Source: Closterium sp. NIES-65 (lineage: Eukaryota; Streptophyta; Zygnematophyceae; Desmidiales; Closteriaceae). From it: a stretch of DNA of 64,000 nucleotides. A model generated the notes under the pieces. It did not search any database and had not been told where the DNA came from. It saw nothing but the letters and a program-made list of their open reading frames with translations. The stretch is from NCBI GenBank assembly GCA_948144175.1, contig CANXME010000531.1, positions 868,001 to 932,000 of the forward strand, in the 5' to 3' direction. The position numbers and the translations under genes are program-made. Of this stretch, positions 1 through 64,000 are shown one piece after another (positions within the stretch are counted from its first letter, which is position 1; the number at the start of each line of letters is the position of its first letter).

Positions 1-58
1 CTCCTCTCGGCCATGGGTGTTGGGCTTCCTTGTGGCTGATGTGTTGCAGCCTAGGGGG

Positions 59-318
59 TGTGTTAGAATTAGACTGTCAACACTTTGTATACTATATTCT
101 ATCGCGTAGGTTATTTGCGGGTTGGGTGTAGTTTGTGATCCCAACCCTATCTGGTTGGGATTAACTCGTAATCCTGCAAATCTGCCAACTCACCAATTGG
201 AGATTTGCTAGGATTCCCATCCCATCTTTTCCCTAGCCTTTCCCATCCCAACCTCGTTTGTACTTAAGGCCTAGTCCCTTCTTTCCTAATAAATCAGTTG
301 AGCTCCATTTCTATTAGT
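59..318 (+). mobile_element. Probable LTR fragment of a retroelement
   Basis: A purine-rich tract (CCTAGGGGGTG) is followed by TGTTAGAATTAG, the usual look of a polypurine tract running into a 3' LTR. Near the far end is an AATAAA-type signal (about 286-291) before the sequence changes character at about 315. The body of this element would lie left of the window. The exact right boundary and any target duplication cannot be fixed, because no second copy is present here. Confidence 0.4.
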
Positions 319-880
319 GTTCCCCCGGCGTCGCCACGGTCCTTCGGGCGAAGCCGATCAGCCTGGCCATTTCCAGCTGGGGCTCGATGGCTACCTTCCA
401 GGTGAGAATGTCGGGTCGACCGAATAGCGGAGGGGTGACCAAGATCCTGTCCAGCGTAAACTTGAAGTAGCCGTAACTCAGTGCAATCCCGTCCGCCGTC
501 ACCTGGGTCGCCGACATCGGCGACAATCCGCTTCGACGCCCTCCGACGTTGCCCTGCGAGGAGTTAGCAGCCGCCGAGGACTGCATCCCTCGTGCCCGAA
601 CGCCGTCGGCTTCACCGGCGTGTGTCACACCTCGTTGCCTTGACGCGCCTCCCGCACTGCTGCCGACCTGACCTCCACTGGCGTTAATGCCCACGTCGAC
701 GCCGCCGTCGTTGTTCACCGGTCGAGGAGAGGCAGGCCGAGAAGGGGGGTGCTCCGCCGCCCACACGGAGCGGAGTCTTGCCTCGACGACTGCCTTGCAC
801 TCCTGGGCCTCGTGGCGTCTCCTCGCATCCTCCAGCTGTGCCTCCAGGGTGTCCATCACCTCGGCGTCACCTACGCGCAC
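314..880 (-). pseudogene. Gag-like ORF fragment of a copia element
   Basis: A 188-aa open frame. Its C-terminal part (PPLFGRPDILTWKVAIEP) resembles the start of the copia Gag domain, where an 'F-G-x-x-x-x-x-W-K' stretch opens the region. The N-terminal half is charged and low complexity (LEAQLEDARRRHEAQECK). The frame ends where the adjoining LTR-like sequence begins, so this looks like a gag gene cut by another insertion. No zinc knuckle, protease or polymerase follows. Family assignment is inference from one short motif. Confidence 0.35.
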
Positions 881-1590
881 GCTAGTGACTGCACGGCTGC
901 CGGCCTACGAACACGGTTGGTGCAAAGTCGGCTAGACTGAACATCGTCGCGGTGTCGTCCACGCTCACCGCACCATACGGAGATAACTTTAGCAATGGGA
1001 GCTAGGCTGCGAGCTAGGCACGGGTGCTCGTGTGATCTCTGCGTTCCTTCGTCGTTTGCTTGAGTGATCTCTGCTTGCACATTCACGGGGAGATTTTGCA
1101 AGAGTTTCACTAGCAAAGATTGACAACAATGGTGACAACAACATTGGCAACACAGACTACATCAGAGCTAGCTAGGCTGCTGGTCGACCTCCAGTGCAGC
1201 ATGGTCGACCGCGCTCCAGCGCAGTAGCGCTCGCACCGCTCCAGCGTTGCAGAGTAGTGGTGTGCCAACGTTGCAAGTCCATGTTGTGCCAACGCTGCAA
1301 CAAGTCGGTTGCACTGCGTTGCACCCGCAAGACAACGGTGCACCTGCTTCGCAGGTGCGTGCAGCTGGTTGGTGCGCACTTCCCTGTCACGTGCACAACG
1401 CAGACGCCTGGCAGACTCCATGCCAGCGACTGCGCCCACCAGCCACGTCGACCTCGGGATACCACCCCCGAGGTCAGCCTCACAGACTCCACCCCGGCGA
1501 CACTCGCGCACGTCGCCCGGGTATCCCGGTCGACCGGGCAACCACACCTGATCAACCATCGTAGTCCGTAGTCGGCCACCAATGCCCGGC
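881..1590. other. No supported gene; possible retroelement leader
   Basis: Several overlapping short ORFs exist on both strands but none has recognisable domains. The stretch holds reiterated GCTCCAGCG, CAACGTTGCA and CCAACGCTGCA words. It lies upstream (minus-strand sense) of the gag-like fragment, so it may be its leader. Confidence 0.3.
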
Positions 1591-1599
1591 ATCCCCAGT

Positions 1600-1900
1600 C
1601 CGGCGTCCAGATGCCCAGGGTGCGTTGCAGACGTCCAGGGCGGCGCCCAGCCTCCCAGGACGCCGAACAAACGCCCAGGTCGGCGTCCGGGCCCCTAGGA
1701 CGCCCAGGTCGGCGTCCGGGCCCCCGGGACGCCATGCAGACGCCCAAGGCGGCGTCCCAGGCTCCCAGGACGCCGTGCGGATGCCCAGGTCGGCGTCTGG
1801 CCTACCAGGACGCCAACCAGGCGTCCAGGACGAGGACCAAGCGTCTAGGACAGCGTCCTCTTGCCCGGCGCCTTCCAGCCAGGCGCCCTCCAGCTCGGCG
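1600..1900. repeat. Degenerate GC-rich tandem repeat (~29-40 bp unit)
   Basis: The words CGCCCAGGTCGGCGTC, GTCCGGGCCCC and CCAGGACGCC recur with spacings of about 29-40 bp, for example at 1672, 1701, 1741 and about 1781. ORFs across it on both strands are a by-product of the repeat. Its position upstream of the minus-strand gag fragment matches the leader repeats seen in the complete short-LTR elements later in the window. Confidence 0.6.
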
Positions 1901-2400
1901 CCCTTGCAGTGGCCCCCATGCCCGCTGCTGCAGGTTGGCTGCAACCCCCGTACATCCGACCACGAGGTCGGCTCCGCCCAAGCGAGGACGGGGCCAAACA
2001 ACACTCCCGTTGACAGGCGCTCCCACATGCGTCCCAATATGTGTTCAACTGGCCCGCTCCTCTGGTCCTTTTGGGGTTTTTTTAGGAGCCACAACGAATC
2101 GTATTTATCCCATCCCTGAACCATGGGTGCACCTTCCTCTCCCTTGTGTTCTCCTCGCATCTCAATCGCCTCTCCTCCTCTTCCTCGCCTCTCCTCCTCT
2201 TCCTACGCCGTGTTGGAGTAGGCTGGAGCTCGCTCTCATGGTGTTATTCTGTTCATTTGTTACACCTAAGGGTTCAGTTTAGGTTCATTTCGCAGTTCTT
2301 AGCTTAAACTGGACACACCCCAAGTTCAATTAGGTTTAGGTCCAATCTCGACATCTTTTCTAATACACAACACACCGTCTCATCTTTTCTAATCTCGACA
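1901..2400. other. No supported gene
   Basis: Mixed sequence passing into pyrimidine-rich DNA (CTCCTCTTCCTCGCC repeats around 2165-2205). I see no domain or splice structure that I can defend. Confidence 0.3.
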
Positions 2401-2406
2401 TCCAGA

Positions 2407-5400
2407 TTGACATCGACTACCCTCTCGTCTTCCCCCTTTCTCATCTCCAGCCTCCTCCGTTTTTTCACCTCTCCACCATCCGTCCTTTCCCCCTCTCCCC
2501 CATCTGCAGCCACCACCCGCACCGTCAATCTCTCCTTCCCGATTTTCATCGTCTGCCCGCTCGTCTACCAGATCTACGGCCTCACAGAGCAAGAATTTCT
2601 TGCACAGAACCCGCAACTGGTGAGCTCTCTCTTGTAACGTGCCTGATTCCTCTTCAGAGCTGGGGGGCTGTCCCTTTTCACCTCCTTTGTTCCGTGCGTC
2701 TACCAGCTCTACGGCCCCACAGAAAAGGCCTTCCTCAGCGCAGGACCTCAACCTGGTGAGCTTTACCTTTTGATGCGACTGAACTGAACTCCTTCCCCCT
2801 TCTGAGCTGCTACCTTGTTGCTCCTCCCCTGCATTCATCTCGTCTACCATCTCTACGTCCTTGCACGCAGGAGGCTTTTTTCGTTCAGAACTCCCAACTG
2901 GTGAGCTCTCACTTTTGACGCACCTGGTCCACTTCAGAGCTGGAGGGCTGTTCTGTTCCTTGTCTCCTTCATTCCGCGAGAATGTTGCACTTGCCTGCCA
3001 CGTCTACTACTCGTGAACTGGCCACTGATGCAACTCACGCCCCATCCCACGGTCCCACCCCACCCCACCCACAGGGCATGGGGAAGTGTGTTTCAATAAT
3101 GTATGACACACCAGTGAGCGTGGCGCTGCCATGATGAAATCACTTTTGAGAATTCTCCAAAGTGATTTTGCCCCATCCCCCACGGTCCCACCCCACCCCA
3201 CCACAGGGCACAGGGGAGTGCGTTTCAATCATGTACGACACACCAGTGAGCGTGGCGCCGCCGCTGACAGAAGCGGTGCACTGCGTGCTCTTCTACTCGT
3301 GGACGGCAAAGGACACGTGTGACAGCCTGGCAAGCTCGTTCTCGCTCACAGTGGACGAGTTTCTGGCTCTCAACCCGGGGATCAGCTGCGATAGCACCTG
3401 GAGAGCTCCGCGCGTGAACCAGCAGGTGAGATGCGGTGCAGTGCGGTGCTCGGCGGTGTGGCAAGCTCGTTCTCCCTCACAGTGGACGAGTTTCTGGCTC
3501 TCAACCCGGGGATCAAGTGCGATAGCACCTGGAGAGCTCTGTGCGTGAACCAGCAGGTGAGATGCGGTGCAGTGCGGTGCTCGGCGGTGTGGCAAGCTCG
3601 TTCTCCCTCACAGTGGACGAGTTTCTGGCTCTCTACCCGGGGATCAAGTGCGATAGCACCAGGAGAGCTCCGCGCGTGAACCAGCAGGTGAGATGCGGTG
3701 CAGTGCGGTGTGGTGGGCACGTTTGAGTGATGGCATCATAGCGGATCATGCTCTCAACAACACCACCTTATTCCCTCCACGTGCCGACACATATCCTCCC
3801 ACTCCTCCTCTCCACCCCCTTCCCCACCGGCTCCCATTCCTTGCTCTCATGCTTGCTCCCCGTCTTCCTCTCTCAATCCACGACGCAGCTATGTGTGGTG
3901 AAGGGCAGCGGGACGCAGGACGTACCGAAGCTGCCAATGTGCACCACATGGCACACTGTGCGCTCAGGAGACACGTGTGGAAGCATCATAAAAGACAATT
4001 CTCTCAACCAAACCGTCCCCTCCTTCCTCTCCTTCCCCTGAATGGCAGCTATGTGTGGTGAAGGGCAGCGGAGAGAACGACGTGCCCAAGCTGCCCATGT
4101 GCATTCGATGGTACACGGTGCGCGCAGGGGACACGTGTGGAAGCATCATGCAGGATCACGCTCTCAACCGAACCGCCTTCGTCTCGTTCAACCCAGGGTT
4201 GGCCTGTGACCGCCTCTTCCCGTCGTTCGGAGGCTCTCGCGTCGGCTGGGATGGGGAAGGCGTGTAGGTGAGGAGTGGGATGCGGTGATAATGGAAGTTG
4301 GGATGGGGTTTGATTTCTCCGTCCATTCTTCTCGTTCAACCCGGGGGTGCGCTGCGACGCCATACCCCACTCAACCGGGGGGTGAGTCTCCATACCCCAC
4401 TCAACCGGGGGGTGAGTCCCCATACCCCACTCAACCGTGGGGTGGGCTGCAAAAACATCTCTTCCGCCTGTTAAGGCAGCGGGGCTGGCTTGGGCTAGAA
4501 TAGGTGAAGCTGAGGGACTGGTTGGGTGAAGAGCAGTGATGATGCCCGTAGTGGTGGTGTGCAGGTGAGGGTTGTGTAGCAGGTGAGGGTTGTGTAGCAG
4601 GTGAGGGTTGTGTAGCAGTGATTGTATGCACCCGCGAATGAACACGCCCTCACCGCAGGTGTGTGGGGATGCATACATTGTGCCTCCGCGATTGAACACC
4701 CGGCCCATTGCCCTCACTCTCACATCGTCCCCGCGCACGCCTATCTTACCCCCTCTGTGCTCCACACCCACCCATCCCCCCTACCACAGGAGTGTGTGGA
4801 TACATACCAGGCTGGTTCCCCCAGCACAATCACCCCATCTCCCCCCCACTACCATCCATCCTAGAGTGCACTCAATGATACACCGTCCACGCCCATCCTC
4901 CCTACCACAGGTGTGTGTGGTGTGGATGCATGCAAAGCAGGTTCCCCCAGCGCAATCACCCCATCCTCCCCCCACTACCATGGACCCATCCATCCTAGAA
5001 AGCACTCAATCAATGATACACCGTCCACACCCATCCTCACTACCACAGGTGTGTGTGGATGCCCACCTCGCGGGTTCCCCCAGCGCAATCAAGCCTCGCT
5101 CAGTCCGTGAGCTTCCTTCCACGCTCTTCCCCTCGGCCCTCTCCTCTCCCTCCTCCTCCTCCTCCTCCTCCTCCTCCTCCTCCTCCTCCTCCTCCTCCTC
5201 CTCCTCCTCCTCCTCCATTCCTTCTCACTCCACACACTCATCGATGGGCCGCCAGCTGGCGCTGCTGGCCGCGGCTCGCTCACCGACGGGCCGCCAGCTG
5301 GCGGGGTCTAAGCAGCAGAGCGAGAAGTCTTACTCGGTGAAGAGGGGGGACTTCTGTGCGCATATCATATCGCTCAAGTTCCAGAATAGTGCAAAAAAGC

Positions 5401-5474
5401 TGGCGGAGCTGAATAATGGGTACGTGTGCAACGATGATAGGCTCTATGTAGGGCTGAAGCTCTCCACACGTTGA
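2407..5474 (+). CDS. LysM-domain protein gene with duplicated exons
   Basis: Spliced plus-strand gene. Recognisable pieces are an exon at about 3203-3424 (FYSWTAKDTCDSLASSFS, then LTVDEFLALNPGISCDS), an exon from 4049 (WYTVRAGDTCGSIMQDHA, then FVSFNPGLACDRLFP), and a last exon from about 5050 to the stop at 5472-5474. The last exon carries a poly-Ser tract and a third LysM (YSVKRGDFCAHI, then LAELNNGYVCNDDRLYVG). LysM modules bind N-acetylglucosamine glycans such as chitin, usually outside the cell. Cysteines flank the modules as in plant LysM proteins. A first exon and signal peptide are not certain; 2407 is simply where an open frame with a LysM-like tail begins. Donors read CAG|GTGAG and acceptors CACAG|G. 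Because almost every exon has extra partial copies, this may be a gene in decay or one with many alternative exons. Confidence 0.55.
2552..2935 (+). repeat. Three degenerate copies of a LysM-core exon
   Basis: Three copies about 143 bp apart encode variants of VYQIYGLTEQEFLAQNPQL (from about 2565), VYQLYGPTEKAFLS (about 2700) and VYHLYVL (about 2842). Each is followed by a GGTGAGCT-like donor and by a related tail (CTTCAGAGCTGG, TTCTGAGCTG). The first copy fits the second half of a LysM module (YGLT..EFLAQNP). The other two have decayed. Confidence 0.55.
3027..3263 (+). repeat. Direct duplication of intron acceptor plus exon start, palindrome at junction
   Basis: Copy 1 (about 3027-3130) and copy 2 (3169-3263) both run from CCCCATCCC-CACGGTCCC through the CCACAG acceptor into an exon start (GTTTCAAT-ATGTA-GACACACCAG). 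Exactly between them lies a 32-bp imperfect palindrome (3137-3168, arms AAATCACTTT and AAAGTGATTT). Copy 2 continues into the full LysM exon and copy 1 stops. Confidence 0.75.
3331..3720 (+). repeat. 131-bp tandem repeat, 3 copies, LysM exon end plus splice donor
   Basis: Copies begin at 3331, 3462 and 3593 (CAAGCTCGTTCT). Each encodes SSFSLTVDEFLAL-PGI and ends in CAGCAG|GTGAGATGCGG, a consensus donor. The period is not a multiple of three and copies 2 and 3 lack an acceptor, so reading straight through shifts frame. Near-identity of the copies indicates a recent event. Confidence 0.85.
3889..4256 (+). repeat. Duplicated LysM exon (160-bp offset)
   Basis: Two exon starts follow a GCAG acceptor at 3889 and 4049 and encode LCVVKGSG..DVPKLPMC followed by W-TVR-GDTCGSI. 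The upstream copy ends soon after SLNQT; the downstream copy continues into FVSFNPGLACDRLFPS and is the better candidate for the real exon. Confidence 0.75.
4360..4617 (+). repeat. Two clusters of repeated splice-donor-like units
   Basis: Cluster 1 (4360-4447): three units of about 30 bp, CATACCCCACTCAACCG followed by GGGGTGAGTC. Cluster 2 (about 4562-4617): three 18-bp units GCAGGTGAGGGTTGTGTA. Both contain a consensus 5' splice site (G|GTGAGT or CAG|GTGAGG). They lie between the second LysM exon and the last exon. Confidence 0.7.
4648..5105 (+). repeat. Four copies of an acceptor plus exon start
   Basis: At about 4655, 4790, 4912 and 5047 a CACAG or CGCAG acceptor is followed by G-GTGTGTGGATGC. 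The last three copies continue into encoded AGSPSAI. Copies 2-4 also share the preceding intron words (ATCCATCCTAGA, GATACACCGTCCAC). Only the last copy runs on into the open terminal exon. Confidence 0.75.
5148..5216 (+). repeat. (TCC)n microsatellite coding poly-Ser
   Basis: About 22 TCC triplets inside the last LysM exon. In the coding frame they give a serine run that links the middle of the protein to the C-terminal LysM. Confidence 0.9.
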
Positions 5475-5668
5475 GGTAACAAACAGGCTTGTCTTGACCC
5501 TTCACTGCACTGCACCTGGAGGTATGTGGTATGGTACGGTACAGTAGGAGTGAGTGCGTTCGACACTGCAGAACATGCTGTGCATGCTGTTGGTTTATGC
5601 ATCTCTCATTGGTTATTGTGAGGCGAAGTTAGTGGGGAATAATGTGATTGTTAGGGAAGGCTAACCTG
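5475..5668. other. 3' flank of the LysM gene
   Basis: Short spacer with no clear AATAAA signal. The copia insertion begins at 5669, immediately after ACCTG. Confidence 0.5.
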
Positions 5669-6098
5669 TGTTGGGCTGAGATAGCCCCTTAGGATCTTTG
5701 CAAGGGATAACTCTAGGTGAAGTAGTTGTAATAGCGGAAGCGTTTAGTGAAGAATTTGAACCGACCTTGCACTGGTGTGTGAGAGCAAAGTTGATTGAAT
5801 TAAACAAGCAAATACAAGGATTTATATAAGAGTACAGGGAATAGATAGATAACTGTATTGCTGTTGCGGTTCGATATAGCGCGACTCGGGCAACTGTTCT
5901 GTAACGAGTCAGTTGTGTGTCCTTAACTGTCGCGCTGTAATTGTCGAGTCAAAGGTCAGCGACCTTTGACTTTCTCGTAACCTCCAGGCGGTTACCCTAA
6001 CCTCCGAGGTTGACTCGATGCTTCGATTGGGACTGCTTCGCTTGGTACCTTGGTTTTTGATACGACAGAAGCGCACTTAGGACTTATTGTTTCCAACA
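5669..6098 (-). repeat. 3' LTR of family A copy 1
   Basis: 430 bp, same as 11296-11725 by eye. The Gag-Pol stop codon (6077-6079) lies inside this LTR, so the last few Pol residues are LTR-encoded. Confidence 0.93.
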
Positions 6099-9000
6099 CT
6101 CCCCTTCGCTTCTGGAGTGTTACTGCTGGTGACGTGGCCTTGTCCAGTCAGCATCATGCAGTATTCGAACTTCTGCTTGCCGAGTTTCTTGGTCAAGTAA
6201 TCGGCTGCCATCTCGGATGTTGGACAGTATGACAGATCGAGTTTCCCTTTTTCTATCTCGTCCTTCACGAAGAAATAGCGCAGGGCGATGTGTTTCGTCC
6301 TGTTTGCGAAGCCGTTTTTGTTGGCGATGGGAATTGCTGACTGGTTGTCGCAGAACACGGTGAAGCTGGGTAACTCGGCTAGCTTCGCTTCTTCCAGTAG
6401 TTCGCGAAGGTAAAGTCCTTCCTTGGTGGCTGAGCAGAGTGCAATATATTCTGCTTCTGCTGAAGATAGTGCGATTAACTCCTGCTTGCTCGACTGCCAG
6501 GAGATAGGACCGATAGGCTCAAGGCGGTAGACATAGCCGATGCGTGAGCGCCTGTTGTCGGTGTCGCCGGCGTGATCGGCGTCGACGTAGCCGATTAGCT
6601 TAGTCGGTGTAGCTGCGCTCTTGTGGTAGGTTAGCCCGATCGTCGCGGTGCTGACGAAGTAGTGGAGAGCGCGATCAAGTTCCGCCAGGTGTTCAGCTTC
6701 AGGCTTCTTGAGATAGGTGGCGAGCTGACTTGCGGAGTAGGATAAGTCAGGACGGCAGGTGACGGCGGCGAATAGCAGGCATCCGAGCTTCTTCTGATAG
6801 TCGCGTATGCCGGCGGGCTTGAGTAGGGTAGTTCGTTCCTTCTCGGTTCCTGATGTGTAGCGGTAAGGCGTGGAGATGGCGCTTGGTGTGAGGCTGAAGC
6901 GTTTCGCGATGGTGTCGGCGTATTTCTCGGCGCTTAGATAGATGGCGTTTTCTTCTTCGCGGATGTTGAGCCCGAGGTACTGTGTAACGGTGGAGGAGAC
7001 CGTGAGCGTGAGGTCTTTCTGGAGCTCTCCTTCGAACCACGTGGCGATGCCGTCGGTTGACCCAATATAGAGGAGATCGTCCACGTAGACGATCAGGAGA
7101 ACGTAGTCGCTTCCCTTAGTGAGGCGGTACATGCCTTGGTCGTGAGGTAGTTGACTAAAGCCGATGCGGATGAGACGGGCGTGCAGGTACTGCTGCCACA
7201 GTCGCGGTGCCTGCTTGATCCCGTAGAGCGATTTAAGTAGTTGACAGATTCGGTTGGGTTCGCCGTGGGAACCGTGCGGGAGCTCGACGTAGATTTCTGC
7301 ATCCACAGGTGCGTAGAGGAAGGCATTCGCGACGTCGATCTGCCGTAACTTCTTCTTCTTCATGGCGGCAATGGCGAGGAGAATTCGGAGTGACGTGTGG
7401 CGGCTGACTGGAGCAAAGGTCTCGGTGAAGTCTCGTCCTTGCTCTTGGTCGAATCCACGTACGACCCAGCGTGCTTTGAATTTTTCGATCGTGCCGTCTG
7501 CTTTCGTCTTGATGCGGAAGACCCATTTCCCGGTAAGGATGGTTTTGTTCCGTGCCACGCTTACGGGAACAACCTTCCAAGTGTTGCGTTCCTCTAATGC
7601 CTTCAGTTCTCTATCCATGGCTTCACGCCATTTCTCCCTGTGTTCCCCCCCCAGAGCCTGCTGAACCGTTGCAGGCTCCTTAGGAAGCGAGCTGCGTGTG
7701 TTCCCGTGGACTGCGGTGACGAGGCCGAGGATTTGCAGCCCAGTCTGTGAGTATCGAGGGAGTTCTGGATCCTCGGGATAAGCTGCTTCGTCTCCCGCTT
7801 CTGGATCAGGGATGAAATTCGGTCCTATCCTTTCTGCTTCATTTGTGTTGACGGTTGCAGGTGTTACGTAACCGGTGTCGGCGAAGTGGTAGAAGACTTC
7901 GGCATTGTTACTGTCGCGAGGATTTTCTTCGTCCATGGGCACGTTGACGGAGCAGTACGGGAGAGGTCCGGCTTCTGCCGATGCGTTGTCAACATTCTGC
8001 TCGTCCCAGTCTGCTTCATCCGCTGCTGACGCGAAGGCTCGGTCACCACGAAAACCACTGGTGAGGTCCCGATTCTCGTGCAAGTTGGCGAGGTACGTCT
8101 GAAGGGTGAGTCTTTCGTAGAAGATCACGTCACGTGCTGCTACTGTTTCCTTTGTGTGGACGTCGAAGATTCTCCATGCGTTGTAATTTTTCTCGATGCC
8201 GAGGTGTAGTCCCCACTGTGCCCGTTGCGAAAATCTTCCCGCTCGTGCTTCTGGGGGTCTGTACTGTACCATGCACCCGAAAACTCGTAACATTTTCGTG
8301 CTGCCTTGCTTCCCTGTCCACAGCAGATGCGGTGATGCGTTGTTCGGGAGTGACGACGACGACAACAAGTTGTGTAGCATGACAGCGTGGTCCATTGCTG
8401 CTGGCCACTGGTGGTTGGGTAGCCGCATGCCACGTAACAGTTTGCGCATGCTGTTCTGCAGGGTCCTGTTCAGTCGTTCTGCAACACCTTGCTGCTGATG
8501 TGCGTAGGGAAGGGAGAGGAGTTGCTTGATCCCCCTTTCCGCCAAGAACTGCTTGAAGCGGTGAGAGGTGTACTCGCCACCTCCGTCTGACTGGAAATTT
8601 TTCAGTTGTGTTCCAGACTCTCTCTCTGCTATCGGTAGCCAGGCGGCGAATGCTGCGAGCGCCATGTCGCGGCTGGGTAGGTTGCGATGCCAGACGTATC
8701 GAGTGGCGGCGTCGATGAAGGTGATGGTGTAGTTGTAGTTGACTTGTCCTGGTTCGCGATTGTAGAGGATGTCGCTGTAGACTTTTTCGAGTGGTGCGTA
8801 CGCTGGAGCGCTCGGGTTGTGATGTGAAGCAAACGGTCGATGAGGTAAGTCAGCTTCGGGACATATAAGGCAAGTCCCTCGTGCCTTCTGGAGTTCTCTG
8901 CCATCGGGTAGAAGTAGAGAATCTTTGTCAAGAACTCCTGCTCTTATCGTGTTATTCAAAACCGTGTTGCTTGGATGTCCTGTTCGTGCGTGCCAGATCT

Positions 9001-11239
9001 CTTCAGAGGCGCGGTGTCCAGGTGAACGCTGATATGCGTCGGAGTTGGAGTAAAAGCTGGCGACGAGGTTGGCGCTTCGGTGGACTTCACGTTGAGTCGG
9101 ATTCAGCTGTTGCGCGGGTGTTGGTGGTGCTTCGTCGACTGTGACTGGTGTCGTTGTTCCTGCTGCTGCTGATGTTGTTGCTGCTGCCGATGTTGTTGCT
9201 GCTGCCGATGTTGTTACTGCTGCTGATGTTGTTGCTGCTGCCGATGTTGTTACTGCTGCTGCCGATTGTCGAATTGTTGCTAATGCTCGTGTTCGTTCTG
9301 CTTCAGGAATGGTGTGCGAGTACCAGAAGCCTCCTGGGCTGAAGTCGGGGTCGAGATCCGGAGGGTGTGTCCAGTCAGTGAAATTCACGATGGCGTCGCT
9401 GTCTGCAGTGCCCAGGTCAGGAACGAAGTCGAGGACGAAGACGTTGTTCTTCAGCACTGCTTTCCCGATGTAGAGGCCGCCTCTCCCGTGGTAAAGTTTG
9501 AACTCCTGGGTCGTGCTGTCGGCTTCCAGATGAATTCCTTTCGCCATCAACTGGCTAACGCTCAGTAAGTTGTAGCCGAGTCCTTCAGCGATGAGTACCT
9601 TAGACATGTGCAGTATGACATTTGTTTCTCTTGACTGAAGCTGTACCACTCCTTGTCTTCGTGTGCGCAGGTTTTGGTTGTTGGCAACCGTGATGATCAC
9701 TTCCCGTCGGAGTCGATGTTCGCGTTGTACGAAACGCCCGGACGAGCACATGTGTTGCCCGCAGCAACTGTCCAAGAACCAGGTGTCTTGGCCGGACGGT
9801 TCACTTTGAGCGATGGCGGCGTACGTTGGATTCGGCTGGAGTAGCTCACGACGAGGCGTTCTGTTGTCAAGCTCTTCTTCCGGTGAGTAGTGTGGTGGTG
9901 ATTCGGTTGTACACGAATCGGTTATCTTCGTCATGCAGTTGATTATATTTCTTGCTCCTTGTGCAGGTTGTCCGGGTGAAGTCGTTGAAGCTTGAATAGT
10001 GGTCGTCGCACTTGCTTGTGTTGAAGCCATTTGGGAGCTTGAAGGTCGAAGTTGTCGCTGTGGTGCCGTTGATTGCTGACGATTCGGGCAGTGTGTGCGC
10101 GGGTGCCCTGAAGTCTTGCAGATGTGGCAGAAGGGAGGTACTATCTTCGGTTGCTGCTGTCGGTTGTTATAATTGCTGTGTCGTCGTTGAGTGTGGAATG
10201 CGAACTCTGATACTGTCGTTTTCTTCCTGTGTCGTTCTTCCTGCAGGTCCATATCTTGCTGCTCGGCATGTATTTCGGCGCAGAGTGCAGCTTCAGAGAT
10301 TCTTCCGTGGGCTCGAAGAATGGCTTTGGTGGCGCGCCACTGAGGACCAAGCCCACCAATGATGACTGTCACGAAGGCGTCTTCAGAGATTGACCCTCCG
10401 CATCGAAGCAGCTTGTCGCGCAGTTCGCGACATCGGCTGATATACGCCAGCCCTTTTTCTCCTGGTTTCATTTCGACTGTCGTCAACTGCGCCATTAACC
10501 TGCTCTGGTTTACACTGTCTGTTGCTTGATACAGGTTCTTCAGATGGCTGTACGCGAGCTCCGCCGAGTTGCCGAAGGTCCGGTAAGAGCGAATGTTCTG
10601 CTGCTGAGTTGGTGTCACGTTCCTCAATAGGATTGTATACGCCATCATTGATTGATACGTATACTGCTGCTTTTCATATTGTGTCCCGTTGGCTGGATAC
10701 TGCAGGGACCCGTCGAAGAAGCCGAGTATCTGCGCGCCCTCCATCATCAGCTCGAATTCAAAGGACCAGGTAAAGAAGTCTTTGCCGTCGAAGGGTCTTG
10801 ACGTTTGCAGTTTTAAGACGTGTGCAAACTGCGACTGAACTTGAAGTGCGTCCAGTGGTCTTTCTTGTCCAGGTGAAGGTTGCGGGTGGGGCACGAAGCT
10901 GATTGACCCGCGCTCGTACGGAGCAAAGGTAGGTTGCTGCTGCTGGTTTCCTCGCGCATATGACGACCCATCAAGACTCATGGGTGTCGCTCCGTTGTTG
11001 CTGTTGTGTGTTTGTGCAGGTCCCGACTGCTGGTGTTGTTCGTAGAAGGACATGAAGGAGAAAAATTTCTCCATCATGTTCTGGTCAAAGTCCGAAGGGT
11101 GGTTCATGGGGGTCTCGGTTGACGTTCCTCTTGGTCTTGTTGCCGTGCCTTCTTCTGTCTGCAGGCCAGAGGCTGGCGGTGGAGTAGGAGTAGTGCCCGA
11201 GGAGCCATTAGGGGAGCTCCTTTCCTTGTTTGTTGCCAT
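6077..11239 (-). CDS. Gag-Pol polyprotein, Ty1/copia family A
   Basis: Single 1720-aa frame. In order: Ser/Thr/Gln-rich N-terminus; Gag domain (about 135-330, FFTWSFEFELMMEG); zinc knuckle CX2CX4HX4C (about 370-384, CHICKTSGHPRTHC); aspartic protease near 485 whose active site reads LDSCCGQHM rather than the usual DSGA; integrase HHCC finger (WHARTGHPS ... CLIC, about 745-805); integrase core with FQSDGGGEY and a GVAERLNRT block; reverse transcriptase (RVT_2) with IVYVDDLLYIG near 1385; RNase H with YVDADHAGD and TKHIALRYF. A Thr/Ala repeat (SAAATT units, + strand about 9160-9270) separates protease and integrase. No stop or frameshift interrupts it. The start ATG lies 56 bp inside the 5' LTR. 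Confidence 0.93.
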   Translation of the reverse strand: MATNKERSSPNGSSGTTPTPPPASGLQTEEGTATRPRGTSTETPMNHPSDFDQNMMEKFFSFMSFYEQHQQSGPAQTHNSNNGATPMSLDGSSYARGNQQQQPTFAPYERGSISFVPHPQPSPGQERPLDALQVQSQFAHVLKLQTSRPFDGKDFFTWSFEFELMMEGAQILGFFDGSLQYPANGTQYEKQQYTYQSMMAYTILLRNVTPTQQQNIRSYRTFGNSAELAYSHLKNLYQATDSVNQSRLMAQLTTVEMKPGEKGLAYISRCRELRDKLLRCGGSISEDAFVTVIIGGLGPQWRATKAILRAHGRISEAALCAEIHAEQQDMDLQEERHRKKTTVSEFAFHTQRRHSNYNNRQQQPKIVPPFCHICKTSGHPRTHCPNRQQSTAPQRQLRPSSSQMASTQASATTTIQASTTSPGQPAQGARNIINCMTKITDSCTTESPPHYSPEEELDNRTPRRELLQPNPTYAAIAQSEPSGQDTWFLDSCCGQHMCSSGRFVQREHRLRREVIITVANNQNLRTRRQGVVQLQSRETNVILHMSKVLIAEGLGYNLLSVSQLMAKGIHLEADSTTQEFKLYHGRGGLYIGKAVLKNNVFVLDFVPDLGTADSDAIVNFTDWTHPPDLDPDFSPGGFWYSHTIPEAERTRALATIRQSAAAVTTSAAATTSAAVTTSAAATTSAAATTSAAAGTTTPVTVDEAPPTPAQQLNPTQREVHRSANLVASFYSNSDAYQRSPGHRASEEIWHARTGHPSNTVLNNTIRAGVLDKDSLLLPDGRELQKARGTCLICPEADLPHRPFASHHNPSAPAYAPLEKVYSDILYNREPGQVNYNYTITFIDAATRYVWHRNLPSRDMALAAFAAWLPIAERESGTQLKNFQSDGGGEYTSHRFKQFLAERGIKQLLSLPYAHQQQGVAERLNRTLQNSMRKLLRGMRLPNHQWPAAMDHAVMLHNLLSSSSLPNNASPHLLWTGKQGSTKMLRVFGCMVQYRPPEARAGRFSQRAQWGLHLGIEKNYNAWRIFDVHTKETVAARDVIFYERLTLQTYLANLHENRDLTSGFRGDRAFASAADEADWDEQNVDNASAEAGPLPYCSVNVPMDEENPRDSNNAEVFYHFADTGYVTPATVNTNEAERIGPNFIPDPEAGDEAAYPEDPELPRYSQTGLQILGLVTAVHGNTRSSLPKEPATVQQALGGEHREKWREAMDRELKALEERNTWKVVPVSVARNKTILTGKWVFRIKTKADGTIEKFKARWVVRGFDQEQGRDFTETFAPVSRHTSLRILLAIAAMKKKKLRQIDVANAFLYAPVDAEIYVELPHGSHGEPNRICQLLKSLYGIKQAPRLWQQYLHARLIRIGFSQLPHDQGMYRLTKGSDYVLLIVYVDDLLYIGSTDGIATWFEGELQKDLTLTVSSTVTQYLGLNIREEENAIYLSAEKYADTIAKRFSLTPSAISTPYRYTSGTEKERTTLLKPAGIRDYQKKLGCLLFAAVTCRPDLSYSASQLATYLKKPEAEHLAELDRALHYFVSTATIGLTYHKSAATPTKLIGYVDADHAGDTDNRRSRIGYVYRLEPIGPISWQSSKQELIALSSAEAEYIALCSATKEGLYLRELLEEAKLAELPSFTVFCDNQSAIPIANKNGFANRTKHIALRYFFVKDEIEKGKLDLSYCPTSEMAADYLTKKLGKQKFEYCMMLTGQGHVTSSNTPEAKGSVGNNKS

Positions 11240-11275
11240 GTCTTGTAATGATCTTGAAAAAAGGAGTAGAGTTTC

Positions 11276-11295
11276 CCTTGTCTGCTCTCATACCA
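11276..11295 (-). promoter_or_regulatory. Primer-binding site of family A copy 1
   Basis: Directly after the 5' LTR the minus strand reads TGGTATGAGAGC, one mismatch from the common plant site TGGTATCAGAGC that pairs with initiator Met-tRNA. Confidence 0.8.
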
Positions 11296-11725
11296 TGTTG
11301 GGCTGAGATAGCCCCTTAGGATCTTTGCAAGGGATAACTCTAGGTGAAGTAGTTGTAATAGCGGAAGCGTTTAGTGAAGAATTTGAACCGACCTTGCACT
11401 GGTGTGTGAGAGCAAAGTTGATTGAATTAAACAAGCAAATACAAGGATTTATATAAGAGTACAGGGAATAGATAGATAACTGTATTGCTGTTGCGGTTCG
11501 ATATAGCGCGACTCGGGCAACTGTTCTGTAACGAGTCAGTTGTGTGTCCTTAACTGTCGCGCTGTAATTGTCGAGTCAAAGGTCAGCGACCTTTGACTTT
11601 CTCGTAACCTCCAGGCGGTTACCCTAACCTCCGAGGTTGACTCGATGCTTCGATTGGGACTGCTTCGCTTGGTACCTTGGTTTTTGATACGACAGAAGCG
11701 CACTTAGGACTTATTGTTTCCAACA
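11296..11725 (-). repeat. 5' LTR of family A copy 1
   Basis: 430-bp LTR flanked outside by ACCTG. It should contain the element's promoter and start of transcription. Confidence 0.93.
11448..11457 (-). promoter_or_regulatory. TATA-like box in the family A LTR
   Basis: On the minus strand the LTR contains CTTATATAAA, the only strong TATA match in the LTR, placed where a U3 promoter would sit. Function is inferred from position only. Confidence 0.5.
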
Positions 11726-11730
11726 ACCTG

Positions 11731-13250
<1,520 letters not shown>

Positions 13251-13280
13251 ACATGTGAATTGAATCGATTACTGAGCCCA

Positions 13281-13540
13281 TTACAACCTCGCTGAAGCTC
13301 CACTCCCATTCCCACCTGGCCTCCCACTCCTCCCATCCCCCCTCATCATCCTTCTCTGCCAGTCCTGCAGCTCCTCCTTCCCAATGGAGGCTAGTGCACC
13401 GCATCTGGACCATCCGCAATGTGCAGAGTGCGCCCTGCTACTCACAGGCGGGCAAGAGGGAAGTCCGTCCAAGCTCACCCCCCCCTCTTCCACCCTCAGA
13501 CTCCACTTAACCCATGTAGACTCGAAAAAAAAAATCCAGT
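13281..13540 (-). repeat. Downstream copy of the last exon of the ACAD10/11-like gene
   Basis: About 255 bp offset from 13544-13795 (exactly 85 codons; GGCGGGCAAGAGGGAAGTCCG-like block at 13447 and 13702). It encodes [16 protein letters not shown] and again ends in GASARL before a stop at 13281. The 5' part is frame-damaged and has no acceptor, so it looks like a non-coding duplicate of the C-terminal exon. Confidence 0.75.
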
Positions 13541-13543
13541 TGT

Positions 13544-16500
13544 CTACAAGCGGGCTGACGCTCCACTATTACCCGAGCTGCCACTGCTCCCACCCCCCAT
13601 CATCCTCTTCTGCCAATCTCGCAGCTCCTTCTTCCCAATGGAGGCCAGGTGCACCTCATCTGGACCGTCAGCGATGCGCAGAGTGCGAGCTGCTGTCCAC
13701 AGGCGGGCAAGAGGGAAGTCCGAGCTCACCCCCCCACCCCCGTGCACCTGGATCGCCCTGTCCAGAACTTTTTGAGCTGCCCGGGGGGCAGCCACCTGGA
13801 AGAATCAGAAATGGAGGGGCGATAGTGAGAGGAATTCAAGAAAAGAATGGGGGGGCGGAGAAATTGGTACGAGTTCTGAGAAGTCTCAAAGCACAAGAGG
13901 AAGGGGAGGAATTACGATGGTACGACGACGGCAACAACTCAGCCAGCTGCATTCCCCTCTTTGCTATTCTTGCCAACTCTGCAGCAGCAGCAAAAGCAGC
14001 AACACCAACACATAACCGTCTTCTCTCCAACACGAGTGTCAGTCAATCACTCTAGCCATGGCAATAGCAATCCGTGCCCTCCTTGTTCGCCCTCACATCC
14101 AGCTCAGCTGCCGCCTGCAGCACCAGCAGCTGCATGGCAATAGCAATTCGTGCCTCCTTGTTCCAATTGGCGTCCAGCACCAGAAGCCGTGCTGCCTCCA
14201 GCGTGATGCGGCACATGAACACCGCACTCTGTTCCCTCTGACCTTCTGTCTCTCACTCACCTTGGCCATAGCGATAGCGATCCGGGCCTCCTTGTTCCCC
14301 TTGGCGTCTAACTCAGCAGCCGCCTGCAGCACCAGCAGTCGCGCCGCCTCCAGCGTGATGCGGCATTCGGCAGTATCCCTCATCACCGACTCGTTGCCGC
14401 CCAGCGGCCGCCCGAACGCCACCCGGGAGAGTGCGCGTTGGAGCATGCAGTCCATGGCTCGCTCTGTGGCCCCTATGAGCCGCATGCAGTGGTGCAGCCG
14501 ACCCGGGCCTAAACGACCCTGGTAGCACATGAAGGGATTAGAGCAAGCGATTGGAGAAGGACAAGAAACAGGGGGGGGGCAGGGGGGGGGGGGGGATGGA
14601 TTCGGGGGAAGGCGTGATGGGGTTGGAAAGGGCACAGGTGAGCATGCAGTCCATGGCTCGCTCTGTGGCTCCTATCATCCGCATGCAGTGGTGCAGCCGA
14701 CCCGGGCCTAACCGACCCGTAATGCATAAAGGGTTCAGGGTCAGTGCAAGTCACCGTCAATAGTGTGCGTGTGTGGTGGGGGGGGCAGGGTTCCCAAACA
14801 CCGGCAGCGGATGGCACGGGCACCTGATGCACCTGAAGCACCTGAAGCAGCTCTGCTACAGCACCTGAAGCAACTCTGCTACAGCATCTGAAGCACCTGA
14901 AGCGACTGAAGCAGGTACAGCACCTGAAACAGTTGCTGCGTCTGAATCAACTATTGGCTCCCGTGCTCACCTGAGCAATCTCAAAGCCTCGGCCTTCACC
15001 CAGCAGCACACTTGTCTTGGGCACCTTAACCCCCTCAAACAGCACCTCCGAGTGCCCATGAGGCGCATCATCATATCCAAACACCAGCAGTGGGCGCACT
15101 ACAGTCACCCCAGGAGCACTCATGGGCACGAGCAGCATGGACTGCTGCCTGTGTGCGGGCGCGGAGTGGGGGCCGGAGGGAGCAGCTCGCTCGGGGTGCT
15201 TGCCCATGAAGATTGCCACTTTGCAGCGCGGGTCGCTGGCGCCACTGGCCCACCACTTGTGGCCGTGTAGGATGTAGTGGTCGCCCGCACTGTATGGGGA
15301 AGAAGACAGCGTGGTGAAGTGGAAGGAAGACGACAGGGTGTTTCAGTGGAAATCAGCAAGAGGTTGAACGGTGCACACTCTGCCCGCACTTCTTTTTGAG
15401 TCAAATCTCAAGCACAACTGCCCATCCAACACTTGACACGTGTGTCTGCACCTCTCTATCCCCACCTCTCTATCCCCACCTCTCTATCCCCACCTCTCTA
15501 TCCCCACCTCTCTATCCCCACCTTTCTATCCCCACCTTTCTATCCCCACCTTTCTATCCCCACCTTTCTATCCGAGCCTCGATGTTGGTGGCATCGCTGG
15601 ACGCCACTCGTGGCTCTGTCATGGCGAAGCACGAACGGATCTTGCCCTCCAGCAGAGGCACCAGCCACTCCCGCTGCTGCTGCTCGTTGCCGTAGCGCAA
15701 GAGAACCTGGTTGTAGGCGGGAGGAAGGGGACAGTTGGCTCAGCAGAATAACGTTTCACTCGTTGCAACACGACACCGTTTGATGCACGCCTACGACAGG
15801 TGAAACGAGTGGGGTGTTGCAATGGAATAACAGATCGAGATGGTCAACAAGCCAAAAGCAGGTTCACCTCAGTTCCCATCCCACCTCCATGTTGCCTGTG
15901 TCTGGCGCAGAGCAGTTGAAGAGCTCAGGCGCCCACTCGCTCTTGCCCATCTCCTTGCACACGTGCGCATAGTCCAGATTCGACAGCCCCGCCCCCAGCA
16001 GCAGAACCCTGTCCCACCGCACTGAACCGCATTCCACCACACTAAACCGCATCCCACTGTGCAGTACCGCATTTTACCACCCTCAAACCCTTCATCCCAC
16101 CTCCATGTTGCCGGTGTCGGGCGCAGAGCAGTTGAAGAGCTCAGGCGCCCACACGCTCTTGCCCATCTCCTTGCACACGTGCGCATAGTCCAGATTCGAC
16201 AGCCCCGCCCCCAGCAGCCCCCGGCTCTGACACTCCCCAAGGACAGGCGTCACTGGCACTCCCGCATCCTGCCATAAGAGAGGGGGAGGGCGGGGGAGGG
16301 AGGGCAGGGAGCGGAGGGAGGAGGGCGGAGGAGGGAGGGCAGGGAGCGGAGGGGGGAGGGCGGAGGAGGGAGGGCGGGGGGAGGAGGGGGAGGGCGGAGG
16401 GCGGCGAAGGAGAGGAAGAATTGAGTTGAAGGGGGTTGATGTCAGTTGTGCAGTCTGAGAGGCCTTGAAGTTGTTCAGGGGACGGTGGAAAGTGGGGTGG

Positions 16501-19500
16501 AGTGGGGGAAGGGGGTTGATGTCTATCCTTGCACGCATGAGTGTCGTAGCCTATGACTCTATGTTCAACATGCAACAGGCAACTGATTGTGCACAAGTGC
16601 GAGCAACAGCAGTTCTGCAACCTCTCACGTCTTGTCTTCATCCCCTAAACAAGCATCCGCATCACGTCATATGTGTTGTAACAAGCCGTCGACTCACCAG
16701 AGCGGGAATCCACAGGTTCCAGAGCCCAGCCTGCTTGGCCTTCCCCTTCAGTTTCTCCACCAGGGGGTGAATAGTCCACCGTGCCTCCCCCACTGCATGT
16801 TCCTCCAATATCCCCTCTATAGGCAACACCTCTTGCGTTACAAACTCCGCCACTCGCCTCCTCAGTGCCTCGGCTCGCGGGCTGGGCGCCAGCCCCACAG
16901 GATGGGATGGCGATGCTGGAACCGCACTGGATCCATCCCAACCCCCTGCAATACCCACTGCGCCGCTTGAACCACTGATGCTGCTGCTGCCTTGTGGTGG
17001 TCGGGCAGGAATGGAGGGGGGCGAGTGCACCACGTGCAGGGCGCATGCTATCAGACCCGCCACCTGACGGCCGGCCTGGCCTGCCCTGCTGGAGGATGCA
17101 TTGCCCTGATGGGGGATGAAGATAGGGAGGGAGGGAATATGCATCGTCACTCAGGGAAATGAGGGAAGAGGGTGTGAGGTGAATGGGAGTGAGAGTGCAG
17201 CACGTGCAGTGCAGTGCAGGGCGCATGCTATGAGCCCAGCCACCTGAGAGCCCGCCTGCCCTGAGGAGGAAGGAGGGGAGAGCAGGGGGCAGAAGAGCAG
17301 GGGATGGAATGGTGAGTCGTGCGCATGTAACAGGGCACTGCACTGCTTTTGAGGCGCCTCAAAAGGGCACTGCACTGGTGCACTAGGGAGCATATGCACG
17401 GGCCTGCAGTATCTTCCAGCGCTCGTTCCACCACCCGTACCACACCTCGACCGTGCAGTACCTGCACTGCTCTACCTGCACTGCTCTACCTGGAGCACCT
17501 CCAAGCACTCAATCCACCACCTGTGCCACACTCCTTGCAGTACCATGCATATACTTCCAGTACCTGCCATGCTTGGTTGGTACTACCATGCGTCAATACC
17601 TGCAGTGCTTTGCCTGCACAGCTTACAATACCGTGCACTACCTGCAGTGCTTTGCCTGCACAGCTTACAATACCGTGCACTACCTGCAGTGCTCGTTGGT
17701 AAATCCCCGTGAAGATAGCAGCGCCGCGGAACAGCGAAAGGGCCACGTAGAAGCGCCATGTGTCACCGGGCCATAGGCTGACGCCCTGCACGCAACAGAC
17801 ACAGAAGGAGCGAGAGCAGAAAAGCATGTAGCTGTCAGATTGTTCTTGCTCATTTGCATGTAACTATGGCCGATATAACACAAAGCACCGTTTGAGGGAG
17901 CGAGAGCAGAAAAGCATCAATTGACAACATTCAAATCCTCTGCGCCCCATCTGCCTCCTCATCCTCCTCTGCCTCCTCTCCCTCCTCTGACTCCTCTTAT
18001 CGCAGTAAGCATGCACGGACTGTGCCTCGGAGGGAAGGGAGAGGAATACCATGCGGCAGTGCAAGGCATGGCAACCAGCCAGCCTCCCATACAGCAAGCA
18101 CGAGCAAGCACAGCACACCTGCAGGCGCTGTATCTTGTGGCAGTAGGCGCGCACAAACTGTGCCTCGGAGGGGGTGCGAGCGGGCAGGGCAGGGATCCTG
18201 CTGGTGGTGCCTCGGGCAGCTAGCTGGGTGATGCCGAGAGAGAGACGGCAGCGTGGCTCCCCTCCCGCTGCAATGGCTGCATTGCCACACACAAAACCGA
18301 GCACGCACAGCCAGCTCACCTGCAGGCGCTGTATCTCGTGGCAGTATGCGCGCACGAACTGCGCCTCAGAGGGGATGCCAGCGGGCAGGGATCCTGCTGG
18401 AGGCCCACCGGGCAGAGATCCTGCTGGAGGCCCACCGGGCAGAGATCCTGCTGGAGGCCCACCGGGCAGAGATCCTGCTGGAGGCCCACCGGGCAGTTGG
18501 GTGATGCCTAGGGATGGCAGCATGGCCCCCGGCTGGGATGGCGGCAGGTGGTATGGCTGGGGCATGCGTGGGTGGGGTGTTGGAGAGAGGAAGGAAGAAG
18601 GGAGAAGCTGGGTGTGAAGGGAGGCGCACGGGCAGTTGGGTGATGCCCAGGGATGGCAGCATGGCTCCCAGGCTGAGATGGCGGCAGATGGTATGGCTGG
18701 GGGCATGGGGATGGGCGGTGCTAGGTTGAAGGCAGAAGGGAGAAGGAGAAGGGAGAAGGGAGAAGATAGACGGGAGAATTTGAGTGAAAGGAGGAGCACC
18801 AGGCAGAGAAAGGGAAGCATGGGCACGGCTGAGACAGCAGCAGGTGGTAGGTACGTAGGTACAGCTGAAGTTGGTATGACTTTTGAGAAGCAGCAGGTGG
18901 TAGGTAGGTAGGTACAGCTGAAGTTTTCGTTTTTTGGAACACGTGGCAAGCCAACCTCATTTACCACCTACCAGACAGCAGCACGCCCCCTGGGACATCT
19001 AATTTCCAAGTCACCAAGAAGCAGTACGCGACCTCAGACATCTGGTTGCTAAGTAGATTCAGGGCTATATGGAAGTCACTCGGGAGAATTCTCAGAAGTC
19101 AGCTCGGGATTAATCACTTACGAGGCAGCAGTACGCGACGTCAGACATCTGGTTAATCACTTACGAGGCAGCAGTACGCGACGTCAGACATCTGGTTTCC
19201 CAGGGTCGAGAGCTCCCAGTCCAGTACTGCCACCACTCGCGGCTGCCAACCAAGCAGAGAAAGCCCACAACGAGCATGAGAAAGTGGGCACAAGGTGGCA
19301 AAAACAAGAAGAGGGCCCTAATAATAAGCAATGCAAGCCACACACGGTTCTCCACACGCAGGCAAGAAGAAGAAAACACTGATTCCTTTCTTTTGTGACA
19401 TAAGCCAAGACTCAAGTGCGCACACCTCAGTGGGGTGGAACACGAGGTTATCGAGCCGAAGATCCCCATGCACCAGGCCCCTCATCACCCCCTCTGCTGC

Positions 19501-21258
19501 TGCATCCTCCCCACGCACATTCCGACTCAGCCATGCAATCAGCCCCCTCATTCTCCCATCCTCCTCCCTAAACTCTTCCCCTATGGATTTCACTGATGCC
19601 TCGTACTGCTTTGCCGCACCTCTGTGGGGTGAAACACGAGGTTATCGAGCCGAAAGTCCCCATGCACCACGCCTCGCATCACCCCCTCTGCTGCTGCATC
19701 TTCCCCGGGCACATTCTCCCTCAGCCACGCAATCAGCCCCCTCATCCTCCCATCCTCCTCCCTAAATTCCTCCCCTATGGATTTCATTGACGCCTCGTAC
19801 TGCTTTGCCCACCGCTCCACTTGCCGCCGGCAGTAGCTGTCCGGGCGGCCGAACCCATCTTTTTGTAGCTGGGGCAGGCGGGCGGAGTGCAGGGCGGCAA
19901 GGGTGCCGGCCATGGCGGTGTAGATCTGCGTCCGGGCGGCAGGTGGTAGATCCTGGTTGGGTGGATGGGGAAGAAAGAAAAGAAGGACGGAAGTGAGATC
20001 CAGCAAGGAAAGAGTGCCTTAGCGATCAAACAGGAGCTGAAATTAATCACTATTAGATGGAAGCATTAAACCAAGTGAAACTAAACCACTGTCGGAAACC
20101 ATGACCACTGTATACGGGAAGGCACAAAAACCAGGAGAAATGCAGCTGACAGTAACAGGCGAGGGGCTCACAGGGAGGCGAGGGGCTCACAGGGAGGCGA
20201 GGGGCTCACAGGGAGGCAAGGGTTGGTGAAGATGCGACCAGGGACGAAGTCCATGATGTAAAAGGGCGTGCCTATAACGGAGGGGTCGGTGCAGAGGGCG
20301 TGCACTGCTGGCACGGGCACAGTTGCCCCTCCAGCCTGTGAGCCCAGCGCTGCCAGGACCTGGGGCGATGGGGAGTGCCGGTGGGTTGAATTTGAGTGGT
20401 GATTAGCAGGCATTTTGGGGGTACCAAGGAAGAGAGACTGGTATAGAGACAAGCAAATGCTTGGCTTAATGGCACTCTGCGTGACTTGCGCTTTCACCTT
20501 TGACTCGTTTCCCTCCTCACATTTCCTCGCGAAAAGGTTTCGCTCAAAGCACAACCTTGGTGGGTCAAAGCATAGCACAAGGAGAACTTCGGCCTCTTGC
20601 TACCCTGGGATTCTCGCTCCACGACCTGCGTGAACTTGAGCAAGTGATTCAGCAGTTTCTTTGGAGCATGAGAGCTGATGGAGTGATAGCTTTGTGAACA
20701 ATCAATTGCTGCAGCAGGTTATGGTTACCTGGAATTCTCGCTCCACGGCGTGGGCGGACTTGAGCAGGTGACCAGGGGGTTTCTTTCGGAGCACGAATCT
20801 GGCGGGCTGGGAGCCATGATGAGCGGAAGACACTTCCAGGAGGTAAGTGGGGTTGGACTGACCATGGCCGAACTGCGATGCGGAGAGAAAGAGAGAGGAC
20901 GGAGAGGAAAATGATGCACACATGAGACAGTGGTAACGACTGCGCTTATCTGACTGGATGGGAAGCGCAGGAAGGACGAACGATCATGGTGGGAAGTCGA
21001 ATGGAACGCGAATACCTTGTTCTTTCACCGCGGCGAAAAATCACTCGAGAATTTTAGATTGTTAATACAAGCTCCTGTGAGAAATTGCGTAATCGAATTC
21101 GACAAAGAAAATGGATGGCTCGCCTGCGATATCTTCAGCGCGTCGGCGTTCGCCGGCACGTTCCTGACGTGCTGCTTGAGGTAGCTCAGCACGGCCACCT
21201 CGTCCAGGCGATGCTGGGGAGCCACGGGCACGACAAGCTCGAGGGTGCGCTTCGTCAT
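13544..21258 (-). CDS. IBR3/ACAD10-11-like kinase-acyl-CoA dehydrogenase fusion
   Basis: Thirteen exons can be joined in frame: 21258-21124, 20872-20729, 20359-20210, 19952-19620, 19242-19165, 18532-18320, 17785-17684, 17105-16698, 16268-16101, 15706-15564, 15289-14971, 14518-14261, 13795-13544. The product is about 900 aa. Exons 1-7 give an aminoglycoside-phosphotransferase-like kinase domain ([25 protein letters not shown]; catalytic VHGDFRLDN; metal-binding [18 protein letters not shown]). Exons 8-13 give an acyl-CoA dehydrogenase ([75 protein letters not shown]). Relatives are Arabidopsis IBR3, which acts in peroxisomal indole-3-butyric acid metabolism, and animal ACAD10/11, which act on 4-hydroxy acids. 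The C-terminus ARL is a plant PTS1, implying peroxisomes. Intron 1 uses a GC donor (CGCAG|GCGAGC). Exon 6 carries an unusual Gly-Pro repeat insertion. Boundaries are read from the sequence without transcript data. Confidence 0.85.
13796..14057. other. Intron 12 unique part of the ACAD-like gene
   Basis: Holds GAGTTCTGAGAAGTCTCAAAG (interrupted palindrome around 13871-13890), related to the palindromes found at duplication junctions, and no coding signal that I can support. Confidence 0.4.
14058..14217 (-). repeat. Extra copies of the exon 12 3' end
   Basis: The segment encoding LEAARLLVL...KEARIAIAM is present in the real exon (14261-14380) and again, scrambled and partial, at about 14058-14125 and 14130-14217. 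Plus-strand markers are ATGGCAATAGCAAT and CTGCCGCCTGCAGCACCAGCAG. The copies sit just after the exon's splice donor. Confidence 0.7.
14571..14597. repeat. Poly-G runs in an intron
   Basis: Two G runs (GGGGGGGG and a longer one) separated by CAG, with potential for quadruplex formation. Located in intron 11 between the real exon 12 and its upstream partial copy. Confidence 0.7.
14640..14722 (-). repeat. Upstream partial copy of the exon 12 start
   Basis: Encodes [26 protein letters not shown], matching the start of exon 12 (14441-14518) with a few changes. The plus strand shares GAGCATGCAGTCCATGGCTC. The copy is cut after the Cys-Met-Leu codons and has no donor. Confidence 0.8.
14723..14970. 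repeat. Intron 11 with GCACCTGAAGCA satellite
   Basis: About 14815-14945 is built of GCACCTGAAGCA and CTCTGCTACAGCA units of about 12-24 bp on the plus strand. No coding support. Confidence 0.6.
15450..15572 (-). repeat. 15-bp minisatellite made from the exon 10 splice donor
   Basis: Nine copies of CCTCTCTATCCCCAC (plus strand), the inner ones with CCTTTCTATCCCCAC. Read on the minus strand each copy is ATAGAAAG|GTGGGG, which is exactly the end of exon 10 and its donor at 15564. The array therefore presents about eight extra donor sites in tandem inside intron 10. Confidence 0.85.
15885..16025 (-). repeat. Second, nearly identical copy of exon 9
   Basis: Encodes [19 protein letters not shown], then [20 protein letters not shown], followed by a GTGGGATG donor, like exon 9 (16101-16268) with one visible residue change in the shared part (KSV to KSE). 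The copy lacks the first 14-19 codons but is preceded by GGGACAG, a possible acceptor. It could be a mutually exclusive or skipped exon. Confidence 0.8.
16275..16425. repeat. GGGAGGG-rich satellite in intron 8
   Basis: Irregular tandem units such as GGGAGGGCAGGGAGCGGA and GGGCGGAGGAGGGAGGGC. Purine-rich on the plus strand (pyrimidine-rich in gene sense) and just upstream of the exon 9 acceptor, so it may serve as an extended polypyrimidine tract. Confidence 0.75.
17170..17280 (-). repeat. Partial copy of the exon 8 start
   Basis: Encodes [17 protein letters not shown], matching [17 protein letters not shown] of exon 8 (17035-17105). Plus-strand marker GGGCGCATGCTAT is at about 17039 and 17219. 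It lies upstream of the real exon. Confidence 0.75.
17333..17377. repeat. Perfect 20-bp palindrome flanked by 13-bp direct repeats
   Basis: CTTTTGAGGCGCCTCAAAAG (17346-17365) is a perfect palindrome. On either side is GGGCACTGCACTG (17333-17345 and 17365-17377, sharing the G at 17365), so the palindrome sits in a small tandem duplication like a tiny inserted element with a target duplication. Confidence 0.9.
17590..17684 (-). repeat. 42-bp repeats carrying copies of the exon 7 donor
   Basis: Two 42-bp units (CAGTGCTTTGCCTGCACAGC...) lie next to the exon 7 end. On the minus strand they reproduce the CTGCAG|GTAGTG donor at 17684. A read-through frame encodes [14 protein letters not shown] twice. 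Confidence 0.75.
17990..18240 (-). repeat. Two downstream partial copies of exon 6
   Basis: Exon 6 ends with [18 protein letters not shown] (18320-18375). Copies encode [18 protein letters not shown] at about 18118-18175 and [13 protein letters not shown] at about 17998-18040. The first copy keeps its GCAG|GTGTGC donor and part of the preceding [11 protein letters not shown] segment. Confidence 0.8.
18389..18497 (-). repeat. 27-bp in-frame tandem repeat in exon 6
   Basis: Four units of GATCCTGCTGGAGGCCCA (first 18 of 27 bp, plus strand) encode GGPPAGSLP four times. The period is nine codons so the frame is kept. It expands the linker between the kinase core and the [11 protein letters not shown] helix. 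Confidence 0.9.
18600..18700 (-). repeat. Partial copy of the exon 6 start and its acceptor
   Basis: The plus-strand block GCAGTTGGGTGATGCC-AGGGATGGCAGCATGG is at about 18493 and again at about 18634, so the acceptor side of exon 6 is duplicated upstream. Confidence 0.65.
18835..18925. repeat. Direct repeat of ~36 bp with TTTTGAGA at the junction
   Basis: CAGCAGGTGGTAGGTA-GTAGGTACAGCTGAAGTT occurs at 18835-18872 and 18891-18925. The 18 bp between them are GGTATGACTTTTGAGAAG. Lies in intron 5 of the ACAD-like gene. Confidence 0.8.
18975..19164 (-). repeat. Several truncated copies of the exon 5 end and donor
   Basis: The end of exon 5 (CAGATGTCTGACGTCGCGTA then CTGCTGCCTC|GTAAGT) recurs at about 19118-19152 with its donor, at about 19022-19053 (GCAGTACGCGACCTCAGACA) and as a remnant near 18978. 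The palindrome GAGAATTCTC (19084-19093) lies among them, itself flanked by GAAGTCACTCGGGA and GAAGTCAGCTCGGGA. Confidence 0.75.
19425..19618 (-). repeat. Tandem copy of the second half of exon 4 (194 bp)
   Basis: Repeats 19619-19812 with about 90% identity by eye. It encodes [20 protein letters not shown] then [19 protein letters not shown], including the kinase catalytic HGD motif, and has no own acceptor. If read through or spliced in, it would give a protein with two catalytic loops. Confidence 0.85.
20161..20217 (-). repeat. 19-bp triplication of the exon 3 splice donor
   Basis: GAGGGGCTCACAGGGAGGC three times head to tail. In minus sense each unit contains TGCCTCCCT or CGCCTCCCT followed by |GTGAGCCC, so three equivalent donors follow exon 3. 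Confidence 0.9.
20597..20690 (-). repeat. Downstream copy of the exon 2 3' end
   Basis: Matches 20735-20820 with scattered changes (ATTCTCGCTCCACG, GACTTGAGCA versus GAACTTGAGCA, GGGTTTCTTTCGGAGCA versus AGTTTCTTTGGAGCA). It contains no good donor. Confidence 0.7.
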
Positions 21259-22038
21259 GATTCGCAGCGCCGGTGAACGTTACCGACTGGAACAAACGGC
21301 GGCGGTGACCGAGATGAGAGGAACGAAGACCGGTTCAAATACACGCTCTTAGGCTAGTGTCGTGGATTGCGAGCTGCGGAGAAGGAACATAACCTCCCAG
21401 AAATTACGAAGATGCAGAAACTGAGTGCTTGGGATAGGATCATGTGAAAGTACAGCAGGCTCTTTGAACCTCGAGATTTGTGCAGTTTCAATGGGCTAAT
21501 TTGCGGTTTGGTTCGGTCGCTGCGAAATCTGATGGTGAAAAAAGACAGGTGTGTACGGTCGGATAGCAGGGTCGATGATTTCGCCTTGCTGCTGGCCGCT
21601 GATTACATTTGCACGAAACAAGTTCTTGTGTGTTACGAGTCGTCAGTATTTTCGCCCCGCTCGCGAAACGACCCCAGCACAAGCCACGGCCTGACTGCAC
21701 ATGCCATCGCACAGAACCACTATCTCGTCACTTGTTTTTTCACTCATTCCTCTACTTCAGAAATACGCTAGTCCTGCTTTCCCATTTGACTCCCTAAAAT
21801 ACGCGATTCCTGCATTTCCCATTTCACTTCCTAGAATACGCCGTTCCTGCTTTTCCCATCGTACGTCAGAGAATATACGTCATCCCGCTTTTCCCATCCC
21901 ACTGTTTCCAGCACATTCACGCAGAAGCTTGCGGAAATAGCTGGCATTGATTTTCTTGCTTCCCGCCTTCCGGACTTTCTCGCATTCGTGTTTACTGTGT
22001 TCAGAGAGTGAGCAACACGCTTCACATCGGTTCTTATA
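21259..22038. other. Intergenic DNA with a ~40-bp degenerate repeat
   Basis: Upstream region of the ACAD-like gene and of the small ORF at 22039. From about 21765 to 21905 four units of about 35-40 bp recur (AATACGC-TTCCTGC-TTTCCCAT). No TATA box that I would defend. Confidence 0.5.
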
Positions 22039-22437
22039 ATGGACGCCGCTACTAGTCTTTCAGAGCCCATGGACCGATGCTCAGCCATAAAAAGTGAAGA
22101 AGACAAGGACAAGAAGCCAAAGCGGAAAAGAAGAAGAATGTGGGTCAAGGATGATGGAGTAAGTTCCTGCCGAAGCCGAGAGCCGCATGCTGCAGCCACA
22201 CGCATCAGCAAGCGAATAAAGTTCGCTCCATCGCGGTTTGGTACATACTACGATGGCATTCGTACTCTTGTCGGATCAGATTTCCAAGCAGACGTGGAAG
22301 AGGAGCCTGAGAAACAAATGAACGTGGATGATTTATCACAAAATCCATTTGAAGGTATTGCACTCATTGAGCATGAGTTCACAGTCGGCACCAAGAACAA
22401 GGTCAACGACAAGTTAACTTTGACTCCAGAAGAGTAG
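22039..22437 (+). CDS. Unrecognised 132-aa ORF with a basic nuclear-signal-like stretch
   Basis: Intronless frame from ATG 22039 to TAG 22435-22437. It begins acidic, then has KDKKPKRKRRRMW (a strong candidate nuclear localisation signal), then ISKRIKFAPSRFGTYYDG and an acidic C-terminal half. I do not recognise the family. Local base composition is lower in GC than the flanking genes. It may be a small nuclear protein, an exon of a larger gene, or a chance ORF; the basic cluster and the length argue mildly for a real gene. Confidence 0.3.
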   Translation: MDAATSLSEPMDRCSAIKSEEDKDKKPKRKRRRMWVKDDGVSSCRSREPHAAATRISKRIKFAPSRFGTYYDGIRTLVGSDFQADVEEEPEKQMNVDDLSQNPFEGIALIEHEFTVGTKNKVNDKLTLTPEE

Positions 22438-22939
22438 AGTTGGTTCAAGGATAGAATTCTTGCCATGCGCAGTGTTAATTACCATTCCCTTCATGGGTCC
22501 CTCTCCTTGTATCCAGTGCTTCCTCCCACCTTCTTCGTTACTATGTTTGGAGTCACTAACGCCATCATTTCCCTACTTGTACACATAATTGAGTACTTGC
22601 TCCCAGACACCTTTACACCTAGGAATGCCGTTTATGAAAACCTACAGAAATTTGGGCACATACCAAGAAGCAATTATTTATGCATGTCCTCTGAACTCAT
22701 CCCATGTTACAATACAGAGACAATGGCTGGAAACACTGCGGATTGAAAATAGTTTGATCAGCTGACAGCAAGGGCTTTACAGGTATATTATATCGGCAAA
22801 AGATTTTGGATATACTATATCCACATGCTTAACGAATTGCAACGAGATTTCGCCAGACCACAAGAATCCTTCACATCGTTGCACCCGCGATGCGCCCGCC
22901 ATCACGGGTGCTGGAGGCACAAGAGCCACTCACGAGAGA
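22438..22939. other. No supported gene
   Basis: A 93-aa open frame (22465-22746) with a hydrophobic middle (VTNAIISLLVHIIEYLLPD) exists but has no recognisable family. Otherwise AT-richer spacer. Confidence 0.3.
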
Positions 22940-23592
22940 ATTGCTCCAAACCCTTGTTTGGAGATTCAGCGTTGCCCACGTGGCCACCGTTTGCTCGCGT
23001 GGTTCTCAAATTCAGTGATAATTGCTCGAGTGGCATTGCCAGGGGATTCCCATTGGCTTTTTTTAACCCGTCACATTACCCTACACGGGTTTCTATCCCC
23101 GAAACTTCTGTACTGGTTACCGCGCGATCTTCAGTATCCAAAATCTATGTTCGTGACCCTATATGACCGCGCCTGATTGGACGCGCAATTCAAAAAAAGG
23201 CACCGCGCATATAATTGACCAATCATGCGTGGTCATTAAGGGCATTGCAGTTTATAACTGCGGAAATATATGATCGGGCATTAAAATATGATGCGCGCGA
23301 CCATTAATGGCCGCGCAGGATTGGTCGATTATATGAGCGTCCAATCAGGGGCGGTCATATAGGGTCACGAACATAATTTCGGATATAAAAGATCGCGCAA
23401 TAACCAATACAGAAGTTTCGAGAATAGATATCCCTGAAGGGTAATGTTCATTCTAAAAAAAAGACGTTGAGAATCCACAGGCGAGGCCACTCGAGCAATT
23501 ATCACTGAATATGAGAACCACTCGAGCAAATGGTAGCCACGTGTGCAGCAACGAATCCCCAAACAAGGGTTTGGAGCAAATCTCGCCACTCA
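22940..23592. mobile_element. Foldback/MITE-like element (long inverted repeat)
   Basis: The left arm (about 22940-23190) and right arm (about 23337-23592) are reverse complements with moderate divergence. Matching blocks include TTGCTCCAAACCCTTGTTTG, TCAGTGATAATTGCTCGAGT, TTCGTGACCCTATATGACCG and CGCATATAATTGACCAATC-TGCG with its inverse near 23308. The pairing continues towards the centre, leaving a loop of only about 65 bp, so the whole element would fold into one hairpin about 300 bp long. No transposase ORF. Confidence 0.8.
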
Positions 23593-24986
23593 CCATTGCG
23601 ACACAAGTTCTGACACAACCTGCCTCGTGCGGCAGAGGTTGTGCGATCGCTGGCTAGGCTGGAAAGCGACGCGCGCCTATGGCTGTCAGCGAGGCTATGG
23701 CTGTCAAGCATAGATTCATATCCCAAAAGCCTGTGCTTGTCCTATCCATCTAAAGTTCTAAACCCACCGAACCTATGGCTGTTCTATCTTACTGTAGCGT
23801 ATCATGGCTGGCATATCGATCCAGCAACTTCCAGTGAGGCTATGGCTGGTCTATCGTTACTGTAGCGTAAACCCACCGAACGTATGGCTGTCATATCGAT
23901 CCACCGATGCTATAGCGGCAGTTATGTAACCATCCGTGAATGACGGCACAGTATTCGCACAACAGCACGCGCACAGCTACAGTACTGACTCTATTACGTG
24001 GAATTTTCCGTCTCACAAACGGGACTAGCGGCCGCATATTGGGTATTGAGGGTAGGATTGTGGATCTTATTGGAATTGCGTGTCGCGACAGCATACCTCG
24101 CGGCGCGACAGCCTTGCGTGAGGCAAGAAACATGCTGGCGAAGCGTTGCAGATGTACTAGACTTACAGCACCAGTAACTAGTAACGCCACTGCTTCCTCT
24201 AAGTGCGGTTCGGAGTACCATTTCCGGCGCGCTTTGCGCTACGGGTCGTCTCGAGAATTCCCGCCGTGTGCAGCTGGAACGGTGGGTCGCCGCGCGCAGC
24301 GACCTCACCGCTGCTTGGGGAGGCGTTTTCCGTGATACCATACTTTAACCTAATTTTGCGAACACGTATGCGCCTTGTGCAATGCATAGTGCGACGAGCG
24401 GCCCTCACCTTCCCAGTGGACGGGCACAAGTCACAATGCTCCGTGAGCTAGCAAATCCATCTCTGGATTCCTGCGACAGAATGCGACGCCATGCGACCTC
24501 ACGGTGGCGACGGCGACATGCGACCTTCGCTGTGGAGCTCGCATGCTCGTCGCAAGTAAGCTGCTGGTACCGTGTAGCTCGACTGAACCTGCAACGTATT
24601 ACTAGAATGTACACCCCTTGCGAGCATTCTCGATTGTCGCTTATTTCCACTTCCAGACAGCGACATTTGAGATTCTGGCGGGATTTCATTCAGTAGAGGA
24701 ACGCACGCGCCGCCGCAGATTTTTTAGGCGCCTCAAAAGAGCACCCGGCTGACTTTCAGCTCAGAGGTTTCAACTTGACGGGCGTAAGAGGAGTCACACA
24801 GTTTAGAGGTACTACTTGTGACCGTCGCTCTCCTTATGTGATCAACTTGAGTTGAGGTTTCATTCAAAGAGACCTCGCAGTAGTAATTTGTTCGAGGGAG
24901 TCGACTTGCCGCGCCGCGCTACTACCGCTGTTGAGTTGCTGTTGTGACCTCCGATAGTACCTCGTGGGTGTTTTGAGGCACGCACG
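23593..24986. other. Intergenic; degenerate repeats around 23660-23920
   Basis: Reiterated words GGCTATGGCTGTC, CTACTGTAGCGTA-like, AACCCACCGAACGTATGGCTG and CATATCGATCCA at irregular spacing. From about 23930 to 24980 I see no repeat or gene that I can support; at 24721-24739 there is TTTTTAGGCGCCTCAAAAG, another near copy of the 17346 palindrome. Confidence 0.45.
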
Positions 24987-25343
24987 ATGAGTGATTCCCG
25001 TGAAAGTCAACGCGATGGTCAACGCTCCTCGAGATCCCGAGCCGCGCCTATCACTGCCGTAGGTAATCCCCGAAGTTTCAACGTACCACTAGCCCCCCTC
25101 GCTGGTGCTGTTTTCGTGCGCGTGTTCTCTCTCCAGTCGGGTAATCCTTTCTCTCCCGTCGCTGCACCCCTCTCTGCCTCCCTCTCTTCTCTCGTTCCCC
25201 TGACTGCCTTACTTCCCTCCCTGCCCGTTTCCTGACTGCCTTGTTTCCTTCCCTGCCCGTTTCCTGACTGCCTTGCTTCCCGCCTGCCTGCCCTGTCTTC
25301 GTCTCTCCCTCCCGCCACCCCTCTTTCTCACCTGCCGTCGCTC

Positions 25344-28300
25344 GTGCGTGCAGCAGCGCTTCTCGCCTTTGTGCTGCCGTCACTCGCGCTCGCCAGCAGC
25401 ACGGGGGAAGGTGAGGCCACGCACCGCTGGAATCTCTTGTGTCTGCTGTTTCCTCTGTTTCTGTTGTCTGCTGTTTCCTCTGTTTCTGTTGTCTGCTGTT
25501 TCCTCTGTTTCTGTTGTCTGCTGTTTCCTCTGTTTCTGTTGTCTGCTGTTTCCTCTGTTTCTGTTGTCTGCTGTTTCCTCTGTTTCTGTTGTCTGCTGTT
25601 TCCTCTGTTTCTGTTGTCTGCTGTTTCCTCTGTTTCTGTTGTCTGCTGTTTCCTCTGTTTCTGTTGTCTGCTGTTTCCTCTGTTTCTGTTGTCTGCTGTT
25701 TCCTCTGTTTCTGTTGTCTGCTGTTTCCTCTGTTTCTGTTGTCTGCTGTTTCCTCTGTTTCTGTTGTCTGCTGTTTCCTCTGTTTCTGTTGTCTGCTGTT
25801 TCCTCTGTTTCTATTGTCTGCTGTTTCCTCTGTTTCTGTTGTCTGCTGTTTCCTCTGTTTCTGTTATCTGCTGTTTCCTCTGTTTCTGTTGTCTGCTGTT
25901 TCCTCTGTTTCTGTTGCTTCTCGTGTGTCTCTTGTCTCTTTTGCAGCAAGACCGCATCTTCTCGTGCTGCTTTCATCTGCAGTAGGATCCTTCTGCCTCT
26001 TCCACACTTCTCACTCTTCTCTTCAACCTTCCTCTTTGTCTACTTCTCCTCTTTCCCGCCTCCTCTCCATCTTTTCCTTTCCCCACACTCCCTTGCTTCA
26101 CACTCTCGTACCCCGACGCTCCCTTGCCCCGACTCTCCCTCGCTCCTTCCTTTTCCCTTTCCCCTTACTCTTTTGGTTATTCGCTCTCGCACTTCCCCAT
26201 TCTCCATTCATCCCCCTCTTCCACGCTCCTCGCTCGCTCCCCCGCGCCCCACTGGGGCTCCTTGCAGCTCATTACGCTGCCTGGCTTCTGAGCGCCCGTG
26301 GAGTGAGAGGCACTAAAATCATTTTGTGTTCTCCTTTCTTCCCTTTCTCCCACGCTCCGTTCTCTTTTCTCCCCCCCTCTCCCATCTCTCCTCGCTCCGC
26401 GCCTCCCCCACGATGCTCCCCTTGCAGCTCACTTCGACGCCCAGTTGCTGAGCGCCCGTGGAATGAGAGGCACTATAAGCATATCCGTCTCAAGGTAAAG
26501 GACACTCTGCTTAACTGGCATGCCGCATCTCGTATTGTTTTTATTGCACGGCTTTACCTTCTCCTTCCTCCCTTCCCTCCCTTCCCTCCCTTCCCTCCCT
26601 TCCCTCCCTTCCCTCCCTTCCCTCCCTTTGCGTAACATGGTTCTTACTCCCTCCACCATTTTTTTCCTTCCGCGAAATTTATTGCTTGCATCAACCGCCT
26701 CCCAATGACTCATGAGAGCTCTCGCGAGAGCTAAATCCTCCAGCTGCTTTCTTTCCTCTCTCAATACTCCTTACCCTCATCCCCCTCTCCCTTTCTCTCC
26801 CCTCTACCCTCGTTCCCCCCCTCCCCTCCACTTCCCCAGTGCCCTACTTCCCGTCTCCCTTCCTCTCCCCCTCTGCTCCCCTCCCCTCCCGGCTCCCCTC
26901 CTCTCCCCCACGCCCCTTCTCTTCCCGGACAACAAAGGTCCAAATTGCGACGCCCGGCCCCAGCCTACACCATCAGTTTTTGTGCTGCCACCACTGCCGC
27001 CCACTTCCCTCCCCTCCGCTTTTCCTCCCATCTCCTCCCCCCCCACAACCCCGTTCTCTAATTCGAACACCGCAGGGCCATATCGCGAGGCACGGCCCCG
27101 GCCTACACCATCCGCTTCGGTGCCGCCGTCGCTGGCGCTCACGACCCTTCCAGTAACCTCTTCCCCTCCTTCCCCCCCTCCTCTCCTCCGCTCCCCCCTC
27201 CCCTCTTCTCCCCCCTATTATCTGTTCCCGAACACCGCAGGGCCATATCGCGAGGCACGGCCCCAGCCTACACCATCCGCTTCAGTGACGCCGTTGACCC
27301 CCACTCCCCTCCCACCAACCTCTTCCCCTCCGTTCCGCCTTCCCCTCTCCTCCTCCCCAACTCCCCTTTCTCCTGCTTGGATACCCCAGGTCCATATCGC
27401 GAGGCACGGCCCCGGCCTACACCATCCGCGTCGGTGCCGCCAACACTTCCGCTCATTCCCCTACCCTCCGCTGTTCCCTCCCCTCCTTCCCCCCTTTCTC
27501 GCTTTTCTTCCCCAACATACCGCAGGGCCATATCGCGAGGCACGGCCCCGGCCTACACCATCCGCTTCGGTGCCGCCGTCGCTGGCGCCGACTCCCCTCC
27601 AAGCAACCTCCTCCTCTCGCTGCCACGTGGAGCGCCGCCATTGGTCCTATGCGGGGTAACGGCTGAGTGCCAGTGGGTGGCAACAACACCATCCGTGTGG
27701 GAGGCGGCAGGGGAGAGGAGGATGAGAGGGGTGGATGCGCGGCAGGGAAGGGCACTGGAAGACATGCTAACTGCGGTGGGGGAGGGGGGAGGGAGTGGGG
27801 AGGATAGTGCAGCGGTGGGGGAGGGGAGTGATGCAGCGGCAGGGTATGGCGTGAGCGCTGCTGCTGTGGTGGAAGGCGGGGAGGAGGGGCACGATGATTT
27901 GTTGGGAGCGCTACAGAGAAGCCGCGAGTACAGCCACGGTACGAGCTCTATCCCTCTTATTGTGTGGGGAGTGGAAGTGGTGGTGAGCTCTATCCCTCTA
28001 TCCCTTCTATTGACTGTGTATGGCGTGCGTGCATGCGTGCTGCTGTGGTGGTGGTCAGTGGGGATGAGGGGTATGATAGAATCGGGAGAGGGGAGGACAT
28101 GACTGTAAGAATGGCGGATGAGGGGCATGGTGATCAAAATGGGAGCGCTACGGAGAACCCGTGTGTACTGTCATGTACCAGCTCTCCCCCCCCTCCCCCA
28201 ACGTCCCCCCCCTCCCCCAACTCCCCCCCTCCTCCCCACTCTCCCATTATTTTGGTTCACCAAATCAGCCACAGTACGGCGCAGCTCGTTGTTTCAGGGT

Positions 28301-30503
28301 GTTTTTGAGAACTCTCGAAAACACCCTGCAAATCAGCCACAGTACGATGAGCTCGTTTCCCCCCCTCTCCCCCCACCCCCCCTCCTCCCCGACTTCGCCC
28401 TTTTTTTGTTCATCCAATGAGCCACAGTATGAGCTGCATGCACCTCACTTGGCCGGCAATGCGATTTTCCCCATGCGCCCACTGTATGCGCATACTGTGT
28501 CGCACCCCATCCCCTTGTTGTCCCTCGTCTACTCCACCAACAAACCCAATCCGTGCCATCCCTGCCATCCCTGCCATCCCTGCCATCCCTGCCATCCCTG
28601 CCATCCCTCCTAACCAACCGCTCCTCCTCACCTCGTCCTTCGCCCGGCCATTTCCCCCCTCCCACCACAGGCATCATCATTCCGCGCTACCCCCCACAGG
28701 ACCCCCGCCTGGAAGTGCGCCTGAAGGGGGGAATGGGGAAGATGGGGGAGAGGGGGGAGTTGGGGGAGGGGCTATCAGGGGCTATGCGTGGAGGGGCGTT
28801 TATGCTGGGGGCTTTCAAGTAAGATACAACGACCTGAATATGTGGGAATTCTCAAAACTCGCTCGCGGCATTGTTGTTTCTTGCTTGAGACGACAACGTA
28901 AAAGAGGTCTTGTTCAAATACTGGGGAAGCAGTGTGGATTCAGTAGGATTACCCCGAAACTTTTGAGCTCAGCAGCTTTTGCAGGTGCAGCTCCTTGCAG
29001 GTGCAGCTCCTTGCTACTAGTTCTCCTCCTTCGCGCGCTTTTTTCATATTCTTAGGAGCAACTTTTCGTAGACGAGTCCAAGCAGCACCCTGTTTAGCAT
29101 TTTTTGGTTCCCTTTGTTCCTCTTGTCTTCTTCAGGGCTGGTCACGTGGTGCTGAATCACGACATGTCTGAGGCGCCTAAGGGATTGTCACGGTATTTGA
29201 CATCGTTGAGGTGCCTGAGATACCGTTTCTTTGTTCTCCCTTGCTTCTTGATCTACTTTCCTTCAGGGACGGCCATGTGGTGGTGAATTACGACATCCGT
29301 GTTATCGGCCCTGCGCAAAAACCCTCCGCCATCAATCTCCTCGTTGATTACCCCGACCCGTCCTCATTACAAGCCTCCTCGTTACAAGTCGCCTCGCTTC
29401 AGTGTGACTCGTGGGCGGAGTTGAAGCCACAGATGTGGCGGGCGCAGTGCAGCAGCAGGTGGAGCAGCAGCAGTGGGGGCGGCAGTGCTGGCTCTTCTTT
29501 GCAAGGGCTTGTTCAAAACATGACTGAGGGCGTGTTCAATCGGTTCGCTTGCTTCGCCGTGGACGGTGAGAGGTCTCCCAGTGTTGCTGTGCTGTCAGTG
29601 GCAGTCAGTGCAGCTGGTGAATCAGTTGAGGGAGCCGCTGAAGCTGGCTCGCTCGTAGGAGGCATTATTTGGAGGGCGCCACTTGTGGGGTTGGATCAGA
29701 GGGTGCAACAGGGGGAGGAGCAGGGGGAGGAGCAGGGGGAGCAGCAGGGGGAGCAACAGGGGGAGCAACAGGGGGAGCAAAAGGGGGAGCAACAGGGGGA
29801 GCAGCAAGGTGGGCAGGTGAGTCAGAAGCAGGGTGAGCAGAGTAACAGTGGAGCTGGTGCAGCTGTGGCTACTGTATCTTTCGAAGTCCCTGCTGCCAGT
29901 GCTTCTTTCGACATGGATACAGGTAACGCTGCTGAGAGTGCTGCTGAGGATGCTGAGGGTGCTAATGCTGCTGAGGGTGCTATTGCATCCGTGGGTGCTG
30001 ACTCAACATCTGCTAGCAAGTGTGAAACCTCCGAGTTTCCCTGTGCTGATGATTCGGAGGGCACTGCTACCTACCAGAGCCCTGACTTTCTTGAAGAAGA
30101 GATCAGCCTATCAGATGGTACGGATATCCTTGTTCGCAGCCACACTCTTAGCAACACGCACAAGGATGATTTTCCTGCTGTCATCGAGGGAGCTTATAAC
30201 GAGGGTGAAGGAGAGACAGCAGACAATACAGATAAAGCAGGGGATGTGGTGGGTCCAGGGTTAGGGGACAGGAGAAGGGTAGGAGCAGAGGCAGGAGCCG
30301 AGGCAGGAGCAGAGGCAGGAGCAGCATTCATGCCGAGTCCTCCTGTGGCCCACAGGCTCTCCCATGCGTCATACCACGTGCCTCAACTGCTGCGCCTGCC
30401 ATATCAGCACCACGGCAGTGCTTCTGCTTCGCATGGTGCTTGTGACAGGAGCAGTTTCGCTGTGAAAGAACGCGATGCTGACCCTGCTGTAGAATCGTGT
30501 TGA
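25344..30503 (+). CDS. Multi-exon gene of unknown function, possible signal peptide
   Basis: A candidate first exon at 25344 encodes a signal-peptide-like MRAAALLAFVLPSLALASS and ends at GGGGAAG|GTGAGG (25411). Later candidate exons: a repeated one whose last copy (from about 27530) stays open to about 27960 (SRGTAPAYTIRFGAAVAGAD ... HDDLLGALQRSREYSHG); about 28672-28820 after CCACAG (IIIPRYPPQDPRLEVRLKGG); about 29136 (AGHVVLNHDM); and the last exon 29277-30503 (DGHVVVNYDIRVIGPAQK ... stop). The last exon is Glu/Gln/Gly-rich with GEQQGEQQGEQ and GAEAGAEAGA repeats. I do not recognise the family. Exon linkage is inferred from strand, splice sites and open frames; more than one gene is possible. 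AATAAA follows at 30723. Confidence 0.4.
25436..25915 (+). repeat. 25-bp tandem repeat, ~19 copies
   Basis: Unit GTCTGCTGTTTCCTCTGTTT (first 20 of 25) repeats from about 25436 with almost no variation (single changes near 25812 and 25866). It is pyrimidine-rich in gene sense, lies right after the putative first donor and ends at TCTCTTTTGCAG (acceptor-like, about 25945). Long ORFs on both strands are by-products. Confidence 0.95.
26562..26630 (+). repeat. Pyrimidine 9-bp satellite (TTCCCTCCC)n
   Basis: About seven CCTTCCCTC units, followed by irregular C/T-rich DNA to about 26930. Typical of the pyrimidine-rich introns in this gene. Confidence 0.85.
26930..27600 (+). repeat. Five tandem copies of an acceptor plus exon start
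   Basis: Copies of C-GCAG|GGCCATATCGCGAGGC then ACGGCCCCGGCCTACACC then ATCCGCTTCGGTGCCGCC occur at about 26937, 27078, 27240, 27390 and 27527 (spacing about 140-160 bp). Each is followed by a C/T-rich tract that acts as the next copy's polypyrimidine tract. Only the last copy continues into a long open exon, in the frame RGTAPAYTIRFGAA. The other frames (for example YREARPRPTPSAS) are shadows. Confidence 0.8.
28261..28346 (+). repeat. 18-bp direct repeats flanking a 34-bp palindrome
   Basis: CAAATCAGCCACAGTACG at 28261-28278 and 28329-28346. Between them, CAGGGTGTTTTTGAGAAC followed by TCTCGAAAACACCCTG (28295-28328) is a near-perfect inverted repeat with a GAGAACTCTC core. A third decayed copy of the direct repeat is near 28419. 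Confidence 0.85.
28552..28612 (+). repeat. 9-bp tandem repeat (CCATCCCTG)n
   Basis: About seven head-to-tail units in an intron upstream of the CCACAG acceptor near 28670. Confidence 0.9.
29694..29815 (+). repeat. Gln/Glu/Gly coding minisatellite
   Basis: Units of 12 bp (CAGGGGGAGCAA/G) in the last exon encode (GEEQ)n to (GEQQ)n. A second short array, GGAGCAGAGGCA at 30280-30330, encodes (GAEA)n. Confidence 0.9.
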
Positions 30504-30767
30504 CAATCTATATGGCGCGTGTGGTTGCATAGAATGTGTCGGGCGCCACGGCCGCACTGCCAAAACACTTCAGCAGTACAGGTTAATTATTGACGCGGCC
30601 TGCAATGGCGATGAAGACTGGTATTTGTTATTCGTGGATTTCAAATAAGCCTGTGCTTTGGTCTCAAAGGAGTTCTTCGGGGGGCTTGGCAGAATAGGGT
30701 TCCCGAGCCGTTTCTGGGACTGAATAAAAGGCCTGCACGAAGGCACACGGACAAACGTGGTAAATAA
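30504..30767 (+). terminator. 3' flank with polyadenylation signal
   Basis: AATAAA at 30723-30728, about 220 bp after the stop of the last exon. The family A copy 2 LTR begins at 30768. Confidence 0.5.
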
Positions 30768-31197
30768 TGTTGGGCTGAAAAACCCTTAGGATCTTTGCAG
30801 GGGTGAACTCTGGGTAGAGTTGGTGTAGTAGCGGAAGCCTTTGATTAAAGGGTTGTGAACCACCTTGCGCTAGTATGTGAGGGCAAAGTAAGTTGATTAA
30901 AACAGGTGGATACAGGTTTATATGAGTACAAGGAATACGAAGAGATGCAGTTATAACTGTATTGCTGTTGTGGTTTGAAACAGTGACAACTCGGGCAACT
31001 GCTCTGTAGCGAATCAGTTGTGTGTCCTTGCTGTCGCGCTGTATTTGTCAGGTCAAAGGTCGCTGACCTTCGCGTAACCTCCAACAGTTACTTTCAACCT
31101 CCGAGGGTTGACTCGCCGGTGATTCGTTATACTTCGTTTCTTTTGTGTCTTAGTGTTTCGACACGACAGAGGCGCTTAGGACCGATTGTTTCCAACA
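30768..31197 (-). repeat. 3' LTR of family A copy 2
   Basis: Same length as the copy 1 LTR and clearly homologous, but with many substitutions (for example GCTGAAAAACCC versus GCTGAGATAGCCCC at the start), so it is an older subfamily member. Confidence 0.9.
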
Positions 31198-31954
31198 CTC
31201 CCCTTCGCTTCTGGAGTGTCGCTGACGTGGCTCTGTCCAGTCAGCAGCATGCAGTATTCGAACTTCTGCTTTCCGAGCTTCTTGGTCAGGTAATCAGCTG
31301 CCATCTCGGACGTGGGACAGTATGACAGCTCGAGCCTTCCCTTCTCGATCTCGTCCTTCACGAAGAAATATCGCAGGGCGATGTGTTTCGTCCTGTTCGT
31401 GAAGCCGTTCTTGTTGGCGATGCGAATTGCCGACTGGTTGTCGCAGAACAGGGTGAAGTTGGGTAACTCGGCTAACTTCGCTTCTTCCAGCAGCTCGCGA
31501 AGATAGAGTCCTTCCTTGGTGGCTGAGCAGAGTGCAATATATTCTGCTTCAGCTGACGAGAGAGCAATTAATTCCTGCTTGCTCGATTGCCAAGAGATAG
31601 GTCCGATAGGTTCGAGGCGGTAGATGTAGCCGGTGCGAGAGCGCCTATTGTCGGAGTCGCCAGCGTGATCAGCGTCGACGTAGCCGATTAACTTAGTCGG
31701 TGTGGTTGCGTTCTTGTAGTAAGTTAGACCGATCGTTGGGGTGCTGACGAAGTAGTGAAAAGCGCGGTCGAGCTCCGCCAGATGTTCTACTTCAGGCTTC
31801 TTGAGGTAGGTGGCGAGCTGGCTTGCGGAGTATGAGAGGTCGGGGCGACAGGTGACGGCTGCGAAGAGAAGACATCCCAGCTTCTTCTGGTAGTCTCGTA
31901 TGCCGGCGGGCTTAAGTAGAGCGGAGCTTCCTTTGTCGTTCCCTGCCGTGTATC
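31176..31954 (-). pseudogene. Family A copy 2: end of RT and RNase H
   Basis: Open from the insertion point of B to the stop in the LTR. Contains GYVDADHAGDSDNRRSRTGY, ISWQSSKQELIALSSAEAEY and TKHIALRYF, all RNase H motifs of copia. The N-terminal residues before TAGNDKGSS are on the other side of element B (38736 onward). Confidence 0.9.
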
Positions 31955-32079
31955 TGTCAGGCATATATGCTATAGTCTGTGTAGGCTGTAGTGGGGCAGT
32001 TCATATGGGTACAACACTTTAGGGTTTACTAGTTGTACTCCTCATTCTGCTCAATGCATTCATTCCTCGTTTCTTATCA

Positions 32080-32410
32080 TGGTATCGAGCGGGTTCCCAA
32101 GTGGGAACGCTACCTAGGGCCCACCACGATTTTTTTTCCTGCCCGGAGCGCGCTTCACTCCAGCAGCCCAGCCGCCCAGCAGCCCAGCCGCCCAGCAGCC
32201 GAGCCGCCGAGCCGCCCAGCAGCCGAGCCGCCCAACAGCCGAGCCGCCCTGCCGCCGAGCCGCCCAGCAGCCGAGCCGCCCAGCAGCCGAGCCGCCCTGC
32301 CGCCGAGCCGCCGAGCCGCCCTACTGTCGAGCCGCTGCTGTTCCCACCGGTGCGCCCCGGCCCTCCTTCCCCGGACTGGTGAGCTCACTCCCTACTAGGC
32401 CACTGCAGTC
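32080..32410 (+). repeat. Leader of B with CCGAGCCGCCCAGCAG repeats
   Basis: After the primer site comes GGGCCCACCACGATTTTTTT, then CCTGCCCGGAGCGCGC, then about 180 bp (32155-32335) of 8- and 16-bp units built from GCCGAGCCG, CCCAGCAG and CCGCCCTGCC. The gag ATG follows at 32411. Confidence 0.8.
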
Positions 32411-33693
32411 ATGGCTACCCCCAGTGTCCTTACTTTTGATGCTGAGGGCCGTGCCGTTGACTTTGAGGTCTGGGTCGATAACCTCCAGCTGTTTCTCCAG
32501 TGCGATAGGGCAGACGGACTCTCTCTGTTCGATCTCACCTCTGGTGATCTCCTGCCCCGCCTGCTACTGCTGACAGCACTGTTCGCTCACAGTGGGCCAC
32601 ACGCGATGCTGATGCTCGCCTTGCTGTGCGTCGCCACTTACCAACCACTGAGCGTGCACACTTAAGCCAGCACAAGAGTGCTCAGACCTTGTACGACGCT
32701 GTAGTTGCACGCTACTCTTCCCCTGCCACTGCTGCACTAAGTCGCCTCATGCTACCGTACCTCTTCCCTGACCTTGCTGCCTTTCCCACAGTCGCTGACC
32801 TCATTACGCACCTCCGCACTAGTGACACTCCCTACCGCGCTGCGCTTCCTGCTGAGTTCTGCGCCAAGAACCCCCCCCCCATGTACATCGCCCTCTACTA
32901 CATAGTCACTCGGCTCCCTGACTCTCTTCGCATAGTCAGGGACCACTTCCTCTCAGTTTGCCCCACCACTCTCATCGTTGACCTCCTCGAGAAGGGCCTC
33001 CTAGCAGCAGAGAAGAGCATCGTCGCTGTAGGAGCCTCTCGTGGTGACCCTCGCACCCCTGTCTTTGAGGGGTGTTCCCCCTCCCCCCTCTTGCCCTCTG
33101 TTGCTTCTGCTGCTGCGGCCGACCTCGTTGGTTTCGAGTCGGTCGGCGCTGCGTCTGCCCCTAGCGGGAGACGCCGCACCGGCAAGGGCAAGGGGGGCAA
33201 GGGCGCTGGAGGGGTTGGCGGGAGCGGTGGAGGTGGTGGTGGAGGCAGTGGAGGGGGTGGGGGTGGTGGTGGGAGTGGTGGCGGGGGTGGCGGCGGCGGC
33301 GGCAGCAGTGGAGGCGGAGGAGGCGGCGGTGGTGGCGGAGGGAGCGGAGGCGGCGGAGGTGGCGGAGGAGGCGGAGGTGGAGGAGGCGGCGGAGACAGCG
33401 GCGGCGGCGGCGGCGGTGGTGGAGCGGGTCGCGACTCTGCGCAGAGGAGTGGCTCAGGTGGTGGTCCGCGCCAGCAGCAGCGGAGTGGTGTGACCCTGTC
33501 CCCTCAGCAGCTTCGTGAGTGGTACGCTGCGCGTCAGCGCGGTGGGGGTACTGGTCCCTACACTTACGTCCTCGGTACCGGCGACCGAGGTGGTGAGCAG
33601 TGCGGGGGCCCGCACTCCACCCAGCGCTGCTTCGGTCGCCTGACGGACGCGTGGCGTCGCCAGTTCCCTGAGGCGTCAGAGATCCCTCGCTAG
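32411..33693 (+). pseudogene. Element B gag remnant
   Basis: Starts MATPSVLTFDAEGRAVDF, shifts frame near 32560 and resumes at HLPTTERAHLSQHKSAQTLY (32630). It continues through the Gag core, a basic GRRRTGKGKGGKG patch, a 70-plus-residue Gly/Ser tract (33225-33425), and a degraded version of the family's zinc finger whose first Cys is Tyr (GPYTYVLGTGD). A TAG stop at 33691-33693 interrupts the frame (EIPR*). Confidence 0.85.
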
Positions 33694-33756
33694 GGAGATC
33701 TGTCTAGGGCGGGGGTTGCCATTTTCGATCTTGACTATGATGCTATCCTTGCTGCC

Positions 33757-36233
33757 ATGTATTCTGTGACTACTAGTGTTGAGGGTGACTGTTACCTGTG
33801 TGTACCGCCTGACCCGGGCATTGAGGCCACTGCTCTAGGTGCTGGTGAGGCTGCTGCTCTAGGTGCTAGTGCGTCTGCCACCCTAGGTGCTAGTGCGTCT
33901 GCTGCCCCAGGTGCTGGTGAGTCTGCTCTCTCAGGTACTACGTCGGCTCAGGCCTTACACACCTTCACCCTTGACTCGGGTGCGTCCCGCTCCTTCTTTC
34001 GAGACCGCACCACTATTACGCCGCTCAGTCGGCCGGTTGCAGTCTCCTTGGCGGAACCCTCTGGGGGTCCTGTCCTTGCTAGCTTCTCCACTGTCTTACC
34101 GTGCCCGGCAGCCCCCTCTGGCACCCTGTCAGGTCTCTACCTCCCCTCGTTCTCTACGAACTTGGTGAGTGGAGCGGACCTACAAGATAGGGGGGTTGAC
34201 CAATTCACTCGTGCGAGTCAGCGAGTTACCCACTGCACGTGTGCTCGGACAGGCCGACACTTGGCCACGTTCACCCGTCGGCCAGGGTCGAGCCTGTACA
34301 CCCTTACTACTGAGTCTCCTCCGGCTGCTGAGTCTGCCCAGGTAGCTGCGTCGAGTCAGGTGTTTGCTGCAGCGTCCAGGTCTGGTCCTCAGTCTGCTCC
34401 CTGCTCGTGTCGTCTACTGTCCCACCAGACTCTCCTCTGGCACCACCGCCTTGGTCACCCCTCCCTGCCTCGTCTCCGAGGCATGGCCTCCCGTGTCCTT
34501 GTCTCTGGTCTCCCTCGGTCTCTCCCTCTCGGGTCTGGCCCTACTCGCGTCCCCAGCGTCGAGGGGCGACAACGCGCCGCCCCTCACTCCTCCGAGTTTC
34601 CTCCAACAGAGGCTCCGCTACAGACCCTCCACATGGACGTGTGGGGCCCCGCCCGTGTCCGTGGGCAGGGGCACGAGCGGTACTTACTACTGGTGGTTGA
34701 CGACTACTCGCGTTACACCTCAGCCTTCCCCTTGCGCAGCAAGGGTGACGTCACTGAGGTGTTTATCGACTGGATCCGCGCAGCTCGTCTCCAGCTCATG
34801 GAGAGTTTCGGCTCGGACTTTCCTGTTCTGCGTCTGCACTCGGACAGAGGCGGGGAGTTTTCCTCTGCCCGTCTGGGAGCCTTCTGTCGTGCACAGGGCA
34901 TCCGCTAGACCTTCACGCTTCCGGCCTCTCCACAGCAAAATGGGATTGCTGAGCGCCGCATTGGCATGGTCATGGACATCGCTCGTACGTCCATGATGCA
35001 TGCGGCTGCCCCCCATTTTCTGTGGTTGTTTGCGGTTCAGTACGCCGCGCATCAGCTCAACCTTAAGCCCCGGGTCTCCTTGCCAGAGACCTCCCCCTTC
35101 TTGCGGTGGACGGGGAAGGTTGGCGATGCGTCTGCGTTTCTGGTCTGGGGATCTCGAGCGTTTGTCCGCGACTTGTCTGCGGACAAGCTGTCCCCCCGTG
35201 CTGTTCCCTGCGTCTTCCTTGGCTTCCCCCCTGACGCGCCTGGGTGGCAGTTTTACCACCCCACCTCGCGCCGTGTTCTGTCCTCCCAGGACGTCACCTT
35301 TGACGAGTCGGTGCCTTACTACCGTCTCTTCCCCTACCGCACTGCGCCCGTCCCCCCGTCGCCGCTCTTCCTTGCGCCAGGTCCTCCCCCGGTAGACCCC
35401 CTCCCCCCTCAGGGTCCTGCCCCTTCAGGTGTGTCCCAGGTAGACGCAGTCGAGCCTGTCGAGGTAGCTGTTGACTCTGGTGCTGCTAGAGGTGCTGAGC
35501 CTGCGGGTGCCGGGTCTGGAGGTGCTGATTCTAAGGTGCTGAGACTGGGGGTGCTGAGTCTGGGGGTGCTGAGCCTGGGGGTGCTGGGTCTGGGGGTGCG
35601 GAGCCTGGGGGTGCGGTGCGTGGGGGCGCTGGGTCTACTCGTGTGGCCGCCGGCGGTGCTTCGTCGAGGTGGGAGCCACTCTCTCCACAGGAGCTGCGCG
35701 AGTGGTTTGCCCGCCGCTGGAGACGTGCTGCTGGAGCTGGAGGTGCTACTGTTACTGTTGGTCTCGGAGGTGCTCGTACTGGCGGTCCTGGAGCTGCTGG
35801 GACTGGGGGTGCTGATGGGGCTACTGGAGTTGGTCCTGCTGGAGCTGTTGGCGGTGCTGGTGCTGTTGGAGCTGGAGCTGCTGGGGGTGTTGGCGCTGGT
35901 GTTTGTACTGGCGCTGGTGCATCTGGGGGTGCTGCTGAGGCTGCTGGAGCTGACGGTCCTATTGTAGCTGGTGCTGCTAGAGCTGGAGCTGGAGCTGCTG
36001 GGGGTGTTGGCGCTGGCGGTGCTGCTAGCGCTAGTGTTTCTGAGGGTGCTGGAGTTGGCGCTGTTGGAGCTGGAGGTGCTGCTGGCGCTAGTACTGCCGT
36101 TGGGGGTACTGGTGTTGTCCTTGCTGGTTCTGGAGGCGCTGCGCGGCCGAGGCCGTACTTCGTTCCGCTCGTGGAGCAAGTTCTTGGTCTCCAGCCTTCT
36201 ACTGGTCCTGCTCCTCCCTTAGAGTGTCCATAG
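33757..36233 (+). pseudogene. Element B protease-integrase remnant
   Basis: Protease LDSGASRSFFRDRT (about 33975); integrase finger LLWHHRLGHPSLPRLRGM and PCVEGRQ-like CxxC region; core with HMDVWGPARVRGQ, VVDDYSRYTSAFPL and LHSDRGGEFSSARLG. TAG at 34906-34908 breaks the frame before the catalytic Glu region (GIR*), which continues in frame from 34909. A frameshift occurs in the Leu/Gly repeat near 35535, and TAG at 36231 ends the linker (RPRPYFVPLVEQVLGLQ). Confidence 0.85.
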
Positions 36234-36242
36234 CCTGACCAG

Positions 36243-38405
36243 TTGCAGTCACAGTTACAGCCCGCCTCCCCTCTACCTGCTCCTTCTCCCTACACTTGTC
36301 CTACTGGAGGTCTTGCTGAGCGTCGTGAGCCTGCGTCTCGTCCTGCGTCGCCTGTTCGTGCTGCTCGCACTAGTGGTCGTACTTCGCGTCCGCGTCCTCG
36401 GGCGGTCCCCGGCACACACCAGATGGCGCTGCGTCCTTCCACTGCTCCTCTGCGGGTCCCGTTGCCATCTCCTCCAGAGTCCTCTCTTCCTACTCTTGCT
36501 GACCCGGAGTCTGACTCTCTTCGTGCAGCTAGTCCTTCTGTCACGCGTCTCCTGGCTACTGTTGTCACTAACCCTTCCTTTGAGTCCACTGCTGCGTCTG
36601 CTCTAGTTGCTGAGCTTGTTGCTTTCGCTGCTCGCTGTTGTCTAGACTACGCTGCTAGTCTCGTTGCTAATTCTGAGTCTGTCTGTCCTCCGTCCTTCGG
36701 GGGTGAGTCTGCTCTCAGCACGAACGTTCTTGAGGACAGGCAAGAGGAGTTCCAGTGTTTTGCTGCTGCTTTGCCCAATCGCGTGTCCACGCTGATTACC
36801 CCTGAGGGAGACCCGGATGCACCAGACATCCCGACTCCTCGATCGTACGCTGAGGCGATCGAGGGTCCCTACTCCTCTCAGTGGCAGTCAGCCATGGACG
36901 TAGAGATGGCTTCCTGGAAGTCCACAGGCACCTACGTTGACGAGGTTCCCCCACCTGGGGCGAACATCCTCAGTGGCATGTGGATCTTCAGGGTGAAGCG
37001 GCCGTCGGGTTCTCCGCCTATCTTCAAGGCGCGTTACGTGGCTCGAGGCTTCAGTCAGCGGCAGGGAGTTGACTACTTTCAGACCTTCTCTCCCACCCCA
37101 AAGATGACCACTCTTTGGGTGCTGCTGCACATAGCCGCTCAGCGCAACTACGAGCTTCACTCTCTTGACTTCAGCACGGCTTTCCTGCAGGGCAGCCTGC
37201 ACAAGGAGATCTGGCTGCGCCGCCCACCTGGCTTCACTGGGTCGTTTCCTCCTGGTACCCAGTGGAGCCTCCGGCGGCCAGTCTACGGTCTCCGCCATGC
37301 GCCCCGTGAGTGGCACGACATACTGAGGACTACACTTGCGGCTCTTGGGTTTGCTCCTTCTACAGCCGATCCGTCGCTGTTTCTACGCACCGACACCTTT
37401 TTGCCGCCGTTCTACATCTTCGTGTACGTCGACAACTTGGTCTTTGCTACTGCTGACACTGCTAACAAACACGTGAAGTCCGAGCTGCAGAAGAGACACA
37501 CGTGCACAGACCTGGGTGAACTGCGCAGCTACCTTGGCTTGCAGATCACCCGGGACAGAGCACAGCGCACCATTACCCTAACTCAGTCACACATGGTGCA
37601 GCAGGTCCTTCAGCGCTTCGGCTTCACGTACTCCTCGCCTCAGGCCACTCCTCTGTCTACTCGCCACTCGCTCTCAGCTCTGCCTTCGGATGAGTCCGTA
37701 GAGCCGAGTGGCCCGTACCAAGAGCTTGTTGGCTGCCTCATGTACCTGATGACATGCACACGACTTGACCTTGCATACCCTCTTAGCATCTTGGCACGCT
37801 ATGTTGCTCCTGGGAGACACCGACTAGAGCACATGGCTGCAACGAAAAGGGTGTTGCGCTACGTGTGCAGTACGTCGGGCATGGGGTTAGTGCTTGGAGG
37901 GCAACGTCGAGTGGTCCTCACAGGTCACGCAGACGCTTCTTGGGCTGACGACCAGCCGACACAGCGGTCGTCACAGGGTTACACCTTCAGCCTTGGCTCC
38001 GGCTCTGTTTCGTGGCGGTCTACCCGCTCGTCTTCTGTTCTCACCTCTAGCTGTGAGGCTGAGATCTACGCGGGGGCCATGGCTGCACAGGAGCTACGCT
38101 GGCTCACCTACCTGCTGACTGACCTAGGAGAGCCGCCTCGTTCTCCTCCAGTTCTGTACGTAGACAACAAGGCCATGCTGGCCTTGTGTCGGGAGCACAG
38201 ACTGGAGCACAGAACGAAGCATATTGCTCTTCGCTACTTCCTTGCTCGTGAGCTGCAGCACCGTGGTCAGCTCCGCCTCACCTACGTGTCCTCTGAGGCC
38301 AACACTGCTGATATCTTGACCAAGGCCCTTCCGCTTTGTGATCATCAACGCTTCTGTGCTATGCTAGGTCTTGTGCCTACTTGGCCTCACTTGCTCACTT
38401 CTTGA
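36243..38405 (+). pseudogene. Element B reverse transcriptase and RNase H with YVDN
   Basis: Open 720-aa frame. RT motifs: GMWIFRVKRPSGSPPIFKAR, LDFSTAFLQGSLHKEIWLR, and the catalytic box reads FVYVDNLVFATAD, so the second Asp of YVDD is Asn. RNase H: GHADASWADD, SSSCEAEIYAGAM (written TSSCEAEIYAGAM here), EHRTKHIALRYFLAREL. Loss of a catalytic Asp predicts an inactive polymerase. Confidence 0.9.
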
Positions 38406-38604
38406 CCTTGTTTGTACTGTACTCTTTCTATACCTGCACTTGCTTGTTTACCTTTATATATTTGATCTTGCGTGTAAACTGGCCTTGTGGCCTTGCTCTT
38501 GTGCTCGGACTGTGTGGTGACGTTGTGATCCACCCTGAGCTTGCCTTGCTTTGCTTGACTGGTCTTGTGACCCCTTGTTCTCCCCCACTTTGCCTATGGG
38601 GGTG

Positions 38605-38730
38605 TGTCAGGTATATATGCTATAGTCTGTGTAGGCTGTAGTGGGGCAGTTCATATGAGGTACAATACTTTAGGGTTTACTACTTGTACTCCTCATTCTG
38701 CTGAATGCATTCATTCCTCGTTTCTTATCA
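38605..38730 (+). repeat. 3' LTR of element B
   Basis: 126 bp, TGTCAGGTATAT...TTCTTATCA, preceded by the TTTGCCTATGGGGGTG polypurine tract. Confidence 0.92.
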
Positions 38731-38735
38731 GTATC

Positions 38736-39336
38736 GGTATGGCGTGGAGATGGCTGCCGGTGTGAGCGTAAAGCGTTTGGCGATAGTGTCAGCATATTTC
38801 TCGGCGCTGAGGTAGATGGCGTCCTCCTCTTCCTGGATGTTGAGGCCGAGGTACTGAGTGACGGTAGATGAAACTGTGAGCGTGAGATCTCGATGCAGCT
38901 CCCCTTCGAACCAGGTAGTGATGCCGTCAGTTGAGCCGATGTAAAAGAGATCGTCCACGTAGACGATAAGTAGGATGTAGTCGCCGTTTTTTGTGAGCCG
39001 GTACGTGCCTTGATCGTGCGGTAGTTGCTTGAAGCCGATGCGGATGAGGCGAGCGTGCAGGTAATGTTGCCACAGTCGCGGAGCCTGCTTGGTGCCGTAG
39101 AGTGACTTGAGTAGCTGGCAGACTTGGTTGGGTTCTCTGTGAGAGCCGTGCGGTAGCTCGATGAAAATTTCTGCATCAACAGGTGCGTAGAGAAACGCGT
39201 TCGCAACGTCAATTTGTCGCAGCTTCTTCTTCTTCATGGCGGCGATTGCGAGGAGAATGCGTAGTGAGGTGTGGCGGCTAACGGGAGCGAAAGTTTCGGT
39301 GAAGTCTCGTCCGTGTTCTTGGTCGAAGCCGCGTAC
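38736..39336 (-). pseudogene. Family A copy 2: reverse transcriptase middle
   Basis: Encodes VRGFDQEHGRDFTETFAPVS, RQIDVANAFLYAPVDAEIF and LIVYVDDLFYIGS up to ISTPYRY, where element B interrupts it. Its upstream end is cut by element C at 39336. Confidence 0.9.
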
Positions 39337-39468
39337 TGTCAAACATTATATATGTTCTGCTTGTTTAGGCTACAGTGGGTTAGCCTATAGGGGGTACACA
39401 ATTCTAGGGTTAGGTACTTGTACTGTTTTCACTGTTAGTTCATTCATTCCTGTCCATTCATTTCAACA

Positions 39469-40060
39469 TGGTATAGAGCAGGTCCTTCCTAGGACCGATT
39501 TTTTAGGGCCCACCACTACCTACCTACCTACCTACCTACCTGCGCCCTAGGGCGCCTCGGTTCTCACGGCCCTCTAAGGCCCCGCGACCCGCGACCCGCC
39601 CCTTAGCGACCCGCGACCCGCCCCTTAAGGCCCCGTCGGCCCACGCGCTTGCCCCTTACGGCCCCGCACTCGCCCCTTTACGGCCCCGCGCTCGCCCCTA
39701 GAGGCCCCGAACGGCCCACGCGCTCGCCCCTAGCGGCCCCTGTCGGCCCCGCGATCGCCCCTAACGGCCCCGTCGGCCCCGCGCTCACCTCCCTAGAGGC
39801 CCCGAAAGGCCCCGTCGGCCCCGCGCTCACCTCCCTAGAGGCCCCTTACGGCCCCGTCGGCCCCGCGCTCACCTCCCTACAGGCCCCGAACGGCCCCGTC
39901 GGCCCTTAGAGGCCCCTTTACGGCCCCGCACTCACCTCCCTAGAGGCCCCAAACGGCCCCGTCGGCCCCGCGCTCACCGCCCCTAGAGGCCCCAAACGGC
40001 CCGTGACCGCCACAGCCCAGGACCGGCCAGCAGCACACTCCGTCGCCCCAGGAGGTCCGT
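39469..40060 (+). repeat. Leader of C with GGCCCCGTCGGCCC repeats
   Basis: Begins with CCGATTTTTTAGGGCCCACC, a short (ACCT)n run (39513-39540), then about 470 bp of units of about 20-40 bp such as GGCCCCGTCGGCCCCGCG followed by CTCACCTCCCTAGA. It runs directly into the zinc-finger end of gag. Confidence 0.85.
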
Positions 40061-40600
40061 GAGTGGTACTCACAGCACGGGGGGGGGGGGGGGGGTGGCT
40101 TTAGCTGCACGTACGTCATTCGCACGGGTGACCGCACTGGTCAGCCGTGTGGGGGATCGCACGCCACACAGCGGTGCTTCGCTCGTCTCAACGATGCTTG
40201 GCGTGTTCAGTTCCCTCAGGCCACTGAGCTGCCCCGCTGGGTTGATCTCTTGAGGAAGGGGATTGATATCTATGCTCTAGACTTTGATGCTATTCTATCT
40301 GCTATGTATGTGATGTCTACTAGTGGAGAGGGTGCTGAGTACCTGTGTGTGCCGCCCGACCCGGGCATCAGGTCTAGAGCGTCTACCGCTCCAGGTACTC
40401 GCGTGTCTGCTACCCCAGGTGTTGGTGAGGCCACTGCTCTAGGTGCTTGTGCGTTTGCCCCCCCTGGTACTGAGTCGACTGCAGCACTACACACCTTCAC
40501 ACTGGACTCAAGTGCTTCTCGCTGCTTCTTTCGTGACCGCACTGCCCTTGAGCCGCTTGCTCGGCCAGTTGCTGTCTCCCTCGCTGACCCCTGCGACCTC
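40061..40600 (+). pseudogene. Element C: Gag C-terminus and start of protease
   Basis: After a run of about 19 G comes SCTYVIRTGDRTGQPCGGSH then ATQRCF (CX13CX3HX4C), then YALDFDAILSAMYVM and protease LDSSASRCFFRDRT, where the usual DSGA is DSSA. A frameshift near 40590 moves the reading frame. The Gag core upstream of the finger is absent. Confidence 0.8.
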
Positions 40601-42954
40601 CTCCACTTTCCTTCCCTGTCCTGCGGTCCCGTCGGGCACACTGTCAGGTCTCCACCTCCCCTCGTTCTCTACAAACCTGGTGGCAGGATGTGCGCTCCAG
40701 GACGGGGGTGTTCACCAGTTCACCCCTGCCTACGAGCGCGTGACACACTGCACGTGTGCTCGTACGGGCCGTCACTTGGCTACCTTCACTCGGCAGCCAG
40801 GGTCGGACCTGTACACACTGACCACTGAGTCCCCTCAGGTCGCTGCGTCTGCGTCTGCGTCAGGTCAGCTGTCGGCCCCCTGCTCGTGTCGCTCTCTGGC
40901 ACACGAGACTGTCCTCTGGCACCACCGCCTTGGTCACCCGTCTGTGCAGCGGCTTCGTGCCATGCACTCCCGGTACCTTGTCTCTGGCCTTCCCAGGGTC
41001 CTTCCTCCCCTCCCTCCCTCACCTGCTCCTCCCTGTCTTCCCTGTGTCGAGGGGCGGCAGCGCGCCGCTCCTCACTCCTCCTCGTTTCCCCCGACGACTG
41101 CTCCCTTGCAGACGCTCCACATGGACGTGTGGGGCCCACCTTGCGTCCGAGGTCAGGGTCAGGAGAGGTACTTCCTGATAGTTGTTGACGACTACTCGCG
41201 CTACACCACGGTCTTCCCCTTGCGCACCAAGGGTGAGGTCCCTTATGTCGTGATCCCTTGGATCCGCAGAGCCCGTCTCCAGCTCAGCGAGCGTTTCCAC
41301 TCGGACTTTCCTGTCCTGCGCTTGCACTCTGACAGAGGTGGTGAGTTCTCCTCCGACCTATTGGCAGCCTACTGTGCTGAGCACGCCATTGAGCAGTCGT
41401 TCACGCTTCCGGCCTCACCACAGCAGAATGGGGTTGCGGAGCGCCGCATTGGCCTGGTCATGGAGGTCGCCCGTACCTCCTTGATCCATGCGGCTGCCCC
41501 CCACTTTCTGTGGCCGTTTGCGGTCCGGTACGCTGCGCATCAGCTCAACCTCTGGCCCCGTGTCTCCTTGCCGGAGACCTCGCCCACACTGCTGTGGACG
41601 GGGGAGGTTGGCGATGCGTCGCGTTTCCGGGTCTGGGGATCTCGAGCTTTTGTCCGCGATACGTCTGCGGACAAGCTCTCCTCCCGTGCTGTTCCCTGCG
41701 TGTTCCTCGGCTTTGTCCCGGACGCGCCTGGTTGGCAGTTTTACCACGCCACCTCGCGCCGAGTCTTGCCCTCTCAGGACGTCACTTTTGACGAGTCCGT
41801 CCCCTACTACCGCCTCTTCCCCTACCGCACTGCCCCGCTCCCCCCGCCGCCTCTCTTCCTCGTGCCAGGTGCTGCTGTCGTAGACCCCCTCCCCCCTCAG
41901 GGTGCCGCTCCCTCAGGTGTGTCTCAGGTAGACCCGGTTGAGCCTGTTGAGGTAGCTGTTGACTCTCGTCCTGCTGCGGGTGCGGAGCCTGGGGCTGCTG
42001 AGCCTGGGGGTGCGGAGCCTGGGGGTCCTGAGCCTGGGGGTGCGGAGTCTGGGGGTGCTGAGCCTGGGGGTGCGGAGCTTGGGGGTACTGAGCCTGGGGG
42101 TGCTGAGCCTGTAGGTGCTGAGCCTGGGGGTGCTGAGCTGCAGAGTCCGGAGTCTGGGGTTTCTGAGTCTGGTGGTGCTGAGCCTCGTAGTCCTACACCT
42201 GGAGGAGCCCTCTCTTCGGAGCAGCTGCGTGAGTGGTACTTACAGTACTGCAGCCTCAGGAGAGGTACCTCTGGAGCCAGGAGTACTACTGGGACTGGTG
42301 CTAGTGCTTCTCCTCCTAGTCGGGAGCTCCCCTCCCGTGAGCGGATCCGTGAGTGGTACGAGCGGCGCTGCACTCTTCGGAGTGGTGCGCCTCGTGTCGC
42401 GGACCCCGCTGCTGCTGGTGCTGCTGCTGGTGCTGCGGACGCGGGCGTTGGAGCTGCTGCTGGTGCTGAGGACCCGGGCGTTGGAGCTGCGGCTGGTGCT
42501 GAGGACCCGGGCGTTGGAGCTGCGGCTGGTGCAGAGGACCCGGATGCTGGTGCTGCTGCTGGTGCTGAGGACCCGGGCGTTGGAGTTGCGGCTGGTGCTG
42601 AGGACCCGGACGCTGGTGCTCCTGGTGGTGCTGAGGACCCGGGCGTTGGAGCTGCGGCTGGTGCTGAGGACCCGGACGTTGGTGGTGCTGCGGACCTGGG
42701 CGTTGGGGCTGCGGCTGGTGCTGAGGACCCGGGAGTTGGAGCTGCTGCTGTTGCTGAGGACCCTGGTTCTAGAGTCACTGCACGGTCGCCGCCATACTTC
42801 GTTCCGCTCCTTCAGCAGGTTCTTGGTCAGCTCCCTCCTCCTTGTCCTCCTCCCTCCTTAGGGTGTCCTCCGTCTGTCCAGCTGCAGTCGCAGCTACCGT
42901 CTGCCTCCTCTCTCCCTGGTCCTACTCCTTACACTGGTCCGACTGGAGCTCTTA
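40600..42954 (+). pseudogene. Element C: integrase and repetitive linker
   Basis: Open frame with TVLWHHRLGHPSVQRLRAM, TLHMDVWGPPCVRGQGQERY, VVDDYSRYTTVFPL, LHSDRGGEFSSDLLAAYC and SPQQNGVAERRIG. It is followed by a linker of 5-residue (GAEPG) and 11-residue (AGAEDPGVGAA) tandem repeats (42000-42770). It ends in ARSPPYFVPLLQQVLGQLPP and runs into the inserted RT fragment. Confidence 0.85.
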
Positions 42955-43290
42955 CTGTCCCCCACCCTGAAGATGACCACTCTTCGGGTACTGCTGCACG
43001 TTGCTGCTCACCGTGACTACGAGCTGCACTCTCTCGACTTCAGCACAGCTTTCCTGCAGGGCAGCCTGCACGAGGAGATCTGGCTGCGTCGCCCACCTGG
43101 CTTCACTGGGTCTTTCCCTCCTGGTACCCAGTGGAGTCTCCGGCGTCCAGTCTACGGTCTCCGCCAGGCGCCACGTGAGTGGCACGACACACTGAGGACT
43201 ACGCTGGCGGCACTCGGGTTTGCTCCTTCTACTGCCGACCCGTCGCTGTTTCTGCGCACTGACACCTCCCTGCCGCCGTTCTACATCCTC
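42955..43290 (+). repeat. Ectopic RT fragment inside element C
   Basis: A 336-bp piece of reverse transcriptase (PTPKMTTLRVLLHVAAHRDY through SLPPFYILV) placed between TGALT and the EPESRPASL-like linker. The same region occurs again in its proper place at 44085-44410 with differences (VAAQRDY, LAAPGF, LFIRTDA). The inserted copy's translation matches element F residue for residue over about 105 aa. It is out of frame with its surroundings and creates a stop at 43014. Confidence 0.88.
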
Positions 43291-43409
43291 GTGAGCCTGA
43301 GTCCCGTCCTGCGTCGCTTGCGTCTCGTCGTGCGTCGCCTGTCCGTGCAGCTCTCACTGGTAGTCGTGTCCTGCGACAGCTTCTTCCTGCTGTCCCAGGC
43401 ACTCACCGG

Positions 43410-45391
43410 ATGGCGCTTCGTCCCTCCACTGCTCTACAGCGTGTCCCACTGCCGTCTCCTCCTGCGTCCTCTCTTCCTGCTCTTGCTGACCCGGGGTCAG
43501 ACTCCCTTCGTGCTGCCAGTCCTACTGTCACGCGTCTCCTTGCTACTGTTGTCACTGACCCTTCCTTTGAGTCCGCTGCTGCGTCTGCCTTAGTTGCTGA
43601 GCTTGTCGACTTTGCTGCCACCTGTCCTCTAGACTACGCCGCTAGCCTAGTTGCTGAGTTTGAGTCTGTCTGTCCTCCGTCCGTCGGGGGTGAGTGTGCT
43701 CTTGGCACTGACGTCCTTCAGGACAGGCAGGAGGAGTTTGAGTGCTTTGCTGCCGCTTTGCCCCATCTCGTGTCCATGCTTGTTGCCCCTGAGGGAGACC
43801 CGGATGCACCAGACATCCCGACCCCACGCTCTTACGTAGAGGCGATGGCCGGTCCCTACTCCTCTCAGTGGCAGTCAGCCATGGACACAGAGATGGCTTC
43901 CTGGAAGTCCACAGGCACCTACGTTGACGAGGTTCCCCCGCCTGGGGCGAACATCGTCAGTGGCATGTGGATTTTCAGGGTGAAGCGGCCGCCGGGCTCT
44001 CCGCCTGTCTTCAAGGCGCGTTACGTTGCACGAGGCTTCAGTCAGCGAGAGGGAGTTGACTTCTTCCAGACCTTCTCCCCGACCCCGAAGATGACCACTC
44101 TTCGGGTTCTGCTGCACGTCGCCGCTCAGCGTGACTACGAGCTCCACTCTCTTGACTTCAGCACTGCTTTCCTACAGGGCAGCCTGCACGAGGAGATCTG
44201 GCTGCGCCGCCCACCTGGCTTCACTGGGTCGTTCCCTCCTGGTACCCAGTGGAGCCTCCGACGGCCAGTCTACGGTCTCCGCCAGGCGCCACGTGAGTGG
44301 CACGACACACTGAGGACTACACTTGCGGCTCCTGGGTTTGCGCCTTCTACTGCTGACCCGTCGCTGTTTATACGCACCGACGCCTCACTGCCGCCGTTCT
44401 ACATCCTCGTGTACGTCGACGACTTGGTCTTTGCCACTGCTGACACTGCGGCACTCGCCCACGTGAAGTCGGATCTGCAGAAGAGACACACGTGCACAGA
44501 CCTGGGTGAACTGACAAGCTATCTTGGTTTGCGGATCACCCGGGACAGAGCACGCAGCACCATCACCTTGACTCAGTCACACATGGTGCAGCAGGTCCTT
44601 CAGCGCTTCCGCTTCACGTACTCCTCGCCTCAGCCCACTCCTCTGCCTACCGGTCACTCGCTCTCAGCTCTGCCTTCGGATGAGTCCGTAGAGCCGAGTG
44701 GCCCGTATCCAGAGCTTGTGGGTTGCCTCATGTACCTGATGACCTGCACTCGACCTGACCTTGCATACCCTCTTAGCATTCTTGCACGCTATGTCGCTCC
44801 CGGCCGTCACCGGAAGGAGCACATGGATGCAGCTAAGAGGGTGTTGCGCTACTTATGCAGTACGTCGGGTATGGGGCTAGTGCTTGGAGGGCGAGTCCCA
44901 GTTGTTCTCACTGGGCACTCAGACGCTTCTTGGGCAGACGACCAGGCTACACAGCGGTCGTCTCAGGGTTACACCTTCAGTCTTGGCTCTGGTTCAGTTT
45001 CTTGGCGTTCTACTCGCTCTTCTTCTGTTCTCAGCTCCAGTTGTGAGGCTGAGATCTACGCCACAACCATGGCGGCCCAGGAGCTACGCTGGCTCACCTA
45101 CTTGCTGAACGACCTTGGAGAGCGGCCTCGTTCTCCAAGGTGTACGTCGACAACAAGGCAGCCATTGCCTTGTGTCAGGAGCACAGACTGGAGCACAGAA
45201 CGAAGCACATTGCTCTGCGCTACGTCCTTGCTCGAGAGCTGCAGCAGCGTGGTCAGCTTCGTCTGCGTTACGTGACCTCTGAGGCCAACACTGCTGATGT
45301 GTTCACCAAGTCGCTTCAGCCTTGTAACCATCAGCGCTGTTGCACTCTTCTAGGCCTTGTGCCTATTGGACCTCACTTGCTTACTTCTTGA
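43410..45391 (+). pseudogene. Element C reverse transcriptase and RNase H
   Basis: RT with GMWIFRVKRPPGSPPVFKAR and intact catalytic box ILVYVDDLVFATAD. RNase H with GHSDASWADD and SSSCEAEIYATTM. A frameshift near 45135 precedes the last part, which continues at 45140 (YVDNKAAIALCQEHRLEH, TKHIALRYV, stop 45391). Confidence 0.88.
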
Positions 45392-45757
45392 GTTTGTTTG
45401 TACTGTAATCTCTATATATATATACCTGCATGTTTACTCTTGGTAGGTTGTAATCATTGTACCTCTTGTTCTATTTTGAACGTGCATGTGAACTGGTCTT
45501 GTGACCACTTGTTTGTGCTCGGAATTTGTGTTGTATCCTTGAGATCCACCCTGAGCTTGTTTTGCCTTGCTTTGCCTTGACTGGTCTTGTGACCCCCAGT
45601 TCTCCCCACTTCGCCTATGGGGGTGTGTCAAACATTATATATGTTCTGCTTGTTTAGGCTACAGTGGGTTAGCCTATAGGGGGTACACAATTCTAGGGTT
45701 AGGTACTTGTACTGTTTTCACTGTTAGTTCATTCATTCCTGTCCATTCATTTCAACA

Positions 45758-47759
45758 CGTACAACCCAGCGAGCTTTAAATTTGTCAATGATGCCGTCAG
45801 CCTGTCTTCACACGGAAGACCCACTTCCCGGTGAGCGCTGTCTTGTTCCGTGCCACGCCGATAGGAACCACTTTCCACGTGTTGCGTTCCTCCAGTGCCT
45901 TCAGCTCCTTGTCCATGGCTTCGCGCCATTTTTCCTTATGCTCCCCCTCCAGAGCCTGTTGAACTATCGCAGGCTCTTTAGGAATGGCGGTGCCGTGGAC
46001 TGTGGTGACGAGTCTGAGAATTTGCAGTCCACTCTGTGAGTAGCGGGGAAGATTTGCGTCCTCGGGATAAGCTGCTTCATCTCCCGCTTCTGGATCAGGA
46101 ATGAAGTTCGGTCCTACTCGTTCTGCTTCGTTGGTGTTGGCTGTCGCAGGTATTACGTAAGCGTTGTCGGCGAAATAGTAGAAGGTTTCAGCGTTGACAC
46201 TTTCGCGAGGGTTATCTTCGTCCATGGGAACGTCGACGGAGCAGAACGGAAGAGGTCCGGCTTCTTCTGATGCGTTGTCCACATTCTGCTCATCCCAGTC
46301 AGCTTCGTCCGCTGCTGAGGCGAAGGCTCGGTCACCGCAAAAACCACCTGTGGGATCCTGGTCTTCTTGAAGGTTGGCAAGGTATGTCTGGAGCGTGAGT
46401 CGTTCGTAGAAAATTACATCACGTGCTGCTACTCTTTCCTTGGAATGGACGTCGAAGATTTTCCACGCGTTGTAGTTCTTTCCGATTCCCAGGTGTAGTC
46501 CCCGCTGTGCTCGTTGAGAAAATCGGCCCGCTCGTGCTGCTGGGGGTCGATACTGTACCATGCATCCGAATACTCGTAACATTTTTGTGCTGCCCTGTTT
46601 CCCTGTCCATAGCAGATGCGGTGATGCGTTGTTTGGAAGCGATGATGACGAGAGCAAGTTGTGCAGCATGACGGCGTGGTCCATTGCCGCAGGCCACTGG
46701 TTGTTGGGTAGCCGCATGACACGTAACAGTTTGCGCATGCTGTTCTGCAAGGTCCTGTTCATTCTTTCTGCTACACCTTGCTGCTGATGGGCGTAGGGAA
46801 GGGAGATGAGCCGCTTGATTCCTCTTTCCGCCAGGTACTACTTGAATCGCTGAGAGGTGTATTCTCCTCCTCTGTCTGACTGGAAGCTTTTCAGTTTCAC
46901 GCCAGATTCTCTCTCTGCTACTGGTAGCCAGGCAACGAAGGCTTCGAATGCCAAGTCGCGGCTAGGGAGGTTTAGGTGCCAGACGTAACGGGTGGCGGCG
47001 TCGATGAAGGTGATTGTATAGTTGTATATTACTTGTCCTGGTTCCCGATTGAACAGGATGTCGCTATACACCTTCTCGAGTGGTGCGTAAGCAGGAGCGC
47101 TCGGGTTGTGATGAGACGCAAACGGTCGATGTGGTAAGTCACCTTCAGGGCAGGTGAAGCACGTTCCGCGTACTCGTTGAAGTTCTCGTCCGTCTGTCAG
47201 TAGGAGTGAGTCCTTGTCGAGTACTCCTGCTCTTATCGTATTGTTTAATACTGTGTTGCTTGGGTGTCCCATCCTTGCGTGCCAGGTGCTTTCGTCGGCG
47301 CGATGTCCGGGTGATCGTCGGTACATATCGGAGTTGGAGTAGAAGTTGGCGGTGAAGTTGGCGCTACGATGAACTTCTCGTGGTGCTGGGTGTAGTTGTT
47401 GCGCGGGTGTCGGTGGTGTGTCGTCGATGAGGAGCGGTGTCGTTGAAGGACCAGCAATTGGTGTTGACGTTCTTGCTGCTGCCGTTGATGGTTCTGCTAC
47501 TACCGATGTTGTCTCTGCTGCTGCCGATGTTGTCTCTGCTGCTGCCGATGTTGTCTCTGCTGCTGCCGATGTTGTCTCTGCTGCTGCCGGTGTTGTCTCT
47601 GCTGCTGCTGATGTTGTCTCTGCTGCTGCTGATGTTGTCTCTGCTGCTGCTGATGTTGTCTGAATTGTTGCTAACGCCCTTGTTCTTTCTGCTTCGGGGA
47701 TGGTGTGTGAATACCAGAAGCCTTCTGGACTGAAGTCTAGATCAAGGTCTGGAGGGTGT
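45758..47759 (-). pseudogene. Family A copy 2: integrase and N-terminal RT
   Basis: Contains WHARMGHPSNTVLNNTIRAG, YSDILFNREPGQ and FQSDRGGEYTSQRFK. A TAG then replaces the Gln codon present in copy 1 (46835-46837), followed in frame by the GVAERMNRT block and the RT start to KWVFRVKTG. A frameshift near 45800 precedes the C insertion point. The protease-integrase linker holds a Thr/Ala-type repeat (plus-strand TGCTGCCGATGTTGTCTC, about 47500-47660). Confidence 0.88.
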
Positions 47760-47890
47760 TGTGAAACTAACTGAACAGGAATGAATTGACTAAGTCAGAG
47801 TTGGGTACAAATACAACCCTAGCAAACTGTACCCCATATGTGCTACCCCACTATAGCCTACAAACATGCATCAACTATAATAATCTGACA
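47760..47890 (-). repeat. 3' LTR of element D
   Basis: 131 bp; plus strand begins TGTGAAACTAACTG and ends AATCTGACA. Confidence 0.92.
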
Positions 47891-48094
47891 CACCCCCATA
47901 GGCAAAGTGGGGGAGAACAAGGGGTCACAAGACCAGTCAAGCAAAGCAAAACAAGCTCAGGGTGGATCACAAAGTCACCACACAGTCCGAGCACAAGAGC
48001 AAGGCCAGAGGCCAGTTCACATGCAGGAGTACAGACATATATATAAAACTAGACAAGCAAGAGCAGGTATATATATGTCAAAGTACAAGTAAAG

Positions 48095-51000
48095 TCAAGA
48101 AGAGAGCAAGTGAGGCAAGACAGGTACAAGACCCAGCTGGGTACAAAAGCGCTGATGGTCGCAAGGCGCAAGTGCCTTGGTGAACACATCAGCAGTGTTG
48201 GCCTCAGAGGCCACGTAAGCAAGTCGCAACTGACCACGCTGCTGCAGCTCACGAGCAAGGAAGTAGCGGAGAGCAATGTGCTTCGTTCTGTGCTCCAAGC
48301 GCTGCTCTCGACACAAGGCCAACATGGCCTTGTTGTCTACGTACAGCACTGGAGGAGAACGAGGCAGCTCTCCAAGGTCAGTCAGCAGGTAGGTGAGCCA
48401 GCGAAGCTCCTGTGCAGCCATGGCCCCGGCGTAGATCTCAGCCTCACAACTGGAGCCGAGAACCGAAGACGAGCGAGTAGACCGCCACGAGACAGAGCCG
48501 GAACCAAGGCTGAAGGTGTAACCCTGTGACGACCGCTGCGTAGCCTGGTCGTCAGCCCAAGAAGCGTCTGCGTGCCCAGTAAGGACCACTGGACTCCGCC
48601 CTCCAAGCACTAGCCCCATGCCCGACGTACTGCACAGGTAGCGCAATACCCTCTTCGCTGCAGCCATGTGCTCTGGTCGGTGTCTCCCAGGAGCAACATA
48701 GCGTGCAAGGATGCTCAGAGGGTATGCAAGGTCAGGTCGTGTGCAGGTCATCAGGTACATGAGGCAGCCAACAAGCTCTGCATACGGACCACTCGACTCT
48801 ACGGACTCATCCGAAGGCAGAGCTGAGAGTGAGTGGCGAGTAGGCAGAGGAGTGGCCTGAGGCGAGGAGTACGTGAAGCCGAAGCGCTGAAGGACCTGCT
48901 GCACCATGTGTGACTGAGTCAGGGTAATGGTGCGGCGTGCTCTGTCCCGAGTGATCTGCAAGCCAAGGTAGCTGCGCAGTTCACCCAGGTCTGTGCACGT
49001 GTGTCTCTTCAGCAGCTCGGACTTCACGTAGGCGAGTCCAGCAGTGTCCGCTGTGGCAAAGACCAAGTCGTCGACGTACACGAGGATGTAGAACGGCGGC
49101 AGGGAAGTGTCGGTGCGAAGAAACAGCGACGGGTCAGCAGTAGAAGGAGCAAACCCAAGAGCCGCAAGCGTAGTCCTCAGTGTGTCGTGCCACTCACGCG
49201 GTGCCTGGCGGAGACCGTAGACTGGCCGTCGGAGGCTCCACTGGGTGCCAGGAGGGAAAGTCCCAGTGAAGCCAGGCGGACGGCGCAGCCAGATCTCCTA
49301 GTGCAGGCTACCCTGCAGGAACGCAGTGCTGAAGTCGAGAGAGTGAAGCTCGTAGTCGCGCTGAGCGGCAATGTGCAGCAGCACCCGAAGAGTGGTCATC
49401 TTCGGGGTGGGAGAGAAGGTCTGAAAGTAGTCAACTCCCTGCCGCTGACTGAAGCCACGAGCCACGTAACGCGCCTTGAAGACAGGCGGCGAGCCCGGCG
49501 GCCGCTTCACCCTGAAGATCCACATGCCACTGACGATGTTCGCCCCAGGAGGGGGAACCGCGTCAACGTAGGTGCCTGTGGACTTCCAGGAAGCCATCTC
49601 TGCATCCATAGCTGCCTGCCACTGAGAGGAGTAGGGACCCTCTACGGCCTCCGCGTAAGAACGCGGAGTCGGGATGTCTAGTGCATCCGGGTCTCCCTCA
49701 GGGGCTAGCAGTACAGACGCGAGACGAGGTGAAGCAGCGGCTAGACACTGGAACTCCTCCTGCCTGTCCTCTAGGACGTCCGTGCCAAGGGCACACTCAC
49801 CCCCGACGGACGGAGGACAGGCGGACTCAGACTCAGCGACAAGACGAGCAGCGTAGTCTAGACGACAGCGCGCAGCAAAGTCGACAAGCTCAGTGACAAG
49901 GGAAGACGCAGCAGACGACTCGAAGGAAGGGTCAGTGACAGCAGTAGCAAGGAGACGCGTGACAGTAGGACTGGCAGCACGAAGAGAGTCCGACTCCGGG
50001 TCGGCAAGAGCAGGAAGAGAGGAAGCAGGAGGAGAAGGCAAAGGGGCACGCAGAGGAGCAGTGGACGGACGCAGTGACATCCGGTGCGTGCCAGGGACAG
50101 GAGGAGGACGCTGACGCGACCCGCGACCACTAGCGCGCTCAGTACGAACAGGCGACGCAGGACGAGACGCAGGCTCACGACGCTCAGTAAGACCTCCAGT
50201 CGGACCAGCGTAGGGAGAAGGAGCAGGCAAAGGGGAGGCAGGCTGTAGCTGTGGCTGTGACCGGACAGGCTGCGGACCCTCTAAGGGAGGAGGAGGAGGT
50301 GTAAGACCAAGAACCTGCTGCAGGAGCGGAACGAAGTACGGTCGGGGCCGCGCGGCGACGCCAGAAACAGCAGGAACAGCACCAGCACCCCCGGCAGGAG
50401 CACCCACTCCAGCAGCACCTCCAGCAGAACCACCAGAAGCTCCAGAACCTCCAGCAGCAGCACCAGGAGCACCGTCAGTCGGACCACCAACCGCAGGCTC
50501 AGCGCCAACGTCCTCAGCAGGACCAGCTCCAGGAGAACCCTCAGACCCAGCAGCTCCAGCACCCACAGGACGAGCACCGCCAGGTCGCGTGGCAGCAGCG
50601 CCCTCCGCAGCCGAAGAACCACCAGCACCAGCGGCACGCCTCCAGCGCCGAGCAAACCACTCACGCAGCTCCTGTGGAGAGAGCGGCTCCCGGCGAGACG
50701 AAGCACCCCCAGGCACAGCACCTCCAGGCTCGGCACCTCCAGGCTCAGCACCCCCAGGCTCAGTACCCCCAGACACAGCACCCCCAGGCTCAGCACCCCC
50801 AGGCTCAGCACCCCCAGGCCCAGCACCCCCAGACTCCGCACCCCCAGGCTCAGCACCCCCAGGCTCAGCACCCCTAGACTCCGCACCCCCAGGCTCAGCT
50901 CCCGCAGCAGCACCGGAGTCACCAGTGACCTCGACAGGCTCGACCGCGTCTACCTGAGACACACCTGAAGGGGCAGGACCCTGAGGGGGGAGGGGGGCTA

Positions 51001-54000
51001 CTGGGGGGGGACCTGGTACCAAGAAGAGCGGGGGTGGGGGGAGGGACGGAGTGCGGTAGGGGAAGAGGCGGTAGTAGGGTACCGACTCGTCGAATGTGAC
51101 GTCCTGGGAGGACAGAACACGTCGAGAGGTGGGGTGGTAAAACTGCCACCCAGGGGCGTCGGGGGGGAACCCCAGGAAGACGCAGGGAGAAGCACGAGGG
51201 GACAGCTTGTCCGCAGACAGGTCGCGAACAAACGCCCGAGATCCCCAGACCCGGAACGCCGACGCATCGCCAACCTTCCCCGTCCACAACAGAGCTGGGG
51301 AGGTCTCCGGTCGAGAGACCCTGGGGTGGAGGTTGATCTGGTGCGCAGCGTACCTGACCGCAAACGGCCACAGAAAATGGGGAGCAGCCGCATGCATCAT
51401 GGACGTACGAGCGACGTCCATGACCATGCCGATGCGGCGCTCAGCGATCCCATTCTGCTGTGGTGAGTCCGGAAGCGTGAAGGTCTGACGGATGCCTCGC
51501 ACACGACAGTAGGCACTCAGGATGGCCGAGGAGAACTCTCCGCCTCTGTCCGAGTGCAGACGCAAGACAGGGAAGTCAGAGCCAAAGCTTCTCCGAAGCT
51601 GAAGACGAGCTGCGCGGATCCAGTCGATCAACACCTGAGTGACCTCACCCTTGCTGCGCAAGGGGAAGACTGTGGTGTAACGCGAGTAGTCGTCAACCAC
51701 TAGCAGGAAGTAGCGCTCCTGACCCTGTCCACGGACGCGGGCTGGGCCCCACACGTCCATGTGAAGCGTCTGCAACGGGGCCTCTGTCGGAGGAAACTGG
51801 GAGGAGTGAGGGGCAGCACGCTGGCGCCCCTCGACACAGGGGACACAGGCAGGGCCAGGGCCCGGAGGAAGGGGAGGGAGGGACCGGGGAAGACCAGACA
51901 CAAGGACCCGCGAGGCCATGCCTCTGAGCCGAAGCAGAGAGGGGTGGCCAAGGCGGTGGTGCCAGAGGAGGGTCTCGTGAGACAGACGACGACACGAACA
52001 AGGGGCAGACTCAGGACCAGACCTGGACGCTGCAGCAAACACCTGACCAGACGAAGGGGCCCTACCAGACGCAGTACCTGGAGGAGAAGCAGTGGTCAGT
52101 GTGTACAGGCTCGACCCCGGCCGACGTGTAAACGTAGCCAGGTGGCGACCTGTATCGGCCTCCGTACAGTGGGTCACCCGCTGACGAGCAGGGGTGAACT
52201 GGTGGACACCTGCATCCTGGAGGTCAGCACCACTCACCAAGTTCGTCGAGAACGAGGGGAGGTAGAGACCAGTCAGGGTGCCAGAGGGGGCCGCCGGACA
52301 CGGGAGGACAGTGGAGAAGCGAGACAGGACAGGCCCCCCAGAGGGGTCAGCCAGGGACACCGCAACCGGCCGACTGAGCGGCGTGAGAGTGGTGCGGTCC
52401 CTAAAGAAGGAGCGAGACGCTCCAGAGTCAAGGGTGAAGGTGTGAGAGGCCGAAGCCGACACAGTACCTGAGAGGGCGGACTCACCAGTACCTGAAAGCA
52501 CAGACGCACTGGCACCTAGAGCAGCAGCCTCACTAGTACCTGACGCGGCAGTACCAATGCCCGGGTCGGGCGGGAAACACCGGTAACAGTCATCCTCATC
52601 ACTACCAGTCACAGCATACATAGCAGAGAGAATAGCATCAAAATCAAGATCATAAATAGCTACACCAGCCCTAGACAGCTCTCCCCAGCGGGGGATCTCA
52701 GCGGCCTCCGGAAACTGCTGACGCCAGGCGTCGGTCAGGCGGCCAAAGCAGCGACGGGCTGTGTGGGCGCCTCCACACCTCTCCCCTGCACGGTCACCAG
52801 TGCGAAGAACGTAGGGGCAGGGACCAAGCGCACCACCGCGCTGACGCTGCAAGTACCACTCACGGAGCTGCTGAGGGCCGGGGACGGTGCGAGAGCGCTG
52901 CTGCTGCTGCGGCTGCTGCTGTGGCTGCTGCTGCTGCTGCTGCTGGCGCTGACCACCCCCAGAGCTGCTCCGCTGGGACGAGCCACTCCGACCCCCTCCT
53001 CCACCGCCACCCCCGCCTCCACCGCCACCCCCGTCGCCACCGCCACCTCCCCCACCAGGACCGTCGCTCCCACCGCTCCCACCGCCTCCTCCGCTACCAC
53101 CTCCGCCGCCACCTCCGCCTCCACCGCCGCCACTACTACCTCCACTCCCGCCACCACCCCCCCCGCCACCCCCACTCCCCCCTCCACCCCCACCGCCTCC
53201 TCCACCGCCCCCTCTGGCTCCACCCGCTCCCTTGCCCCCCTTGCCCTTGCCAGTGCGGCGTCTGCCACTGGGGGCAGACGCCGCGCCGACCGACTCAAAA
53301 CCAACGAGGTCGGCCGCAGCGGCAGAGGCGACAGAGGGCAGCAGGGGGGAGGGACCACACCCCTCAAAGATGGGGGTGCGAGGGTCACCCCGAGAGGCCC
53401 CTACAGCGACAATACTCTTCTCAGCCGCTAGCAGGGACTCCTCAAGGAGGTCGACAGTGAGAGTGGTGGGACAGACAGAGAGAAACTGGTCCCTAACGAC
53501 ACGAAGGGACTCAGGAAGACGGGTGACGAGAAAGTAGAGAGTGATGTACATGGGAGGAGGGTTCGCAGCGCGGAACTCAGCAGGAAGGGCAGCGCGGTAG
53601 CGGGTGTCACTAGCGCGGAGGTGGGTAACGAGGTCAGCGACAGTGGGAAAGGAAGCGAGGTCAGGGAAGAGAAACGGTAGCATGAGGCGGCTAAGGGTAG
53701 CGGAGGAAGGGGAGGAGTAGCGCGCAACTACAGCGTCGTACAAGGCCTGAGCGGTCTTGCACTGACTAAAGTGGGCACGCTCAGAGGAAGGGAGGTGGCG
53801 ACGCACAGCAAGACGTGCAGCAGCATCGCGGGTCGCCCACTTGGAGCGAACGGCAGAGTCAGCATCAGCAGGCGGGGCAGGGACAGCGCCAGAGACAAAG
53901 TCAAAGAGAGAGACCTCATCTACCGCATCACACAGTAAGTACAGCTGCAGGTCCTCGATCCAGACGGCAAAGTCAATGGCCCTCCCCTCAGCGTCAAAAG

Positions 54001-54022
54001 TGAGAACATTGGGGGTGGCCAT
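48095..54022 (-). pseudogene. Element D Gag-Pol, one premature stop
   Basis: Continuous frame of about 1975 codons from MATPNVLTFDAEGRAIDF (54022; an upstream Met at 54043 is less conserved) to LLSS (48095). The only break is a TAG at 49298-49300 where the relatives have Glu (QGSLH*EIWLR). Order: Gag core; basic TGKGKGGKG patch; Gly-rich tract (about 53000-53215); zinc finger CPYVLRTGDRAGERC, GGAHTARRC (CX13CX3HX4C); protease LDSGASRSFF; integrase WHHRLGHPSLLRL and DDYSRYTTVF; linker of GAEPGG repeats; RVT_2 with LVYVDDLVFATAD; RNase H GHADASWADD and TKHIALRYF. Reversion of one codon would give a full polyprotein, so decay is very recent. Confidence 0.9.
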
Positions 54023-54059
54023 GACAGCAGCTGAAAGTCTCACCAGGATGGGAGAGTCG

Positions 54060-55058
54060 GGTAGGTCAGCAGCAGGCGGCTCGGGCTGCTCGGGCGGCTC
54101 GGGCGGCTCGGGCGGCTCGGGCGTCTCGGGTACCGGGCGGCTCGGCTGCTGCTGGGCGGCTCGGCTGCGGCTGGGCGGCTCGGCTGCTGCTGGGCGGCTC
54201 GGCGGGGCCGTCAGGGTGCAGCTGCGGGGCCGGGACAGGGGACGGCGGGGCCGTCAGGGTGCAGCGGCGGGGCCGGGACAGGGGACGGCGGAGCCGTCAG
54301 GTGGCGGGCCAGCAGGCGAGGTGGCGAGCCGTCAGGTGAGGCGGCGGGGCCGTCAGGTCAGGTGGCGGGCCAGCAGGTGAGGCGGCGGGGCCGTCAGGTC
54401 AGGTGGCGGGCCAGCGGGTGAGGCGGCGGGCCGTCAGGTGAGGTGGCGGGCCAGCAGGTTAGGCGGCGGGCCGTCAGGTGAGGCGGCGGGGCCGTCAGGT
54501 CAGGTGGCGGGCCAGTAGGTGAGGCGGCGGGCCGTCAGGTGAGGCGGCGGGGCCGTCAGGTAAGGTGGCGGCGGGCCGTCAGGTGAGGCGGCGGGGCCGT
54601 CAGGTAAGGTGGCGGGCCAGCAGGTGAGACGGTGGGCCGTCAGGTGAGGCGGGGGGGCCGTCTGGTGAGGTGGCGGGCCAGAAGTCGAGGCGGCGGGCCG
54701 TCAGGTGAGGCGGCGGCCGTCAGGTAAGGCGGCTGCGGGGCCGACAGGGGTGCAGCGGGGGGGGGGGGGGGCCTGCTGCAGCGACGAAGAGGCCGCGCGG
54801 CCGTCTTGAGGGCGGCGCGGCGCGGCAGAGCCGAGAGGGCGGCGCGGCGCGGCTGTAAGGGCCGCGCGAAGTGGGGCCTGAACCGCGCGCGCGAAAAAAA
54901 ATGAGTCGCGCGCGCGACTCTCGGGGCGCCACAAGGGCAGCTCGACGCGCACTAGGGGGAGCGCGCCTCGGGGAGAATAGGGCGCGCTCCGGGCAGGAAA
55001 AAAAAAAATCGTGGGTGGGCCCAAAGAACGGTCCTTAGGAGGGACCCGCTCTATACCA
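54060..55058 (-). repeat. Leader of D with GTCAGGTGAGGCGGCGGG repeats
   Basis: Between primer site and gag. 54080-54200 carries GGCTCGGGC and GGCTCGGCTGC units. 54230-54730 carries about 20 units of roughly 20-35 bp built from CCGTCAGGT-AGG-GGCGGG and GGCCAGCAGGT. Nearer the LTR (about 54940-55025) the minus strand reads GGGCCCACCCACGATTTTTTTT then CCTGCCCGGAGCGCGCC, the motif shared with B. Confidence 0.85.
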
Positions 55059-55189
55059 TGTGAAACTAACTGAACAGGAATGAATTGACTAAGTCAGAGT
55101 TGGGTACAAATACAACCCTAGCAAACTGTACCCCATATGTGCTACCCCACTATAGCCTACAAACATGCATCAGCTATAATAATCTGACA
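55059..55189 (-). repeat. 5' LTR of element D
   Basis: 131 bp, flanked on the inside by the TGGTATAGAGC primer site and on the outside by GGTGT. Confidence 0.92.
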
Positions 55190-56655
55190 GGTGTGTCCAG
55201 TTGGTGAAGTTAACGATGGCTTTGCTATCGGCGGTGCCAAGATCAAGAACGAAGTCAAGAACGAAGACGTTGTTCTTGAGGACCGCCTTGCCGATGTAGA
55301 GTCCTCCTCTCCCGTGATACAGCTTGAATTCTTGGGTGGTGCTGTCTGCTTCGAGGTGAATCCCTTTTGCCATTAGCTGACGGACGCTCAGTAAGTTGTA
55401 GCCGAGTCCCTCCGCGATTAGTACTTTTGACATCTGCAGTATAACGTTTGTTTCCTTTGACTGAAGTTGAACTACACCTGATTGTAGGCGACTGTAATGA
55501 CAACTTCGCGTTGAAGTTGGTGTTCTCGTTGAACGAAGCGTCCCGAGGAGCACATGTGCTGTCCGCAGCAAGTGTCCAAGAACCATGTGTCCTTTCCGGA
55601 TGGTTCGCTTTGGGCGATGGCGGCGTATGTCGGGTTCGGCTGAAGTGACTCGCGGTGGGGTGTGGTTTCGTCGAGTTGTTCTTCCGGTGAGTAGTGTGGT
55701 GGTGACTCAGTGATGTAGGAGTCACTCAGCTTTGCCATGCAGCTGACGATGTTTCTTGCTCCTTGTGCAGGTTGTCCTGTTGAGGTCGTTGAGGCTTGAA
55801 TCTGAGTCGTGGGATTTGCTTGCGCTGAGGCGATTTGGCTGCTTGAAGGTCGAAGTTGCCGCTGTGGAGTTGTTGACTGTTGACGATTCGGACAGTGCGT
55901 ACACGGGTGTCCTGAAGTTTTGAAGATGTGGCAGAACGGAGGTACTGGCTTCGGTTGTTGCAGCCGGTTGTTGTTGTTGTTGTAGCGTCGCTGAGTGTGG
56001 AACGCGAATTCCGGTGCTGATGTCTTCTTTTTGTGTCGTTCTTCTTGCAGGTCCATGTCTTGCTGCTCGGCGTGGATTTCGGGGCAGAGCGCTGCTTCGG
56101 AGATTCATTCGTGAGCTCGGAGAATGGCCTTTGTGGCGCGCCATTGAGGACCGAGGCCGCCGATGATGACTGTCACGAAGGCGTCTTCAGAAATCGACCC
56201 TCCGCATCGAAGAAGCTTGTCGCGCAACTCGCGACATCGACTGATATACGCCATTCCTTTCTCCCCTGGTTTCATTTCAACCGTTGTCAGTTGCGCCATT
56301 AACCGACTTTGGCTTACGCTGTTTGTTGCTTGATACAGGCTCTTCAGGTGGTTGTACGCGAGCTCCGCGGAGTTGCCGTAACCTCGGTAAGACCTTATGT
56401 TCTGCTGTTGAGTCGGGGTGATATTCCTCAGTAGGATCGTGTACGCCATCATTGACTGATAGGTGTACTGCTGCTTCTCTAACTGTGTGCCGTTTGTTGG
56501 GTATGGCAGAGACCCGTCGAAGAACCCGAGTATCTGGGCGCCTTCCATCATCAGCTCAAACTCGAACGACCAGGTGAAGAAGTCATTTCCATCGAAGGGT
56601 CTTGACGTCTGCATCTTCAGAATGTGTGCGAACTGGGACTGAACTTGTAATGCGT
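55190..56655 (-). pseudogene. Family A copy 2: Gag core, zinc finger, protease
   Basis: Encodes FFTWSFEFELMMEGAQILGF, a zinc knuckle in which the second Cys of copy 1 is changed (CHIFKTSGHPCTHC), and protease WFLDTCCGQHMCSSG. Small frame breaks occur near 55490 and 56105. The N-terminal end is cut by solo LTR E. Confidence 0.88.
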
Positions 56656-56777
56656 TGTCAAATGATAATGTTCTGTAGGCTGTAGTGGGGAAGCCCATAT
56701 GGGGTATACATTTCTAGGGTTGCATATTTGTACCACACTCCATTCCTTAGTGCATCATTCTCGTTTCAGTTTTCTCA
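56656..56777. mobile_element. Solo LTR E (122 bp)
   Basis: TGTCAAATGATAATG...TTTTCTCA with a perfect 5-bp target duplication TGCGT (56651-56655 and 56778-56782) inside the family A gag. The core words GTAGGCTGTAGTGGGG and CATATGGGGTA identify it as a member of the same short-LTR group as B, C, D and F. No internal region, hence LTR-LTR recombination. Confidence 0.9.
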
Positions 56778-57228
56778 TGCGTCGAGTTATTTTTCTTGTC
56801 CAGATGAAGGCTGTGGGTGTGGCATAAAGCTGATGGACCCGCGCTCGTACGGAGCAAAGGTGGGCTGCTGTTGTTGATTTCCTCGTGCATATGTTGAGCC
56901 GTCGAGACTCATGGGTGTTGCTCTGTTGTTGTTGCTGTTGTGTGACTGCGCAGGTGCCGATTGCTGGTGTTGCTCGTAGAAGGACATTAAGGAGAAAAAC
57001 TTCTCCATCATGCTCTGGTCGAAGTCTGCAGGTTGATTCGCGGGAGTCTCGGTAGATGTTGCTCTGGATCTTGTTGCTGTGCCCTCCTCTGTATTTAGGC
57101 CAGAGGCAAGAAGTGGAGTAGGAGTAGTGCCCTAGGAGCCGTTGGAGTTGCTGCTTTCCTTTTGTGTAGCCATGCTGATTGATATTGTCGGTATAGAAGT
57201 TGAATTCCACCTGATTGCTCTCATACCA
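56778..57228 (-). pseudogene. Family A copy 2: gag N-terminus and primer site
   Basis: Starts MATQKESSNSNGS (57172) and then a TAG where copy 1 has Ser (57132-57134). It continues in frame as MMEKFFSLMSFYEQHQQS. The initiator-type primer site TGGTATGAGAGC is next to the LTR at 57229. Confidence 0.88.
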
Positions 57229-57263
57229 TGTTGGGCTGAAAAACCCTTAAAATCTTTGCAGGG
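57229..57263 (-). repeat. Truncated 5' LTR of family A copy 2
   Basis: First 35 bp match the 3' LTR at 30768 (TGTTGGGCTGAAAAACCC). Element F is inserted here; the remaining LTR should lie beyond the right edge of the window. Confidence 0.88.
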
Positions 57264-57399
57264 GTGTGAGAAAATGTGAACGAGAGAATGGATGACTATG
57301 AAGTGAAGTGAATACAAATAGGAAACCCTAATTGTGTTGTACCCCCTATGGGATACCCCACTATAGCCTACACAAACAAGTAAGCTATATGTTCTGACA
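57264..57399 (-). repeat. 3' LTR of element F
   Basis: 136 bp; minus sense begins TGTCAGAACATATAGC and contains the shared core GTAGGCTATAGTGGGG and CATAGGGGGTACAA. Confidence 0.9.
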
Positions 57400-57610
57400 C
57401 ACCCCCATAGGCAAAGTGGGGGAGAACAAGGGGTCACAAGACCAGTCAAGCAAAGCAAAGCAAAGCTCAGGGTGGATCACAAAGTCACCACGCATTCCGA
57501 GCACAAGTTCAAAGGCCACAAGCTAGTTCACATGCAAGATCATATATAGAGGTATACAAGAGTCAAGCAAGCAAAGGCAAGAGTATATATATGCGAAGGT
57601 ACAAGCAAGG

Positions 57611-60600
57611 TCAAGAGGAGAGCAAGTGAGGCAAGACAGGCACAAGACCCAACTGCGTGCAGCAACGCTGATGATCACAAGGCGCAAGTGCCTTGGTGAA
57701 GACATCAGCAGTGTTGGCCTCAGAGGCCACGTACGCAAGTCGCAGCTGTCCACGCTGCTGTAGCTCACGAGCAAGAAAGTAGCGGAGAGCAATGTGCTTC
57801 GTTCTGTGCTCCAGTCGCTGCTCTCGACACAAGGCCAGCATGGCCTTGTTGTCTACGTACAGGACTGGAGGAGAACGAGGCTGCTCTCCAAGGTCGGTCA
57901 GCAGGTAGGTGAGCCAGCGTAACTCCTGTGCAGCCATAGCCCCAGCGTAGATCTCAGCCTCACAACTGGAGCCGAGAACAGAAGACGAGCGGGTAGCCCG
58001 CCACGAGACAGAGCCGGAACCAAGGCTGAAGGTGTAACCCTGTGACGACCGCTGCGTAGCCTGGTCGTCAGCCCAAGAAGCGTCTGCGTGCCCATTGAGG
58101 ACCACTGGACTGCGCCCTCCAAGCACTAGCCCCATGCCCGACGTACTGCACAAGTAGCGCAACACCCTCTTCGCTGCAGCCATGTGCTCTGGTCGGTGTC
58201 TCCCAGGAGCAACAAAGCGTGCGAGAATGCTAAGAGGGTATGCGAGGTCAGGTCGTGTGCAGGTCATCAGGTACATGAGGCAGCCAACAAGCTCTGCAAA
58301 CGGGCCACTCGACTCTACGGACTCATCCGAAGGCAGAGCTGAGAGCGAGTGGCGAGTAGGCAGAGGAGTGGCCTGAGGCGAGGAGTACGTGAAGCCGAAG
58401 CGCTGAAGGACCTGCTGCACCATGTGTGACTGAGTCAGGGTAATGGTGCGGCGTGCTCTGTCCCGGGTGATCTGCAAGCCAAGGTAGCTGCGCAGTTCAC
58501 CCAGGTCAGTGCACGTGTGTCTCTTCTGCAGCTCGGACTTCACGTAGGCGAGTCCAGCAGTGTCAGCTGTGGCAAAGACCAAGTCGTCGACGTACACGAG
58601 GATGTAGAACGGCGGCAGAGAGGTGTCGGTGCGCAGAAACAGCGACGGGTCGGCAGTGGAAGGAGCAAACCCAAGTGCCGCGAGCGTAGTCCTCAGTGTG
58701 TCGTGCCACTCACGTGGCGCCTGGCGGAGACCGTAGACTGGACGCCGGAGACTCCACTGGGTACCAGGAGGGAAAGACCCAGTGAAGCCAGGTGGGCGAC
58801 GCAGCCAGATCTCCTCGTGCAGGCTGCCCTGCAAGAAAGCTGTGCTGAAGTCGAGAGAGTGCAGCTCGTAGTCACGGTGAGCGGCAACGTGCAGCAGAAC
58901 CCGAAGAGTGGTCATCTTCGGGGTGGGGGAGAAGGTCTGAAAGTAGTCAACCCCCTGCCGCTGACTGAAGCCACGAGCCACGTAACGCGCCTTGAAGACA
59001 GGCGGAGAACCCGGCGGCCGCTTCACCCTGAAAATCCACATGCCACTGACGATGTTCGCCCCAGGAGGGGGAACAGCGTCAACGTAGGTGCCTGTGGACT
59101 TCCAGGAAGCCATCTCTGCATCCATAGCTGCCTGCCACTGAGAGGAGTAGGGACCCTCTATCGCCTCCGCGTAAGAGCGTGGAGTCGGGATGTCTGGTGC
59201 ATCCGGGTCTCCCTCAGGGGCTAGCAGTACAGACGCGAGACGAGGTGAAGCGGCGGCCAGACACTGGAACTCCTCCTGCCTGTCCTCAAGGACGTCCGTG
59301 CCAAGGGCACACTCACCCCCGACGGACGGAGGACAGGCGAACTCAGACTCAGTGACAAGACGAGCAGCGTAGTCTAGACGACAGCGCGCAGCAAATTCGA
59401 CAAGCTCAGTGACAAGGGCAGACGCAGCAGACGACTCGAAGGAAGGGTCAGTGACAGCAGTAGCCAGGAGACGCGTGACACTAGGACTGGCAGCACGAAG
59501 AGAGTCCGACTCCGGGTCGGCAAGAGCAGGAAGAGAGGAAGCAGGAGGAGAAGGCAAAGGGGCACGCAGAGGAGCAGTGGACGGACGCAGTGACATCCGG
59601 TGGGTGCCAGGGACAGGAGGAGGACGCTGACGCGACCCGCGACCACTAGCGCGCTCAGTACGAACAGGCGACACAGGACGAGACGCAGGCTCACGACGCT
59701 CAGTAAGACCTCCAGTCGGACCAGCGTAGGGAAGGAGCAGGCAAAGGGGAGGCAGGCTGTAGCTGTGGCTGTGACCGGACAGGCTGCGGACCCTCTAAGG
59801 GAGGAGGAGGAGGTGTAAGACCAAGAACCTGCTGCAGGAGCGGAACGAAGTACGGTCGGGGCCGCGCGGCGACGCTAGAAACAGCAGGAACAGCACCAGC
59901 AGCCCCGGCAGGAGCACCCACTCCAGCAGCACCTCCAGCAGCACTGTCAGTCGGACCGCCAACGGCAGGCTCAGCGCCAACACCCTCAGCAGTACCAGCT
60001 CCAGGAGAACTCTCAGACCCAGCAGCTCCAGCACCCACAGTACGAGCACCGGCGGGACGCGCGGCAGCAGTACCCTCTGCAGCCGAAGAACCACCAGCAC
60101 CAGCAGCACGCCTCCAGCGCCTGGCAAACCACTCACGCAGCTCCTGTGGGGAGAGTGGCTCCCGGCGAGACGAAGCACCCCCAGGCACAGCACCTCCAGG
60201 CTCAGCACCCCTAGACACAGCACCCCCAGGCACAGCACCCCCAGGCTCAGCAACCCCAGGCACAGCACCTCCAGGCTCAGCACCCCCAGGCACAGCACCC
60301 CCAGACTCGGCACCTCCAGGCTCAGCACCCCCAGGCACAGCACCCCCAGGCTCAGCACCCCCAGGCTCAGCACCCCCAGACTCGGCACCTCCAGGCTCAG
60401 CACCCCCAGACTCCGCACCCCCAGGCTCAGCTCCCGCAGCAGCACCAGAGTCACCAGTGACCTCGACAGGCTCGACCGCGTCTACCTGGGACACACCTGA
60501 AGGGGCAGGACCCTGAGGGGGGAGGGGGACTACCGGGGGGGGACCTGGTACCAAGAAGAGCGGGGGTGGGGGGAGGGACGGAGTGCGGTAGGGGAAGAGG

Positions 60601-63542
60601 CGGTAGTAGGGTACCGACTCGTCGAACGTGACGTCCTGGGAGGACAGAACACGTCGAGAGGTGGGGTGGTAAAACTGCCACCCAGGGGCGTCGGGGGGGA
60701 ACCCCAGGAAGACGCAGGGAGAAGCACGAGGGGACAGCTTGTCCGCAGACAGGTCGCGAACAAACGCCCGAGATCCCCAGACCCGGAACGCCGACGCATC
60801 GCCAACCTTCCCCGTCCACAGCAGGGCTGGGGAGGTCTCCGGTCGAGAGACCCTGGGGTGGAGGTTGATCTGGTGCGCAGCGTACCTGACCGCAAACGGC
60901 CACAGAAAATGGGGAGCAGCCGCATGCATCATGGACGTACGAGCGACGTCCATGACCATGCCAATGCGGCGCTCAGCAATCCCATTCTGCTGTGGTGAGT
61001 CCGGAAGCGTGAAGGTCTGACGGATGCCTCGCGCACGACAGTAGGCACTCAGGAGGCCAGAGGAGAACTCTCCGCCTCTGTCCGAGTGCAGACGCAAAAC
61101 AGGGAAGTCAGAGCCAAAGCTCCTCCGAAGCTGGAGACGAGCTGTGCGGATCCAATCGATCAACACCTCAGTGACCTCACCCTTGCTGCGCAAGGGGAAG
61201 ACTGTGGTGTAACGCGAGTAGTCGTCAACCACCAGCAGGAAGTAGCGCTCCTGACCTTGTCCACGGACGCGGGCTGGGCCCCACACGTCCATGTGAAGCG
61301 TCTGCAACGGGGCCTCTGTCGGAGGAAACTGGGAGGAGTGAGGGGCAGCACGCTGGCGCCCCTCGACACAGGGGACACAGGTGGGGCCAGGGCCCGGAGG
61401 AAGGGGAGGGAGAGACCGGGGAAGACCAGACACAAGGACTCGCGAGGCCATGCCTCTGAGCCGAAGCAGAGAGGGGTGGCCAAGGCGGTGGTGCCAGAGG
61501 AGGGTCTCGTGAGACAGACGACGACACGAGCAGGGGGCAGACTCAGGACCAGACCTGGACGCTGCAGCAAACACCTGACCAGACGAAGGGACCCTACCAG
61601 ACTCAGCACCTGGAGGAGAAGCAGTGGTCAGTGTGTACAGGCTCGACCCTGGCCGACGTGTAAACGTAGCCAGGTGGCGACCTGTATCCGCCTCCGTGCA
61701 GTGGGTCACCCGCTGACGAGCAGGGGTGAACTGGTGGACACCCGCATCCTGGAGGTCAGCACCACTCACCAAGTTTGTCGAGAACGAGGGGAGGTAGAGA
61801 CCAGTCAGGGTGCCAGAGGGGGCCGCCGGACACGGGAGGACAGTGGAGAAGCGAGACAGGACAGGCCCCCCAGAGGGGTCAGCCAGGGACACCGCAACCG
61901 GCCGACTCAGCGGCGTGAGAGTGGTGCGGTCCCTAAAGAAGGAGCGAGACGCTCCAGAGTCAAGGGTGAAGGTGTGAGAGGCCGAAGCCGACACAGTACC
62001 TGAGAGGGCAGACTCACTAGCACCTGAGAGCACAGACGCACTGGCACCTAGAGCAGCAGCCTCACTAGTACCTGACGCGGCAGTACCAATGCCCGGGTCG
62101 GGCGGGAAACACCGGTAACAGTCATCCTCATCACTACCAGTCACAGTATACATAGCAGCGAGAATAGCATCAAAATCAAGATCATAAATAGCTACACCAG
62201 CCCTAGACAGCTCTCCCCAGCGGGGGATCTCAGCGGCCTCCGGAAACTGCTGACGCCAGGCGTCGGTCAGGCGGCCAAAGCAGCGGCGGGCTGTGTGGGC
62301 GCCTCCACACCTCTCCCCTGCACGGTCACCGGTGCGAAGAACGTAGGGGCAGGGACAAAGCGCACCACCACGCTGACGCTGCAAGTACCACTCACGGAGC
62401 TGCTGAGGGGCGGGGACAGTGCGAGAACGCTGCTGCTGCTGTGGCTGCTGCTGCGGCTGCTGCTGCTGCTGCTGCTGGCGCTGACCACCCCCAGAGCTGC
62501 TCCGCTGGGACGAGCCACTCCGACCCCCGCCTCCACCGCCACCCCCGCCTCCACCGCCACCTCCGTCTCCACCGCCAGGACCGTCGCTCCCACCGCTCCC
62601 ACCGCCTCCTCCGCTACCACCTCCGCCGCCACCTCCGCCTCCACCGCCGCCACCAGTACCTCCACTCCCGCCACCACCCCCACAGCCACCCCCACTCCCC
62701 CCGCCACCCCCACCGCCTCCTCCACCGCCCCCTCTAGCTCCACCCGCTCCCTTGCCCCCCTTGCCCTTGCCAGAGCGGCGTCTGCCGCTGGGGGCAGACG
62801 CCGCGCCGACCGACTCAAAACCGGTGAGGTCGGCCGCAGCGGCAGAGGCGACAGAGGGCAGCAGGGGGGAAGGACCACACCCCTCAAAGATGGGGGTGCG
62901 AGGGTCACCCCGAGAGGCCCCTACAGCGACAATACTCTTCTCAGCCGCTAGCTGGGACTCCTCAAGGAGGTCGACAGTGAGAGTGGTGGGACAGACAGAG
63001 AGAAACTGGTCCCTAACGGCACGAAGGGACTCAGGGAGACGGGTGACGAGAAAGTAGAGAGTGATGTACATGGGAGGAGGGTTCGCAGCGCGGAACTCAG
63101 CAGGAAGGGCAGCGCGGTAGCGGGTGTCACTAGCACGGAGGTGGGTAACGAGGTCAGCGACAGTGGGAAAGGAAGCGAGGTCAGGGAAGAGAAACGGTAG
63201 CATGAGGCGGCTAAGGGTAGCGGAGGAAGGGGAGGAGTAGCGTGCAACTACAGCGTCGTACAAGGCCTGAGCGGTCTTGCACTGACTAAAGTGGGCACGC
63301 TCAGAGGAAGGGAGGTGGCGACGCACAGCAAGACGTGCAGCAGCATCGCGGGTCGCCCACTTGGAGCGAACGGCAGAGTCAGCATCAGCAGGTGGGGCAG
63401 GGACAGCGCCAGAGACAAAGTCAAAGAGAGAGACCTCATCTATCGCATCACACAGTAAGTACAGCTGCAGGTCTTCAATCCAGACGGCAAAGTCAATGGC
63501 CCTCCCCTCAGCGTCAAAAGTAAGAACATTGGGGGTGGCCAT
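57611..63542 (-). pseudogene. Element F Gag-Pol with one frameshift
   Basis: Gag to linker open from MATPNVLTFDAEGRAIDF (63542) to about 59700; RT-RNase H open from about 59674 to 57611. The break is a 2-bp loss in the linker (plus strand GCGTAGGGAAGGAGC versus GCGTAGGGAGAAGGAGC in D at 50210). Motifs as in D: CX13CX3HX4C finger, LDSGASRSFFRDRT, WHHRLGHPSLLRL, LHSDRGGEFSSGLLSAYC, LVYVDDLVFATAD, TKHIALRYF. RT residues MTTLRVLLHVAAHRDYELHS and onward equal the fragment inserted in element C. Confidence 0.9.
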
Positions 63543-63599
63543 GGCAGCAGCTGAAAGTCTCACCGGGCTGGGAAAGTCGGGTAGGTCAGCAGCAGAGGA

Positions 63600-64000
63600 A
63601 CACAGCTCAGGAACAGCAGCACAGCTCCTCAGGCGGCTCGGGCGGCTCGGGCGGCTCGGGCGGCTCGGGCGGCTCGGGCGGCTCGGGCGGCTCGGGCGGT
63701 TCGGGCGGCTCGGGCGGCTCGGGCGGCTCGGGCGGCTCGGGCGGCTCGCGCGGCTCGGGTGGCGTAGGGGCTCACGGGCGGCGCGGGCTGTTGGGGCTGC
63801 TCACGTGCAGCACGGCGGGCTGCAGCAGGGGCCGCTGGGAGGGCTGTAGTGGGGCCGACGGCGGGCCGACGGCGGGCTGTAGCGGGGCCGGGGCGGGCTG
63901 TAGCAGGGCCGGCGGCGGGCTGTAGCAGGGGCCGGTGGCGGGCTGTAGCGGGGCCGGCGGCGGGCCGACGGCGGGCTGTAGCGGGGCCGGGGCGGGCTGT
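63600..64000 (-). repeat. Leader of F with GGCTCGGGC and GGGCTGTAGC repeats
   Basis: 63630-63750 is about 13 units of GGCTCGGGC. From 63830 onward larger units of about 30-40 bp (GGCGGGCTGTAGC, GGGCCGGCGG) continue to the window edge. Confidence 0.85.

Follow-up and report, generated by a model that had tools for sequence, protein, structure and literature searches.

Do the short palindromes that lie between the copies of direct repeats at this locus mark inserted DNA, and if so, what kind of element was inserted? The initial annotation of this stretch of Closterium DNA (64,000 bp, further called the window) had noted small palindromes with a common core at the junctions of local duplications, and had offered three readings of them, namely, a hairpin-tipped mini-element with variable target duplication, filler DNA from fold-back repair, and hairpins that trigger duplication. 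Taking together the data given below, we consider it probable that the palindromes form a family of ultrashort mobile DNA, with a preformed palindrome being joined into widely staggered breaks, likely via a hairpin intermediate and perhaps with the help of an enzyme.

Palindromes and direct repeats in the window

The window is eukaryotic in character, with LysM stretches, copia-like reading frames, and many local repeats. The LysM domain stretches (3180–3440, 3328–3710, 5100–5474) lie close to palindrome A and include a tandem duplication with 131-bp steps, 96% alike. Copies of copia-like retrotransposons, some of them fragmentary and nested, are found at 5669–11725, 30.8–32.0 kb, and 32.2–63.8 kb, one of them being recent, since its two 430-bp terminal repeats are identical. 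Other repeats are a TG/CA microsatellite of several hundred bases (~12050–12900), a minisatellite with units of ~25 bp (25440–25916), and 250-bp inverted arms, 83% alike, around ~150 bp (22936–23584), possibly an old inverted-repeat element.

The palindromes considered here share a family unit, a self-complementary word of 18–54 bp with the innermost 18 bp, TTTTGAG-NNNN-CTCAAAA, being conserved (the core; the four middle bases are further called the centre). The respective features of the window are as follows.

3039..3130, + strand, insertion A, target copy 1, 92 bp (flank alignment; self-BLAST 89.4%)
3137..3168, no strand, palindrome A, AATT centre, 32 bp, one mismatched pair
3170..3262, + strand, insertion A, target copy 2, 93 bp (flank alignment; self-BLAST)
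11830..11851, no strand, palindrome B, GCGC centre, flanking repeat not found by the aligner
13873..13892, no strand, weak palindrome, AAGT centre, two core mismatches, no repeat found
17332..17345, + strand, insertion C, target copy 1, exact, 12–14 bp
17346..17365, no strand, palindrome C, exact core, GCGC centre, perfect, 20 bp
17366..17377, + strand, insertion C, target copy 2 (flank alignment)
18836..18872, + strand, insertion D, target copy 1, 37 bp
18873..18888, no strand, insertion D, 16-bp filler with half a palindrome (GACTTTTGAGA)
18889..18925, + strand, insertion D, target copy 2, 37 bp
19084..19093, no strand, degenerate core GAGAATTCTC, doubtful; loose 14–15-bp copies at 19072–19085 and 19095–19109, by eye
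24720..24739, no strand, palindrome E, GCGC centre, flanking repeat not found by the aligner
28261..28278, + strand, insertion F, target copy 1, 18 bp exact, looser likeness beyond
28295..28328, no strand, palindrome F, AACT centre (not self-complementary), 34 bp
28329..28346, + strand, insertion F, target copy 2, offset 68
29169..29182, no strand, degenerate core with GCGC centre; copies at 29130–29165 and 29261–29296, the second 78 bp away

With up to three mismatches allowed, the core matches the window eight times, compared to 1.60 on average and six at most in 100 shuffled sequences. This excess comes from matches with zero to two mismatches (six, vs. none for the reversed control), the counts at exactly three mismatches being two and five, respectively. 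Among the spaced repeats listed for the window, palindromes with a score of at least 8 occur only in the spacers at 3.1, 17.3, and 28.3 kb, and the highest scores in the window belong to two palindromes (3137–3168 and 17346–17365), both of them located between direct repeats. The folding of the 20-bp palindrome is unremarkable, the same value being reached by 11 out of 200 shuffled sequences.

Thus, among the six cases cited in the initial annotation, those at 3137–3168, 17346–17365, and 28295–28328 and the half site at 18873 are clear, whereas those at 19084–19093, where the aligner chose a different repeat, and at 29169–29182 are weak. Palindromes B and E had been described as having no obvious repeat, and the aligner found none. 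The presence of only half a palindrome at site D counts against the reading as mobile DNA.

The palindrome family across the genome

The association of the common core with duplication junctions holds, and the family extends far beyond the window. A search of the whole assembly to which the window belongs (874,075,685 bases, 2400 contigs) shows exact TTTTGAGNNNNCTCAAAA at 30,327 places, which is an upper bound on independent insertions, since tandem arrays and near-identical duplicate contigs are counted, compared to four places for the reversed, also palindromic, control. As some loci are present on two or three near-identical contigs (C6/C1658/C347, C1541/C298/C835, and C1413/C1888 of assembly G000), copy counts are inflated. 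Duplicated gene content of a comparable kind is known for Closterium strains from a study whose main text does not contain the string "palindrom" (PMC10407611).

The sample read comprised contigs C6, C9, and C10, chosen for listed matches, and 15 pieces picked for the 54-bp form described below. In 200 kb around listed matches, there are 51 exact cores, 24 cores with one mismatch, and 23 with two, the reversed control yielding none, and at exactly three mismatches we observe 21 matches vs. two for the control. The centre is self-complementary in 47 out of these 51 exact cores (TCGA in 22, ACGT in 13, GCGC in 10, and AATT in two), and the remaining four centres occur once each, all of them one step from the main four. 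The 264 kb read contain 78 perfect palindromes of at least 14 bp; the core family accounts for 60 of them, and the other 18 are singletons. The palindromes are often clustered, with 58 out of 104 residing in 17 clusters.

The palindromes found appear to be nuclear, judging by the size of their contigs, which reaches several Mb, and by neighbouring copia-like elements. A viral home was rejected: in the viral_contigs collection, the TCGA core has no places and the ACGT core, one place; the wider sixteen-centre pattern yields 86 stretches there (about 80 listed, each with a single place), and a control pattern, unmatched in base order, seven. A prokaryote home was rejected as well, as the G/C-flanked centre pattern occurs in 53 stretches of the GTDB collection (257 billion bases), a density far under that of the Closterium genome.

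A direct repeat (score at least 15 within 150 bp) accompanies 46 out of 51 exact cores (50 from the 200 kb and one from the window, cores too near the ends being left out), compared to 138 out of 600 random positions in the same loci. Removal of clusters leaves 44 testable solitary cores, that is, 19 exact ones, 13 with one mismatch, and 12 with two. For the exact ones, a looser first test yields repeats at 17 out of 19 (vs. 684 out of 3000 random positions and 25 out of 157 other palindromes), and a stricter test, which considers the single best repeat within 30 bp on both sides, at nine out of 19 (vs. 287 out of 3000 and three out of 157, respectively). Since larger outer repeats masked inner ones at several sites, we adopted an anchored test (repeat within 30 bp of the core on both sides, score 12), devised after the result of the stricter one, which yields 17 out of 19 exact cores, this number including a few long, gapped, poor alignments, seven out of 13 with one mismatch, and six out of 12 with two, vs. 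546 out of 3000 random positions. The enrichment of flanking repeats, which the initial annotation had suggested measuring, is thus present in the sample read. Most of the solitary exact cores read are flanked by repeats of about 13–110 bp (20–110 bp at tight sites), and two out of 19 have no clear adjacent repeat.

Mean identity of the repeat copies at tight sites decreases from.946 to.884 and.828 at zero, one, and two core mismatches, respectively (n = 9, 5, 4), as expected if the repeat and the palindrome date from one event. Among local repeats with a spacer of 18–32 bp, the core lies inside 15 out of 28, and among all local repeats found, 43 out of 381 hold a core; hence, the palindrome element does not account for the majority of local duplications here.

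Insertion with a target duplication of variable length

For 92 sites, among them members of arrays, the unduplicated state was modelled and set against the sequence read, the matches of one satellite site being listed only in part. Four insertions have paralogues with one copy of the repeat and without the palindrome: L028:4164 (two empty paralogues, 86% and 84%), L034:4183 (two, 78% and 83%), L023:8971 (one, 81%), and L035:1955 (one, 80%; the least clean pair, its target having diverged and its alignment showing a gap of 4 bases). In the alignments of filled and empty sites, the gap comprises the palindrome and one copy of the repeat, and thus at these four sites the palindrome and the duplication arrived together. 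Other paralogue matches were set aside, being a satellite array (L020:7040), uninformative (L022:4156, L030:727, L034:5055-5079), or containing cores themselves (L104), and a paralogue search with 300-bp flanks yielded one usable pair, diverged too far between its exons to be informative. The occurrence of the palindrome at an unduplicated locus of relatives, which according to the initial annotation would speak against insertion, was checked in paralogues from the same assembly, and the palindrome is absent from those found.

The same four sites contradict the reading of hairpins as triggers, according to which pre-existing palindromes form hairpins, stall replication, and cause local duplications. 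Palindromes can provoke breaks, and tandem arrays of a palindrome plus a repeat exist, but the empty paralogues have neither the palindrome nor the duplication, and palindromes shared by unrelated flanks require movement anyway; we consider this explanation extremely unlikely. Still less credence, practically none, is given to an assembly or library artefact. A palindromic adapter left between the overlapping ends of reads would resemble the observed pattern; however, divergence between repeat copies reaches about a quarter, the cores decay in step, the empty state is seen in paralogues, and the 54-bp variants differ between loci.

What moves can be seen from the ACGT subfamily, whose full-length form, CACGTG-N(11-13)-TTTTGAGACGTCTCAAAA-N'-CACGTG, is found at 64 places (control, none). 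Two arrays (C448 and C1276), the units of which have unlike arms, account for 28 out of the 50 places listed; the other 22 are 12 perfect palindromes, three with the arm length off by one base, six with one or two unmatched positions, and one, in C1326, with unlike arms. The arms, therefore, vary much between loci yet mostly self-match, the array units being the exceptions. The 15 places read correspond to 13 distinct loci (L091 repeats L092, whereas L093 and L099 are one insertion on two contigs). At nine out of 13, a direct repeat of 15–65 bp is located 0–5 bp from both ends, seven being identified by the aligner (L103, 15 bp; L095, 26; L096, 28; L098, 31; L094, 54; L099, 54; L101, 65) and two by eye (L091, 15 bp; L102, 41 bp aligned, ~48 bp with a short gap). 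The remaining four have no clear adjacent repeat (there is a distant one of 8 bp in L097, an array in L104, and none that is clear in L090 and L100). One insertion is nested, with an ACGT element within a TCGA element (L091/L092).

Genome-wide searches with two of the 54-bp loci yielded 108 and 89 matches. Among the 40 candidates scored per search, the palindrome part matches many contigs (38 for L099), whereas the flanks match only their own locus and its duplicate contigs (three and two contigs); hence, at these two loci the dispersed unit is the palindrome alone. We see insertion with a target duplication of variable length, and at the loci tested the mobile unit is the palindrome. The hairpin-tipped mini-element of the initial annotation is thus backed by the genome count, the repeat association, the palindrome-only dispersal at two loci, and the four pairs of filled and empty paralogues, and the variability of its target duplication is supported as well.

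One may suppose that the palindrome is an extreme MITE, moved by a dedicated transposase or integrase that cuts the two target strands with a loose, variable stagger. The full-length copies of 54–55 bp do abut exact duplications (L095, 26 bp; L099, 54 bp; L103, 15 bp), and the tip and the outer CACGTG are conserved. However, duplications of 15–65 bp and 20–110 bp fit no fixed spacing, one-sided truncation of the arms is frequent, and there are 39 unpaired half-sites in 264 kb, vs. ~26 expected from six control 7-mers, so that a longer element with these ends is not visible there. We regard this explanation as rather unlikely, and the existence of a longer transposon sharing the palindrome ends was rejected on the same half-site count. 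The main exception to the rarity of halves is a 20-bp tandem array with half-sites alone (GACTTTTGAGGCAC...) at L025:7344-7470.

The half-site count also bears on excision, that is, on a larger inverted-repeat transposon that inserted and left, with its fused ends remaining between the target copies. Fused inverted ends between direct repeats have the look of a footprint, but footprints are a few bases, vs. 54 bp here, the target copies are of varying length, and a donor with such ends is not visible among the 264 kb; this makes excision very improbable.

The arms provide further constraints. In the TCGA class, they follow GGTGAC...GTCACC, cut off at various points. Arms are often truncated on one side, and yet the extents of the left and right arms agree beyond permutation (p =.004 for the difference and.0008 for equality; 28 sites, some of them neighbours). 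Hybrid centres TC/GC and AC/GC together account for 498 out of 30,327 places, and those listed are mostly ACGC, one transition from GCGC. As hybrid centres are rare and the arms are symmetric, both arms likely come from one molecule.

This is of importance for the supposition that both 3' ends of a staggered break receive a copy of a short RNA (~27 nt), the tags thus formed joining head to head. It accounts for the conserved centre, the variable outer ends, and the repeats, as well as for the 4-nt junction homology at L095 and L099, where the CGTG that ends the element also stands before the first copy of the repeat. At the same time, a mixed pool at the class frequencies of the sample would make about a quarter of the centres hybrid, far from the number observed, so that both ends must use one template, and the arm lengths of the two sides are correlated. 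Independent tagging of the break ends from a mixed pool was rejected, given too rare hybrid centres and too symmetric arms, and copying of a short RNA onto both ends seems improbable in general. It is also quite improbable that the palindrome is an extremely short SINE, with a hairpin RNA being mobilised through target-primed reverse transcription of the LINE type: some junction homology is present and LINE-type insertion yields target duplications of variable length, but LINE duplications are usually shorter than many of those seen here, and the inserts read are symmetric palindromes with no tail and no orientation. Finally, filler from fold-back repair is acceptable insofar as the joining itself may be end joining, but it leaves unexplained the insert family, that is, the common core and the shared 54-bp sequences.

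Returning to the favoured reading, a preformed palindrome joined into staggered breaks, the inserted molecule would probably be a hairpin or a short duplex, with the tip serving for recognition or protection. This molecule may be joined into a break with the two strands cut far apart, and fill-in would then double the stretch between the cuts; alternatively, the 3' end of the insert could prime re-copying of the target. Variable duplication length suits both fill-in at two distant nicks and re-copying from the 3' end of the insert, and the data do not tell the two apart. Fill-in at distant nicks is known to result from end joining where a break has protruding ends (PMC5730883). The tip would be kept while the outer ends get trimmed; retention of the tip, along with 39 half-sites vs. 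~26 expected and the hairpin folds, suits a hairpin with a protected tip. New self-complementary arms might arise when the ragged end of a hairpin is completed by copying of the opposite arm, and later quasipalindrome correction is another possible source of such arms.

More tentatively, and with more doubt than confidence, we suggest that the hairpin tip alone suffices: no more than the 18-bp core with one of the four self-complementary centres would be required in cis, each arm would be renewed in each round from the opposite one, drifting yet staying self-complementary, and insertion into widely staggered breaks might seed local duplications, minisatellites, and exon duplications throughout a large nuclear genome.

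Tandem arrays with a unit of one palindrome and other sequence are observed at L022:7990-8155, L025:1439-1668, L025:6185-6465, L032:8134-8319, C448:90878-91629, and C1276:862112-862863, with periods of 37, 53, 24, 42, and mostly 47 bp. They look as if the state of duplication plus palindrome expands on in tandem.

If the favoured reading is correct, no shorter mobile DNA that leaves a visible target duplication is known to us; the family would be present at tens of thousands of nuclear sites, and target duplication would be uncoupled from fixed enzyme spacing. Each site would then preserve the span of a former staggered break, and from identical 54-bp variants shared by separate loci one could read who copied whom.

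Comparison with known systems

The family fits no known class and is set apart by its features from MITEs and filler DNA, the literature compared being open access. We know of no mobile element that copies a target stretch of such variable length. MITEs are non-coding, with inverted ends, high copy number, and target duplication, and the palindromes likewise have a target duplication at insertion, with one copy in the empty site (four sites). On the other hand, MITEs are longer, have internal sequence separating their ends, and show a duplication length fixed by the transposase, whereas here the duplication length is not constant (15–65 bp, 20–110 bp, and 12–14 bp in the window), there is no internal spacer, and no longer relatives sharing the ends are seen in 264 kb, given the half-site count. 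SINEs and LINEs are oriented inserts with a 3' tail, and the palindromes are symmetric and tailless. Bacterial REP palindromes with RAYT transposases are very short and probably move as hairpins, through an enzyme that recognises the tip; they differ in being bacterial, whereas the Closterium palindromes appear to be nuclear and have long target duplications, which to our knowledge are not a feature of REP/RAYT.

Tandem duplications reportedly arise from staggered-break repair, as Schiml in 2016 and Vaughn and Bennetzen in 2014 are said to have described. In repair of this kind, the stretch between two nicks is duplicated and its length is variable, with no recurring insert family described in the portion of the source compared (PMC5730883), whereas here one palindrome family stands at the junction. 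Unlike repair filler, the insert is not random or local, but belongs to one conserved family genome-wide.

In titles and abstract openings of the open-access literature, we found no nuclear palindromic element with a target duplication. Short mobile hairpins are known from mitochondria, namely, hairpin elements of sponges and other organisms and GC clusters of yeast, their mechanism being disputed; in Allomyces, flanking duplications are lacking, which has been contrasted with DNA-type transposition in yeast (PMC2800124). Long variable duplications, present at the Closterium sites, are not mentioned for the mitochondrial elements in the compared portion of that paper, nor are they described for selfish organelle palindromes in the compared portions of the four respective sources (PMC2670323, PMC4524435, PMC2800124, PMC7235400). 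LIMP and HyLIMP of Lobosphaera incisa, with 19 and five copies in the mitochondrial genome, are internally repetitive, and the main text of their description does not contain the term "target site" (PMC4524435); they resemble the Closterium palindromes in complementary changes of both arms and a conserved inner part.

In green algal organelles, too, palindromes have been called selfish (PMC7235400). In Volvox carteri, organelle short palindromic repeats, on average 50 nt long, form hairpins with loops of 3–5 nt, are very numerous, and have been called selfish, while nuclear copies, ~0.06% of the nuclear sequence analysed, were judged inert; neither "duplication" nor "direct repeat" nor "target site" occurs in the main text of this study (PMC2670323). 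The Volvox repeats proliferated in organelles, and the Closterium palindromes lie on contigs that appear to be nuclear; like the Volvox repeats, the Closterium palindromes are dispersed, hairpin-forming, and tens of bases long. If the favoured reading holds, it would connect selfish palindromes, known to us mainly from organelles, to the way in which short tandem duplications and minisatellites originate.
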